64,000 nt of DNA from Lactifluus volemus (taxonomy: Eukaryota > Basidiomycota > Agaricomycetes > Russulales > Russulaceae). Within the stretch, counting starts at the first letter, position 1; each line of letters opens with the position of its first letter. The notes under the pieces were generated by a model. That model had not been told where the DNA came from. It ran no database searches and was given only the letters and a program-made list of their open reading frames with translations. The stretch covers positions 56,009-120,008 of the forward strand of contig WTXI01000103.1 in NCBI GenBank assembly GCA_022376515.1, in the 5' to 3' direction. The translations under genes and the position numbers were made by a program. Positions 1 to 64,000 of the stretch are shown here, piece after piece.

Positions 1-2
1 CA

Positions 3-3000
3 ACCGCGACGACTTCCGCATCGCAGGCCACGCCGTCAACTTCCACGCCCGCTCCCGCATCCGCGAAAGTCGCGATAGCGTCGACTGACGAGGAAATATT
101 CCTTTTTTCCGCTCACTCTTCTTCCCCGCTCCTTGACTCCTGGATCCTTGACTCCGGAGCGTCACGCACAATGTCCTGTAATCGCTCCTGGTTCACCAGT
201 TTTTCCCCCCTCCCTGTTCCCATCAAGGTAACGCTCGGTGATGCGCGATCCATTCTCGCCACCAGGATAGGCCGCATTCACATCCGCATGCGAGCCGAAA
301 ACCGCTGGCGAAACGCCATTCTCCAGGATGTCCTTTTCGTCCCCGAGCTACATGGAAACCTACTCTCTGTTTCCTACCTCACACAACGTGGTGCTAGCCT
401 CCTTTTCAGCGACGACTCTTGTTCCCTCCGCGACAAGTCCGGCACCACAACGTGCCACAGTCACATGTCCTCAAACTTGTATCTGATGGACATGTGAACT
501 GTTGTCTCTGAAAAGATTCGCCTCGCCATTGTCCCAGTTTTCCCGCGCGAAGACGAGAACCCTCCCGCGCCTGACGAAGTCGCACTTCTCAGTGAGGACT
601 CTGGATCTTCGGCCACGTTGGCCACTTGGCACCGCAGGCTCGGGCACGTTAGCACCGAAACGATTGTGAGGATGGCGGACAAAAAGATGGTGAACGGGAT
701 GGTAATTGTTGGACCCACGAGTACAACCGCGATCTGTGAACCATGTCTCACCGGAAAGCAAACCCGCATCAATATTTCGAAGAACACGCAGACCCGCGCC
801 AACGAAGTTCTTGGCCGCGTCTTCTCCGACATCTGCGGGAAGCTACCGACTCGATCTCGCCAAGGATACGAGTACTTCGCGACTTTTACGGACGACGCGT
901 CACGCAAAGTCTATGTCGCCGGATTGAAACTCAAGTCCGACCTCCTTCAAAACCTGAAAGTTTTTATTGCGCGAGTCAAACGCGAGACGGGTAAGAACGT
1001 CAAAGTACTACGTTCTGACGGAGGAGGCGAGTACACTGGCAATGTACCAACAAAATTCTTCACCGAGAAGGGCATCAGGCAGGAGGTAACTACTGCTGAC
1101 ACCCCCGAGCATAACGGTGTCTCGGAGCGGATGAATCGCACCCTCCTCGACAAAGTACGCACGATGCTGGCTGATGCTAATCTTCCTGAATCGTTTTGGT
1201 ACGATGCTCTCGAATACGCCGCCGTTCTACACAACTGCTTGCCCACCAACTCCCTTCCTAACCTGACGCCGGAAGAAGCCTGGAGCGGCAACAAACCTGA
1301 CGTTTCCCGCCTCCGTGTCTTCGGCTGTCCCGCGCACATGCATGTACCCATTGACCATCGTTCGAAACTCTCCTCTCATACGCAACAATGTGTTTTTCTG
1401 GGGCTTGCATCTAATTACAAAGCTTTCAGACTTATCCATCGTCCTTCTCACAAAATCTACAACTCCCGCGACGTCATCTTCGATGAAGGGGGCCCAACAC
1501 ACGAACGCGTTATCATCGACGACGACGAAAACGACGACGAAAACGATAGCGAGAACGATGCACCAGCTCCCGCGCCCGTACCGCGCGACTCTCCTACACT
1601 CGAATCACGCCCAAAACGTGTCACCCGCGCACCTGCTCGCGACGACGACCCTCGTTATGAAGTTAGCGCGTACAATCGCCGACCCCCCGTGCGCGTTAGC
1701 GTCGCCGAAACCAAATTCGATAGTGACCCGCGCACTTTCGATGAGGCCATGGCACGACCCGACGCTGCCGAATGGGTATCCGCCTGCGATAACGAACGCG
1801 AAGCTTTTGAGCAGATGGGTGTCTTCGAAATCGTCCCTCGTCCCCGCGATCGCAAGATTGTGGGCAGTCGGTGGGTTTTCCGCGTTAAGCGTGGCCCTGA
1901 CGGAACGATCCAAAAGTACAAGGCCCGTGTAGTTGCTCAAGGGTTCACGCAAGTCGAGGGCATTGACTTCGACGAGACGTTCGCCCCAGTCGCGAAACTT
2001 GCTTCCCTCCGCGCGATCCTCGCGATTGCCACGGAGAGGGACCTTGAGCTCCACCAAATGGACGTTAAGTCGGCATACCTTAACGGCGTGCTCAAGGAGG
2101 AGATCTTCATGAATCCCCCTCCTGGCTTCAACGTCCCCAACGGCATGGTTCTTCGACTCCGCAAGGCTGTCTATGGCACCAAACAGGGTGGACGTGTCTG
2201 GTACGAGAACATTAGAGCGAGACTGACCGCTATGGGGTATCGCAGTACACATTCTGACCACGCGATCTTCACTCGTTCCTCTGACAAAGACATGTCTATC
2301 ATTGCTCTGTATGTCGACGACATCACCCTTGCCTCTACCAGCTTGCAGGAAATCGAACGTGACAAAGCGCTCCTATGCCAGCACTACGAGATGACCGACT
2401 TAGGAAATCTCACGTGGATCCTCGGCATGCACGTCACCCGCGATCGTACCGCCGGGTGGATTTCCCTCTCACAAGAAAAGTACCTAAACGACATCTTAGA
2501 TCGTTTTGGGAAATCTACTGTCCGTCCCATCTCCACCCCTGCCCTTGCTAACGAGCACCTTCGCAAATTGGCTCAATCCGAGTCTGACCCAAAGCCCTAT
2601 CAAAGTGCTGTCGGGGCTCTGATGTACCCTATGCTGTGCACCCGTCCTGACCTAGCCTACGCCGTCGGAGCGCTCGGACGCCACAATGCCACCCCCGGCG
2701 CGTCTCACTTTCATTCTCTCGATCGCGTTTTTAAATATTTACGAGGATCGTCTGACCTCCGCCTCATCTATCGACGCGGAACCCCCGACGGCACTATCCT
2801 ACGCGGTTTTGTGGATGCTGACTGGGCTAGCGATATTAACGATCGGAAATCCACCTCCGGTTTCGTTTTTATGCTTGCAGGGGGTGCCATCAGTTGGGGA
2901 TCGAAGAAGCAATCGTCAGTCGCACTTTCGAGCACCGAAGCCGAGTACATCGCCGTCGCTTACGCTACCAAGGAAGCCGTATGGCTGCGTCGTTTCCTCA

Positions 3001-3269
3001 GCGAACTTGGCATCGACGTCGCCTCACCTACCGTCCTCCGTGTCGACAATCAGTCCGCGATTTCCATCGCGCGGAACCCCGAGTTCCATGATCGCATGAA
3101 GCACATTGACTTGCGATATCACTTCTTGCGCGAGAAGGTTGCCGCTGGAGACATTGACTTGTCGTATATTCCGACGGACGACCAACTTGCTGATATTTTT
3201 ACGAAGGGCTTGGTGCGAGAAAAGCATAGCCGCCTCACGCGCGAGCTTGGCTTGCACTTCAAGGTCTGA
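3..3269 (+). pseudogene. copia Gag-Pol polyprotein (PR-INT-RT-RNH), one in-frame stop
   Basis: One reading frame runs from the window start to the TGA at 3267-3269, interrupted only by TGA at 495-497. Visible in order: retropepsin motif DSGAS (about 150-165); GAG-pre-integrase WHRRLGH with the CEPC pair (about 624-750); integrase with D in FSDICG and LRSDGGGEY and E near EHNGVSERMNR; copia-type RT from about 1740 with YVDD near 2310; RNase H starting DADWASD (about 2815) with STEAEY and ending in ADIFTKGL. The stop sits between protease and integrase and would be a single CGA-to-TGA change. A product would replicate through an RNA intermediate, but this copy cannot make full Pol without readthrough. 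Confidence 0.9.
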
Positions 3270-3276
3270 GGGGGTG

Positions 3277-3663
3277 TGTTGGAGATCGGACATAAGCCAG
3301 CCCTAAAGTGGCTGCGCACGGACCATCGACGACAGATCGTCGAATTCGCTAGTCTATCCTTTTTCAACCGCTTGGTACTTTACTAGGGGCTCTGATGCCC
3401 ACTTTTAATTTTTTCGAGTACCTTCGACTCCACTATAGCCCCTCCTCGTATTCACATTGCACATACGACGCCATGAGCATATAAGCCCCCGCCTGGCGGG
3501 GCAACACCTCAGCGTTTTCTTTTCCTCGCGCTGAGGTGAGTATCTTTATCTTTTTTCTTGTAGCTGCGGTAAAACTTATTGACTACTTGTTTAGTTAAAC
3601 TACAATAGGTTAGCTACGAATACTAGCGTTTTCTTTTCCTCGCGCTGAGTTAAACTACAATAG
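3277..3663 (+). repeat. 3' LTR of the copia element
   Basis: Begins TGTTGGAGAT after the polypurine tract. A TATAAGCC box lies at about 3480 with a GC hairpin (GCCTGGCGGGG) just after it. A 55-bp-period internal duplication is present: the 19-mer starting AGTTAAACTACAATAGG occurs at 3593-3611 and 3648-3666, and GCGTTTTCTTTTCCTCGCG occurs near 3513 and 3626. The end is uncertain by about 10 bp. Confidence 0.65.
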
Positions 3664-4044
3664 GTTGCGTGTCTAGCTCAAATATGCGGCAAGATTTCGC
3701 CTTTCTTATCCAATGTAAAGCGGCTTCTCATCGAAGCCACGCAGCGTGCAACGAATAAGGAGTTCCCAGATTGGAAAGACTTCGTGGATAACCCTCAATG
3801 GCTGGAGATCTTCCACGCATTTTCGGCTTTGCAGCACATCCGTGTACCGCACAGACTGGGTGGGATTATTGCATCTGCGCTGCTAGAGCTCACTGGAGAA
3901 AGGGTCATGGACGCGTTGCCTATGCTACACCACCTCTACCTTCCACCCCCCTCTGCATCCACGCAGCAAGCAATACAGCCATTCATTTCCTCGCGCCAGC
4001 GTTCCAATCACCCTGTCACTGTACATCTCACAGAAATGGACTGA
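3664..4044 (+). pseudogene. 3' remnant of an F-box-like gene cut by the copia insertion
   Basis: 126 codons remain open to TGA at 4042-4044. They match the C-terminus of the four downstream paralogues (VACLAQICGKISPFLSN at the break, DNPQWLEIFHAFSALQH, LPPPSASTQQAIQPF). The 5' two thirds including the F-box is absent and is replaced directly by the LTR. The remnant has no stop or frameshift, so the insertion is probably recent. Confidence 0.88.
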
Positions 4045-6768
4045 TTGTCCGATGTCTGGATTAATCTTGATGCGTCGTCATCAATGCTATGCTCTTTTTG
4101 CCAGTACTTGTCTTTATAACTGTTCCCACCCCTCCCACGTTCTCACATCAGCTCCCTGCTACTTCTTGTATTTTGATGTACGATAAACAGGGGGTGCGCA
4201 GTTTGGTACCTCAGGCCAGAAGGAATATAGATCAGGGATTTTGTTGCGTATTATGGAATGATGCCAGGGGGAGTTCGGAATAATAAGCCGCACATTGCTG
4301 GCACAACTGGGCATGTAATATTCGGTTGATGACTGCCACGACAAACTACTGTACTCATTTCATGAGAAATTTAGCAGCTCCTCTACGATACACTGCAGAC
4401 GTTTTTCTGGGACACAAAAGTCTATTCAGGGTATGAAAGAACGGAGCGTGGAGGTAGTGGTCGAGAAGTAACGAACTGAAGCCCATGTTGCTCGCCTTAC
4501 CACTAACACTTCAACTCCGACTCTAAGCTCTAAAGTTCATTATCTCATACAATATGGCTGCCCGTCCTCCGCGAGTGCAAAGCCTGATCCGTTGTCTGGG
4601 AGAGCCCGCTGAGCGATGTCTTGATGTGGTGGCCACGCGCTCGGAGCATCTCCCAAAATCGACGAAAGTTGTTGGTAAGTGCCGTTGAAGCGTCGAAACG
4701 CCGTGTTTACACAAGAGAAGAAGCCGGAAGCGTTGGTCGAGCGGAGATGAGCGCATCAGAATGTCTGCTTCTCCATGGCTTTAACTGCTCGGCTTGGAGT
4801 CTCAGAGAGGTCGCAAGGTCTGGCGCCGGAGCTGTTACGCACATGGCGGCACGCGACGTTTCCTTCGCCATCTCCGGTGTCGTACTCGTATTTCCGACAC
4901 GGTCAGTTGAGCATTCGGATCACTGGGAGTTTGATGACCTGCTCTTTCTTTTATACATCCCGTCGAAGCTCCGGAGAGCACCTGGTGGCTGTGACTCTTG
5001 ATGAAATTTAAATTATGCTTCTTCTCTTGCTCGGGTGCCCGAAAAATGGTGTTGGTCGATGGGGCGGGAGTTGCGGAAGTGAGATCGCGGTCGCGAGCCA
5101 TTTGGAACAGTAGACCCTATGTGATGGCGTCAGGTCGTTGCTCGGGTCGTAGTGGTCGGTGTACTCCCGGGCCAAGTTTTAACCAGAACTCGGACTGGAT
5201 GGTAAGAGCAGAGGCACACGGTGGTCACGGCGGTGCGGTCGCTGCGGCCGCAAAACCAATTTCTTCAAGGCGGCGTTTGATTAGGAATAGTAATCACATC
5301 CTCAAGAGCTCATGATCGAGATAATGATTAAGGGGGACCACAAAATGGTTTTGGCCATGCTTACCCTCTTGCTCGCGTGCCGAAAATGTTATTGGTCAAT
5401 AGAGTGGGAGTTGTGAAAGTGAGATGGCAGTCGCAGGCCATTTGGAACAGCAGGCACTGTAATGACGTAGACGGGAGCTTGTAACGGGGTGAGATCACAC
5501 TGGTACCCGCGAGGATCTGGGTACGGGGACAGTGACTCATCGTGTTCTCCTAAAAAGGCGTGTTCAGAGGAGTCGGGCGGATGGCAGTGGGAGAAAACCG
5601 GCCGGGATAACTTCGCGGTCGGCCAGTCATTCCGGTCCGGCTAGACCTACCGCGGTAAGCTTGTAGGTGCGGAGGCAGTCGGTGGTGCGCTTCTCTGCGG
5701 CTGCAATCACAATTTCTTTTAAGGAGTTTGGTTAAGTATTCAGTGTATCCGATTGCATGGGAAACTGAGAGAGAAGGTCTCTGGAGGCTTCTACTATACG
5801 CCTTGCCAGTGCAAGTGGAAATGTTGATTATAGTAATGTCGATTCCCACGGCCTGTCAGTCTTCAGTACTTCAGTCGCCACTTCATTGTCACGCGCCTCG
5901 CCCTTGATGCTCTCCCTCCACCTGATACAAAATTTCGTCCACGCCGCCACCTAGGTATCCATGGCCAGGATTTACGTGACGAGCATCTCCTTGAGTCGAC
6001 GTGATTCCCTTCAGGTCAGATCTCATCTCATCTCTTTTTCTTCCCTTTTCCCCTTTTCTCCTGCCAGTGCCGCGTGCGAATGTGATGGTCACTCGCAATC
6101 CCCACTATCGTTGGCCTCGACTTTTCGTGTCTTCCCCTCCTCTTTTTGATAACACCTCTTGATTGGTGGCAATGGTGGTTCGTGGTATAATTACTGTCCC
6201 TCGAGAATTAAAGTTGCCTTTTCATATTGGACACCACCTCCACGACTGAGCGCTCCTCTCGGACAGAATTGCATGTCAGTGTTAATATTCGGGAGAGTAC
6301 TTACAGCACTGTCTCTCCACCTATGCCCTAAAGATGGCTCATCGCGGTGGACCACTCTGTCTTCAACTTATCTCTTATCGGCACCTTTGTATTTTTCGTT
6401 ACGATTGTGAATTATATATTATACTCAGTGGATGTTGGCCTCTATCGCTGCCGGAATGGGTGTATGGTTACGGGTCCGGTGGCTGTGGTGCACGTGAATC
6501 ATGTGACATGCAACGTGCGGCCGACCAATACTAGTATCCTTGCGCCTTGCGGCTCCGACATCCCTCAGCTGAACTGTCAACGTTTCTTCGAAGAGGTCTA
6601 TTTCTCGCAGGTACGTCCAGATCCGGATCACTCACTGTGATAGCAGTCTAAGCTAACTCTGTGCTTGCTAAGTTGAGTTTCGAACTACTACTTGCCATCA
6701 CACTCGATAGCCCATTAATTATCCATCTTCTCAACAAACAAGTGTTACTAGGGCAAGGGCAGGCCATT
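4045..6768. other. Inter-gene spacer of tandem unit 1
   Basis: No gene supported. The sequence is recognisably homologous, with many substitutions and indels, to the spacers after the later paralogues. Shared blocks include the stretch after the stop codon, ACACAAAAGTCTATTCA, TTCGGGAGAGTAC and a block ending about 45 bp before the next start codon. This spacer is the longest, with extra sequence around 4850-5900. The short open frames are not conserved between copies. Confidence 0.6.
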
Positions 6769-8273
6769 ATGCGTCATCGGAAAGCGCGTATTAACCAAAG
6801 ACAGCTGGGTACGTCTCACGACCATAGGCCGTGGCTAAAGCAATCACTCACTTGGATCGAGTAGACCCGACTTCTTTCCCACGCATGACAATCGGATCCC
6901 TCCCTGACAATGTCATCCTAGACATCTTCGATTTCTATCGAACGTCTTGTAACTTCCCCCCCTCCTATCGGTGGTGGCACGTGCTGGTTCACGTATGCGG
7001 AAGGTGGAGATACATTGTGTTTGAATCACCGCTTCGTCTTCATTTGCAACTTTTATGCAATGCGGACAGACCGGTGAAGGAGACGCTTGATGTCTGGCCA
7101 CGCGGCATTCCTATCGTCATAGATGAATCGAGACCGAGACTCCCTCTGAGTGGAGCTAACATTATTGCCGCACTCGAGCATCACGATCGCGTATCCGAAA
7201 TCCATCTCGCTATAACAAGTACTCTATTGAAGCGACTCAACAAAGCGATGAAGAAGCCGTATCCAGTTTTGACACATCTTCGCCTTCATTCTTCGAATTC
7301 TGCACCGGTGCTTCGCGATACCTTTTTGGGTGGATCTGCCCCGCGCCTAGAATCTCTCAGCTTGGTTGGTATTCCATTTCCGGCACTACCAAAATGGCTT
7401 CCATCTTGCCATGATCTTTCCTTTATTTTCCTCGAGAAGATACCTAATTCTGGGTACATCCCACCCGAGACAATGGCCACAGCCCTATCCGCGTTGACCA
7501 AGCTTAAATTTGTTCACATTGGGTTCGAATCCCTAGCTTCTCGTCCTGATCCACGGAATAGACCTCCCTTTTCATTGACACCCGTTGTTCTCCCTGCTCT
7601 CACCCGTTTGGTATTTGAAGGCGCTAGCGAATACTTTGAGGATCTTGTGGCTCGGATCGACACTCCTGCTATTATTTCCGTCGACACACGGTTCTTCAAT
7701 CGACTCAATTTTGACATCCCACGTTTCCTCCAGTTTATCTGTCGCACACAAATCCCCGGGTCCTTAGAGGAAGCGAAGTTGTCCTTTGTTGGTGGAAGCG
7801 CCTCCATCAACGTTGGTCATCGTGGTCCACCGGGAGGGAAGGAATTTCGGATCGCTCTGTCTATCACGATATCGTGTCATGGGTTGGATTGGCAAGTTGC
7901 ATGTCTAGCTCAAATATGCGGCAAGATTTCGCCTTTCTTATCCAACGTAGAACGGATTCTCATCGATACCTGTTACTTTAACGATGTAGTGTTTTCAGAT
8001 TGGAAAGACTACGTGGATAACCCCCAATGGCTGGAGATCTTTCATGCATTTTCGGCCTTGCAGCACATGCAAATACCGCCCAGACTGGGTGGGATTATTG
8101 CATCTGCGCTGCAAGAGCTCACTGAGGAAAGCGTCATGGACGCGTTGCCGATGCTACGCCATCTCTACCTTCCACCCCCCTCTGAATCCACGCAGCAGGC
8201 TATACAGCCATTCGTTTCCTCACGCCAGCGTTCCAATCTCCCTGTCACTGTCCATCTCACAAGAATGGACTGA
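6769..8273 (+). CDS. F-box-like / LRR-type protein, paralogue A (2 exons)
   Basis: Exons 6769-6808 and 6862-8273, intron 6809-6861 (GTACGT...GATCGAG), 483 aa. The start was chosen because the ATG-plus-intron structure is preserved in all four paralogues and joins in frame (phase 1). An F-box-like segment follows the short first exon: FPRMTIGSLPDNVILDIFDF then WWHVLVHVCGRWRYIVF and TLDVWP (about residues 17-90), the layout of agaricomycete F-box-like proteins that by family are SCF ubiquitin-ligase substrate adaptors. The remainder has irregular LRR-like leucine spacing (LPALTRL, FEDLVARIDTPAI). The substrate is unknown. No stops or frameshifts. Function is inferred from family only. Confidence 0.82.
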
Positions 8274-10272
8274 TTGTCAGATTATTGTCGATGAGTCGTC
8301 ATCAATGTTCTCCACTTCTCTTTTGGCTAGCACCTGTCTTTATAGCCGTTCCTCGCCCCTCCCTGTGATTACCACCTCCCCACAGCAGCTCTCTGCTCTT
8401 TCTTGTATTTTGATGTACGATAATCGTGCGGCCCTTTGGTGCCTCAGGCCAGGAGAAATACAGATCAAGGTTGTCATTGCGTGTTATGGACTAACATCCG
8501 GGGGGAGTCTGGCAGAAGGCGTCCACCGCCGGCACACATGACCATGTAATATTCGGTTGATCACCACAGCAAACTAAAAAAAGTCTATTCAAGACACGAA
8601 AACGACGGAACGTAGAGGTAGCAGATGGTCGAGGAGGAGGAGAAAGTAACGAACTGAGTCCCATATCACTCGCCCTACCACAAACACTCCAACTCTAAGA
8701 TGTAATGCTCATTATCTCACCAATTTAATGCGACAAGGCCGCCCGTCCTGCATGAGTGCAAAGCCAGATTTCCCCCTCGGCAGCTGTGGAATCGCCCCGC
8801 TTAATACATTGTGTGGGAGAGTGCGCATAGCCTGCATCGCGATGTATTGATGCGGCGGCCAAGCGTCCGAAGCATGCCCCGTTTCAGCCCATTATCGATG
8901 AAGGTCACTTGGACGCGCGCGCGGAAGGATCCCCAGAAGTTAGAGCTAAAATACTGGAATTGAGTATCATAGATGTTCCTCGCTTGTCCGAGGTGTGGGA
9001 ACAATTACCAGTCAACACGACCTTCCTTACCACTTCGTCGTCACACCTCTCGCCCCTTACATCCCTAATACTATCAATTTCCCATTTCATGTCTACGCCA
9101 TAATCCACTTGAGTATCCATGCCAGCATTTCCGCTTCGTGACGAACATCTCCGAGCTCGAGTCCTCGAGTCAGCGTGTTCCCCTTCAATTTATCAGGTCA
9201 GATTATCTTTCTTCCTTTTCCTCTTTTATCCTATCTGCAACACACTCACACCCACGTCATCGTCCGTTGCATTCTCATATGGACTATGATAGTAAGTCGT
9301 AATTCGTTCTATCATTGTGCTCCTTTCGTTTCTCCCCTTGAGACCGTCACCCTCCTCTTTTTGTGGAACCTCTTTGATGCCAGTGGCTAGCATATCTACC
9401 ATCCCTCGAGGAAGTCTAATGGTGCGCGGAACGAGCAGAATGCCACACAAACAGTGGCATCTTCCTGGAAACGAACCAAGACGTTTGTGAGTGAGCTGCC
9501 TTCTCCGTACTCCACACTACCCCTGCGACCGCTTCTCTCAGATTTCCTGTGTCCGCAGTGTACTGGCCTGCCCTACCTGAACGACAAGTTCGTAGCTATC
9601 ATTCCAGCATTTACGCGATTACAACCATCATGGGTCTCGACAACATCAACAAGAATTCAACGCTCAGGCTGCACCGGGGATGTACCGCCTCGAGCACGCG
9701 AAAGACCAGTGTTTCCCGTGAGTACTTCAAAATATCCGATCGTGTGTCGACTTGTGGACAGAATTACATGTTCATATTCGGGAGAGTACGTACAGCCCTG
9801 TCCCTCCACCTATGCCATACGACGGCTGTTGGGCGTAACTAGTAATAAGCGCTCTTGAGAACCATCCCTATCGCTGCTCATCGTGGTGGACTTTGCCTTT
9901 GATGTTCCTCTTCTCGGGGACACCTTTGTATCGTCTGTTGGTACACTTGTACTTTATACATGATACTTAATGACACTCAGAATGGATGTTGGCCTCTATT
10001 GCTGCCAGATGGGTGACCGTATTCTCATTGGCTCAGGGCTGTGGTGCACGTGCATCATGTGTCAGTGCATCGTGCGACCTCAACCACACCGCCTCTCTGC
10101 GGCCCTCAGCTGAACTATCAACGTCTCTGTCGAAGAGATCTCTTTCTCGCAGGTATGTCCAGAATCCAGATCCCTCACTGCAATAACAGTCTAAGCTAAC
10201 TCCGTGCTTGCTAAGTTCGAACTACTAGGAGTCACACTCGACAGCCCATTAACTATCCCATCTTCTCAACGA
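8274..10272. other. Inter-gene spacer of tandem unit 2
   Basis: No convincing gene. The block around 9000-9860 is important because it recurs as the interrupted copy at 20716-21226, 23571-23645 and 61581-61860. The uninterrupted version here serves as the empty site for the insertions there. Confidence 0.6.
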
Positions 10273-11794
10273 ATGTTACAAGCACCATCCTCTATACATC
10301 GTCTGAAGGCGATTTTTAAGCAAAGAGGCCCAGGTACGTCTCAGGACCAGGGCTGCCGCTGAAGCAATCACTCACTTGGATCGAGTAGACCCGAATACTC
10401 TCCCACGCATTACAATCGGATCCCTCCCTGACAATGTCCTCCTCGACATCTTCGACTTCTGTCAAACGAATGTATACAAGGTCCATCGATGGTGGCATGC
10501 GCTGGTGCACGTATGCGGAAGGTGGAGATACGTTGTATTTCAATCGCCGCTTCGTCTTTATTTGCGACTTTTATGCAATGCGAACACACCCGTGAAGAAG
10601 ACGCTAGATGTCTGGCCACGCGCCCTTCCTATCGTCATAGTGGAATCGAGATCGCGACTCCCTCTGAGTGGAGCTAACATTATTACCGCTCTCGGGCATC
10701 ACGACCGTGTGTCCACGATCCATCTCGAAACCACAAGTACTGTATTGAAGCGACTCAATAAAGTGATGAAGAAGCCATATCCAGTTTTGACATATCTTCG
10801 CCTGATACATATTTCAAATTCGAAGTCGGCACCGGTGCTTCGCGATACCTTTTTGGGTGGATCTGCCCCGCATCTGGATGATCTCGAATTGCGTGGTATT
10901 CCATTTCCGGCACTACCAAAACTTCTACCATCTTGCCACGATCTTGTCAATCTCCGGCTCACGCATATACCCAATACCGGTTACATCTCACCCGAAGCTG
11001 TGGCCACAGCCCTATCCGCGTTGACCAAGCTTAAAGAAATTTGCATTGGATTCAAATCCCCAGCTTCTCGTCCTGATCCAAAAAATAGACCTCCCACTTC
11101 ATTCACACGCGTTGTCCTCCCCGCTCTCACCCATTTGGAATTCCACGGCGCCAGCGCGTACTTTGAGGATCTTGTGGCTCGGATCGACACTCCTGCTATT
11201 CTTTTAGTCCGCACACGGTTCTTCAATCAGCTCGAATTTGACATTCCACATTTCGTCCAGTTTATCGATCGCACACAGATCCCCAGATCCTTCGAGAAAG
11301 CGGAACTGTACTTTGAAGATGAAAGCGTCAGTATTAACTTTGATTATCATGCGGGTGGGAATAATTCTCCGATCCCTCTAACTATGACGATATCGTGTCA
11401 TGCGTTGGATTGGCAAGTTGCGTGTGTAGCTCACATATGCGGCAAGATTTCGCCTTTCTTATCCAATGTAGAACGGCTTCTCATCGCTACCAGCCACCCT
11501 GACGATGAAGTGTTTTCAGATTGGAAAGATCACGTGGATAACCCCCAATGGCTGGAGATCTTCCATGCATTTTCGGCTTTGCATCACATGCATATACCAC
11601 CCAGACTGGGTGGGATTATTGCATCTGCGCTGCTAGAGCTCACTGGGGAAAGTGTCATGGACGCGTTGCCTATGCTGCACCACCTCTACCTTCCACCCCC
11701 CTCTGCATCCACGCAGAAAGCAATAGACCCATTCATTTCCTCGCGCCAGCGTTCCAATCACCCTGTCACTGTACACCTCACAGAAATGGACTGA
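10273..11794 (+). CDS. F-box-like / LRR-type protein, paralogue B (2 exons)
   Basis: Exons 10273-10333 and 10386-11794, intron 10334-10385, 489 aa. Same architecture as paralogue A: short basic first exon, VDPNTLPRITIGSLPDNVLL, WWHALVHVCGRWRYVVF, TLDVWPRALPIVI, then LRR-like body and the shared tail ending TVHLTEMD. Exon 1 differs from the other copies (starts MLQAPSSIH rather than MRHRK), though splice sites and phase are kept. Scattered substitutions in the leucine-rich body and around the DDEVFSDWKDH segment are where the paralogues differ most. Intact, with no sign of decay. Confidence 0.82.
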
Positions 11795-13301
11795 TTCTCA
11801 GGAGTCTGGATTATTATTGATGCGTCGTCACCAATGTTCTCCACTTCTCTTTTTGCTAGTACCTGTCTTTATAGCCGTTCCTCACCCCTCCCTGTGATTG
11901 CCACCTACCCACAGCAGCTCTCTGCTGCTTCTTATATTTTGATGTACGATACCCAAGTGGCCCGCACTCTGGTGGCCCAGGCCAGGAGATATATAGATTA
12001 TGGTCGTCGTTTCGTGTTATGGACTGACTCGGACAGGGCATAAACAGCCGTGGCACAACTGGCCATATCGATCGCCACAGCGAATTACCGTAGTCATTAC
12101 AAGAGAAGTTTAACAGCTCCTCTACGGAACACTGCGGTTTGTAGAGACACAAAAGTCTATTCAAGTCACGAAAAAGACGGCAACGTGGGGTGGTCGGTAC
12201 ATGGTCTACGGACCCCCGGGCCGAGTTTTTAACCATTCTAATGGATGGTGGGAGCGGAGGCAGCCGCAATCGCAAGTCCTTGAAGGCGTTTAGTTAGGTA
12301 TTGAGTGTAACCGACTGCGTGGGCGACTGAGCGAGGTCTGGGAGGAATTCCACAGCCTTTACAAGCCTGCCAGCGTCGATTATGGTAATGTCGTCAGTCG
12401 TCAGTCACCACTTCATCGCCACGCGCCTCGCCCTTTAGTTCCTTACAACGCAATTACCTCTGCCTCCACCTAGTTCAATTTTTTGTCTACGTCGCTACCT
12501 CGGTTCCACAGCCAGCATTTCCGCTTCGTGGCGAGCGTCTCTCTGAGTCGACATGATTCTCTTCAGGTCCGACCGATCTCATGTCTTTTTCTTCCATCTT
12601 CCCTTTTTCTTCTACCGCATGTGAGTTTGATGGTCACTCGCAATCCCCACTATCGTTGGCCTCGATCTGATGGCACCTCTAGTAGAATGCGGCAAACAGC
12701 GGGTTCTCTGCGAAAATGACGGTTGTGAGTGTATTGTCGTTTTCTTATTCCACATTACCTTTACAACTGAGCGCTCCTCTCAGATTCCAGCGCTTGAGGC
12801 GTACACTGACATGCCAGTGTTTCTCAACAACATTAACTTATGGGCGTCGTCAGGCGTCACTCTCTACCTATTTGATTGTGTGTCGACTTGTGGACAGAAT
12901 TACACGCCAGTGTTAATATTCGGGAGAGTAAGTACAGCGTCCCACCTATGCGGTAAAGATGGCTGTTGGGCGTATCTTTGTCTTCCGTTACACTTGTAAA
13001 TTATATAGGATACTTAATAATCCTCGGAGTGGATGTTGGTCTCCATCGCTGCCAGAAATGGGTGACCCGAATTCTTAAACGGTACTCGTGTGTCATGTGG
13101 CATGCATCGTGCGGCCTCGCTTTTTGCGCCTTGCAGCTCCGACATCCCTCAGCTGAATTGTCAACATCTCTGTCGAAGAGTTAAGCTAACACTCTGCTTC
13201 TTAAGTTGAATTTCGAACTACTAGCAGTCATCCTCGATAGCCCATTAACCATCCATCTTCTCAACAAACAAGAGTTACTACTAGGGAAAGGGCAGGTCAT
13301 T
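11795..13301. other. Inter-gene spacer of tandem unit 3
   Basis: Shortest spacer (about 1.5 kb). Homologous to the others; contains the same TTGTGGACAGAATTACA and TTCGGGAGAGTA blocks. No gene supported. Confidence 0.6.
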
Positions 13302-14818
13302 ATGGGTCATCGGAAGACGCGTGGTATTAATCAAAGACAATGGGGTATGTCTCATGATCACAGGCTACCGCTGGAGCAACTACTCACTTGGATTCAGTAG
13401 ATCCGATTTCTTTTCCACGCGTGACAATCAGATCCTTCCCCGACAATGTCCTCCTCGACATCATCGACCTCTGTCAAATGCCTTGGTACGACTCCCCTCG
13501 ATGGTGGCATCCACTGGTGCACGTATGCCGAAGGTGGAGATACATTGTGCTTGAATCACCACTTCGTCTTGATTTGCAACTTGTATGCAATGCGAACACA
13601 CCCGTGAAGAAGACGCTAGACGTCTGGCCACAAGGCCTCACGATCGTTATAGAGGAATCGAGATTTCGACTCCCTCTGAGTGGAGCTAACATAATTGCTG
13701 CACTCGAGCATCACGATCGCGTGTCCGAAATCAATCTCATCACAACAAGTACTATATTGAATCGACTCAACAAAGTGATGAAGAAGCCGTATCCGGTTTT
13801 GACTAGCCTTCGCCTTCGTATTTGGAAGTCGGCACCGGTGCTTCGCGATACTTTCTTGGGTGGATCTGCCCTGCGTCTAAAGGAACTCAGCTTGATTGGC
13901 ATTCCATTTCCAGCACTACCAAAGATTCTTCCATTTTGCCGTGACCCTGTCGATGTTCAACTCAGGAAGATACCCCATACCGGTTACATCTCACCCGGAG
14001 CTATGGTCACAGCCCTATCCGCGTTGACCAAACTTAAATTCGTTTACATTGGATTCGAATCCCCGGATTCTTGTCCTGATTCAACGAATAGACTTCCGTC
14101 TTCGTTGACACATGTTGTCCTTCCCGTCCTCACCCGTTTGGGGTTCCGTGGCGCTAGCGAGTACTTTGAGGATCTTGTGGCTCGGATCGACACTCCTGCT
14201 ATTATTTACGTCAACACATGGTTCTTCAATCAACTCGATTTTGACATTCCACATTTCCTCCAGTTTATTGGTCGCACACAGATCCCCGCGTCCTTCGAGG
14301 AAGCGAAGCTGTACTTTGTTGATGAAGGCGTCTTCATCCACTTTGGTCATCGTGACCCACCCGGAGAGAAGGGATTTCGGATCGCTCTATCTATCATGAC
14401 ATCATGCCATGTGTTGGATTGGCAAGTTGCATGTCTAGCTCAAATATGCAGCAAGATTTCGCCTTTCTCATCGAATGAAGAGCGGCTTCTCATCGCTACC
14501 AGTCACCCTGGGTATGAGAGTACAACGAATGTAGTATTTTCAGATTGGAAAGACTACGTGGATAACCCCCAATGGCTGGAAATCTTCCATGCATTTTCGG
14601 CTTTGCGGCACATGCGTATACCGCCCAAACTGGGTGATATTATTGCATTTGCGCTGCAAGAGCTCACTGGGGCAAGGACCATGGACGCATTATCTATGCT
14701 GGGTCATCTCTACCTTCCATTCAGCTCTGCATCTACGCTGCAAGCAATACAGCCATTCATTTCCTCGCGCCAGCGTTCCAATCACCCTGTCACTGTCCAT
14801 CTCACGGAAATCGACTAA
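13302..14818 (+). CDS. F-box-like / LRR-type protein, paralogue C (2 exons)
   Basis: Exons 13302-13344 and 13398-14818, intron 13345-13397 with the most canonical splice sites of the set (GTATGT...TTCAG), 487 aa. The F-box-like region begins FPRVTIRSFPDNVLLDIIDL, followed by WWHPLVHVCRRWRYIVL. Relative to A and B there is an insertion before the conserved VVFSDWKDYVDNPQWLEIF motif (GYESTTN). It is the most divergent copy in the F-box-like region (SLPD to SFPD, DIFD to DIID). Intact. Role as SCF adaptor is by family only. Confidence 0.8.
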
Positions 14819-16526
14819 CTGTCGTGGTTAATGTTCTCATTTGCTAGTATTTGTCTGGATAACCCAACCCTCCCTGTGATTGACACCTCCCCGCAGCAGC
14901 TCTTTGCTGCTTCTTATATTTTGTTGTACGATACTCAGGTGGCCCGCACTTTGGCGGCTCAGACCAGGAGAAATATAAATTAACGTCGTGGTTGCGTGTT
15001 ATGGACTGACTCGGCAAGTCAGGCATAAACAGCCGTGGCACAACTGGCGATATTGATCGCTACAGCGAATGACTGTAGTCATTTCAAGAGAAATTTAGCA
15101 GCTCCTCTGCGAAACACTGCGGACTAATTCTAGGGACACAAAAGTCTATTCAAGACACGAATAAGACGGGTCGGTACATGGTCTGCGGACTCCCGGGCCG
15201 AGTTTACAACCATTCCAATGGGGCGGTGGGAACGGAGGCATTTAGTTAGGTACTCGATTGCGTGGGCGACTGAGCGAGAAGGTCTGGGAAGAATCAGCTT
15301 CTACCAACATACCAGAAGTACTGTACGTGGAAACATTGACTATGGTATGTCGATTCCCACGACCTTCCTTTTCGTCGGTCACGCGCCTCGCCCTTTAGTT
15401 CCTTTACAACGCAATTACCTCTGCCTCCACGTGGTACAAATTTTTGTATACGTCGCCACCTCGGTTCCACAGCCAGCATTTCCGCTTCCTGGCGAGCGTC
15501 TTTGAGTCGACGTGATTCCCTTCAGGTCTGACCGATCTCATCTCTTTTTCTTCCTTTTTCTCATTTTCCCTTGTCGTGTGTGAATGTGATAGTTACACGC
15601 AATTCCCACTTATCGTTGGCCTCGCTCAAAGTCTAGTAGTGTCCAGAGCGGATAGAATCCCCAAACAGTGGCGCCTCTGCGAAAGCGACGATTGTGAGTG
15701 TGTTGTATTCCACACCACCTTTAGAACTGAACGCCCCTCTCAGATCCCAGCGCTTGAGGCGTAACGCGACCACCACTGGCATACATATCAGCAACACTTA
15801 CTTGTTGACGTTGTCAGGCGTCGCTCTCTATACCTCAGGCTCCTCTGTTGGAGGTTGCACTCGGAACGTACTGCTCAACCGTTGCTGTGTCCCGCCCTCA
15901 GCACGCGAACGACCTTTATTTCCTGCGATTCCAAGTCAGCAGATACTTCAAGATATGTGTCGGCTTGTGGATAGAATTGTTAACATTCGGGAGAGTACGT
16001 ACAGCCCTGTCCCTCCACTTATGTGGAACGATGGCTGTTGGGTGTAAATAATAAGCGCTCTCGTGCACTATCCCTATCGCTGCTCATCGCGGTGGACTTT
16101 GCCTTCGATGTTCCTCTTCTCGGGGACATCTTTGCATCGTTCGTTAGTACACTTGTACTTTATACATGATACTTAATGACACTCAGAGTGGATGTTGTGC
16201 TCTATCGCTGCCAGATGGGTGACCGTATTCTCCTGGGCTCAGGGTTGTGGTCCACGTGGATCATGTGTTAGTGACATGCGTCGTGCGGCCTCAACCACAC
16301 AGCCTCTCTGCGGCCCTCAGCTGAACTACCAACGTCTCTGTCGAAGAGTTCTCTTTCTCGCAGGTACGTCCAGAATCCATATCCCTCACTGCAATAGCAG
16401 TCTAAGCTAACTCTGTGCTTGCTAAGGTTGAATTTAGAATCACTAGCAGTCACACTCGACAGTCCATTAACTACCCTGGTCTACCCATCTTCTCAACGAA
16501 AGTTTCGAGGGAAAGGGCAGGTCATT
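14819..16526. other. Inter-gene spacer of tandem unit 4
   Basis: About 1.7 kb, homologous to the other spacers. No gene supported. The spacing from stop codon to next start differs between units because of indels of tens to hundreds of bases. Confidence 0.6.
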
Positions 16527-18052
16527 ATGCGTCACCGGAAAGCACGTATTAGTCAAAAACGACCGGGTACGTCTCATGACCATAAGCCGCCGCTGAAGCA
16601 ATCACTCACTTGGATCGAGTAGACCCGACTTCCTTCCCACGCGTGACAATCGGATCCCTCCCTGACAATGTCCTCCTCGACATCTTCGACATCTATCGAA
16701 CGTCTCGCAACATCCCCCCCTCCTATCCGTGGTGGCACGTGCTGGTTCACGTATGCGGAAAGTGGAGATACATTGTATTTCAATCGCCGCTTCGTCTTCA
16801 TTTGCAACTTGAATGCAATGCGAACACACCCGTGAAGAAGACGCTAGATGTCTGGCCACGCGCCCTTCCTATCGTCATAGTGGAATCGAGATCGCGACTC
16901 CCTCTGAGTGGAGCTAACATTATTGCCGCACTCGAACACCACGATCGCGTATCCAAAATCTTTCTCAATATGTCAAGTACTGTGTTGAAGCGACTCAACA
17001 AAGTGATGAAGAAGCCATATCCAGCTTTGACATATCTTCACCTGAGAAATATTTCAAATTCGAAGTCGGCACCGGTGCTTCGCGATACCTTTTTGGGTGG
17101 ATCTGCCCCGCATCTCCAGCTTCTCGACTTGGACGGTATTCCATTTCCGGCACTACCAAAATTGCTTCTATCTTGCCATGATCTTGTCAAAGTTTACCTC
17201 AAGAAGATACCCAATACCGGTTACATTTCACCCGAAGCTATGGCCACAGCCCTATCCGCGTTGACCAAGCTTGAATTCTTCCTCATTGAATTCGAATCCC
17301 CAGCTTCTCGTCCTGATCCAACGAATAGACCTCCGACTTCATTGACACGTGTTGTCCTCCCCGCTCTCACCCGTTTGACGTTTCACGGCGCTAGCGAGTA
17401 CTTTGAGGATCTTGTGGCTCGGATCGACACTCCTGCTATTCTTTCCATCCGCACAGAGTTCTTCAATCAGCTCGATTTTGACATTCCACATTTCCTCCAG
17501 TTTATCAGTCGCACACAAATCCCCGGGTCCTTCGAGGAAGCGAAGCTGGACTTTGATGGTAAAAACGCCTACATCCACGTTGGTCATCGTGACCCACCGG
17601 GAGGGAAGGAATTTGAGATCGTTCTGTCTATCACGATATCGTGTCATGCGTTGGATTGGCAAGTTGCATGTCTAGCTCAAATATGCGGCAAGATTTCGCC
17701 CTTTTTATCCAGTGTAGAGCGGCTTCTCATCGCTGACCCTTCCTTTCACTATGAGAGTATAATTGTTATACCGTTTACAGATTGGAAAGACTATGTGGAT
17801 AACCCCCAATGGCTGGAGATTTTCCATGCATTTTCGGCTTTGCATCACATGCGTATACCTCACAGATTGGGTGGGATCATTGCATCTGCGCTGCTAGAGC
17901 TCACTGGGGAAAGGGTCATGGACGCGTTGCCTATGCTACACCACCTCTATCTTCCATACTCTGCATTCACGCAGCAAGCAATACAACCATTCATTTCCTC
18001 ACGCCAGCGTTCCAATCACCCTGCCACTGTCCATCTCACAGAAATGGACTGA
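16527..18052 (+). CDS. F-box-like / LRR-type protein, paralogue D (2 exons)
   Basis: Exons 16527-16566 and 16620-18052, intron 16567-16619, 490 aa. The first exon starts MRHRKARIS like paralogue A. The F-box-like region reads FPRVTIGSLPDNVLLDIFDI then WWHVLVHVCGKWRYIVF and TLDVWPRALPIVI. It has its own insertion (FHYESIIVIP) before DWKDYVDNPQWLEIFHAF, parallel to but different from that of copy C. The copies therefore vary in length at one surface position of the C-terminal part. Intact. Confidence 0.82.
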
Positions 18053-18797
18053 TTGTCAGGTGTCTGGATTGTTGTCTATGTGTCGTCATCAATGTTTTCC
18101 ACTTCTCTTTTTGCTAGTACCTGTCTTTATAGCCATTCCTCACCCCTCCCTGTGATCGCCCCCTCCCCACAGCAGCTCTCTGCTCCCTGTAATTTGATGT
18201 ATGATAATCGGGTGGCCCGCACTTTGGTGCCTGAGGCCAGGAGAAATACAGATCAATGTTGTCGTTGCGTGTTACGGAGTGACACCCGGTGAGTCGGGCG
18301 GAAGGCGTCCACCGCCGGCACACATGGCCATGTAATATTGAAGTCATTCACGAGAAATTTAGCTGCTCCTCTACAAAACACTACAGACATTTCGCCGGGA
18401 CACAAAAGTCTACTTAAGACCGGAACAAGACGGAATGTGGAGGTAGCAGGTGGTCGAGGAGGAGGAGAAAGTAACGAACTGAGGCCCATATTGCTCGCCT
18501 TACCACAAACACTCCAAACTGTAAGATTTAATGCTCGTTATCTCACCAAATTTGATGCGACATGGCCGCCCATCTTGCACGAGCGCAAAGCCAGATTTCC
18601 CCTTCGGCCTGCGGGATCGCCCTGCTTAATCCATTGCCCGAGAGAGTGCGCATAGCATTCATCACGATGTATTGATGCGGTGGCCAAGCGTTCGGAGCAT
18701 GTCCCATTGCAGCCCATCATCGATGAGGGTCACTTGGACGCGCGTGCAGAAGGATCCCCAGAGGTTAGGGCCAAAATACTGGAATTGAGTATCGTAG
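18053..18797. other. Spacer of a fifth tandem unit, first piece
   Basis: Homologous to 8274-8980 up to ATACTGGAATTGAGTATCGTAG. Homology then stops and resumes at about 20716, so unit five is interrupted by 1.9 kb of other DNA. No gene. Confidence 0.6.
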
Positions 18798-18919
18798 CTG
18801 TTTGTGGTGGAGCTTCGACGGACGCGCAAAAAAAAAAGAGCAGATGATCAAACTCCCATTGGTCGGAATGCTCGACTGATCGTGACAGAAATGCGAGTAC
18901 CTCTCCCCAGACTACCCCG

Positions 18920-19500
18920 CATGCCACAGGCTGCTATAGAGAAATGATATACTGCAAAGAGAGGGTGTTCCTAATGATGATGAGGAGCCTGCGGCAAACC
19001 TGACGTACTTGATATCAGCAAACGAGTCGAGGGGACAACTGTCGCCTGTTATTTCCCTTTGGTAGGCCAGGATCACCTTGTGATCTCCTCCAATCATGAT
19101 TTCAACTGCATCACCGTGACACAAAACTCCTGTGATGTCATTGTATTGCAAACCGAAATTCGGCGTAGCGTTATCGTCATGGTAGTGATACTGTAGTACA
19201 ACTCTATTTCGATAGGTAAGCAAGGGGGGCCAGACATCCAATTTTTTCCTCACAGGAGTGCTGTCGCTGCACCAAAGTCACAGGTTGAGACGGAGTGGGG
19301 ATGTGTCGCCGTTTTTGGCATACGTGCGCCAACCTATTGGCTATACAACTTGCTCCCCCAATCCCACTCCGAGTCAGAGTACAGTCGGGGGAAATCGAAG
19401 ATGTCTAGGAGGACATTACCTGGGAGAGAATGGATTGTACCAAGTCGTAAAATATGATCTGCGCCATACAGTAAGTCATCATCGTGAGCACAGCGCATAA
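18920..19500 (-). pseudogene. Antisense relic of a divergent F-box-like gene
   Basis: On the minus strand three frames together give the F-box order: LGTIHSLPGN..LLDIFDF at about 19440-19380, an AHVC-type segment at about 19330, and RKKLDVWPPLLTYRNR at about 19250-19200. A continuous open stretch follows to about 19016 (DITGVLCHGDAVEIMIGGDH). Frames change between the pieces and stops lie between them, so it is not a working gene. It is clearly more diverged than the four plus-strand paralogues. Confidence 0.5.
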
Positions 19501-20715
19501 CACACCCCTCGTCCTCGAACTGAGCTCTATCCCTTCCGGTGAAGTACCATGCACCTTCCCATATTGTGAGACTTAGAAGGTAGATCCTTTGGATCAGAAA
19601 GGTGAATCATGGGCGATATCAATGTTAATTGATCGGGTACTTGGTGATAGTTGGTAGTTGACCTTTCCGAGTCGAGCGCTCCCAATTAGGGATTCGTGCA
19701 TACGAAGTTCTAGATAAGTCAGATGGGAAGGCATTTGGGGTACTTCCGAGTCTTCATCGAAGGATGTGGTAACGAAGAGGGGAGCAGGAAGTGTGGTTAA
19801 TACGGCAAATATGGGGAATGGAGTCCATCGTTTGTGATGTTTTTCTGCACGCGTGAATGTCGGGATGGGGGAGCGTTCTTGAGGGTGTTTCAGATCCAGA
19901 GCCCATATACGCCCTCTTTAATAGAACACACCTGATTCCATTGTAAATGCCAAAGAGCCGTGTGCTTGGATGAACATAAGTTGCATGGTAGGAGTGATGC
20001 ACGGAATGTGATGTTTGGATGTGGACCCAGATGATGAAAGGAAGAGGGGGTGCGGTGAGCGTAATTGTTGAGGGGATAGGATTAAAAATCGTCGCCCTTG
20101 CATCGAGGGTGAATTTGAGCACCCAAATGAGACGGAAAATTGAGTGAGGTAGACTAGGTCAGAGATGAATGGTAGGGGTGGACCGTCGCCTGGAGCAACT
20201 AGGCTGGGCAGGACAGGGACTAGAAGACTGTCAGGGTTGTTGAGGAATGAGGGTTAAAGGGAGAATGTAAACGTACTCTTCATACGGAGTCCGACCGCAA
20301 GATTTGGCCGATCTGTACTAAGTAAACTTCGCCAGGTGGCACCGTGGCACCGCGCAATGGGCCGCCTTGAAGTTTAGCTCGAGAAATTTAGGCCTGAGCG
20401 ACGACATAGTCCTGTCGTCAGCTTTCGCATGGAAAGTTGAGCCAAGTAGATAGATTGTGTGAAGGATGGACATGCACGGGTAGAGAAAATGGAGTCAACC
20501 ACGAGGAATCATCCGGAGGATTTTCGGTGAGAGGAATGTAGATCGGAAAAGTTCTGATAGAAGCTAAATGCGTGGGGAGTCATCAAGGGAAGTAATGTTT
20601 GATAGAGGAGAGGGTGATAGAAACGACATCGACATTGCGAGGCGCACCCGCGCGTGGTGCAACAGTGTAATGTACAAGTTGAAGGGCTTTCGATGAAATG
20701 ACGCTCCCGTGAGGG
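19501..20715. other. Unassigned DNA inside the 1.9 kb interruption
   Basis: Nothing recognisable. A 122-codon minus-strand open frame (19754-20122) has no motif and no support. The edges of the interruption (18798 and 20715) are defined only by loss and return of homology to 8980-9000. Confidence 0.4.
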
Positions 20716-21226
20716 AACAATTCCCACTCAACACGACCGTACTCACCACTTGGTCGTCACACCTCTCGCCCCTTGCTTCCCTAATACAATCACCTATGCC
20801 ACCTGGTACAAATTTCCCATTTTATGTCAACGTCACTTGAGTATCCATGCCAGCATTTCCGCTTCGTGACGAGCATCTCCGAGCTCGAGTCCTCGAGTCA
20901 GCGTGTTCCCCTTCAATTTATCAAGTCACATGTTCTCCTCTGTCTTTCTTCCTTTTCTTCTTTGATCCTATCCGCAACACACCCACACACACGTGGTCGT
21001 CCATTGCGATCTCATATGGACTATGATAGTGAGTCGTAATTCGTTCTATCTTGTGCTCTTTTCATTTCTCCCCTTGAGACCGTGACCCTTCCCTTTTTGT
21101 GGAACCTCTTTGATGCCATATCTACCATGCCCCGAGGAGCGAAGTCTAATGGTACTCAAAACGAGCAGAATGCCATACGAACAGTGGTAGCTTCCTGGAA
21201 ATGAGCCAAGACGTTTGTGAGTGAGC
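20716..21226. repeat. Spacer of the fifth unit, second piece
   Basis: Collinear with about 8999-9497: shares CAACACGACC, GTCACACCTCTCGCCCCTT, GTATCCATGCCAGCATTTCC and GAGCCAAGACGTTTGTGAGT. Ends at the 9-bp sequence TGAGTGAGC, which is duplicated at 23571-23579. The copy continues at 23571. Confidence 0.8.
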
Positions 21227-21829
21227 AGCTGACCCAGCTCTCCCCCACTCTTACATTTCCTTAAAAGGAAGGTATTACAAATCTTATGCAATTACCATGC
21301 CACGTGCATGTGTTATTTGTTCTTGTTGGCACGATGTTGATTTTCGTGCCTCTGCTGCGTCCTCCTGTCCCTCCCTCTGTCCCCTCTGTCGCCGTCTCTG
21401 TCGTAGCCTCTGCTGTCGCCACCGCTCCCCGTCTGGCGCTGCCACATGTCTCCACGCCCCCGCCGCCTTACCGCGACTGCATCGCCTCCTGTGCGCGTTG
21501 TCGCCCCAACGCCCCCCACTGCTGCCTCCTCCCCCTCCCCTCCTCCTGTGCCTCTGCCTGTGCCTCCACCGCTTTCGCCTCCTCCGCATCGGCGCTTACG
21601 GACCCACTGGCACTGTGGGGCGGTCCACGGTGTCACGCTGCCCTGACGCCTTCTGCACCTCCTCCCCGGTACGTTGTCATGCTGCTTCCCCCGCCCCAAT
21701 GTGTCCTGACTCTTTTGCCTCCCCCTTCTCTATCTCTGCCTCCTGCTCCTGCTCTGCCCCTTGCGCCGCCGCCGCCCCTGTCTGCACCACCACCTCGTCC
21801 ACCTCCTGCGTCACCCGTCTCCTGCGCCG

Positions 21830-22140
21830 CTGCCTCCGCACCTCCTGCGCTTCCCGTGCTTCCCGCATCTCCCGCGCCTCTTGGGCATGCTGGGCCTCCT
21901 GCGCTTCCCGTGCCCCTTGCACCTCCCGCGCCTCCCGCACCTCCTGCATCTCCCGCACCTTCCGTGCCTCCCGCGTCTCCCGCTTCTCCCGCGCCTCCCG
22001 TGCCTCCCGCGTCTCCCGTGCCTCCCGTGGTCTCCCGCACCTCCCGCGTCTTCCGCACCTCCCGGGTTTCCCGCGCCTCCCGTGCCTCCCGTACCTCCTG
22101 CGCCTCCCGCGTCTCCCGCACCTCCCGCGCCCCCCTACCG
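21830..22140. repeat. C-rich 9-bp minisatellite
   Basis: Imperfect tandem copies of CCTCCCGCG-type 9-mers (CGCCTCCCGCACCTCCCGC and similar). The period is a multiple of three and the repeat lacks stops, so long proline/alanine or arginine/glutamate-rich frames open on both strands. These are composition artefacts, not genes. Confidence 0.85.
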
Positions 22141-22895
22141 GATCACACACGCCCCCCCATCTGGATCACTCCAAATTTCTTGCCCATTTCTTGCTCAATC
22201 ACCACATTTTGCATAGTACCATGTATTACATTATTTTGAATAAATTTTTTTTTGGTAGAAATTGTAGTGTGTGGCGAAATTAAACAAAAAAGGTGTGTTT
22301 GTCACACCTGAGACTCTGAGAGTTTACAATATTTCCAAAATGGCATGCTTTGCTCGCAACAGCCAATCAGAGCCTGAGGGTTAGTAATACCGGCCTCATC
22401 TGGCCCGAAAATCCCGTCGGCGCTTCTAACTTAGTGTATTAGTCGACTACGATTTACATAATAAATGTATTTCTACACTCCTCCTTTTGCAATGATCTTT
22501 AGATTCGTGTGATCTCGGCCGTTCGATGTTTCCGACTTGTCTAAACACTTCCTTTTGCAATTGGATGGCTGTTGCACTGGTCAGCCTGCCAACGCTTCCC
22601 TCGACTCCTTGACTGCAACATCGAAACGCTATCAATCAACCCCTGCATGAAAAGACTATCTTTGCTGTGCATGGAACCTCTCATCGATCTGTTCGCAATG
22701 GAGACGTTCTCATTGTTGATGCCGAAGCTACGGATACCGGTGTGCTACCTTTAGCCCTCCGCTTTCTGCAGGTTTCTCCATGGGTGAAACAGACCCGTTC
22801 TCTCTTCTTCATCGTTTGCGCGGAGTTGTACCACGTTCAAGTTCACGCAAGGTCCGGCGTGGCCCCAGCCTCTCAATCGGGCAACCCGGCTATGG

Positions 22896-23141
22896 TTGTC
22901 CCACTGGCAACCGCAGCCTTTTCTGATCGATCATCTTGAAGGTGAAGACGCTATGGACCCATTTTGGGCCATGGTCTCTGGGGGCGTTTTTGCTGGACAC
23001 TTCCCAGGCATCGAGTCGCTCAGTGGTTCTGTAAATCCGCAAAAATTGGAGCAGTTTGGACAGCTGCCTTTCTATGCGCTCCCGAATGCCCCACAGATAT
23101 ACATTCTGAGCTGGGTTAGTGATGGCCTGTGGCAATGGTGA
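22896..23141 (+). CDS. Unassigned short open frame inside the 2.34 kb element
   Basis: 81 codons ending WVSDGLWQW, where a GTGAGT splice-donor-like sequence follows. Contains DPFWAMVSGGVFAGHFPG. Not recognised. It could be an exon fragment carried by the non-autonomous element. No support beyond an open frame with ordinary composition. Confidence 0.2.
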   Translation: MSHWQPQPFLIDHLEGEDAMDPFWAMVSGGVFAGHFPGIESLSGSVNPQKLEQFGQLPFYALPNAPQIYILSWVSDGLWQW

Positions 23142-23570
23142 GTTAAAGTTAACATGGTAGTAATGTGGCGGATGAAGCCTCGCACCTGTAATTGTTCGTC
23201 AATAGTTTTCAGGGTAAAGGTCGTGAGTTTCACACTGGGAAGAACAGCCAGCTTTCGGTCTTCCGATTTTCTCGCCTTCATTGAGGTCCCAGTTACTGGA
23301 CCAACATCTTCCACGCTGAATCACTCCTAGTTACCAAATCCGTGTCAAAAAACATTCGAGTTTGTATGTTAACGTACAAATAATAAAGTCCTGTCTTCAT
23401 ACCGGTCAATACATCACACTACTTGCAACCTGCATAGTCCGCAAGCAAGGTGGCCGACGACGACGTCGGCATTTCCCTAGTGTCTATTATGCTCCTATAA
23501 GCCCCCGGCTATGTCTAGCCCGGGAGCCGTAAGATAGCCGGTGTGAGAGTGGGGGAGGCGAAGGACGGTT

Positions 23571-23645
23571 TGAGTGAGCTGCCTTCTCCGTACTCCACAC
23601 TACCGCTGTGACCGCTTCTCTCAGATTTCTTGTGTCAGCGGTGTA
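23571..23645. repeat. Spacer of the fifth unit, third piece
   Basis: Collinear with 9490-9561 (GAGCTGCCTTCTCCGTACTC, CGCTTCTCTCAGATTTC, GTGTA). Homology then ends a few tens of bases before the left inverted repeat of the giant element, and resumes at 61581. Confidence 0.8.
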
Positions 23646-23675
23646 TACGGTAAACCATTAGCCCGCCTGACCACA

Positions 23676-24030
23676 TAGTCAAACTACAATGTATCGAATG
23701 AATCGCTCAGCGAAGCCATACAATGTATCGACTCGATCGGGGCCAGCGCGCCCGCTAGTCATCCAGCGGACATACCATATTAGGAAGAGTGGCAGTGACC
23801 TTTTGGCTTACACATCACTGTTGCTGATGCCACTACCACTGCTGCCATTGCCGGTTGCACCAACACTGCCGATGCTTGAGAGTGATCCCACTATTCAAAC
23901 CTACCACATCAAAATTGGCTACTGCCCCCATTGCCGATGCTATCGCTGTTGCGCTGCCGCCCTTGCCACTGCCACCCCTTGCTGCTGTCACCGACGTTGC
24001 TGCCATCACCGACGTTACTGCTGTCGCCGA
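23676..24030 (+). repeat. Left terminal inverted repeat of the giant element
   Basis: Pairs with 61226-61580 in inverse orientation. Differences by eye include C/T and G/A near 23733-23740, T/C and A/G near 23795-23803 and a GC/CG swap near 23855. The repeat runs directly into the 19-bp tandem array, so arrays lie subterminally at both ends. Confidence 0.9.
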
Positions 24031-24770
24031 CGATGCTCACTGCTGTTGCGAATGTTGCTGCCGTCACCGACGCTCACTGCCGTCACCGACGCTCACTGCC
24101 GTCACCGACGCTCACTGCCGTCACCGACGCTCACTGCCGTCACCGACGCTCACTGCCGTCACCGACGCTCACTGCCGTCACCGACGCTCACTGCCGTCAC
24201 CGACGCTCACTGCCGTCACCGACGCTCACTGCCGTCACCGACGCTCACTGCCGTCACCGACGCTCACTGCCGTCACCGACGCTCACTGCCGTCACCGACG
24301 CTCACTGCCGTCACCGACGCTCACTGCCGTCACCGACGCTCCTTGCCGTTGCCAACACCAATGTTGCTGCCGTCGCCGACATTCACTGCCGTCACCGACA
24401 TTCACTGCCGTCGCCGACATTCACTGCCGTCGCCAACATTCACTGCCGTCGCCGATGCTCCTTGGCTGCCGTCGCCGACATTCACTGCCATCGCCGACGC
24501 TCCTTGCCGTCACCGACGCTCACTGCCGTCACCGATGCTCCTTGCCGTTGCCGACGCTCCTTGCCGTTGCCGTCACCAATGTTGCTGCCGTCGCTGACGC
24601 TCCTTGCCGTCACCAAGGTTGCTGCCGTCGCCGACATTCACTGCCGTCACCAATGTTGCCGCCGTCGCCGACATTCACTGCCGTCACCAATGTTCCTTGT
24701 CCTTGCCGTCACCAATGCTTCTTGCCGTCACCAATGTTGCTGCTGTTGCCGACGCTTTTTACCGGACGCC
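24030..24770 (+). repeat. 19-bp tandem array (CGTCACCGACGCTCACTGC)
   Basis: From about 24063 to 24340 the 19-mer is repeated essentially perfectly about 14 times, then degrades into variants (GACATTCACTGCCGTCGCC and others) to about 24770. Because 19 is not a multiple of three and the unit lacks stops, all three plus frames are open for 300 or more codons. These frames are repeat artefacts. The core TGCCGTCAC/TGCCGAC recurs in the other arrays of the element. Confidence 0.93.
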
Positions 24771-24849
24771 CCTTGCCATCACCGACGATGCCGCTGCCGC
24801 TTTCATTGCCGCTGTCCCAGACGATCACTGCCGCTGCCACCTTTGTTGC

Positions 24850-25090
24850 CACTGTCGACGTGACGGTACCTCTCTTGCCGACATTGTTGCCGATGGTACC
24901 ATTATTGCCGGTGTTACCGCTGCTCTGTTGCCACTGCCGCTGTTGCCGACGGTACCACTGATGCCGATGGTACCAGTTGCCGACATTACTGCTGCCTCTG
25001 TTGCCACTGCCGCCCTTGCTGCCGATGCCACGTCCATTACCGATGCTGCCCCCGTTGCCAATGGGCCAATGGCACATCAAAATTGGCACT
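24850..25090 (+). repeat. Degenerate TTGCCGACGGTACC array
   Basis: Repeats of 12-18 bp built from TTGCCGA and GGTACC (GATGGTACCATTATTGCCG, TTGCCGACGGTACCACTG). The same pair of words in the opposite orientation makes up the 28.67-29.05 kb array. Confidence 0.8.
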
Positions 25091-25173
25091 TCAGGGACAT
25101 TGGGACAATGCTACAATAGCCAGACCTCCATTGACTGTGTCTACAGACTCTACCATACTGTAGGCATTGTAAT

Positions 25174-25878
25174 TTAGGAATCATCTGTAGCTAGTTCACT
25201 TGCTCGTTCATCAATTTCACGTATGCGATTTCGGATGTCCTTATCCACCTTTGCAGCAATATTTTCACAAATATCCCCAATCTTTGTCCTCACATCATCT
25301 TCTGCTAGCAGCTTCTTTACCTCAGAGTGGTATAATCGATGGGCGGCATCTTTGTAGCTGATGCCATGCATTCTTGCAGAGCCTTGACTTCACCATGGTA
25401 CAGTAGAAGCTCGCGTTCTGTGTGCCCCTAATTGCAGCATAATGAATTGGTTAATTATTGACAATAAAATGTAAGAACAAAGACATACTGGTACCACTGG
25501 GGCCATCACACCAATTGGTGAGATCCAGCCATGTGGGAGATCATCAAGGCATAAAGGCTAGCAGGGCATATGGGCAATGGAGAGATTGATTACCATTAAG
25601 CATGTCCAAGGACAGCAATAACCACTTACCCCACCTGATGCCTGGTCAACACCCATCTCCTTAGCATTGTCAAGTGATTTTTGCATGTGCTCATATTCAT
25701 CAATCAAGAATTGTGGCACCAAGCATTGTTTTCCATCTTCTGTTGTTGCACGCACATAGTCATGAGGTTGAAAGATGTCCTCAATGGAAGAAGTCTTCTT
25801 GGTTAACTCTGTTGAGTTGCTTGGACATTCAGCACTGGCAGTATCCATGTGGAGAGGTAAAGTGATGATAGTGGACAC
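25174..25878 (-). pseudogene. Companion gene 1 of the giant element, unknown protein, probable frameshift
   Basis: Minus-strand exons inferred: 25878 or 25845 to about 25630 (HDYVRATTEDGKQCLVPQFL, DNAKEMGVDQASGG, then donor GTAAGT), a middle exon near 25560-25490 (LDDLPHGWISPIGVMAPVVP), and a last exon from about 25430 (GHTERELLLYHGEVKALQEC) to TAA at 25174. Between LQEC and HGISYKDAAHRLYHSE, near 25378, one base seems missing, so the last exon is read in two frames. The charged C-terminus (VDKDIRNRIREIDERASELA) is probably helical. About 190 aa if whole. No function recognised. It is head-to-head with companion gene 2, about 300 bp apart. Confidence 0.55.
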
Positions 25879-26179
25879 AGGTCACTTCTTCCATCGTGAT
25901 ATACATATATCAGAGTCCATGAGACTATATTAAATAAGCGATCTACCTTGATAGTAGATCTAGTGCGATAATAAGACACGTCAATCCCAATATGGTATAT
26001 GATGATATGAGCGTATACTCACTCGGTTCGAGACATGCAAAGTACTAAAAATGTGTCCATTAAATACATAGAAGGAGGATACATTGGCCTAAAATCTCAT
26101 ACAATAGATATACAATAAAGGCAATGGGAGAAAGGTAAGGAATGTATTAATGTGCGCTTAGACCGGCTAGATCCGGTCC

Positions 26180-28548
26180 GTGAAACCGTCGGCAACGTTC
26201 CCACGCAACGGCGCGACCGGCCCGTTTCACCATCGCTCAAGAAACGCTCAAGACATCGATAACAAGATTTCATCAAACCTCCATCATCACCCTGAACCCA
26301 CCTCTGGATCACTATCAATGTCTGTTGCAGATATCACAGCTAGCCTGCAAAAGTATGAAGAGATTATCCGGGAGGCGGTTGGTAATGGCAGCATCCTAAA
26401 TGTGATGTCAATGCATAGGAAACAGATAGTATGTGTTCATTTACTATTTCTAAGCTCCTTTTTAACCCTTCACATCTTAGTCACATCTATTCAGGCATTC
26501 CAAGACCAAGGATCCGCAGATCAAAGCAGTATTCGACAGATACAACCATATTACAAAGTTTATTCTTGAATGGAAAGTGCATCAGAACAACAACAACTTT
26601 GTAGAGGATCAACGCAGGGCAATCCTGATGTGGGATCAGAACACTCAAATCGGTAATGTCAATTTCTCACCGCTCACATCGAATGAACTCACTAACTGGC
26701 ATAAGGACAACCAGCATCAACAAGGGCACCCCCAGAAACCACTGAAGCAGCTCGAAGTGCACCTATGTCACCTGCTTTACCAGCAAGGTCATCACCACAT
26801 TTATCAGCAGTACCGACGGCACATCATTCGGTACTGCCGACACCTAGTCATCCGACACTGCCGACGCCGAGACATCCGACACTGCCGATGCCGAGTCCGT
26901 CGACACTGCCGACGCCGAGTCTTTCGACACTGCCGACGCCGAATCTTTCGACACTGCCGACGCCTAGTCTTTCGACACTGCCGACGCCTAGTCTTTCGAC
27001 ACTGCCGACGCCGAGTCAGTCGACACTGCCGATGCCGAGTCGTCGACACTGCCGACGCCGAGTCTTTCGACACTGCCGACGCCTAGTCTTTCGACACTGC
27101 CGACTCCAAGTCGTCCGACATTGCCGACGTTACCGACACCGAGTCGTCTGACGTCGCCGACACTACCGCCACAACATTCAACTCATTTGGAACTTTCAGC
27201 GACAGACCCGCGCCACAAGGGTAAGGCTAGGGTGCAGGTGGTGATGACTGTTGCTGAACTCCCTGCACCTGATGGTGACCACGAAGTAGACTCCAACGAC
27301 AATTACAACACAGACGAGGACATGAAAGACCCCACTGGTGAAGAATCGCGTCGCAAAATAGAAGGAACAGGAACATACCATATACCACCTTGTGACTTTT
27401 GCGAAAGACGTGGCCGACTTCGATATTCAGACGAGGACCCGAGGAAGCTTGAACTATGTGAGAAGGCGGCCAATGGGACGTCCTGTGTTAGGTGCATGGA
27501 GCGAAAGTCCAAATGCACTCTTGCCACCCCAAGAGTATCTAAAGCTCGCCAACAAAAAACGCCTGCCCCAAGAGCGTCAAAAAGAAAAGGGAAGCATGTA
27601 GCCCGGAGAAAAGGCAATGACGAGGACGACACTGGCAATGATGAGAACGTGGAGAATGAGGGAGATCCTGCTCCACGAGTGCGGCGAACATCATTGGAAT
27701 ACCAAGCGGCATATGCAAAAGCAGCTTCCGAGGCTGAACTCCATAATAGATTTGGAGAGTCGCATGAATCCGGACATGGTGGTGAGTTGCAATTAGATCC
27801 TTCTGTCTCAAAATATTGAGTGAGATTTGAAGTAAACCCAATTTTCGCCCTCAGAGTGGATGATATCAATCAACAACTTGGTGAGGAAGCCGTGGCCAGA
27901 ATGAAAACGCTCGAGGCTGAGCAGCAACGACTGTCGCTCATGGAGGAGAAGCTTAACACCCTAACTGGGAAACTCGAGAGCATCCTCGAACAAACGTCTT
28001 TGACTGCTAACCAAAACAGCACAACACAACGTTTGGAACGGATGGAGGTAGTCTTGAATTCTCTGAGTGAGAAGGTGGACAAGTTATGTACGTATATCAG
28101 CTCGCACCCTGACGCTGTCCAAGCTACCTCTGGGAGCCCACATGCTGCAGTTCCAGCACCATCTTCTCCACTCTCACAGCCACTATCACCTTTCATGCCT
28201 TCCACAACACTGGAGACATTGTCAGCACGGCCACCAAGCTCCGAGTCACCAAGTTCAGAAAGCCCAGGAGAAGCTGCCCCCAGCCAGGTCACTCGGAATC
28301 CTGCTTACATTGTGACACCCCCTACGCCACAAAGGTCCAGGAGAGTTGGCGAGGCCCCCACTATGTCGTTGGCACCTGTCGTACCATCCCGTAACAGTTC
28401 GACAACGCGAGCACAGTCACAAGGTCATGGTGTGTCGTCATCTGATGGTGCTGGAACTTCTGCAAGTACAGGTAGCCAGGAGACAGGGAAGGGTCAAAAG
28501 CGGAAGGCACAGGGCCGTGATACTGCAGCGCCAAAAAAGCGAAAGTGA
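26180..28548 (+). CDS. Companion gene 2: cysteine-cluster, coiled-coil, nuclear-type protein (4 exons)
   Basis: Exons by splice fit: 26180 (or ATG 26318)-26428, 26481-26652, 26736-27781, 27857-28548; introns 52, 83 and 75 bp. Exon 1-2 encodes YEEIIREAVGNGSI and VFDRYNHITKFILEW, exon 3 a (TLPTPSLS)n tract made by a 24-bp array. A cysteine cluster PPCDFCERRGR...CEKAANGTSCVRCMERKSKC follows at about 27388-27515, then basic stretches. Exon 4 is a coiled coil (MKTLEAEQQRLSLMEEKL), a Ser/Pro-rich region and a basic tail (GQKRKAQ, APKKRK). The Cys spacing resembles fungal DNA-binding clusters but is not a standard Zn2Cys6. One array unit is 23 nt, shifting the frame near 27043; either the gene is broken there or the model is incomplete. 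Probably a nuclear DNA-binding accessory protein; inference. Confidence 0.55.
26840..27135 (+). repeat. 24-bp array inside companion gene 2
   Basis: About 12 copies of ACACTGCCGACGCCGAGTCT plus TTCG-type ends, carrying the TGCCGAC core. One unit near 27030-27055 is 23 nt (CTGCCGATGCCGAGTCG then TCGACA), which changes the open frame. The array is coding in the host gene. Confidence 0.85.
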
Positions 28549-28664
28549 TAGAACGATTTGTAGTGGATAAATGAGACAATGTTACCCAGTAATAAAACCC
28601 ATCTTAGTCACTGTGAGCCTGCATGCACAGGCAGCAGCGGCAGCGGCAACATTGCCGAAGGCAG

Positions 28665-29055
28665 CAGGCAACAGAGGTACTGTCGGCAACAGAAGCATCA
28701 TCGGCAACAGAGGTACCATCGGCAACAGAGGTACCGTCGGCAACAGAGGTACCGTCGCAACAGAGGTATCGTGGCAACAGAGATATCGTTGGCAGCAGTG
28801 GTACCGTCAGCAACAGAGGTACCGTCGCAACAGAGGTACCGTCGGCAACAGAGGTACCGTCGGCAACAGAGGTACCGTCGGCAACAGAGTACGTGGAACA
28901 GAGGTACCGTGGCAACAGAGGTACCGTGGCAACAGAGGTACCACGGCAATAGAGGTACCATTGGCAACAGTGGTACCATCGGCAACGGTGGTACTGTCGG
29001 CAGCAGTGGTAAAGTCGGCAACAGCGGCAGCGTGGTCATCAGGAAGTGCAGCGAC
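28665..29055 (+). repeat. 18-bp array GGTACCGTCGGCAACAGA
   Basis: About 20 imperfect copies downstream of companion gene 2, ending near 29050. Each unit contains CGGCAAC or a variant and a GGTACC palindrome. Open frames through it on both strands are artefacts. Confidence 0.9.
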
Positions 29056-29775
29056 GCCTAGCCGTCACTAGCTTACCCTGTTTCTACATCCTAGCCGGTT
29101 CCTACTATGAATTCGACTTTTCTAGGTGCTCTAGAATTTGTACTAGGTTAAATGCGGTAATAATACTCGTTTTTGAAACGACGTGCAACCTCGTCACTCC
29201 ATTTTTCTCACTCAATTCTCACTCAACCACCACAAAATTTAGCCTACAGTATCTAGTACCATATCTGAATAAATTCCGTGCATTTTTCTGAAAGAGAAAT
29301 TGTGGTGTGCTGTGAAATGAAAATCAGTGCATTTGTCATGCATTTGTCACGCTTGCCGACTGATGAGTCTGAAATTTGGTGTGTGGATAGTAAGAGGCAT
29401 GCACAAGATCGGAAAACGATCTCATGTGTGTGGTCAGTACTGAGGCTGGCATCTCACATGCCACATGCATGGTAGAGGGGGTTGAGGAGGGTTGACATTG
29501 CAAAATGTTCAAAGGCACGTGAGTGGCAACTGCCAAGTTCATGGCCATGGGCCTTGAGTGATGGTGGGGGGCTGCAGGGATGCTGCAATGGGCAGTGTCG
29601 CAGGGTGACCGTCGGAACAGCAGTGGCAGCAGCAACAGCTGGCAAGGGCCACACAGAGTAGGGGGTGAACCTGGGCAATGTAAGCACAAGTCACTGGTGT
29701 CAGCTCTCGACGGATAACACCTAAGCGACTGTAACACCATAAAAAACTGCACGGTACCCCCTCCATGCCAGTGGG
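29056..29775. other. Non-coding region with dispersed-repeat fragments
   Basis: 29165-29350 resembles 22165-22320 and, inverted, the interior of the MITE at 43.2-43.5 kb (CAACCACCACAA, GAATAAATT, AGAAATTGTRGTGTG, TTTGTCAC). 29690-29745 (GTCACTGGTGTCAG ... CACCTAAGCGACTGTAACACC) is an imperfect inverted repeat also seen near 31447-31505 and 34620-34675. No gene. Confidence 0.55.
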
Positions 29776-29789
29776 TAGACGCGAGGTGA

Positions 29790-31297
29790 CATTCCTCCTT
29801 GGTTTCTTACCACCATCATCGTTGCTTTTCCCACGATGCCTTACCCCCCCGTCCTCTGCAAAGAAGACTACCTACAAGCTCACACAGACGCCGAGTCTGG
29901 CGTTCCAGGTGCCCGGGAAGCCCTGGAGACTGCTCGTGCGGTCCTGAAGAATGTGCCCTACGGGGACGAAGCTGCAGGGGAGGCCGCCCTCAAAGCGGCC
30001 CTCCTAGCGGCCACGTCAGCACCTTCCCCTCCCTCCCTGCCCCCCCCTCCCCCGCCCCGGCTACCGCAACCCCCTCGGAAGCGACAACCCGGTTGGCTCG
30101 GTTGTTGGCGGTGGCCAGTGTTCCCCCTCCCTCTCTCTCAGAGGCCCCTCCCCTGTCCCCTACCGGTCAGCAGGACGAGTCTGGCCCATCTAATTCCCAC
30201 GAATTTTACCCTCCTCGGGTTTTTACTGGGACCCCCATTTCTCAGCCCACTTCAACGCCCGCCATGGATACTTTGGACGGCGGGGCAGAGCCCCTTCCCT
30301 CGACTCGCTACTTTCCCCCGGGCAAGCGGCTTGCCAAGAAGAAGGCACTTACTGTGGATGCAGAGCTTTCAATTTTCGACATCTACAACATCTTCCGTCG
30401 TCGCTGGTTCCTTTCCGTGGACCACCTCAAGGCGAACGCCCTCTCGGCTCAAAAGGCCGAGGATGGAAAAATTTCCTGGGTCGAGTTTACTCCCCAGTTC
30501 CACGCTCACCTGGTCAAGTGCGCTGTTGCGCTTGTGCCTCGCCCCATCAAAAAGGTGAAACAGGTGATGTTTGGGTTTATTTTAGAGCTTCTCAACGGCG
30601 AGGGCCCAACGGCCTTCTTCGATCTCACCAAAGGGCAACGGCATCAAACCCGGGCCCAGAAGGAGAAGAAGCGACTTGCACGGAAAAGGAATCGCGCATC
30701 GAGGCGAGAACGCCGGAAGACCGCGGAAGAAGCAGTCGAAGGCCGACCACAACGGCAATGCCAGCAGTGCGGACGCAAGTTCGCCTCGCGCAAAGCCGCG
30801 AAGAGACACCGATGCCCCTTGTCCAAAGAGGCGAGCGGGATGGGTGGGGATGGGAAGGGCAAAGGTAAAGCTGACGCCCCCCCAAAACCGAACAAGCCGA
30901 CCCCCAACACCACTACCGCACCCTCTGCCTCCCTCACTCCCTCAGCCACTACGGCTCTGCAAGCTGCGAAGACGTCGAAGCCAAAAGCGCCCCCGAAAAA
31001 GAAGAAGCCGAAGGCTGCCCCAAAAGCGCCTGAGGCCCCCTCCAGTGCTATAAGAGCGGCTTTTAGTCGACCCCCTGTACACACGATGGCCGGAGAGCTT
31101 GCTTCTGACCAGCCCTACGAGAGTTCCGCGGACAGACGTTCGGAGCGGTTGAACACTGCGAAGAAACGCCAGACGCGCCGCGGGCTGATGGACACTTTAC
31201 GTGACAAGTGAATAGTCTTAGGTAGTAGTTCTGTTAGGACTTTGACACGGTATAGCGGGCGCTCCCCGGAAATCCGTCTAGTTAATAGGAAATGCTT

Positions 31298-31334
<37 letters not shown>
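29790..31334 (+). mobile_element. Retroposed sequence with poly(A) tail and 14-bp target duplication
   Basis: Flanked by the perfect direct repeat TAGACGCGAGGTGA at 29776-29789 and 31335-31348. It ends in 36 consecutive A (31299-31334), begins 46 bp before an ATG, and contains a single ORF and 3' UTR. These are marks of target-primed reverse transcription of a polyadenylated RNA. No reverse transcriptase is encoded. It is either an ORF1-only (half-LINE) element or a processed host retrogene moved in trans. Confidence 0.88.
29836..31211 (+). pseudogene. ORF of the retroposed sequence: basic protein with a CCH-type finger, one frameshift
   Basis: The start ATG at 29836 gives MPYPPVLCKEDYLQAHTDAE and a helical, alanine-rich N-terminus (ARAVLKNVPYGDEAAGEAAL). 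In the C/CCTCC-rich tract near 30030-30060 the sensible frame moves to the one that continues to TGA at 31209-31211, a likely single-base slip. The second part has LSIFDIYNIFRRRWFLSVDH, FVEF-like FTPQFHAHLVKCAVALVPRP, a very basic helix (KEKKRLARKRNRASRRERRK) and a finger-like CQQCGRKFASRKAAKRHRCP near 30760-30820, then Pro/Lys-rich tail ending RGLMDTLRDK. This matches an RNA-binding LINE ORF1 or nucleic-acid-binding host protein. Family not recognised. Confidence 0.6.
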
Positions 31335-31336
<2 letters not shown>

Positions 31337-31348
31337 GACGCGAGGTGA

Positions 31349-31555
31349 GGGGCGAGGGGCGAGGCGGTGACGAAGGTGACAGAGGTGGATGGGCGATGGA
31401 GGTGATACAGGAAGCGAGTGACAAAGGGCCATGCAATAGTGCCAGTCACTGGCGTCAGGCATCCAGACAGTCGCAATAGCGATGCCTGAGTGACCTTGAC
31501 GCCATTGGCCGTCAAAGCATGAACCCCTCTCCTCAGTGCCGGGTTGGATGCAAGA
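31349..31555. other. Older repeat DNA between the retroposed sequence and the gypsy element
   Basis: Continues the host repeat after the 14-bp duplication. Includes CAGTCACTGGCGTCAGGCAT...GCCTGAGTGACCTTGACGCC, an imperfect inverted repeat shared with 34620-34675 inside the nested element. The host continues at 42852. Confidence 0.55.
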
Positions 31556-32035
31556 TGTCACGGTCAGGTCACCGTGGCGTGGTTTCGGTTCTGGGTCGTG
31601 CTGACTAAGCGGAACGACGAAGCGGCCGCAAGGACTAAGGCGCGAAGGTCTAGTCAAGGAGTAGAAGACTTGGCTGTGGCGTGATCCACACAAGTCTTCA
31701 GAGGCTTCACTCAAAGAGGAAGCAGTCTTTCAGAGGGGAAGGGAAAGGGAAGGCTGAACAGTCACTTGTATTGCTCGCTGTATCGACTACCTGAGTTCTA
31801 CAGGAGAATGAGCTTAAGGCCCGTCTCAGAGGTACAAGGGATATATATACTGGAACAGCGGATCGTACTAGAATGTTCAGGGATGTCCCTGTGAATGTGT
31901 AGAAGCATATGGAATCGACCGGAACATTACGGAAGCTAACAGAAGGTGGGAGAATCGTCCGACGTATCGATGAGTAAGAGAAGGAAATTGACGAGTCGGG
32001 GTCACCTGTGACCGTCACGTCACGTTACTGTGACA
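31556..32035 (-). repeat. 3' LTR of gypsy element 1
   Basis: TGTCAC/GTGACA ends. A TATATATA box lies near 31850 (read on minus). The minus-strand polypurine-like AATAAGGGGGTAA lies just upstream, at 32036-32048. Confidence 0.93.
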
Positions 32036-32062
32036 TTACCCCCTTATTAGCGTCTGAAGCTT

Positions 32063-33667
32063 CTAGGTGAAGCGGACACCGAGTCGGGCAGGACGACGAG
32101 TCCTCGTGGGGCAGCGGGTTTTCTCGAGGTTCGGGTGATCGACGGGAACTTTACACGTGAGGCCATGATGGCAATTTCGGTGGGGAATATTGCACTTGTC
32201 TTCGACGTGCCCACATTGACCACAAAATTGGCACTTACGCAAAAAGTGGCAAAATCCCGTGTCGTGGTCCTCGCGTCTGCACCATTCGCAAAACGCTTCG
32301 CGACGTGTGGGTTCCTCTCTCCAGGGATCCTCAAGGATATCCATCCCTTCAAGTCGAACTCTATGGGAGAGACGTGCACCACTACCAAAACCACCACCTA
32401 TGTCGGAGTTGATCATGTGGGTAATGCGAAAGGCGGCATTCGCATTTGCTAAAAGTTCATAGGTGATCCAGGCTTCCTCCTGGTAAGCTAGGAATTTGCG
32501 GCGAAGGTGAGACATGTGGCGTGCCGTCCTTCTCATTTTGCTGATGAATAGGCGGTGACGAATCACCTTAGCCGTCAGGGTTGGGTCTTCCAGTTCTTCC
32601 AGAGCTGCATCGACCAATGGTGAGTGTTTTTCGTCTTCCGCGAACAAGAATCGTTGTTTGCGAGTATACGGGCGTTGGGGGAATCGGGCTCGTGTTGCCC
32701 GTAATGGGCGACAACTCGTAGGGCAGTTCTTTCCCTGAGTTCCCAGCACCGACGGTCCGTCGTCGTCCGTCATATCAATGAGGACGAATGCGGCGGTGGA
32801 CGTTCCATTGCCGTCGGGGACGTTGGGCAATTTCCAATCAGGAAGGATCTGGTTGACGACCCACCCTACTCCTGGCTTGACTCCTGGCTGGGGTCCGTCC
32901 GGCATGGGGGTTCGCAGCATCTCGCGTTGTTCTCTTTCAGCTTCTTCGAGAGCCATCTCGAAGTCGTGGGTAATGAGCGCGTCAACCGCTTCGTCGGAGG
33001 ATGAGATGGGGTCGTTGGACATCGGGGACGTAGGGGAGAGGTCTGGGGTGTTCCCGGGTGGTGTCGTTACGTGGTATGACGGGGTTGATGGGGGTGGTGG
33101 AAAGTCTGAGTGGTACGACGGTGCCGGACTTGCTGGCATTGGTGCGATGGTTCTACCCAGGTGTCGTAGTACTGATTCGGTGATTTCTGTTCGGGGGCGG
33201 AGCATGAGTGGAGGAGGTGAGGGGACCCTTGTTGACCCGACGCTATATCGTGGGTCGGAATGGCCAAATCGCTGTAGTGCTTCCTGAAGAGGGAGGTTCC
33301 ACATATTTGCCCCCTGTAGGATGGACATCGCGTGTTCTACTGCCCATCGGAAGTGGGTAGCTACGGTATGGTCAGGTAATGGGTAGGGGAGATGACCGGT
33401 AATTCTCATCGCCGATCGAGTGGGGAGCCTGTGGAATTCCCGAGTAGCCCCGATGATCGCGGCCTAGTAAGCCATCATGATGTACCTATTGCCATTCGGT
33501 TCGTCTGTAGCATTGAAAGCTGCTACTGGCATCCTCTGGCGATGGATGGGTTCAAGGGTTCCTCCTTCAGTGACTTCGAGGTCGACGCTGAAGTCGGGAG
33601 GTGGTGAGAGAGGTAGGGGAGCATCGGTAGTGACTGGAGAGGTAGCAGGGGAAGAGGTAGAGGACAT
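32063..33667 (-). pseudogene. Third ORF of gypsy element 1: CCHC/CxxC-cluster protein, one stop
   Basis: 534 codons from ATG 33667 to TGA at 32063, with in-frame TAG at 33464-33466 after MMAY. Lies downstream of pol, where env would lie in an errantivirus, but has no signal peptide or membrane segment. The N-terminal and central parts are Pro/Ser-rich and acidic. The C-terminus has a cysteine/histidine cluster: CEWCRREDHDTGFCHFLRKC followed by QFCGQCGHVEDKC and NCHHGLTC, like tandem zinc knuckles. This suggests RNA or nucleoprotein binding, a second Gag-like role, rather than an envelope. Inference only. Confidence 0.75.
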
Positions 33668-33743
33668 GTTTCTATACGTTGTAAGTCTGACTAGGTGGAT
33701 GGAGTAGTGGGATGGGGAATGTTCGGTGGAGTGAGAGTTGTTT
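33668..33743. other. Pol-ORF3 junction
   Basis: 76 bp between the pol stop (33744-33746) and the ORF3 start codon. ORF3 lies one frame away from pol (coordinate 1 versus 2 modulo 3). No splice acceptor was assigned. How ORF3 is expressed is unknown. Confidence 0.4.
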
Positions 33744-33980
33744 TTATACTTCTGGTCGTCCAGCCGTAGCGGAGTTTCGATAGTATTCTTTGAGGAGTTC
33801 TGGGGCGTCTAGGTCCTTGTGTTTGACCCAGGTGTTGTCGGAGTTCGGATATCCTTTCCAATGGACAAGGTATTGGAGTCCTCCTCCTCTGCCCTTTCGC
33901 TTCTTCACATCTAGTATCGCATCGATTTCGTATTCTTCTTCACTCTTATCGATGATCGGTGGTGGTCGTGCAAACGGCGT

Positions 33981-35493
33981 TAGACTGTCCGGGGGCCGGG
34001 CCGGCCCTCGTTGGCCCTAGGGCCGGGCCAGCACCAGGGTGGCCCTGCCCTTATTTCCAGGGCCAGGGCCGGAGAGTTTTGCGACCGGCCCTTAGGGTCG
34101 GCCCTAGGGCCGGCCCTGCCCTGGCTACCCTAAACAGGGCGGTGTGGCAGCGGGGAGGGGGGCTTGCTGCGGGCGTGCAGAACAGTGGTGTGGGTGGTGT
34201 CGGGAACAGTGCAAGGACTGCGACGGCGGAATCGGGGCGGCGACGGCGGCGTCGGGACAGCAACCGCTGTGTGGACCGCAACGGTCGCATCTGGAACTGC
34301 GGTGGCGGGACAGCAACCGCTGCATCAGGCAGCAACGGCCGCGTTGGGAACAGCGGCGGCGAGGGGGGAGATGGTAGGGGCGGCACCATCAGGACAGCAA
34401 CCACTGTGTGGGCCGCAACGGTCGCGTCTGGAACGGCGGCGGCAGGACAGCAACCTCTGCGTTGGGACAGCAACGGCCGCGTTGGGAACGGCGGCGGCGA
34501 GGGGGGCGGCACACTGCGTTGGGACAGCAACTGCCACGTTGGGAATGGCGGCGGGCGAAGGGGGAGATGGCAGGTGCGGCACAGAGTGGAGGGGACCCGC
34601 GCACGCCATAGCACGAGTCACTGGCGTCAGGGGCTCGGACGGTCGCAACAGCGACGCCTGAGCGACCGTGACGCCAATAGACTGTCTACGGGTGGGTGCA
34701 GGGACATCCCTCGAAGGAGATGCAGGAGGGGAAAAGGAAATAAGAAATTAAAGAAAGATTAGTTGTGAAAAGTCAAAAAAAAGAACATGACACACCAATG
34801 GACCAAGCTAACAGGCTACGGCAGTGGTAGCGGCGACGAGGAGGTGTCGCGATGATGGCACCAAGAGAAGGCGGCGGCACCAGAGGGCGGGGCGACAGAA
34901 GAGCCCGAGGATGCGAGGCGTGAGACGGGGCGATGGCGGCGACAGAGAAGGCGACAGAGAAGGCGCGAGAGAAGGGAGGGCAAAGACAGAGGTAATGGTG
35001 GAAAACGAGAGTGGGCACGGGCACAGCGACTCGGGGCGAGGGAGCGGATCACAAGGCAAGCGCGAGAGTTCAACATGTTGAAAAAGTAAATCTGGGCGCG
35101 GACTGAGGCAAGTCAACAGTTTAAGAGAAGCTATGGAGGAAAAATATATTGAGCTTGGATGGTGTAATGGTAAAGATGTCATCAGCTCCAATTTTTGTGT
35201 GCAGTGGTTGAGAGTTCGAATCCCGGGTTGTGCAATTATCAGAAGGGAGCCTGTGAGTTGATTATGTGATCAAGTGTGAGAAAGTTTTACCAGAACCAAT
35301 TAATTAACTAAATAGTTTTTTTAAGGGGTGGGGCCGGGTCGGCCCTGGGCCGGCCCCGGGTCGGGCCAGGGCCAGCCAATGCTGGCCCTTTAAGGGCCAG
35401 GGCCAACTGCAGGGCGGACCGGCCCTGAGGGCCAGGGTCAGGGCCGGGCAAAATGGGGGGGGCCATGGCCCGGACCGGCCCCCGGACAGTCTA
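33981..35493. mobile_element. Non-autonomous TIR element (hAT-like) inside the pol chromodomain linker
   Basis: Ends TAGACTGTCCGGGGGCCGG (left) and its inverse at 35493, 8-bp target duplication AACGGCGT at 33973-33980 and 35494-35501. Subterminal GGCCCTAGGGCCGG-type palindromes are present at both ends. The interior is GC-rich triplet-like repeats (34150-34610) and contains no transposase. The 8-bp duplication and short inverted repeats fit hAT, though the terminal consensus is only partly matched, so class is an inference. Confidence 0.88.
35150..35240 (+). other. tRNA-like relic with pol III A and B boxes
   Basis: TGGTGTAATGG (A-box fit TRGYNNANNGG) at about 35159-35169 and GAGTTCGAATCCCGG (B-box) at about 35211-35225, spaced as in a tRNA. 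Acceptor and T stems do not pair well, so this is not a working tRNA; more likely a SINE fragment carried in the TIR element. Confidence 0.5.
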
Positions 35494-38400
35494 AACGGCG
35501 TGCCATAGGCCTCTGTCTCCTTATATGGTGATAGGAGATCGATATGGAAGACGTTGTGCACCTTCATTGATTCCGGGAGGTCTAGGCGAAACGCCACTGG
35601 CGTCACTTCTTCTGTGATTGTGAAGGGTCCGTATCTTTTGGGCATGAGTTTTCGTTTGCCTTTGATCGATAGGTTCTTTCCTTCCAACCACACTTGATCA
35701 CCTTTCTTGAGTTTCTCCGTCGTCTTTCCTCGTGGGTTTCGCGGTGTCTTATCGTCTTTGGCCTTTTGTATCATCTGAAGTCGTTCTTGGGCCGACTGTC
35801 TGGCTTCCGCGAGTTCCCGAAGTCGATCGATCGCTGCTGGGACGTTTTCTTCGATCAGTTGGATGTTGATTTGAGGGTGCGTTCCCATGAGAAGTTCATG
35901 AGGTGATTTTCGAGCTATGTCGTGTTTCCATGAGTTGTGAGCAAATTCTGCCATGGGAAGTAATCGTGCCCAGTCATGGGGTTGATTGCTGGTCCATGGT
36001 CGTAGGTACTGCTCCACCCATGCGTTCATTCGTTCTGTCTGTCCATCAGTTCGTGGGTGAAATGCAGTGGATAGGTTTTGTTGGATCCCCGTGTCTTTAC
36101 AGATTGCGCGAGAGAAGTTGGAGGTGAAGCGCGGGTCCCGATCCGATATGATTCGTCGTGGTAAGCCAAACCATGGTACTAGGTGACGAAGGTATTCCTT
36201 GGCGACTCCAGGTCCGTCGATTGTTTTCGTACATGGGATGAATTTAGCCGCTTTGGAGCATCCCTGGTCGACAATGGTCAGAATACTGTCATATCCTTCT
36301 GACTTTGGTAAGTCTGTGATGAGGTCCATGGATACATATTGAAAGGGGCCGTCTTCTACATGTGTATCAAAACGTTGGAGGGGTGCTTTCGATCGTGGGA
36401 GGTTCGTCTTCGACTCTTGACACTTGGCACACCCTTTCACATATTCCTCTACGAATTCTCGGAGTCGAGGCCCTTCGTATGATCGTTTGACTAATTCCCA
36501 TGTATTGGCAATGCCTGGGTGTCCGCCGATAGGGCTGTCGTGGATTTGTCGAAGGATCGATCGTCGATGTTCTGCGTTGTCTTCCAGAAAGGTTTTACGT
36601 AGGGAGTCGTGTTGAGGTTCGGAAAAAAGGGTGTCTGGTAGGAGAATGCGTGGTTCGTCGGTATTCACCCCCTTATTAAGGTCTGATCTCCGCGATAGGA
36701 GGTCGGCGACGGTGTTTTGGTGTCCAGGGATATGGGCGAGGGTGTAATTGAAGTCTTGCAGGAACGTGAGCCAACGGGCTTGTCGTCCTGTAACTTTTTG
36801 CGGTTCGCGGAAATATTGAAGGTTTTTGTGATCCGTCCTTACTTCTACTGCATGTTTAGCCCCGAGGAAGAATGGACGGCCACATTTAAACCCGAATATG
36901 ATCGCAGCCAGTTCCTTGTCGTGGGTATCATAGTTTCTTTCGGCATCTAGGAGGGTTCGGCTGTGGAACGCGATTGGGTGGATTCCATCATCAAATTCCT
37001 GGGCAATGACAGCTCCCAGGGCGAAGCCAGAAGCGTCTGTTTCCAGGATGAAGCGTTTGGTCCAATCAGGAGCCCGAAGGACTGGCGATTCAGTACAGAC
37101 TTGTTTTAACCGATCGAACGCTGTCCGTTCCTTGGTCGACCATGTCCACTGTCGGTTTTTGCACGTGAGGTCATTTAGGGGTCGTGCAATGTTGGAGAAA
37201 TGGGGAATGAAGGCGCGGTAGAAGTTGCAGAATCCAAGGAAGCTGCGTACTTCTTTTACCGTAGTGGGTGTCGGCCAATCGGTGATTCCTTTGACTTTGA
37301 TGGGGTCCATTCTAATCTTGCCATTGCCGATGATCACTCCCAAGTACTCGACTTCTCTTTGATGGAAGTGGCATTTTTCTGGTTTAAGGAAGAGATCGTG
37401 TTTTGCCAGTTTGTTTAGGATGTGATCGACTCGTAGGCTATGAAGGACTTCGTCATCTGTGGTTGCAATGACGATGTCGTCCATGTAAATCTTGACCCAT
37501 CCTTCTTGAATTTCGTCTCGGAATATTTCGTCCATCATTGTTTGGAAGGTAGCTGGGGAGTTGCGCAGGCCAAAAAACATTACTGTCGGTTCGAATAATC
37601 CTTCACTGGTTTTGAATGCCGCTTTCCACTCATCACCTTCCTTTAGTCGGATATTGTTGTACCCCCAACGAACATCAAACTTGGTGAATAGCTTTTTATC
37701 CGCTAGGTCGTGAATGAGGTCGGTGATCAGGGGGAGAGGGTAGCGGTTAGGGATTGTCCATTCGTTGAGTTTTCGATAGTCCTGTACTGGTCGTAACTTC
37801 CCGTCCTTTTTCCCCACGAAGAAGAAGCCACAAGCATATTGTGACTTGGATCTACGAATTCTTCCTAGTCGTAAGTTTGTAGCGATGAATTCTTTTTGTG
37901 CTTGCTTCTCGGCAGGGGATAATGGGTATACGCGACAGTCTAGTGAGGTGGGGGCATCTGGTTTCAGGTCGATGGCATGGTCCCATTTCCTTGGTCCTGG
38001 AAATCGTTCCGAAGCATCTTCTTGAAAGACTTTCCCATACTGGTGGTATTGTTCTGGGACGATCTGGTCCCAAGTTTTCTTGTCTTCCCTAGCCTGTACT
38101 GCCAGTTGAGTAGCCATCGTAGTTTTTGCTATTCTGGGCGACAGGGTCTCTTCTCCTTTGGTAATGGCGACGACTTCTCCAGATAGTTGGCCCTTTTCCC
38201 AATCAATGGTAGGATTGAACGATTCGAAGAAGGGGTAGCCTAGGATAATGTCATCTTCCCCTATGTCTGTGACGAAGAACAGGTGGTCGCATGGCTTCCC
38301 GTTTAATTTGACCGTTAGTTCGACTCCTGTTGTTGTTTTTCCTGCTTGATTGATAGTTCCATCTACGTTACGAACGTTTCGTGGTCGTTGCAGGGGTCGT

Positions 38401-38596
38401 TCTTTTAGCCCTAGTTTGTCAACTAGTCGTGGGTGTATGAAGCATTCTGTGGCTCCCGTATCTAAGAGTGCGTGGTTTTCAGCTCATTTCCTCGATGTAT
38501 GGATCAAGAATCCAGTCTTGATATATTTATTCCTAGCTGTATACAAAGAGTCAGTACTACAGGCCCGAATGAGAGCTGTTGCATTCAGGCCGCTTG

Positions 38597-38603
38597 AAAA
38601 CCC
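38597..38603 (-). promoter_or_regulatory. -1 frameshift slippery heptamer GGGTTTT
   Basis: Reads G GGT TTT in the gag frame, 10 nt before the gag stop, the classical X XXY YYZ form. A -1 slip leads directly into the open pol frame (SSGLNATALIRACSTDS). A downstream RNA structure was not assessed. Confidence 0.75.
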
Positions 38604-39474
38604 GCATCCTCTCCTAGAGCCTGAAGGCTCTTTACAAATTCCTCTCTTTCTTCATCAGAGAATTTCTTTATGAAGACTGCAGCCTCTGCCGGGGTGTAGG
38701 TCTTTTGTTCTTCAGGTGCGGTTGATTTTTCGATTCCGGCATCGGCGGTCCGGACGCGTGGTTTCCTATTCGGGCAGTTTCGTGCAAGGTGGCCTTGTTG
38801 GCTGCATTCGAAACAACGTCCCTCTTTTCGATGCTGCTCTTTTTCAGCATCGGTAGTAGCTTTCCTGGCGACTGCGGATGTATCCATTGCGTTTGGATCC
38901 TTCGCCTGCCAGCGCGAGCGAGAGGGGGAATTGTTATTCTGGTTTTGTTGGGGCCTGCGCCAATAAAAGCTGTTGCCACCTTGATTTCCTTTTTGGTTCT
39001 GTTGTCGGTTGTTTGTTCCGCCGTAATTCGAATGGATGGCGCGTTTCCGCAGCCAGTTTCGATGATGCCTCTGCGCTGCCTTTGTCCACTGCTTGAACGT
39101 TTCCGGGTTTTCGATATCAATGCACGAGTCAGCAAGTCCGACAGGAAGGCCACGAGCAAAGAGGCGCAGTGCCATCGGGTCATCAAGGTCCAGACCCGCG
39201 CGGTGGCCCAAGCGTTCGAAGTCCGCGATATACTGGTCGACATTTTCATTCGTCATTTTAAGTCTTCGGATTTCATCTTGGGCTTTCTCATGCTCTGCAT
39301 AATCGACAAATGACCGCTTGAATTCACTTTCCAGAACTTCCCAAGCCGTGGTGTCATAGGGAAGGAAGGATGGGTCGCGCTCGGCGCGGTCGAGCCAGTC
39401 ATACGACCGTTCGACCCATCCATCCGTTTTCGTTCCTCCTATCAGTGATAGGAAGAAGGCTGATCTTTTATAGG

Positions 39475-41581
39475 TAGTGTTGCGGGGCTCGACAAGCCGG
39501 AGCTAGCCGGAGCCGAGCCGCATTTAGCCATGGCATCGGCTTGCCAGATTAAGCCGAGCCACCTTAGCCAGGCCCTTTAGCCAAGGCTAAGCCACAGCTT
39601 AGAGCATAAGGCTCGTTGGCTTAGTCTGGCTTAGTCTCAAACTTAAACTCATTATGTAATACTACTTCAGACACTCGAGAACTCCACGGTGTGCACGCCA
39701 GACGGGGAAGACCAGGAGGGCGAGGGTCGACAAATCGCTCAACAATGTGGCAAAAGCGGGGGTATGCTGCTCCGTTGGCCATGGTCGATCATGGCCCCGC
39801 TTGGCGCGCCCAACACAGCCTTTGAACGACTCAGCGCGCCGCTTACTTCGCTTTGCGACTGGTTCGGGTCCAGGTGGGGCAACGGGGGGACAGCATACAG
39901 ATCTGGGTAGACAACGAGTATGCTGGTGATAGCCTGGCCACCTTTGGTCATGACAAAGGCCAAGGTCAACATGGTTGTTGCGAGGGGGCGGCATTCGATG
40001 GTGCAGCAGAGCTCTGTACTGCCAACGAGGTCACCTGTTGCCGTGCCGTCAGAACCAGGCAACCCAGCGTGAGTGAAGGGTGAAAAACGAAAAAAGGGAA
40101 ACCACCCATATTGAATGCATATTCTTCCATCGTAAACACCTGGTACTGATCTGCGACCCACACACCGAGGCCCTCCTGCAAGGCACTGACGGCCTCGCGC
40201 AGCATCCTGGCGGGGAGCGCGCCCACGACTTTCTTCACCGTGCGCAAGAGCCACATGGACACTACCTTGTCCTGGGGCTCGGGCGGGTACGTGCTGACCA
40301 ACATGTCGTTCACAAACGCCAGCAACAGTGCAGGTGCTGCGTCATGCGGTTGCGGCGACAGAGATACCTCGAGATGGCCGAGCAGTATGTCCGCCGCGCG
40401 CGTGGCAGACGCGCCGGTTGGGATATGCGTGCTCGCGATGGTGCCCGCGACGTGATCGAGTACGCGCGCGGCGTCCGCACCCTCATCGAGCATGTATTCG
40501 AGACAAGACTGCAACATCGTGTCCCACACATCGAGATCTTCCGTGCTCATCTCCCATCCATCCGTGTCACTATTTACGAATTCCAAATTAGCAGAAGAAG
40601 CAAAGGGAAAGACGGAGCACACTGACGCAAATGGCACGCTAAGGAGTACCGGGGCTTCTTCCCACCCTTTCGCAAGCGCCCTCCACCGCTCCGCAAACGT
40701 GCGCCACACAAGCGCGCGCACGTCTGCGGGCCAGTCCCATGTCCTGCGCCTGCTGCTAGCGCCGCCCCAAAACACGCGGAGGAGCGGTGTCGACGACGAC
40801 GACGACGGGGAAGGAGCGCTGCGCATGATAACCTCGGCGCAGAGCATGGCCCACTGCGTGCGTGCGTCGTGCGGCGTATCAGTCTCCCACACAATTTCGG
40901 GCTCTTTCTCCATGAGCCACGTGAGCAGCGATTCGCTCGCGGACGCACTGAGGGCTTCGGTAGGGAGCATTACGTGCACGTGTGTCCAGAGAGCGCGCAC
41001 GACGGCGAGCTTCATTGCTGCATTTGAGCGCGTGTGCGGCGCTAATTCGACGTCGGATGACGGTCATCCCAAAGGCCTCAGCCTCGGGGTCGGCAATGCG
41101 GCTGGTGTCAAGGACAGGAGAAGGGTGTTTAGAGTAGACTTTGCATGCAGTGTGCAATGCCAAGCCCGCCACAGCCAGGGGGGGATAGAGCGACCAGCTT
41201 TGTCACTCCAGAGGGGTCTTGGCCAACATAACTATGTGTACAGCCTTGAGACTCCATGAACTGCAACTCATTCAATTAGCAAATGATGATCCAGCAGTGA
41301 TGAAAACCTACCAGCGACAGAGGGGATAGAGAAGTGGGGGAACGTGGTGACAGAGGAGAGCGCATGGGGGAAGCGATACCGAGTTGCCACGTCTTGGTTG
41401 AAATAGATCATGTGACCAGCCCCGGCTTTCGGGTAGGCTTAGCCGGGCTCAGTTGTGATTGGAAGCCGTCTACAGTCTAACTAAAATGGGGGCTAGCCTG
41501 GGCTCGGCTACATCCGGCTAAGGATAAGCCGGCTCCGGCTTACGGCTAAGCTGTCAATAGCCGCAAGCCCCCGCAACACTA
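39475..41581. mobile_element. hAT-like TIR element in gag carrying a captured gene fragment
   Basis: Ends TAGTGTTGCGGGG (left) and inverted CCCCCGCAACACTA (right), 8-bp target duplication TTTATAGG at 39467-39474 and 41582-41589. Subterminal AGCCGGAGC-type repeats occupy about 100-150 bp at both ends. TAGTG fits the YARNG hAT terminal pattern. No transposase. The interior (about 39970-41170) reads as a GC-rich coding fragment on the minus strand. Confidence 0.9.
39966..41015 (-). CDS. Captured host-gene fragment inside the hAT-like element (unidentified)
   Basis: 349 open codons with a globular, soluble composition: WAMLCAEVIMR, RVFWGGASSRRRTWDWPADV, DGWEMSTEDLDVWDTMLQSC, GADAARVLDHVAGTIAST, KVVSMWLLRTVKKVVGALPA, REAVSALQEGLGVWVADQYQ. 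Helical-repeat style. The ALQEGLGVWV segment reminds me of Rif1/HEAT-type proteins, but I cannot name it. A further open piece upstream (41172-about 41020, HTACKVYSKHPSPVLDTS) is in another frame, as if an intron or exon break were carried along. Composition differs from the AGCCGG-rich ends. Probably transduplicated. Confidence 0.5.
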   Translation of the reverse strand: MKLAVVRALWTHVHVMLPTEALSASASESLLTWLMEKEPEIVWETDTPHDARTQWAMLCAEVIMRSAPSPSSSSSTPLLRVFWGGASSRRRTWDWPADVRALVWRTFAERWRALAKGWEEAPVLLSVPFASVCSVFPFASSANLEFVNSDTDGWEMSTEDLDVWDTMLQSCLEYMLDEGADAARVLDHVAGTIASTHIPTGASATRAADILLGHLEVSLSPQPHDAAPALLLAFVNDMLVSTYPPEPQDKVVSMWLLRTVKKVVGALPARMLREAVSALQEGLGVWVADQYQVFTMEEYAFNMGGFPFFVFHPSLTLGCLVLTARQQVTSLAVQSSAAPSNAAPSQQPC

Positions 41582-42371
41582 TTTATAGGGGTCCCGGGCA
41601 ATCGCTGCATCGTTATTCATCAACATGTATCGTTTAAACTTGATCAGAAAGGGTATAGTTTGTCCCCTTTCTCCTGTGAACTTTTCTGGGGGGATCCCTT
41701 CTAATCTGACATTGTTTTTCCCCATAGGTTCGTCTAGCATATCGTCTAGTCCATAGGGGTCATCGCCGTTGCCTCGAGGACGTCTCATAGGGTGGCGGGG
41801 GGGTTTGTGCGCGGTGTCGGTTGACCGCCCGACATTTGCGCACATGTCGTCGTCGCGTTCGGGTCTTTCTTCGGGTTCGTCTCTGGGAATATTCGGGGGA
41901 TTGTAGGGCATCTGGAATGGTGTCGGGGCGCGCGAGGGAGGGGCCGTTGCATCGATCGGTTCTCCTGATCGAATAAGTTCTCTCATATCGAGTCCCTCCA
42001 CCGGGAGGTGCAGCAATTTTAATGAGTTTCTCGCGACTCGAATGGCGACGACTTCGTTGCCCCGTCGTTCGAGTTCGAACTATACGCCCCATGCGTTTGA
42101 GAGAGCAATTTTCGTGTGTTTATGATATGTGTAGTATCCCGACCACGGGACGTGTCCTGTTTCCATCAGGATGTGTTCCATGTTCACTGTGTATTTTTTC
42201 GGTATCGTGTCGTTTATTTCTGGCCTAACTGGGAATGGGCATCGTACTTTCGCGGGGTCGCTTTCGTGCTCAATGCTATTTTCGTATGTATTTCTCCAGT
42301 CCTTTGAGGAACTGGTTGCTGCTGGTGTCGAAGCCATGTTTCTTTGTTCGTTCGGGGAAAGCTCGTTCTAA

Positions 42372-42851
42372 TGTCACGGTCAGGTCACCGTGGCGTGGTT
42401 TCGGTTCTGGGTCGTGCTGACTAAGCGGAACGACGAAGCGGCCGCAAGGACTAAGGTGCGAAGGTCTAGTCAAGGAGTAGAAGACTTGGCTGTGGCGTGA
42501 TCCACACAAGTCTTCAGAGGCTTCACTCAAAGAGGAAGCAGTCTTTCAGAGGGGAAGGGAAAGGGAAGGCTGAACAGCCACTTGTATTGCTCGCTGTATC
42601 GACTACCTGAGTTCTACAGGAGAATGAGCTTAAGGCCCGTCTCAGAGGTACAAGGGATATATATACTGGAACAGCGGATCGTACTAGAATGTTCAGGGAT
42701 GTCCCTGTGAATGTGTAGAAGCATATGGAATCGACCGGAACATTACGGAAGCTAACAGAAGGTGGGAGAATCGTCCGACGTATCGATGAGTAAGAGAAGG
42801 AAATTGACGAGTCGGGGTCACCTGTGACCGTCACGTCACGTTACTGTGACA
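42372..42851 (-). repeat. 5' LTR of gypsy element 1
   Basis: 480 bp, same ends as the 31556-32035 copy. Visible differences: T versus C near 42457 and C versus T near 42580. A convincing tRNA primer-binding site next to it was not found. Confidence 0.93.
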
Positions 42852-42856
42852 CAAGA

Positions 42857-43196
42857 AGCAGGGGGATGTAAGGGAAGGAAGGAAAGTCAGTGGGAGAAAT
42901 CCAAAAAAATTTTCAGACACACCGGCATGGCCCATGCTTACAGACAGACTCAGTGGTGGGAGCGCGGGGAAGGCATTGAGAGGAGGCATTGCAACAGCAG
43001 CATGGCACCAGAGGGCGTGCGACGGCTGCACCAGAGAGGACGACGACAGCAGCATCAGAGAGAAGGGCAAGAGAGGGGAGGTGATGACACTATGGAGGCG
43101 AGAGTGTGGGCGGCGATAACATCGGCAGCGACAGAGGGAGAGGCGACATCGCCAAAAAAAAAAAAAAGCACGAGCTGAGGTAGAAGGGTAGAACAG
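42857..43196. other. Host repeat resumed after gypsy element 1
   Basis: Same family as part of the nested element near 34690-35080 (GCAGGRRGA, AAAATTTTCAGACACACC, GATGGCACCAGAG, GGCGACAGAG-type purine-rich runs). Ends with a 14-A run at about 43155-43168. No gene. Confidence 0.5.
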
Positions 43197-43476
43197 TACT
43201 AACCTGCGGGGGCAATGGGCCAGTCGGGGCACGGATCAGTCACGCTTGTCCCCAGCCAAAGTTCAGACCCCGCAGCACTTGGGCGTGACTCGCGTGACAA
43301 ACTGCATTTTTTTGTTTTTCTATATAGCACAATTCTACCCAAAAACACACAGAATATGCTTGCATGTGGTACAGGATGCCATATGTCAATTTTTGTGGTG
43401 ATTGAGCAAGAATTGGATGAGAAATTTGAAGTGGCCCATTGCCCCCGACTGGCCCATTGCCCCCGCAGGGTTAGTA
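43197..43476. mobile_element. 280-bp MITE with about 38-bp inverted repeats
   Basis: TACTAACCTGCGGGGGCAAT at the left and its inverse (with one extra C) at the right, with a second inner repeat of GGGGGCAATGGGCCA on the right side. A 3-bp duplication CAG lies at 43194-43196 and 43477-43479. The AT-rich interior is related, inverted, to 22165-22320 and 29165-29350. Three-base duplication suggests PIF/Harbinger or CACTA; not decidable. Confidence 0.7.
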
Positions 43477-43628
43477 CAGTAACTTGGAGAAAACTTCCAA
43501 AGTAATTTGATGGACATGGCCGGCGAGACCCCTGGTCAGAATCACTCCAAATTGGGAAAGATTCCAATGCGCGGGTAATCGCCGGGTATTTACATTTGCC
43601 GCTAGTGGATGTCATGTCGGCAAGAGCT

Positions 43629-43752
43629 GTCGCGGCTTGCCCTTAGCGACGTCAATAATGTCGCGGATTGCCCTTAGCGACGTCAATAATGTCGCGGATT
43701 GCCCTTAGCGACGTCAATAATGTCGCGGATTGCCCTTAGCGACGTCAATAAT
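43629..43752 (+). repeat. Four tandem 31-bp units with internal hairpin
   Basis: GTCGCGGATTGCCCTTAGCGACGTCAATAAT-type unit, shown here by its key parts: GTCGC at the start and GCGAC 17 bases on can pair around the GGATTGCCCTTA loop. Four units then a partial one (GTCGCGTTGCC). Confidence 0.9.
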
Positions 43753-43769
43753 GTCGCGTTGCCTCAGGC

Positions 43770-44740
43770 CATAGTCCAAAGGTTGTTCCCCTCTGCGATG
43801 TGGGAAATAATGAGTTCTTCCTTTTGGCACCACACATCAAATTCAGTCTGGCTACTCACTTGTATGGGTGTATGGTACAGTATTGGTTGAGGTTTCCCAG
43901 CTTTCAGGAAGTTGTTGGATCATAAGCGTGGGCGCGACACGTAGATCCGCCCAGGTTGACATCTCCGAAACAGGCGTGTGACACTTTATGTGCATTGGTC
44001 GATCTACAGTATTATTTATCAAGTCAACCTCGGTCACAGTATCAATTCCCCCTGCTCGCTCTATGGTCGCCACGTCCCCTGACTTCTCTCTCCTCTCTGT
44101 CGCTCTGCCCTGCCCCCTGTTGCTCCACCCGCCTCTGTCTCCACCACTGCCTGCCCTTTGGCATGGCCTCCCTCTCTCGCACTTGCCTGTCGCCGCCACC
44201 ATCTTAGCATTGTCTACAGTGCCTCCCTCTCGCCGCGGCCACTGCCTGAGCTCCGGTATAGGGGCATGCATAGTTTGACCCAGAATGCTGTGATGAGAAG
44301 GAGGTCCAGAGCGACATCCATGGGTGTTTTTAGGAAAGTATGAGCTGTGGCTATAGTCTCAAGAAGTTTGGTTGGATGATACAATGGAGTAGGCACATTC
44401 CCTTGTTTTTCATCATTAGCTTGTATGCACCGTCAGGGCAGTGTGGACTATAAAGGATATATTCAATATAGATCTATGCAATGTTATCTGGATTTCTGGA
44501 CTATCACTAAGTATGAAATGTAGCCCTATGAAGTCGAAATGGCTCTATTTTCAAAGCTGGCACTAGCTGAGGAACTAGACCTACTATATGTGTGAAACTA
44601 GCAAAAGTTGTGTGCCTAGAGCCAGATTTGCCTTTTAGGTCACGGGAAGTCTGCTCTCGGAACTTGATTAACTTGATTACTCAATGTGACTAGGTACTAG
44701 CAGTCTAGCGCCAGCAACTCTAGTACCGAACTATTTCCCT
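43770..44740. other. Non-coding region
   Basis: Contains a C/T-rich block (44080-44240, CTCTGTCGCTCTGCCCTGCC and similar) like the interiors of neighbouring non-autonomous elements. The remainder shows nothing recognisable on either strand. Confidence 0.4.
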
Positions 44741-44744
44741 GATA

Positions 44745-45065
44745 GTTCCATCGGCAACCGCCATCGGCAACCGGCCATCGGCAACCGGCCATCGGCAACC
44801 GGCCATCGGCAACCGGCCATCGCAACCGGCCATCGGCAACCGGCCATCGGCAACCGGCCATCGGCAACCGGCCTCCCCGCCATCGCAACCGGCCATCGGC
44901 AACCGCCATCGGCAACTGGCCATCGCGCATCGCAACCATTATACCATCGGCAACCATACAGCGGCAGTGGCAACAAAGGCAGCAGTACCATCGGCATCAG
45001 TGGTACTGTCGGCATCAGTGGTACCGTCGGCAACAGCAGCACAAAGGGCAGCAGCAAAGACAGAA
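44745..45065 (+). repeat. 14-bp CATCGGCAACCGGC array followed by 18-bp GGTACCGTCGGCA units
   Basis: About a dozen CATCGGCAACCGGC units (44750-44930), then ATACCATCGGCAACC and GTACTGTCGGCATCAGTG units to 45045. The second part is the same repeat type and orientation as 28665-29055, so similar arrays bracket the nested-insertion zone. Confidence 0.9.
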
Positions 45066-45368
45066 GCAGTGAAGACACGGAAATGAGGCTACAAAATGCA
45101 ATCTAAAACAGTGGCTTTGGGCCCCATATGCATGAAAGGATGGCTCGTGCGTGTAGATATCAGCTAGCGGCTACAAGGCTACTAGTACTGTGCTGTAAAG
45201 CATGTTTCCTGATATATATATAAATGAAACAGCTTCTGTATGGGTTTGCATGTGCACTTTGTTATTGCAACATATAGTGGTCCAGTGGAGTATCAACACA
45301 TGTTTAAAACTACCCTAAGACAAGCCTCTGTATGTCTTTGACTAGTATTACCTCCGGCAGTTGGAACG
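45066..45368. other. Non-coding, downstream of companion gene 3
   Basis: AT-rich, with TATATATATAAATG near 45213. Nothing else seen. Confidence 0.4.
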
Positions 45369-47737
45369 TCAAGGTGTATCAGACTTGGTTATGCTTTGGT
45401 CTTCTTCATGGGCCAGCTCATCAGTAGTTCTCACTTGCTGTTTACTTTTTGTTGGCAGCCTCCTGTAGTCATCTGAAAATTGTCAGTATTCACCTATGAT
45501 ATCATATATGCAAGTGTTTTACTTATGTTCACTTTGATGGTTGATATCGAGAAGGACAGGGTCCACAGCGAGCATGTTAGGGCTTCCAGGCAGGTTGAGG
45601 TCAGTACTTGGTAACTCTGGTGTTGGCACAGACAATATATCCAATGTCTCCACTGGGACTTCATACTGTGGTGGTCCATCATTTGGGCCATTGATGGGAA
45701 TTGGTGTCAGATAACCATGTGGTAGTAATCTGGACATTTGTCTTTGGTTAATGATTGTCGTACTCTCTTGACTCGGAGCAATGTTGCTGGTTTCAGAACT
45801 TGCTATATCAGTTAGGTTGTGCCCAGATGCTGCTGTTGACTGAAAATTCTCAAGGTCTTTGTCATGGCCTCTTGTATTGTCCTTGGCTTTCTGCCTGGCT
45901 GGTCTTGCATTGCTTGACATGACAGCTGGTATCACTTCTTGATCACCATACAGGGCCTTCTGTAGTTGAGAGTGTCTCCGAGTCTGAAAGTGGCTGAAGC
46001 GGAATACTTGGTCAGCACTTTGTGTTGTCTGTCAGCTTTGTATGTGCTCGAAAAAACTTTGTAGCTGTTTTTTCTTGAGATTTCGGGGATCACAGATGTT
46101 GAATCCAGTTGGCATATATTTGGCATCCACAAATTTGAGTGTATCCTCTGCTAGACTGCTATATGGCACACGGGCTGTGTGTCCAGATGCAAGCTCTACA
46201 GAATTAGAACACTCTAGTCTCAATCTAGATCAAGGACATACTGTAGTGCTTGCTGAGGTAATCTCGCATGAGTTGCTCTAAATTATGTTTCTTCAATTTG
46301 GCCAGGTTCTCATCTGGGAAAATAGGAAAGCCCTCTGATGTAGTTTTGATGGATAGCTCCATGGTCCCCTCCTCATTTGGTAAAGCACCTGTGGGCCCAG
46401 AATTTTTGATCCAGTGAATGTGCTTGATATATTCCCCAAAGTGACGCTGAATAGGCTGGAGTTAACTTTCATACACTTTGAAGAATGATGTATAATCAAC
46501 GTCCATCTCTTTAGCTATATTCTCATATCTAACATACTTGGTGAGAAAAAGTCACTTTTAACACCAGCATCACTCACACGTCAACAACAAACTTTTTATC
46601 AGATCTCATGTAGCCATAGAATGTCATTGTAGAGATACCCATTTCCTGTGAGCATTTCTTTAACCATTGCTTGAGTTTTTTATGTGCTGACTTTTCTGCT
46701 ATCCTTTTTGAAAATAAATCAGGATTAGTGAATGTGTTGACAATATGCTGGCATGTAATGACAATATATTGCCGATTGTCAGGTAAACTGCCGTCACATA
46801 AGCAAACTGCCGTAGTTGCCATCATCGGCAAACTGCCGAAGTTGCCATCATAAACTGCCGAGTTGCCATCATCGGCAAGCTGCCGGAGTTGCCATCATCG
46901 GCAAGCTGCCGGAGTTGCCATCATCGGCAAGCTGCCGTAGTTGCCATCATCGGCAAACTGCCGCAGTTGCCGTCACATCGGCAAACTGCTGTTGTCGGCA
47001 CATGGTAGACATCTAGTAGAACACTCACTGGTGTTGAATCTGAGGATCATTTCCTTTAGTCTTGTATTCCTGTACCATCCGGAGAATTTCCTGCTTTTTT
47101 TCCTCATCCATGCGGTTAAACACTCGCCTCGCTGCTGAGGTTCGGCATTGAAACTCAGAGTCTGCTGATGGTAGAAGGCCCTTCTCCTGGATGATGTTTT
47201 GAATTTCAGATTGCACTTCATTCTTGCATGTCTGCAAAACAACTTGTGTCCTTGAAGTGTATAACAGGCTCTTTGATGCCTTTATTGTGGCATATGGGCG
47301 CCAGTTATTAGCAACCCATCTACCAAGATTCTGAACAGTCATGCCATTATGATAAGAAAAAACTTATTCAGTTATTTTATGTGCACAGTGCACACCTTCA
47401 CACGAGATTCTACTTCATCACTGCTCATAGATCCAGGTCCATCCTTTGCCCAGTAGTCAAAGATTGCAGGTAGTATGTTTGATTTAAAGATATGGCTACG
47501 TCGTTCAGGTTGTGCCTGAGATCGATATTCATGTTTAAAGGGCTCAATGACATGTCGCTCTTCTGCTGTGTAAAGACAATCTCTCCTTGGTTTCTTTACT
47601 TTAGATGCCATTATGGGGGGGATGGGGGATGCCATTGTGGTGGTGATAGGGGATGTCATTGTGATGGTGATGGGGTAAGGAATCTGGTGTTGACTTATCG
47701 TACAGGGCTGTTGAGATGCAAACTGTGTCTGGGACAA
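45369..47737 (-). pseudogene. Companion gene 3: multi-exon unknown protein, one in-frame stop
   Basis: Exon 1 47737-47396, intron 65 bp, exon 2 47330-47029 are well defined and join in phase 0 (RHVIEPFKHEYRSQAQPERR, FDYWAKDGPG, RVK then NLGRWVANNWRPYATIKASK). Later pieces: FTNPDLFSKRIAEKSAHKKL (about 46735-46580), EMDVDYTSFFKVYE (about 46510-46465), PIFPDENLAKLKKHNLEQLM (about 46460-46240), VPYSSLAEDTLKFVDAKYMP to TGA 46032-46034. The same frame then continues to 45535, and a last exon ends TGA 45369-45371 (DYRRLPTKSKQQVRTTDELA). The TGA after HIQS would be one CGA change. A 24-25 bp CGGCA array fills intron 2. It looks like a recurrent agaricomycete transposon-linked family, with no known function. 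Head-to-head with the transposase gene, 513 bp apart. Confidence 0.65.
46785..46995 (+). repeat. Array of GTTGCCATCATCGGCAARCTGCCG units in an intron
   Basis: About seven 24-25 bp units, each with CGGCA and its inverse TGCCG a few bases apart (CGGCAAACTGCCG), so each unit is a small palindrome. It falls between exons 2 and 3 of companion gene 3. Confidence 0.88.
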
Positions 47738-48250
47738 TTACCTAAACACGTTGTAGTCATGAGGCAAGTGCCCTGACCACATGTGTCAGATAGTCCCTTA
47801 TCTCCTTTATCGGGGAGAGGCAACTCATCTGATTTATCCCACTTCATCTTCAAATGCATGGATGACTATTATTATTCTCTCAAGTGCCAAAGTTGCATTG
47901 GCCTTATACCTAAAGGTCTTGTCAAGGCAGGCTGGAGCCAGAGTAAAGCTGATTATATTGTAGATAAGCAAGTTCATCGATGTCGACTATACCTAATGTA
48001 GAAGTGCCTAATGCACGGGTTTAGCTAAATATGGTACAGTAAAGGGGAGATAAGCACATTGCCATATCTGGCACAGCGTACCTGACTATCAGGCAATCGA
48101 TCATAGGAATGTCTTAATTAAGTTACGTGTTCACTTGAAGGTTAGATAGCATTATTACTCATATAGTAATGATATTTACCATCTGATCTCACGGCACAAC
48201 ATCAAGGGTGGGCCAAGGGCATACCTGACTCTTACATCAACCTCATTTCT
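47738..48250. promoter_or_regulatory. Shared upstream region of companion gene 3 and the transposase gene
   Basis: 513 bp between divergent start codons, AT-rich, no arrays and no other gene. Probably a bidirectional promoter, by position only. Confidence 0.4.
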
Positions 48251-49004
48251 ATGCAAGTTTCTATGGCCACAGAATCAAGAAAACGAAAACGAGGAAAGTA
48301 TCAGAATCGGTTGGTAGAAGATAATGATGAAGCAATTGACATTGTCAGTTTCAAAGAGGTGAATACCAACACACCTGGTGGACCAGTTACAAAAAGGGTT
48401 CAAATACCCCTAAGACCCAATGTCACACTCAGGAAAAGCACAGATTGCCCTAGAGAATCCTCATCTAATCTACAGTTCGAAGCTTTTGAGGATGCTCAAA
48501 TGGATATAGACACACCTGATGATGAACAACAAGCAAATGAAACCCCGGTGTGTAAAGTCTTTTATAGAAAAATATTAAAATTTAATTTTTTAATAAATAT
48601 TGTAGCAGAATGTGTATTTGCAAGAGTTCACCCGTCATGCTAGTGGTTTACTAGCTGCTCTACTTTCTCGAGAAGCATTACCAAACCATGGAAGATGCAT
48701 GCAATGTCCAGAGCATAGGTATGCAAGATGGAGATGCAAGGACTGCACCACAAGCCCCCTTCTCTGTCGCCTTTGCATGCGTCACTCCCATCTTGACAGC
48801 CCACTCCACTGTATTGAATACTGGACAGGGTCATTTTTCCGCCCAGCACACCTCTGGGAAGTTGGTGTATACATTTTAGTTCAACACCACCTGGGAGTAA
48901 TGGTCTGTAAGCACCTGACATTTCAAAAAGAAGCTTTGGAGAAGATGCAACGTGTCAGGGATAAAGAAGAGGAGGCAAAATTACAAGCAGAAGGTACTGG
49001 TGGC

Positions 49005-49050
49005 ACAACGGCAGCGGCAACGGCAACATCGGCAACGGCAACGGCAACGC

Positions 49051-49147
<97 letters not shown>

Positions 49148-49150
49148 TGG
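49005..49150 (+). repeat. (GGCAAC)n hexamer tract in the transposase coding exon
   Basis: About 16 near-perfect GGCAAC units (49050-49143), preceded and followed by looser copies to about 49245. Encodes alternating Gly-Asn. Carries the CGGCAAC core of the non-coding arrays. Confidence 0.92.
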
Positions 49151-52131
49151 CGGCAGCAGCAACATCGGCGGCAACGAGGCAGCGGCAACACCGGCGGCAA
49201 CAGCAGCGGCAACGGTATGGGCAGCAGCAGCGGCAACGACAATGACAATGGCATTGGAACAGACATCAGCATCCGAGTCAGCACCAGCATTGACACCAGT
49301 AACACCTGCAGCTGCAGACTTGGAATTGGAACTTGAAGATGGTGATCAAGACAATAATGATAAAGACATGCCCATGGCTGATTCTGATCTTGTGGCAATC
49401 AGTGGCTATCTTGACAATATCACAATATCTGATGCCGATCATGCTATGTTCAACCCTCCTCCCAGTCTTTCTATCCTCGATATTCATGCACCAAGACAAG
49501 ATGCATTAAACAACCATTATGTGCGTGTGGTGCATGTAAATGGAGTTCACCATATTGCCCTTGTCACTTGCCCATGCCATGGTGCCGAGGCTATTCATGC
49601 TGATCTCATGTATTGCCGACTGGTGCCTACAACCTTCACTCGCTATCAAACACTTTTCTCTGTAGCAGTATTAGATGACTTTCGCATCTCAAATTTGGAA
49701 TGCAAAGCATCTGCCTATCAATACTTCCAAAAGCTTCGCCGCCTCACCTATCCAATGACACCATCACGCACACCAAATTTATATCAGGAACTGCTAAGGC
49801 TATCTCGTGCATGGAGATGGCTGAAAAAGATAAAATGGGCAGGATATGGGCATGAGACAGTTGATTTCAATCAACCCACACCAGGGGAACTTGCCAATTT
49901 CTGTCCGGCTTGTCCACAGTCTAGCATCAATTTGCCATCAAATTGGAAGGAAGACCCTAATGAGTGTGTTTTAGAGTATTTATCAGTCTTCTAGCAAACT
50001 TACTCTTATTCAGATGGGTGTACAAACGGATGTTTGTAGCTGATGGCAACTTCAAGGCAGACCACATCAGGCAAAAGAACAAATCTGAAGTCTGGCTTTC
50101 AGAAGGTGGTGGAATGATGTCAAAGGTGGTGGATTATGAGCACTTCTTAGAAAGTGCAGTAGAACGCCGAACTGTGAGTGTCATATGTTGCTTTTCCGTG
50201 CAAATCACTTGTATAAAAGGATATAGATTTAGCTAATTTATTCTTACACAGAAAGCCCCATGTTCAAATCAGTTTCGTGCTATTGAGCTGGCAATGCTAG
50301 GGTCTAAAGCCTGTGATGTCACTGGTGTTGTGGCCGTTGCTTGTGCTCGCCATGGCTTCTTTGCCCCAAATGGCATTGCAAATCTCTTTGAGGAGAGCAA
50401 CAAAAAAATGTGGATTGGGTACTCTTACAAGCTCTCAAACAAACAAATGTGGACCCCACACAGGGTGCAATGCTCATTTATGATATTGCCTGTCAGTACT
50501 TTATTCATCTTCAGGACCGCATTGGCCATCTGTTGCCAGAGAAATTATCCCTGGATCGTGCTATTGGTCTATTTCATGTGCATGGCCACAAGGAGGAGTG
50601 CTTCTTTCGCTTTGCAACATCCTTTATTCCAGGTGCAGCAGTTACAGCAGGTGAAATCTTGGAGACACTGTGGTCATCTCTAAATGCCATCACACCTACT
50701 GTTCGCACAGCAACACTAGCAAATCGTGCAGAGACTATTGATGACCATGCCACAGACTCAAATCACAAAAAAATGCTTAATATAGGTTAGTAAAAATGCT
50801 TTGATAGCATCAATGTCATAAGCTTACTGTATATGTATTTTGAAGTTTCCACCTTGTGCACCAGATATGCTCAAGCATCTGCTATGGCACAGACAACAAG
50901 GGAATACTTTAAAAAGTTATCATCTGCTGCTAGTATGGCCAACCAAAGGCAGTGGAGGAAAGAGATTCGACATGCTGAGTCTCGCCGCCTTGCCGACCCA
51001 ACAGCAATGGATATTCTTCGTGTGCAAAAACACAAACAAAATGATAAATCAATGCCTTATACAGAGGGAAGGGATCACACTTTAGTGGAGGAGTGGGTCC
51101 AGATGGCACTGGATGTAGAAGAAAAACAGTAATTATTTTATATTCTCACTATCTTACAAACTAATGACATTTGAAAGAATTGAACTTCAGGATCACTTAC
51201 GACGACGCTCTAGTAGAGGTCACTCGGAACAGGATGACAAGCACCTTCAACAATTGTCTGAATCTCTCAATGCTCAATTCTTGGTACTTCAAACACTCCA
51301 GCAGCGTGTTCCAGGCATCTCTGGAGATTTCAACCAGATTATTGGAGACACTGAACCCTTATTTGATGACCTTGATGAAGAGGACCTGATGATTTGTGAG
51401 CTCAATACTGTACCAACACTCTCAACATAGTTGTTGCTCACATGGTTAATAGCCACAGAGTCAACAACCACACAATCAGCCACTGCACAGCTGGTAGTGG
51501 CACATTCGGCAACAACACAGTCGGCAAAGTCAGCAACGGCAATGGCAACGGCAACGACTCGGACAGAGTCGGCAACACAGTTGGCATCCTCCCCTATAGA
51601 ACAAATTCACTCTATGCCATTGCATATGCCATCTACATCTCAATCTCCTAACTCTTTACATCGGGCAATGGAATTGATACTTAGAGAGCAGCAGGCTGCC
51701 CGGCTTCTCAACTCTTTGCGAGAAACAATTGCAGACAAGTCATTTCAATACTCTCATCTTTTACGTGTTGCTCCACGCAAAACAGTTCGCAGTCGTGCAA
51801 GATCAGCAGTTATCCAGCTGAATGACCAGATTTCCCATTATTGCCGGGTATACAGCAGGTGCCAGTTGGCAATGACCCGGCTTGGTGCGGAGAAGGGCAT
51901 CTTATCCAAGTTTAGGGTCTTATCAAAAAAAGATGTCAAGTCAAGTACTGCACTATTAGACCCTAACAAACCTGGTTCCTCAACACTTCAGCTCTCTTGG
52001 ATATGGCAAGTTGAGTCTAACATAGAGCAAGGAAGCACACAAGCCTTGCAGGAATGTGTGTGCTTTTCTTGAATCTTGTGAATGTCATAGCTTATCATGT
52101 CCTCTTAGTTGAACGAGTCCATTGGCTACGT

Positions 52132-52276
52132 TGGAGGGGCGTGTGCTGCCACTCTCGATGAGGTTTCGCGTCAAGAACCCTTGTTCGTCATTACATCAGC
52201 GGTCTAGTTTACGTGCTCAGCTACTCGGCGCCTGTTCTCAGGGCCTCGCCCCGCCTGTTCCTTATCCCCTATTCCA
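52132..52276 (-). repeat. 3' LTR of gypsy element 2
   Basis: 145 bp. The pol frame terminates inside it (stop at 52204-52206), so coding and LTR overlap by about 70 bp. Confidence 0.95.
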
Positions 52277-55200
52277 TGCTCCCCCCTCGCGAATAGCGGT
52301 GTCCGCACCGCTTTTGCCTCTTCGCAGTTTGGGTTATCCTTCAGCCACTCTTCCTGCTCTGCTTCCAACTTCCCATTTGGCTTCGGCGTGAACTCCCTCA
52401 ATCTTCTCGCGCTGAACTCTCCTTCAACTTCGGTGCCCTCTAGCCTCTCGAGCGTGTACGCGTTCCGGATGCGGGTTCGGATTCGGTATGGTTGGGACCA
52501 TTTTGGAACCAGTTTTCGCTCCGTCTTGAACGTGTAATCTAGATCACTGCGATAGACCTGAACCAGTTGTCCTTCCTGAAATATTACCTCACCTGAGCGT
52601 TTTGTCATTCGCCTGTCGAATGCATTTTTCCGGTTGATTGCGTGCTTAACTATCGCTTCGTAACCATCAACGCGTTGTTGTGCCGCATATGCCATGTGCA
52701 CCGCTGCCTCTGCCTCCGTTGGTGCCTCCTCGCCTGCCGACTCTGTTGTCGTTCTCGGGGTGTCGATCGCCATCCCGAGTAGCAGCTCCTTAGGGGTGAA
52801 TTTGAGCGCTGGTAAGATGCGTCTGTTGAGGGCGGCGACCGCCGTGTCGAGGTGATCGGGCCATGCTCGGGGAAGGTTTCCCCAGCTCCCGTCATCGTCT
52901 TGCTCACCGATCTCAGGTGCGCACATGCGTTTCAGGATGTGTAGGAGGATCTTGTTCGTGCCCTCCACTAGTCCATTGACCCATGGTGAATACGCCGGCG
53001 TTACGTGGTGTTTGCATGCGTTAGCCTCGCAAAGCTCCCGCACTGCCCCATTGTTGAAATGCGAACCGCCGTCCGTCATGAACGCTTCCGGCGCTACGAA
53101 GTTCTTGCTGATGGTACTGAGTGCGTCGACGGTGGTTTTGGCTGTGCCTGCCGATTTGTACTTGAAGGCCCACACGTGCTGCGAGAAGGTGTCTAGGTAC
53201 AGGGCAATTGTGTGGTACCCGCCTTTCCCTGCCGGCATCGATAGGTAGTCCCCGACTAGCAGTTCGAAGGGGTGCCGCCTAGTGATTGGCTGGAGTAGAG
53301 CATTCAGTCGGGTTGGCCCGAAGCTCTTGCACTGTGTACAGCCGCGTATTGCGCGGATTATCGCGAGGTCAAGGTCGGGGCTCGTGATTCGGTCCATCAG
53401 CGTGATCTTGATGCTATCCCGTCCCATGTGGCCTCCTTGTTGATGCTGCTCGCTCGCCATTGCTTCTGCCTCTGTTCTGGATATGCACTCGGTTCTGGTT
53501 CGTGCTCGTGTGCTTGTGCCGCCGTGGAGTTTCCACAGTTTCCCCTCCTCGAGGACGTACTGGGATGCTCTATGCCGGGCTTGTTTTCGGTCTCGTACCG
53601 TTCTTGCGCTGTCCTGTCCTCTGATAGCATCTATTACTTCAATGAACAGATGCTCACCCTTGAGCCGCTCCTGGAGCGCTTCCACTTGCTCCTCTGTTGC
53701 TCCTTCGAGAGTCAGCAGAATGTCGTTGACCAGTCCCACTTGGTCATCTCTGTCGGGGCTCACTGTCCAGGTGTGTCCATCCTCGCCTGTTACTGGTTGT
53801 CCCTCCCATTGTCTGCTCAGCCCATCCGCTACTACGTTGATCTTCCCGGGAACGTGGCGTACGTCTACGATCTGGTGGCCCAGTATGCCATCTCGCCATC
53901 GCGCGTGGACCACGCTTGGCTTCTCGCTGAGGAGTGTGTCGCGTAGGGCTCGGCAGTCTGTTTCGATCTCTACTGGAAAGCCCCACACGATGTCCGAAAA
54001 TTTGTCTAAAGCAAACTTAAGGGCAGCGAATTCCAGCAAGAATGGCTTGTACTTAGCTTCTGCCGGGGATGTGCGCTTGGACGCGAAGGCGATCGGGTGT
54101 AACTTCTGCGTCACTTTCCCGTCTGGTCTCGTATGGGGGGACCTCTGAGCTAGCACGCCGGCAAACCCATCCATGCACCCATCTGTTGTGACTACGAATG
54201 GTGTTCCATCCCACCTCGGGCCTCGTAGAATTGGCTCCGACATGATTGCGATCTTGAGGTCTAGGAACGCCTTTGTCTGTCGTTCCTTCCACTTGGGTTC
54301 AAGGCTATGTGCCGCCATGACTCTGCGGTATGCCGTTTTTGTACATGGTTACGGCAACGCTACCTCTGCTAGCAGGTCTCGCAGTGGACCCTCGATTCGC
54401 GCGTACCCTCGTATCAGGTCTCGGAAGTGTCCTGTGAGGCCCAGGAAGGACACCAGGTTCAGTGCGTTGCTGGGCTTCTTCCAGTCCACTATTGCCGTCA
54501 ACTTTGTGAGATCTGGCAGTACTCCTTTCGGGCCTATTCGTGCTCCCGCAAACGTGACTTCCGACATGAAGAGCTTCGACTTAGCAGCTGATAGGGAGAG
54601 CTTCCGCTCGCGGACTCGATCCATGATCTTGACGAGCTTGCCCTTCATTCCCTCAAAGGTGTCCGCTGCCATGCCTCCGTCATCCACAAATATCTCCAGT
54701 GTCTCGTCTGCTATCAGGTCGTGCAGGTGGTTGGCGGCCATCGCGGCAAATGCGGTTGGCGCCCCTGTCAGTCCGAACGGCATCCTTGTGTACCAGAAGT
54801 GTCCCAGGCCTTCTATGTAGAAGGCTGTATACGGCTGTGACTCCTGATCGATCTCGACAGCATAGAATCCGGACGCGAAGTCGATCGTGCTGACGTACCG
54901 GTGGCCGCTCAGCCTATGCTGCTTTGCCCGTATGTCCCCCTGTGGCATTGGGGCTACTTTTGCGTGTTTGTTAACCTCTCGGAAGTCCTGGCATATTCGC
55001 CATTTCTGTTCTTCGTGTGGCAGGTTCGCTTCTGCATTTTCGGGCTCGTGTCTTTGCGGTACTGGGAACTGCGGTGCGAGTCCCGCGGCCTCGCATTCTG
55101 CGTTTACCCTTTGCTGGAGTTCTTCGAGCGTCAGCCCTACTCCTTCGTGCTGCTTCTGTCCCAGTGTGGTCGCCGAAACACATTTGATTCTGGCTGGGTC

Positions 55201-56316
55201 TGCTTGCTCGATAATTCCCGCCTCGAGCATCTCTCGGACTTTCTGGTGCAGGTACCTCCGCTGGGGTGGTGTAAACGTTCACTGTCTCGCCTTCATTGGT
55301 AGCTGGGTGTCTGGTGGTATTGCCAAGTGAAGCTTGGCGTCCTTTGCTGGCACCACCTCGCGTACTGTGAGGGCAAAGCAGTCAGCATATGTCCTCACCA
55401 ATTCACGCACCTCTTCTTGTTGGCTGTCGCTTAGGTCATTTCCGATCTTGATCGCTCTTAAGACCGCTTCTACTCTTCTGGGGTGGAATGGGTTTGTCTG
55501 TCGCTCGGGGATCGGTGTCGCTGCTCTGTGGCTTTCCTGTCGTTCTGGTGTTCTCTTCTGCTGCTCTTCTTGTCTGTTGGTCTCTTCCACGTTGTTGACT
55601 ACTGCGGGTGTTCTTTTCCGACCTTGCTTCCAGTCCGCAGCTGGCGGCATGCCTTGAAGGGCTAGCCTTGCGTAGTACTGGTTCCTTATTTGGTTCGTCA
55701 GTACTGCCCTTCTATTTGTATCACTCACCTGGATTTCATCACGCTCATAGTCGTGCTGTGCTCGGAACTATTTGAGCAACGGTTTCCCTAGTAGGAAGGA
55801 CCACCCTCCCGCACTGTCGAAGACTTCGAACGTGCCCGTCGTCTGGACGCCTTCCAGCTCGATTGTGCCTGTCCACCTCGCCTCTGACGCTGTTTGGGTT
55901 CCATTTGCCATGCGCAGGGCACGTTTTGATGGCTGCCACGACCCCAGCCTGTGCCTGACGTGCTCGAAAACGGTTTTGCTCATCGCGCAGATCATCGCTC
56001 TATCGTCGATCGTCGCTCGCACTCGGACCACTTCTCCTTTTGGTCCTAGTAGTCGGACCTCGTGGACGAATGGCTGTGCTGTTTCCGAGTCTCCCCCGAC
56101 CGCGTACAAGTCGACCATTTCATATTCTCGCTCTGTACTAGCCACTTCTGTGCTCGCCTGTCGTAACTGTCCGTCCTCGTCTCTCCTGTCGTCTGTGTGT
56201 GGTTCTCTCCTTGGCGTAGCACTTGTATTCGGGGTCGTCCGCTCGCCTTCTATGCGGTCGACCCTTCTCCATTTCCCGACTCTGTGTGCTGTGCTCCTCC
56301 GTCCCACTCTTGCCAC
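52204..56316 (-). pseudogene. gypsy element 2 Pol (PR-RT-RNH-INT) with three in-frame stops
   Basis: A single frame from the gag overlap to 52204 broken by TAG 55768-55770, TGA 55279-55281 and TAA 54349-54351. Protease-like segment VRATIDDRAMICAMSKTVF (about 56020-55960), where the usual DDGA of this lineage reads DDRA (GGA to AGA would explain it). RT: CQDFREVNKHAKVAPMP, YVSTIDFASGFYAVEIDQES, MPFGLTGAPTAF, FVDD (about 54690). RNase H: PFVVTTDGCMDGFAGVL (about 54200). Integrase: GGHMGRD, CTQCKSFG, GDYLSMPAGKGGYH, FMTDGGSHFNNG, WVNGLVEGTNK. No chromodomain, unlike element 1. Confidence 0.93.
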
Positions 56317-57833
56317 ACCTCCGTCTCCGTGTCCACCAGGTGCACTTGGATTCCCGTTAGCCTGTCGGCTTGGCCTAGTACGGCTGTGCAGATGGCACGC
56401 CAGCAGGACTCCTCTGGGGTTAGCCTGTTAGCGCTGCCACTTGGTACCGGGCATTGTATCCCGATGTGACCGTGTGTGCCGCATCTATAGCACTCTCCCG
56501 TGCACACTGCTGCCGTTCCGGGCCTCAGCGGAACTGGGGTTCCTCGCGTGATTGAGTCGCCGCTATTCCTGCCTGCGGTCCACTGGGCTAGCTGGCGCCT
56601 GTAGGTGGCGTGGCCTGCGTCTGTGTCAGTCTGGTGTAGGAACGTGGTGAGTCGCTGCCTCATGTCTGCCTTTTCAGCTTCCGTCGCTGGGGCTCGCTGC
56701 TGGGGACTTCTGGGTGCGCTGGTCGTGTATGGGCCTGGGCGCGACGGGGAAGGAGCTGCCGTCGTGTTGCCTCCGGCTGCTCCGGTCGTTGCTATCTGCG
56801 GAAGGGTTCCATATTGCTGTGGTCTGGCGTTTCCCACCTGCCTCGTCGTTTTCCGGTCCATGCTAAGGTCCTTGACCATAGACGTTAGGTCCCGGATGGT
56901 CTTTTCTGCGCTGGCTCGCTCTAACAGTTGGTCCATGTCGACCGCTTTCACGTTGTTAGTGAATGTGGTCCAATCAGTAAAGTTTCGCTGTATCCCTTTT
57001 CTGACTGACCCAGGCAACTGGTTCATCACCTGCTGGATGTACTCCGTCCTGCCTTCGAGTTCGCACGCCTTGGCCTTCTCGAGTATCTCCTCCGCCCACG
57101 CGATATGTGCATGTTGCACCCTGCCCATGTAGGGGACCATAGTTCCGACGTCCTGTGGCTTGAGCTTGTAGTTCACCAGGTCATCCGTCATCTGCATGAC
57201 TGTTTTGACTGCCAGGGGCTGAGTGTCCCACCGTGCTGTGAACGCCGGTTGTAGTCGGTCCCAGTCCTGGCGTACGACTGCCGGGAGGGCTTTGTGCCAC
57301 TCTTCCGCTGGGGAATCAACCTCTAGGCGGAGGGGAAGGAAGTCCGCCTTCACGCGGGAAGTTGTGATGCCGCTCAGCATCATCTGATACTCTAGGTCTC
57401 GCAGGAACTTTCTTGGGTTCTGGTTACGCAGTCCCCCGAACGGTTCTACAGTTGCTGTGGCCATCAGTCTTGTTGGAACTGTGGTTGCTGGCTGTGCGAC
57501 TTGGGCCTGTACAGGTAGTGTTGGCCACTGGATTCTCTGTGTGGGGTCAGCTATGGTTGCTTGGTTCAAGCCTAACGGGCTCGGTCCTAGAGGTGTGAGC
57601 GGGGCCGTATGAGGTGCTGGGGATGAGGATAGGGTGGAGGGTGGACTAAAGTCTGATGTGTCGTCGGTTGGTGTGTCCGCACGTAAGAGCTCGTCTACGT
57701 CTGGGCTTGAGCTTCTGCTCGCTGATGCTGGGATGATACTGATGTTTTCGTCTGGGGGGGGTGTGATGAGCGTGCTGGTTTTGGGTTTTACTTTTACTGC
57801 TCGTGGCGGGGGAACTCGAGTTGGGGGTGACAT
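56250..57833 (-). CDS. gypsy element 2 Gag with zinc knuckle
   Basis: 527 open codons from ATG 57833. Helical capsid-like centre (PFGGLRNQNPRKFLRDLEYQ, SPAEEWHKALPAVVRQDWDR, NFTDWTTFTNNVKAVDM) and knuckle CYRCGTHGHIGIQC (CX2CX4HX4C) near 56500-56460. It overlaps the pol frame at 56316-56250, consistent with -1 frameshifting. Gag is intact although pol carries three stops. Confidence 0.93.
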   Translation of the reverse strand: MSPPTRVPPPRAVKVKPKTSTLITPPPDENISIIPASASRSSSPDVDELLRADTPTDDTSDFSPPSTLSSSPAPHTAPLTPLGPSPLGLNQATIADPTQRIQWPTLPVQAQVAQPATTVPTRLMATATVEPFGGLRNQNPRKFLRDLEYQMMLSGITTSRVKADFLPLRLEVDSPAEEWHKALPAVVRQDWDRLQPAFTARWDTQPLAVKTVMQMTDDLVNYKLKPQDVGTMVPYMGRVQHAHIAWAEEILEKAKACELEGRTEYIQQVMNQLPGSVRKGIQRNFTDWTTFTNNVKAVDMDQLLERASAEKTIRDLTSMVKDLSMDRKTTRQVGNARPQQYGTLPQIATTGAAGGNTTAAPSPSRPGPYTTSAPRSPQQRAPATEAEKADMRQRLTTFLHQTDTDAGHATYRRQLAQWTAGRNSGDSITRGTPVPLRPGTAAVCTGECYRCGTHGHIGIQCPVPSGSANRLTPEESCWRAICTAVLGQADRLTGIQVHLVDTETEVWQEWDGGAQHTESGNGEGSTA

Positions 57834-57918
57834 TCCGCTTGCTTTATGCGTGCTGTTCTTGTGCTTTTTTATGTCTCCGCTCGGCCTCGAGGGTTGAGTC
57901 TCACTGTTGTCACCACGT

Positions 57919-58063
57919 TGGAGGGGCGTGTGCTGCCACTCTCGATGAGGTTTCGCGTCAAGAACCCTTGTTCGTCATTACATCAGCGGTCTAGTTTACG
58001 TGCTCAGCTACTCGGCGCCTGTTCTCAGGGCCTCGCCCCGCCTGTTCCTTATCCCCTATTCCA
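57919..58063 (-). repeat. 5' LTR of gypsy element 2
   Basis: Identical by eye to 52132-52276. Confidence 0.95.
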
Positions 58064-58316
58064 ACGTGCACGTGCACAGAAGCAGCGCTGGGAAGAAGAG
58101 GTCACTCTTGTTGGATATGAGATGCAGTGGACAGTGCGGTTTTTTATCCATAAGCAGGAGGATTGGGAGCGACGAAGAACAATGGCAAATGACAATCAAG
58201 CTACTGGACCAGCAGCATATGCTGCTCGCAAAGCAGAAATGTGGGGCTGGATGGCTCAAGATGCCAATTATTCATTCATAAAAGCTAACAGTGTATATAT
58301 CACACCCTTTTTGTAA

Positions 58317-58641
58317 AGCCTATAATCAGGATATCAAATTTTACCTGCTGTCACCAACATTCACTGCCATTGTCGACATTCTGTTGCCCCTGCTGCCCAC
58401 TGCATGCTGCTGCCACTCTTTTTGCTGTCACCAACGTTGCCGCTGCCACCTCTGTTGTGGTGAGCGGCAAGACAGGCAATAAATTTAAGCCCCAAGCCCC
58501 TAGCATGTCATAGTAATCAAGTGAAGCCCTTCAATGAATGATATAATGCATGATACATTTCTTAACAGATAGTATACGTCAGCAAATCCTTGAGTGAGAC
58601 ATTCATATCTAATCTAACAAATCTCCAACCAACGTCCAGAG
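58317..58641. other. Convergent 3' region of transposase and companion gene 4
   Basis: 58345-58460 has loose CTGTCACCAACATTCACTGCC-type units of the 19-bp array family. Otherwise AT-rich with no gene. Confidence 0.5.
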
Positions 58642-60653
58642 CTATGCACTATCAACATATTCATCTGGGCCAGCAAACCTAGAAAAGTCAGCCCCAGTCC
58701 ATCCACCCTGTCCAGGTCTCCCACTAGTAGTTGTGGTAGACTTGTCTACACTCATACGATCTGAAGTAGATGATGATGATGATGACAGTGCACGACATGC
58801 TCGAATAAGAAGAGAATCACTGTCATCAGAGTCGTCACTATCCATAAGGGCAAGGTAGGCATCAATGGCAGAGGGACTATTGTGCTGAGGATGACTTGAC
58901 GTGGAACTTGCAGTTGAAGAATGGCCAGAGAGAAGAGCAGCCAGAGCAGCTTCAGTGGTGAAGAGATCAGGTGAATGTGAACCATTGCTGCTTGAGGGCC
59001 TCGTGATATCGTAATCGGCACCCGCAGGGGAGGCAATATCAGCAGGCGCAGTATCATCGTCGGCAGGCGTGGTATCGTCGGCAGGCGTAGGATCGTCGGC
59101 AGGCGTGGTATTGTCGGCAGGCATGACATCGTCGGCAGGCATGACATCGTCGGCAGGCATAACATTGTCGGCAGGCGTGGCATCGTCGGCAGGCGTGGCA
59201 TCGTCGGCAGGCGTGGCATCGTCGGCAGGCGCGGTATTGTCGGCAGGTACGGTATTGTCGGCAGGTGTGGCTTCAGCACGAGTTGACATTTGCGATTGTA
59301 AGATGTCACGACCATTGCCATGTGGTAAGGCCCCGCGTGGCACAACAGCACGAGGGCGGTGGAGAGGGAATGCACGAAAATGATGAGGAATATCGTTTGG
59401 TGCAAGCTCAGGTGTATCGCTCGGTCTAGTGCCTGGAGTGATTTTTGGTGATGGTGGCGGAATGAAGGCCGACGATGGGCCCACAGAATATTCCCCAGGA
59501 AAGTTCCCCTCTCTCAATGATTCATCATAGCCAGAGTGTGGAGGTTTATAGTCTCTGTCTCCTGCGTGAAATAGTCCACGAATGTCATTGTCATTAAGGT
59601 CTACTCCCCATGTCCATTTCAGACATGGCTCGTTCTCCAGGCGGACTCTATCGGCACGATAATGATACTGCATGATCTCAGCCAGCTTTGTAAGAGTCAG
59701 TTTTCTTGGTATTTTGGGTGGTGGGCCTGGTGGCTGACTTTCGACGCTCTCTTGGGGAGTTGCCACTATCCGCTCGTGTAGATGCCACTTCAAGTTAGCC
59801 CTTGATGGTACTGGTTTTTCTGCAGTACTGGGGGTGGGTGCTGAAGTGGAAGGGGTGGGTACTGGAGTGGAAGTGGAAGTGGAAATGGAAGCAGTGTCAT
59901 GTGTTTCCTTCAGGACGGCGGCTTCAAATAGTCTATTGAATGCTGAAGCACGCCTCTTGGTTGACGCAGTTTGGTTAGCAACTTTTTGATCCAGTCTCTT
60001 TAACTCTCTGTAAAGATGTTGCACATCTTCTCTAGTACCCACGGCCAAATTACGGTACAAGTTGCAGCACTTGCAAGTGGGTAGTTGCCCCGGTCGCTCC
60101 AATATAGATGCTTGAGGTGCCATGTCCATTGCCACTTCCGCTGACCTTGCTGATGCCATCTCTGCTTCCCGCTGCTTATGATGGACCAGCAGACATTTGT
60201 CAAGAGTTTCATGGCTGAGTAGTTCAGGGCTGGGTTTGATAACAGAAGCAGCCCACCAGTCTAGCATGTAATTTTCTACTAGACCAGTTGGATAACGGGG
60301 ATGATTGTGGGCATCCAACATGAGAAGAGTTTTCAGTGGACAAGAAAAGGGAAGGGGGTTGTCGAGGTTTGATTTTGTGTAGGATGAAGTGAGGAAGTTG
60401 GTTATATAAGGGACAGTAACGTACTGCCCCAACGCTGCCGCAATTCCAATATGTATCAAGGATATTTCCTTTATTATGTAATTAGCAAATGAAATAAGAA
60501 AATTGGGGTGATTCGTACTAGTTCCTTGAAAATACATTTTTGGATTATTTTCTTTTGAGAGATCTCAGTATGGTTATCCAGAGCTGTTAGTGCAGCCCGG
60601 AATCTTGAATCACAATAGTCAATTATGTCTTGAGGGTGCATAGAGGATGACAT
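58642..60653 (-). CDS. Companion gene 4: unknown 653-aa protein with PADD repeats (2 exons)
   Basis: Exons 60653-60519 and 60468-58642, intron 60469-60518 (GTACGA...AAAG), phase 0. N-terminus MHPQDIIDYCDSRFRAALTA, then GQYVTVPYITNFLTSSYTKS, DAHNHPRYPTGLVENYMLDW, a CKCC pair with helical HLYRELKRLDQKVANQTAST. A Ser/Thr/Pro-rich linker, a folded-looking block (LTLTKLAEIMQYHYRADRVR, WTWGVDLNDNDIRGLFHAGD), an acidic (ATPADD)n tract from an 18-bp array, and an acidic/Ser-rich C-terminus (DSDDSDDSDSLL) follow. No membrane segment or known domain recognised. Convergent with the transposase gene. It is the only companion gene with no visible defect. Confidence 0.68.
59035..59275 (-). repeat. 18-bp GTCGGCAGGCGTGGCATC array coding for (ATPADD)n
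   Basis: About 13 units within companion gene 4, each starting with the TCGGCA core. On the coding strand each unit gives six residues such as ATPADD or VMPADD. Confidence 0.92.
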
Positions 60654-60834
60654 TGTGGGGCAGAAAGGTTGTACTGATGGTGGATTGATATCAAGATGCG
60701 ATCGTGAGTATCAGATGAGCAGTCTTGAATGTTGTCACAGTTCCCATTTGGGACTGCGTGAGAATTTCAGCCTTTTCCCTCTTTTGGGTATATAAACATA
60801 TATATATATTATATAATCTCTAAAATAAACATCG
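60654..60834. promoter_or_regulatory. Upstream region of companion gene 4
   Basis: About 180 bp between the gene start and the right-end arrays. An AT-rich TATATATATATTATATAA stretch at about 60798-60815 could supply a promoter on the minus strand. Position-based inference. Confidence 0.4.
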
Positions 60835-61330
60835 GCAACGGCAGCAACAAGAGCGGCAGCGGCAATGCCGGCATGAACGTCAGCGCCGGCAGTGATCGGT
60901 GATAGTAAGGAGTGTCGGCAAGGAGCATCGGTGAACGTCGGCGACGGCAGCAACATTCGTGACGGCAGTGAGCGTCGGCAATGAGCATCGGCGTCGGCAA
61001 TAAGCATTGGCAACGGCAGTGAGCGTCGGTGACGGCAGTGAATGTCGGCAACGGCAGCAACACTTGTGATGGCAGTGAGCGTCGGCGACGGCAGCAACAT
61101 TTGTGATGGCAGTGAGCATCGGCAATGAGCATCGGCGACGGCAGTGAGCATCGGTGACGGCAATGAGCATCGGCGACGGCAGTGAGCGTCGGTGACAGCA
61201 GTGAATGTCGGCAACGGCAGCAACATTCGCGACGGCAGTAACGTCGGTGATGGCAGCAACGTCGGTGACGGCAGCAAGGGGTGGCAGTGGCAAGGGCGGC
61301 AGCGCAACAGCGATAGCATCGGCAATGGGG
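60835..61330 (-). repeat. Right subterminal array, 19-bp-type units in mixed register
   Basis: On the minus strand the units read like the left array (TGCCGTCACCGACGCTCAC, TGCCGTCGCCGATGCTCAC) but are shorter in total and more degenerate. The left and right arrays are inverted relative to each other, continuing the terminal symmetry. Confidence 0.88.
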
Positions 61331-61580
61331 GCAGTAGCCAATTTTGATGTGGTAGGTTTGAATAGTGGGATCACTCTCAAGCATCGGCAGTGTTGGTCGA
61401 ACCGGCAATGGCAGCAGTGGTAGTGGCATCAGCAACAGTGATGTGTAAGCCAAAAGGCCACTGCCGCTCTTCCTAATATGGTATGTCCGCTGGATGACTA
61501 GCGGGCGCGCTGGCCCTGATCAAGTCGATACATTGTATGGCTTCGCTGAGCGATTCATTCGATACATTGTAGTTTGACTA
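61226..61580 (-). repeat. Right terminal inverted repeat of the giant element
   Basis: Inverse of 23676-24030, ending ATTGTAGTTTGACTA at 61580. Confidence 0.9.
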
Positions 61581-62070
61581 CCTGGCCTGACCTGAATGAC
61601 AAATTCGTGATGACCATTCCAGCACTTACCCAACTACCACCGACATGCGTCTCGACAGTATGAACAAGAATCGACCGCTCAAGCTGCACTGGGGATGTAC
61701 CGCCTCAAGCTCGCGAACGACCATGATTTCCCGCGAGTCCAGGTCACCGAGTACTTCAAAATATTTGATTGTGTGTCGACTTGTGGACAGAATTACATGT
61801 TCATATTCGGGAGAGTACATACAGCCCTGTCCCTCCATCTATGCCATAACAATGGCTGTTGGGCGTAGCTAATAAGCGCTCTCGAGAATTATCCCTATTC
61901 TGCTCATCGCGGTGGACTTTACCTTCGATGTTCCTCTTCTCAGGGACATCTTTATATCGTTCGTTAGTATACTTGTACTTTATACATGATACTTAATGAT
62001 ACTCAGAGTGGATGTTGGCCTCTATCGCTGCCAGATGGGTGACCGTATTCTCATTGGCTCAGGGCTGTCA
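61581..62070. repeat. Spacer of the fifth unit, last piece
   Basis: Resumes the spacer at CTGGCCTGACCTGAATGAC (compare 9563-9590) and stays collinear through TTGTGGACAGAATTACATG, CGGGAGAGTACATACAGCC and GGGTGACCGTATTCTCATTG. It stops at CAGGGCTGT, which corresponds to about 10050. The F-box gene expected downstream is absent. Confidence 0.85.
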
Positions 62071-62074
62071 TCGC

Positions 62075-62720
62075 GAAAACTTCTCAAATTAGGGATTGCT
62101 AGGGATTACTAGGGATTGCAATCCCTTGTCCACATTTATAATCCAGTTAATAAAATTGTTTGAACAATACCTCTCACCTCTATTTCGGCCATTTTGCATC
62201 ATCTAGGGATTTTTGAGGTTATCTAGGGATTTTTAAGATTATCTAGGGATTTTTAAGATTATCTCGGGAATGTTATGATTATTTAGGTATTGTCGGTCCA
62301 TCCTTAGATCATCAAGGGATTGTACGACATTTTTGATCTAACAATAAATCGCACCTCAATTGAGGCCTAGTTGGATTATCTAGGGATTGTTGCTCCATTC
62401 TTAGATCATCTAGGGTTTGTAAGATTATCTAGGTATTGTCGGTCCATTTCTTATATTATCAAGGGATTATAAGATTATCTAGGGACTATCGGTCCATTCT
62501 TAGATCATCTAGGGATTGTCAGATTATCGGTCCAATATTAGATTATCTAGGGATTGTCAGGTATTCTTGGACCAACATGATATTGTTAGACTATCTAGGG
62601 ATTGTCAAGCAAAGTTTATAGCTTGGGCGCAATTTTCTCGCATACTGACATATTTGGGTCACTTCTTAGATCTCGGACCAACAAGGCCTAATCAACCCAA
62701 CTAGGGATTGTCAAGCAAAG
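62075..62720. repeat. AT-rich block of dispersed ATCTAGGGATTGT words
   Basis: About 14 copies of (ATCT)AGGGATTG/T with variable 15-40 bp spacing, several within a longer unit (GGTCCATTCTTAGATCATCT). No open frames of note. Not the CGGCA family and outside the giant element. Confidence 0.85.
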
Positions 62721-62791
62721 TTTTTAATGTCAAATATTTTTTTCGTGTATTGACATAGTTAAGCGTATTACAGAAATTCTAAATACTTTTA

Positions 62792-64000
62792 TCACTTTTT
62801 CCCCTTATGGCGGGGCCTCTTTGGGGGCAGCAGGACCAACCTTTGGCTAGCAGCGGGAACTGCTGCATATTGACTGCTGGGGCCGGCTGGTGGTGACGCG
62901 TCCCTATCGCTCCCATAGGACGTCGCATCATCCGGTTCTTCGGGGTCTAAAGGATAGCATTAGCGCAGATTATATATGAAGGGTGATTACTTACTACTGA
63001 AGCGAGTCACCCTTTGGCTGACAGGGTTCAGACTGTAGGCGTCATTTGGTGGCGACAGATGCCTATCGCTGCCGCGTGATGTCAAGGAATCCCCTTCTTC
63101 AGGGTCTAAAAGATAGCGTTAGCACGAGTTATATATGAAGCGTGATTACTTACCTATAGAGAACGGGGAGTCACGGGGCTCTCTGATGGTATCTGAACAC
63201 AATATTGTTATTTGCAAACAGATAAATGAGAGTGGAAGACTTACTGTCCGAGTCACTCATATGACGTACTGCCAGTGCAGCTTGCTCTGCACGCTGACGA
63301 CGCTGGGCCAGAATGAGTGCCCGGTGGTCTGGCCCTGATGTACTTGCTGGCTTGTCCGGGACCCTCTCCGCGATACCGTTGAAGGCGATCCTATGGAGTA
63401 GTTGATAAGTCCAGGAGATTGGTATATATAATGAGACTTACTTGGAAAATTCTTCAATGATTTCTTCGTTGAGCACATCGACGATAGCATCAAAAACTCT
63501 GTCTGATCGAAATATGGATCTTCGATACGCCAGTCATCAACGTTAGAGAGATTCCATCTGGCCTGTGTCATGCATATTTGAAGAGTGATCACCGTATCGT
63601 AGAGTTCACTCACCTGTAACGCCGCGTATGCGATCGTTCTGGCAGTTGCCGTTGTAAGGCCATTCGACTCGGCTTGCCCTCTCTTGACCTGGACTACACT
63701 GCCTTTCTTCCGCAGAGCTGATTGCGGTCCTATAAAAAGATGTCTAAATGTCTGTAGTGTACAGTATATGTTAGACATGTATGATTGAAAACAAAAACGC
63801 TTACAGAGATCAAGAAAGGCCCCATACAGAAACCTTCGTCCAAGATCCCTCGATACTGCGTCGGGTCCTCGTACAAAAACGATGGGAACTGTGTCGATGA
63901 CACGGTGATAGTGCCATCTCTCAATTTTGCTCGTGTGCTATTCGATATCAGTAAATTAGTGGAAATAATAATATCAATAATGACTCACTCATCTCTGTCG
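62792..64000 (-). CDS. DUF6698-like gene, 5' end outside window
   Basis: Minus-strand exons: piece ending about 63988, then about 63940-63805 (QFPSFLYEDPTQYRGIL, GFCMGPFLIS), about 63752-63616 (FRHLFIGPQSAL, TARTIAYAALQ), about 63577-63440 (WRIEDPYFDQTEFLML), about 63390-63245 (RVPDKPASTSGPDHRALILA), and short C-terminal exons ending TGA 62792-62794. The order FLY..P..., F(R/K)H(L/V)F..P.(S/A), T...IAYAA, W...D..FD...F is what I know as the DUF6698 pattern of basidiomycetes, often transposon-associated, function unknown. Two consecutive C-terminal exons are duplicates of each other (near 63105-62995 and 62950-62792). Confidence 0.7.

What the first reader, a model, noticed from the sequence alone, without database searches (positions are those of the whole stretch)
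23676..61580. A 38-kb KDZ element with 350-bp inverted repeats and four companion genes
The two ends match in inverse orientation for about 350 bp and split a duplicated spacer whose unbroken paralogue sits at 9490-9600. This defines a single mobile unit containing a CxC2-KDZ transposase and four other multi-exon genes arranged as divergent pairs (25878/26180 and 47737/48251) plus one convergent gene. Fungal KDZ elements are known, and some carry TET/JBP genes. No TET/JBP is seen here, and these four proteins may be an undescribed accessory set.
Basis: partly seen in the sequence, partly recalled or inferred. Interest (0 to 1): 0.92.

Follow-up and report, generated by a model that had tools for sequence, protein, structure and literature searches.

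The report
Mushroom transposon carrying four partner genes
A milkcap mushroom carries a large cut-and-paste jumping gene that travels with the same four unexplained partner genes, one of which sits near similar jumping genes in other mushrooms too, so these partners are good candidates for unknown parts of its transposition or anti-silencing machinery.

Summary
Window 23672-61584 is one DNA transposon with ~367-bp inverted repeats (96%) and a 7-bp target duplication, inserted in a spacer whose unbroken paralogue lies at 9480-10042. The host is Lactifluus volemus (inferred). The gene set (CxC2-KDZ transposase plus G1, G2, G3, G5) recurs in three complete 18-19-kb copies of a diverged family; eight of nine end pairs have perfect 7-bp duplications. 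Genome searches with the four partners hit only these elements plus a few relics. dN/dS estimates are below 1 for all five genes. Three of four G3 homologues from other mushrooms lie on contigs of the same length as a KDZ-type protein, so the pairing spans two orders. Corrections: the 38 kb includes nested retroelements, one inside the transposase gene, and this copy is dead (four of five genes broken). Class: KDZ, Kyakuja-like (7-bp duplication, CA..TG ends), but with long TIRs and no TET/JBP gene found. G3's C-terminal domain resembles the GTF2I repeat of TFII-I (suggestive only). Most likely a cut-and-paste element whose partners aid end recognition or counter silencing.

The parts
23665..23671 (.). 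left copy of the 7-bp target-site duplication GCCTGAC
61585..61591 (.). right copy of the 7-bp target-site duplication GCCTGAC
23672..24037 (+). left terminal inverted repeat, outermost tetramer CACA; holds two copies of ACAATGTATCGA
61219..61584 (-). right terminal inverted repeat, outermost tetramer CAGG; holds two copies of ACAATGTATCGA
24058..24756 (.). subterminal array of a 19-bp repeat, left
60931..61274 (.). subterminal array of the 19-bp repeat, right, inverted
25177..25894 (-). G1, small protein (168 aa in copy C10); frameshifted in the window copy
26318..28548 (+). G2, zinc-cluster-like motif (827 aa in C10); frame broken and a stop in the window copy
29790..31208 (+). ORF of a high-copy repeat (93 matches in the genome), nested insertion, not a companion gene
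31556..42851 (-). nested Ty3/gypsy LTR retrotransposon (LTRs 99.6% over 481 nt, 5-bp TSD CAAGA)
45522..47659 (-). G3, companion found on KDZ contigs in other mushrooms (555 aa in C10); two premature stops in the window copy
48251..52131 (+). G4, CxC2-KDZ transposase, 5' part (1380 aa in C10); frameshifted in the KDZ core of the window copy
52132..58063 (-). nested gypsy-type LTR retrotransposon inside the last exon of the transposase gene (LTRs 100% over 149 nt)
58064..58313 (+). G4, CxC2-KDZ transposase, 3' end beyond the nested insert
58645..60653 (-). G5, companion (712 aa in C10; open frame of 653 aa here)
9480..10042 (.). unbroken paralogue of the spacer that the element split

Best explanation
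The interval is a copy of a KDZ-superfamily, Kyakuja-like cut-and-paste DNA transposon in Lactifluus volemus. Complete copies of the sister family B are 18-19 kb. The element encodes a CxC2-KDZ transposase and four non-host partner proteins (G1, G2, G3, G5), between TIRs that share the core TAGTCAAACTACAATGTATCGA but differ in the outermost tetramer (CACA at one end, CAGG at the other). Shown: paired ends, 7-bp target duplications, recurrence of the whole five-gene set, confinement of the partners to these elements and a few relics, dN/dS below 1, and G3 on KDZ contigs in other mushrooms. Inferred: the transposase recognises the paired ACAATGTATCGA motifs and cuts; the partners work with it, G3 and G2 as DNA-binding factors on the ends or subterminal repeats (end pairing, or protection from silencing in place of a TET/JBP enzyme), G1 and G5 as assembly factors. 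The window copy is dead (four genes broken, two LTR elements and a third repeat nested in it) but keeps its ends, so it could move only with proteins from other copies.
For: TIR and TSD (perfect 7-bp TSD in 8 of 9 end pairs, 0 of 72 cross pairs). Three further complete copies with all five genes; C10 gives five open spliced reading frames. Partner searches hit only these elements plus relics at C607 and C190. A versus B dN/dS 0.37 (G4), 0.54-0.66 (G2), 0.56-0.61 (G1), 0.62 (G3), 0.75-0.77 (G5); share of bootstraps at or above 1: 0-0.030. Three of 4 G3 homologues share a contig length with a KDZ-type protein; NP233_g13069/g13070 are consecutive. Kyakuja: 7-bp TSD and CA..TG ends (PMC12730594). 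Gene-less copies with the same ends and TSDs suggest that ends are used in trans.
Against: No experiment, expression or excision data; gene models lack transcripts. Each partner's role is inference; none of the four has a credible Pfam match. G5's dN/dS is close to 1 (one of its three comparisons has an upper bound of 1.02). The Kyakuja families of the cited paper are said to have no TIRs, whereas these have long ones. The transposase was not placed in a tree with labelled Kyakuja/Zisupton/Dileera references. Only G3 was seen with KDZ in other species: G2 had no homologue outside the host (a chimeric query with a candidate cap), G1 was not searched there, and G5's homologues carry no context. 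The fourth G3 homologue has no listed KDZ partner.
Confidence: 0.75

Rival explanations
1. Passive passengers: one ancestral KDZ element captured four genes (or other transposons' genes) by accident, and copies A and B inherited them without function.
For: Partners diverge much faster than the transposase (50-74% aa identity A-B against 88-90%); G5 dN/dS is 0.75-0.77; four of five genes of the window copy are broken, and C325 has stops in KDZ and G5.
Against: The blocks of 100 bp or more that align between A and B lie over the five genes (with some introns and a short stretch between G1 and G2) and the outer TIR; the rest does not align. dN/dS is below 1 for all five genes; all three complete B copies keep the set; G3 sits on KDZ contigs in three other genera. 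G5 changed place relative to the other genes between A and B and was still kept.
Confidence: 0.15
2. Anti-silencing set (overlaps the best explanation): the partners are not needed for the cutting reaction but counter host silencing, in the role of TET/JBP in Kyakuja or of the regulator of plant Vandal elements.
For: No Tet_JBP match in the partners or genome; some Kyakuja families carry a TET/JBP gene, and Vandal elements encode an anti-silencing regulator (PMC12730594); fast divergence fits an arms race; the zinc-cluster-like motif of G2 and the GTF2I-like domain of G3 would suit sequence-specific binding to the subterminal arrays.
Against: No enzymatic or chromatin domain was recognised in any partner; the arrays may be transposase sites; one search is a weak negative.
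Confidence: 0.35
3. Chance pile-up of repeats: TIR-like ends and unrelated genes that happen to lie together.
For: The region is rich in nested retroelements and simple repeats.
Against: Perfect 7-bp duplications, an unbroken paralogue of the target, and the same five genes in three other complete copies.
Confidence: 0.01

Closest known systems
Kyakuja (KDZ) DNA transposons of Agaricomycetes, incl. TET+ Kyakuja-1_LB/-2_LB (Kojima 2025, PMC12730594)
   Same: KDZ transposase, mushroom host, 7-bp TSDs, 5'-CA..TG-3' termini
   Different: long TIRs (367 nt at 96% in A; in B the ends align over about 530-680 bp at 79-80%) where that paper states none for its two Kyakuja families; no TET/JBP found; four other companion genes
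KDZ1-3 of Cryptococcus neoformans (PMC12810828, passages read)
   Same: KDZ transposase with a cysteine cluster, TIRs of 139-241 bp, large size
   Different: 9-11 kb, CxC1 rather than CxC2, TSDs of 8 bp (KDZ1) or 4-8 bp (KDZ2, KDZ3); no companion set in the passages read
CxC2-KDZ transposons of Pleurotus ostreatus (PMC7641404, passages read)
   Same: KDZ transposase preceded by a CxC2 cluster, 36 copies reported in one genome
   Different: the passages read describe only the transposase ORFs
GTF2I repeat of TFII-I / GTF2IRD1 (PDB 2d99, 2d9b, 2eje and others)
   Same: G3 C-terminal domain: top fold matches and second-best sequence match in PDB

Membership tests
KDZ superfamily DNA transposon | KDZ transposase domain (PF18758) | tested here: met
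   window E 6.3e-26, over the curated cut-off; C10, C600, C325, C349, C627 over the cut-off
KDZ superfamily DNA transposon | N-terminal cysteine cluster of the CxC type | tested here: met
   CxC2 PF18803 E 7.6e-17
KDZ superfamily DNA transposon | element bounded by defined termini with target-site duplication | tested here: met
   8 of 9 end pairs with perfect 7-bp TSD, 0 of 72 cross pairs
Kyakuja lineage | 7-bp TSD (Zisupton and Dileera: 8 bp) | tested here: met
   8 of 9 pairs with 7 bp, 0 of 9 with 8 bp; PMC12730594
Kyakuja lineage | 5'-CA..TG-3' termini | tested here: met
   all nine end pairs begin CA on both sides: eight CACA/CAGG, C624 CATA/CAGG
Kyakuja lineage | no TIRs, as stated for the two characterised families | tested here: not met
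   TIRs in both families; PMC8290104 (passages) speaks of TIR motifs for KDZ and Plavaka elements, so lack of TIRs may not define the lineage
Kyakuja lineage | transposase groups with Kyakuja in phylogeny | not tested
   no labelled reference sequences were at hand; the tree holds only relatives found here
TET+ KDZ element | encodes a TET/JBP dioxygenase | tested here: inconclusive
   no Tet_JBP match in partners or genome, but the controls also rang nowhere and the PE-type is very diverged
GTF2I repeat (TFII-I) | GTF2I fold of about 90 residues | tested here: inconclusive
   suggestive; no Pfam match

The most novel reading that the evidence does not exclude
The KDZ element carries a dedicated four-protein transposition or anti-silencing module, and its most conserved partner, G3, contains a GTF2I-type DNA-binding domain. 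That fold is otherwise known (recalled) from the animal TFII-I family, one member of which, GTF2IRD2, is fused to a hAT transposase (PMC10641963, passages). If the domains are homologous, the TFII-I repeat would have a relative, and perhaps its source, among transposon partner proteins.
Probability: 0.15. Interest if true: 0.85.

Novelty: new variant of a known kind. Interest (0 to 1): 0.62.

Why it matters
KDZ elements are abundant in mushrooms (Marasmius oreades, PMC8290104, passages; 36 in Pleurotus, PMC7641404, passages; 37 loci here), yet the papers I could read name no helper gene other than TET/JBP. Here a fixed four-gene set travels with one KDZ lineage, and one helper (G3) occurs with KDZ genes in Russulales and Agaricales. 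This gives named candidates for a multi-protein transposition or anti-silencing system, copies to test (C10; C600 shows no stop in its aligned parts), defined ends, a 7-bp target rule and natural gene-less derivatives to use as substrates. The consistent CACA/CAGG asymmetry also suggests that the machinery tells its two ends apart.

Tried and rejected
Chance repeats: rejected by TSD and recurrence. Companion genes as host genes: no such place found in own-genome searches. The 29790-31208 ORF as a fifth companion: rejected, 93 matches across the genome and no aligned counterpart in family B. Cargo in the non-autonomous copies: their DNA is largely repeats shared among themselves, with no aligned stretch of 100 bp or more to the window interior beyond the TIR; the ORF list was cut and I did not scan those ORFs against Pfam, so cargo is not excluded. 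PDB sequence search with the whole G3 and G5 families: no match. NCBIfam: nothing credible. Pfam on the G3 C-terminal domain: no GTF2I match. AlphaFold of a G5 homologue: mean pLDDT 42.9, unusable, so no fold search was made with it. Papers holding Lactifluus volemus, transposable elements and genome together: none. Helper genes of KDZ beyond TET/JBP: the listings showed none; Iyer et al. 2014 is not held, so I cannot say it is unprinted.

Whether unrelated KDZ lineages carry other companions is untested; the partner searches show only that these four do not recur there recognisably.

Limits of the dN/dS test: one A-B comparison type per gene, Nei-Gojobori, window or contig-end copies that are partly pseudogenes, stop codons dropped, low-complexity masking by tblastn. 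No complete intact copy of family A was seen, so its true size is unknown.
Full report
OBSERVATION. The two ends match in inverse orientation for 367 nt at 96%, with inverted arrays of a 19-bp unit just inside. The element is 23672-61584, 37,913 bp, flanked by GCCTGAC on both sides.

THE HOST. The best KDZ match is BGW80DRAFT_1183207 of Lactifluus volemus on a contig of 116,662 bp, the length of contig C10; a G2 fragment of the same species is on one of 165,385 bp, the length of C600. So the genome is L. volemus (Russulaceae, Russulales).

THE FAMILY. A genome search with the 367-nt TIR gave 31 matches and with its outer 107 nt 30 matches. Family A is close to the window copy (about 99% over its transposase part); seven partial copies run into contig ends: C67, C82, C587 on the G1 side and C349, C303, C373, C627 on the G5 side. 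Family B has three complete copies, C10 (18,604 bp), C600 (18,327) and C325 (19,278), 75-95% identical to the window in the aligned blocks. Five further end pairs are short, 1.1-5.3 kb: C24, C14, C346, C423, C624; they share no aligned stretch of 100 bp or more with the window interior beyond the TIR. Single ends without a partner in the fetched stretch are at C568, C606, the starts of C14 (with a G5 fragment) and C346, and C325:1719.

TERMINI. Of nine end pairs, eight have perfect 7-bp duplications, against 0 of 72 cross pairs; C624 matches at 6 of 7; none of the nine has 8 bp. In eight of nine pairs one end is CACATAGTC and the other CAGGTAGTC (C624: CATA and CAGG). The TIRs carry ACAATGTATCGA twice, 34-35 bp apart, in 14 of the 16 ends counted; the C346 left and C423 right ends keep one exact copy; C624 was not counted. 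In the window the exact motif occurs only in the two TIRs. Read from the CACA end, the genes run G1-G2-G3-KDZ-G5 in the window and G5-KDZ-G3-G2-G1 in C10, C600 and C325. G5 points the same way relative to the ends in all four, so the block of the other four genes is inverted and G5 lies on the other side. Recombination between the long TIRs plus an internal inversion would explain this (inference).

GENES. C10 gives five open spliced frames by GT-AG introns that I placed by eye: G1 168 aa, G2 827, G3 555, KDZ 1380, G5 712. The models lack transcript support. In C600 no stop falls in the aligned parts; C325 has three in KDZ and one in G5. G1, G2, G3 and G5 have no credible Pfam match. In C10, G2 carries C-x2-C-x6-C-x8-C-x2-C-x6-C, the spacing of fungal zinc clusters (recalled; Pfam did not report one), followed by a heptad-like stretch (by eye); the A copy has a longer first spacer. 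Eight environmental proteins match G5; most share CxxCxxYR (P0127 lacks the first C), RRASGFNxLFEAA and SLKWTWG.

STATE OF THE WINDOW COPY. An LTR element lies at 31556-42851 (LTRs 99.6% over 481 nt, TSD CAAGA), with gypsy gag and pol; a second at 52132-58063 sits in the last exon of the transposase (LTRs 100% over 149 nt). Copies C349, C303, C627, C10, C600 and C325 are uninterrupted there. The 29790-31208 ORF belongs to a repeat with 93 matches. The window transposase has a one-base deletion in the KDZ core relative to C349, C627 and C10; G1 has one relative to C67 and C587. G3 has two premature stops, and G2 an apparently broken frame with a stop. G5 is open. The ends and TSD are intact.

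CONFINEMENT. Own-genome searches with each partner matched only these elements, apart from relics: G1 13 matches, two of them at C607:367-368 kb; G2 20, one at C190; G3 21, one at C607:337.6 kb; G5 25, none outside. Queries from other sources agree: Amanita G3 16 of 16 and an environmental G5 12 of 12 in these elements. The KDZ domain itself has 71 matches, 37 loci by my count, six of them this family. So, within the sensitivity of these searches, the partner set belongs to one KDZ lineage, not to KDZ elements at large in this genome.

CONSTRAINT. A-B dN/dS: G4 0.37; G2 0.54-0.66; G1 0.56-0.61; G3 0.62; G5 0.75-0.77. Of nine comparisons, eight have a 95% bootstrap upper bound below 1; G5 against C349 reaches 1.02. 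The blocks of 100 bp or more that align between A and B lie over the five genes, some introns and a short stretch between G1 and G2 included, and over the outer TIR.

OTHER SPECIES. A search of 5.8 billion proteins with G3 gave four proteins: two of Leucocoprinus birnbaumii, one each of Amanita rubescens and Flammula alnicola, 27-41% identical. The transposase search gave 239, of which 120 were listed, out of a capped candidate set. Three of the four G3 homologues lie on a contig of the same length as a listed KDZ-type protein: 213,975 bp (P0002, P0006) and 215,760 bp (P0004, P0014), both partners with CxC2 and KDZ domains; and 3,666 bp (P0001 = NP233_g13069, P0111 = NP233_g13070), where P0111 has only the CxC2 domain by Pfam, being cut short on the small contig. 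The fourth (P0003, 16,124 bp) has no listed partner. In a tree of 32 of the transposases, which I chose, these three are scattered over both main halves, with some weak nodes, so the pairing is either old or repeatedly formed.

PLACEMENT. Kojima 2025 (PMC12730594; abstract, introduction, methods and results up to part of section 3.4, plus passages) gives Kyakuja 7-bp TSDs and CA..TG ends, Zisupton and Dileera 8 bp. The element fits Kyakuja on these two, differs by its long TIRs and by lacking a recognisable TET/JBP. Cryptococcus KDZ1-3 (PMC12810828, passages) have TIRs of 139-241 bp and TSDs of 8 bp or 4-8 bp. Pleurotus KDZ genes are preceded by CxC2 (PMC7641404, passages). Hence: new variant of a known kind.

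MECHANISM. Shown: bounded element, TSDs, recurrence, dN/dS below 1, G3 on KDZ contigs elsewhere, gene-less copies with the same ends. Inferred: cut-and-paste by the KDZ protein; recognition of the double ACAATGTATCGA motif; DNA-binding roles for G2 and G3; helper or anti-silencing role of the set. I put 0.75 on an element whose partners serve transposition in a broad sense, and about 0.35 on anti-silencing as the main role within that.

Noticed in passing
window 498-3266: Copia-type pol with RVT_2, integrase and GAG-pre-integrase domains.
   Followed up: partly
window 6828-18049: Four tandem paralogous ORFs of 481-495 aa (F-box-like start by eye, no Pfam match), about 3.0-3.5 kb apart, with spacers of the kind that the element hit.
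   Followed up: partly
C14:59890-63125 and C24:348273-352746 (L041, L040): Elements with this family's ends whose arms stay 97-99.5% alike over at least 1.17 kb of each end, foldback-like.
   Followed up: partly
C607:337589, C607:366994-368442, C190:313885: Lone relics of G3, G1 and G2 (42-71% identical), perhaps a third, decayed family; no KDZ or TIR match was listed near them. L057 was fetched but not analysed.
   Followed up: partly
genome contigs C67, C82, C587, C349, C303, C373, C627: All seven partial A copies run into the 3' end of their contig, in + orientation; cause not known, perhaps an assembly convention at collapsed repeats.
   Followed up: no
C10 element introns of G1 and G3; window 46802-46989: Introns hold satellite-like arrays that differ between families A and B.
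   Followed up: no
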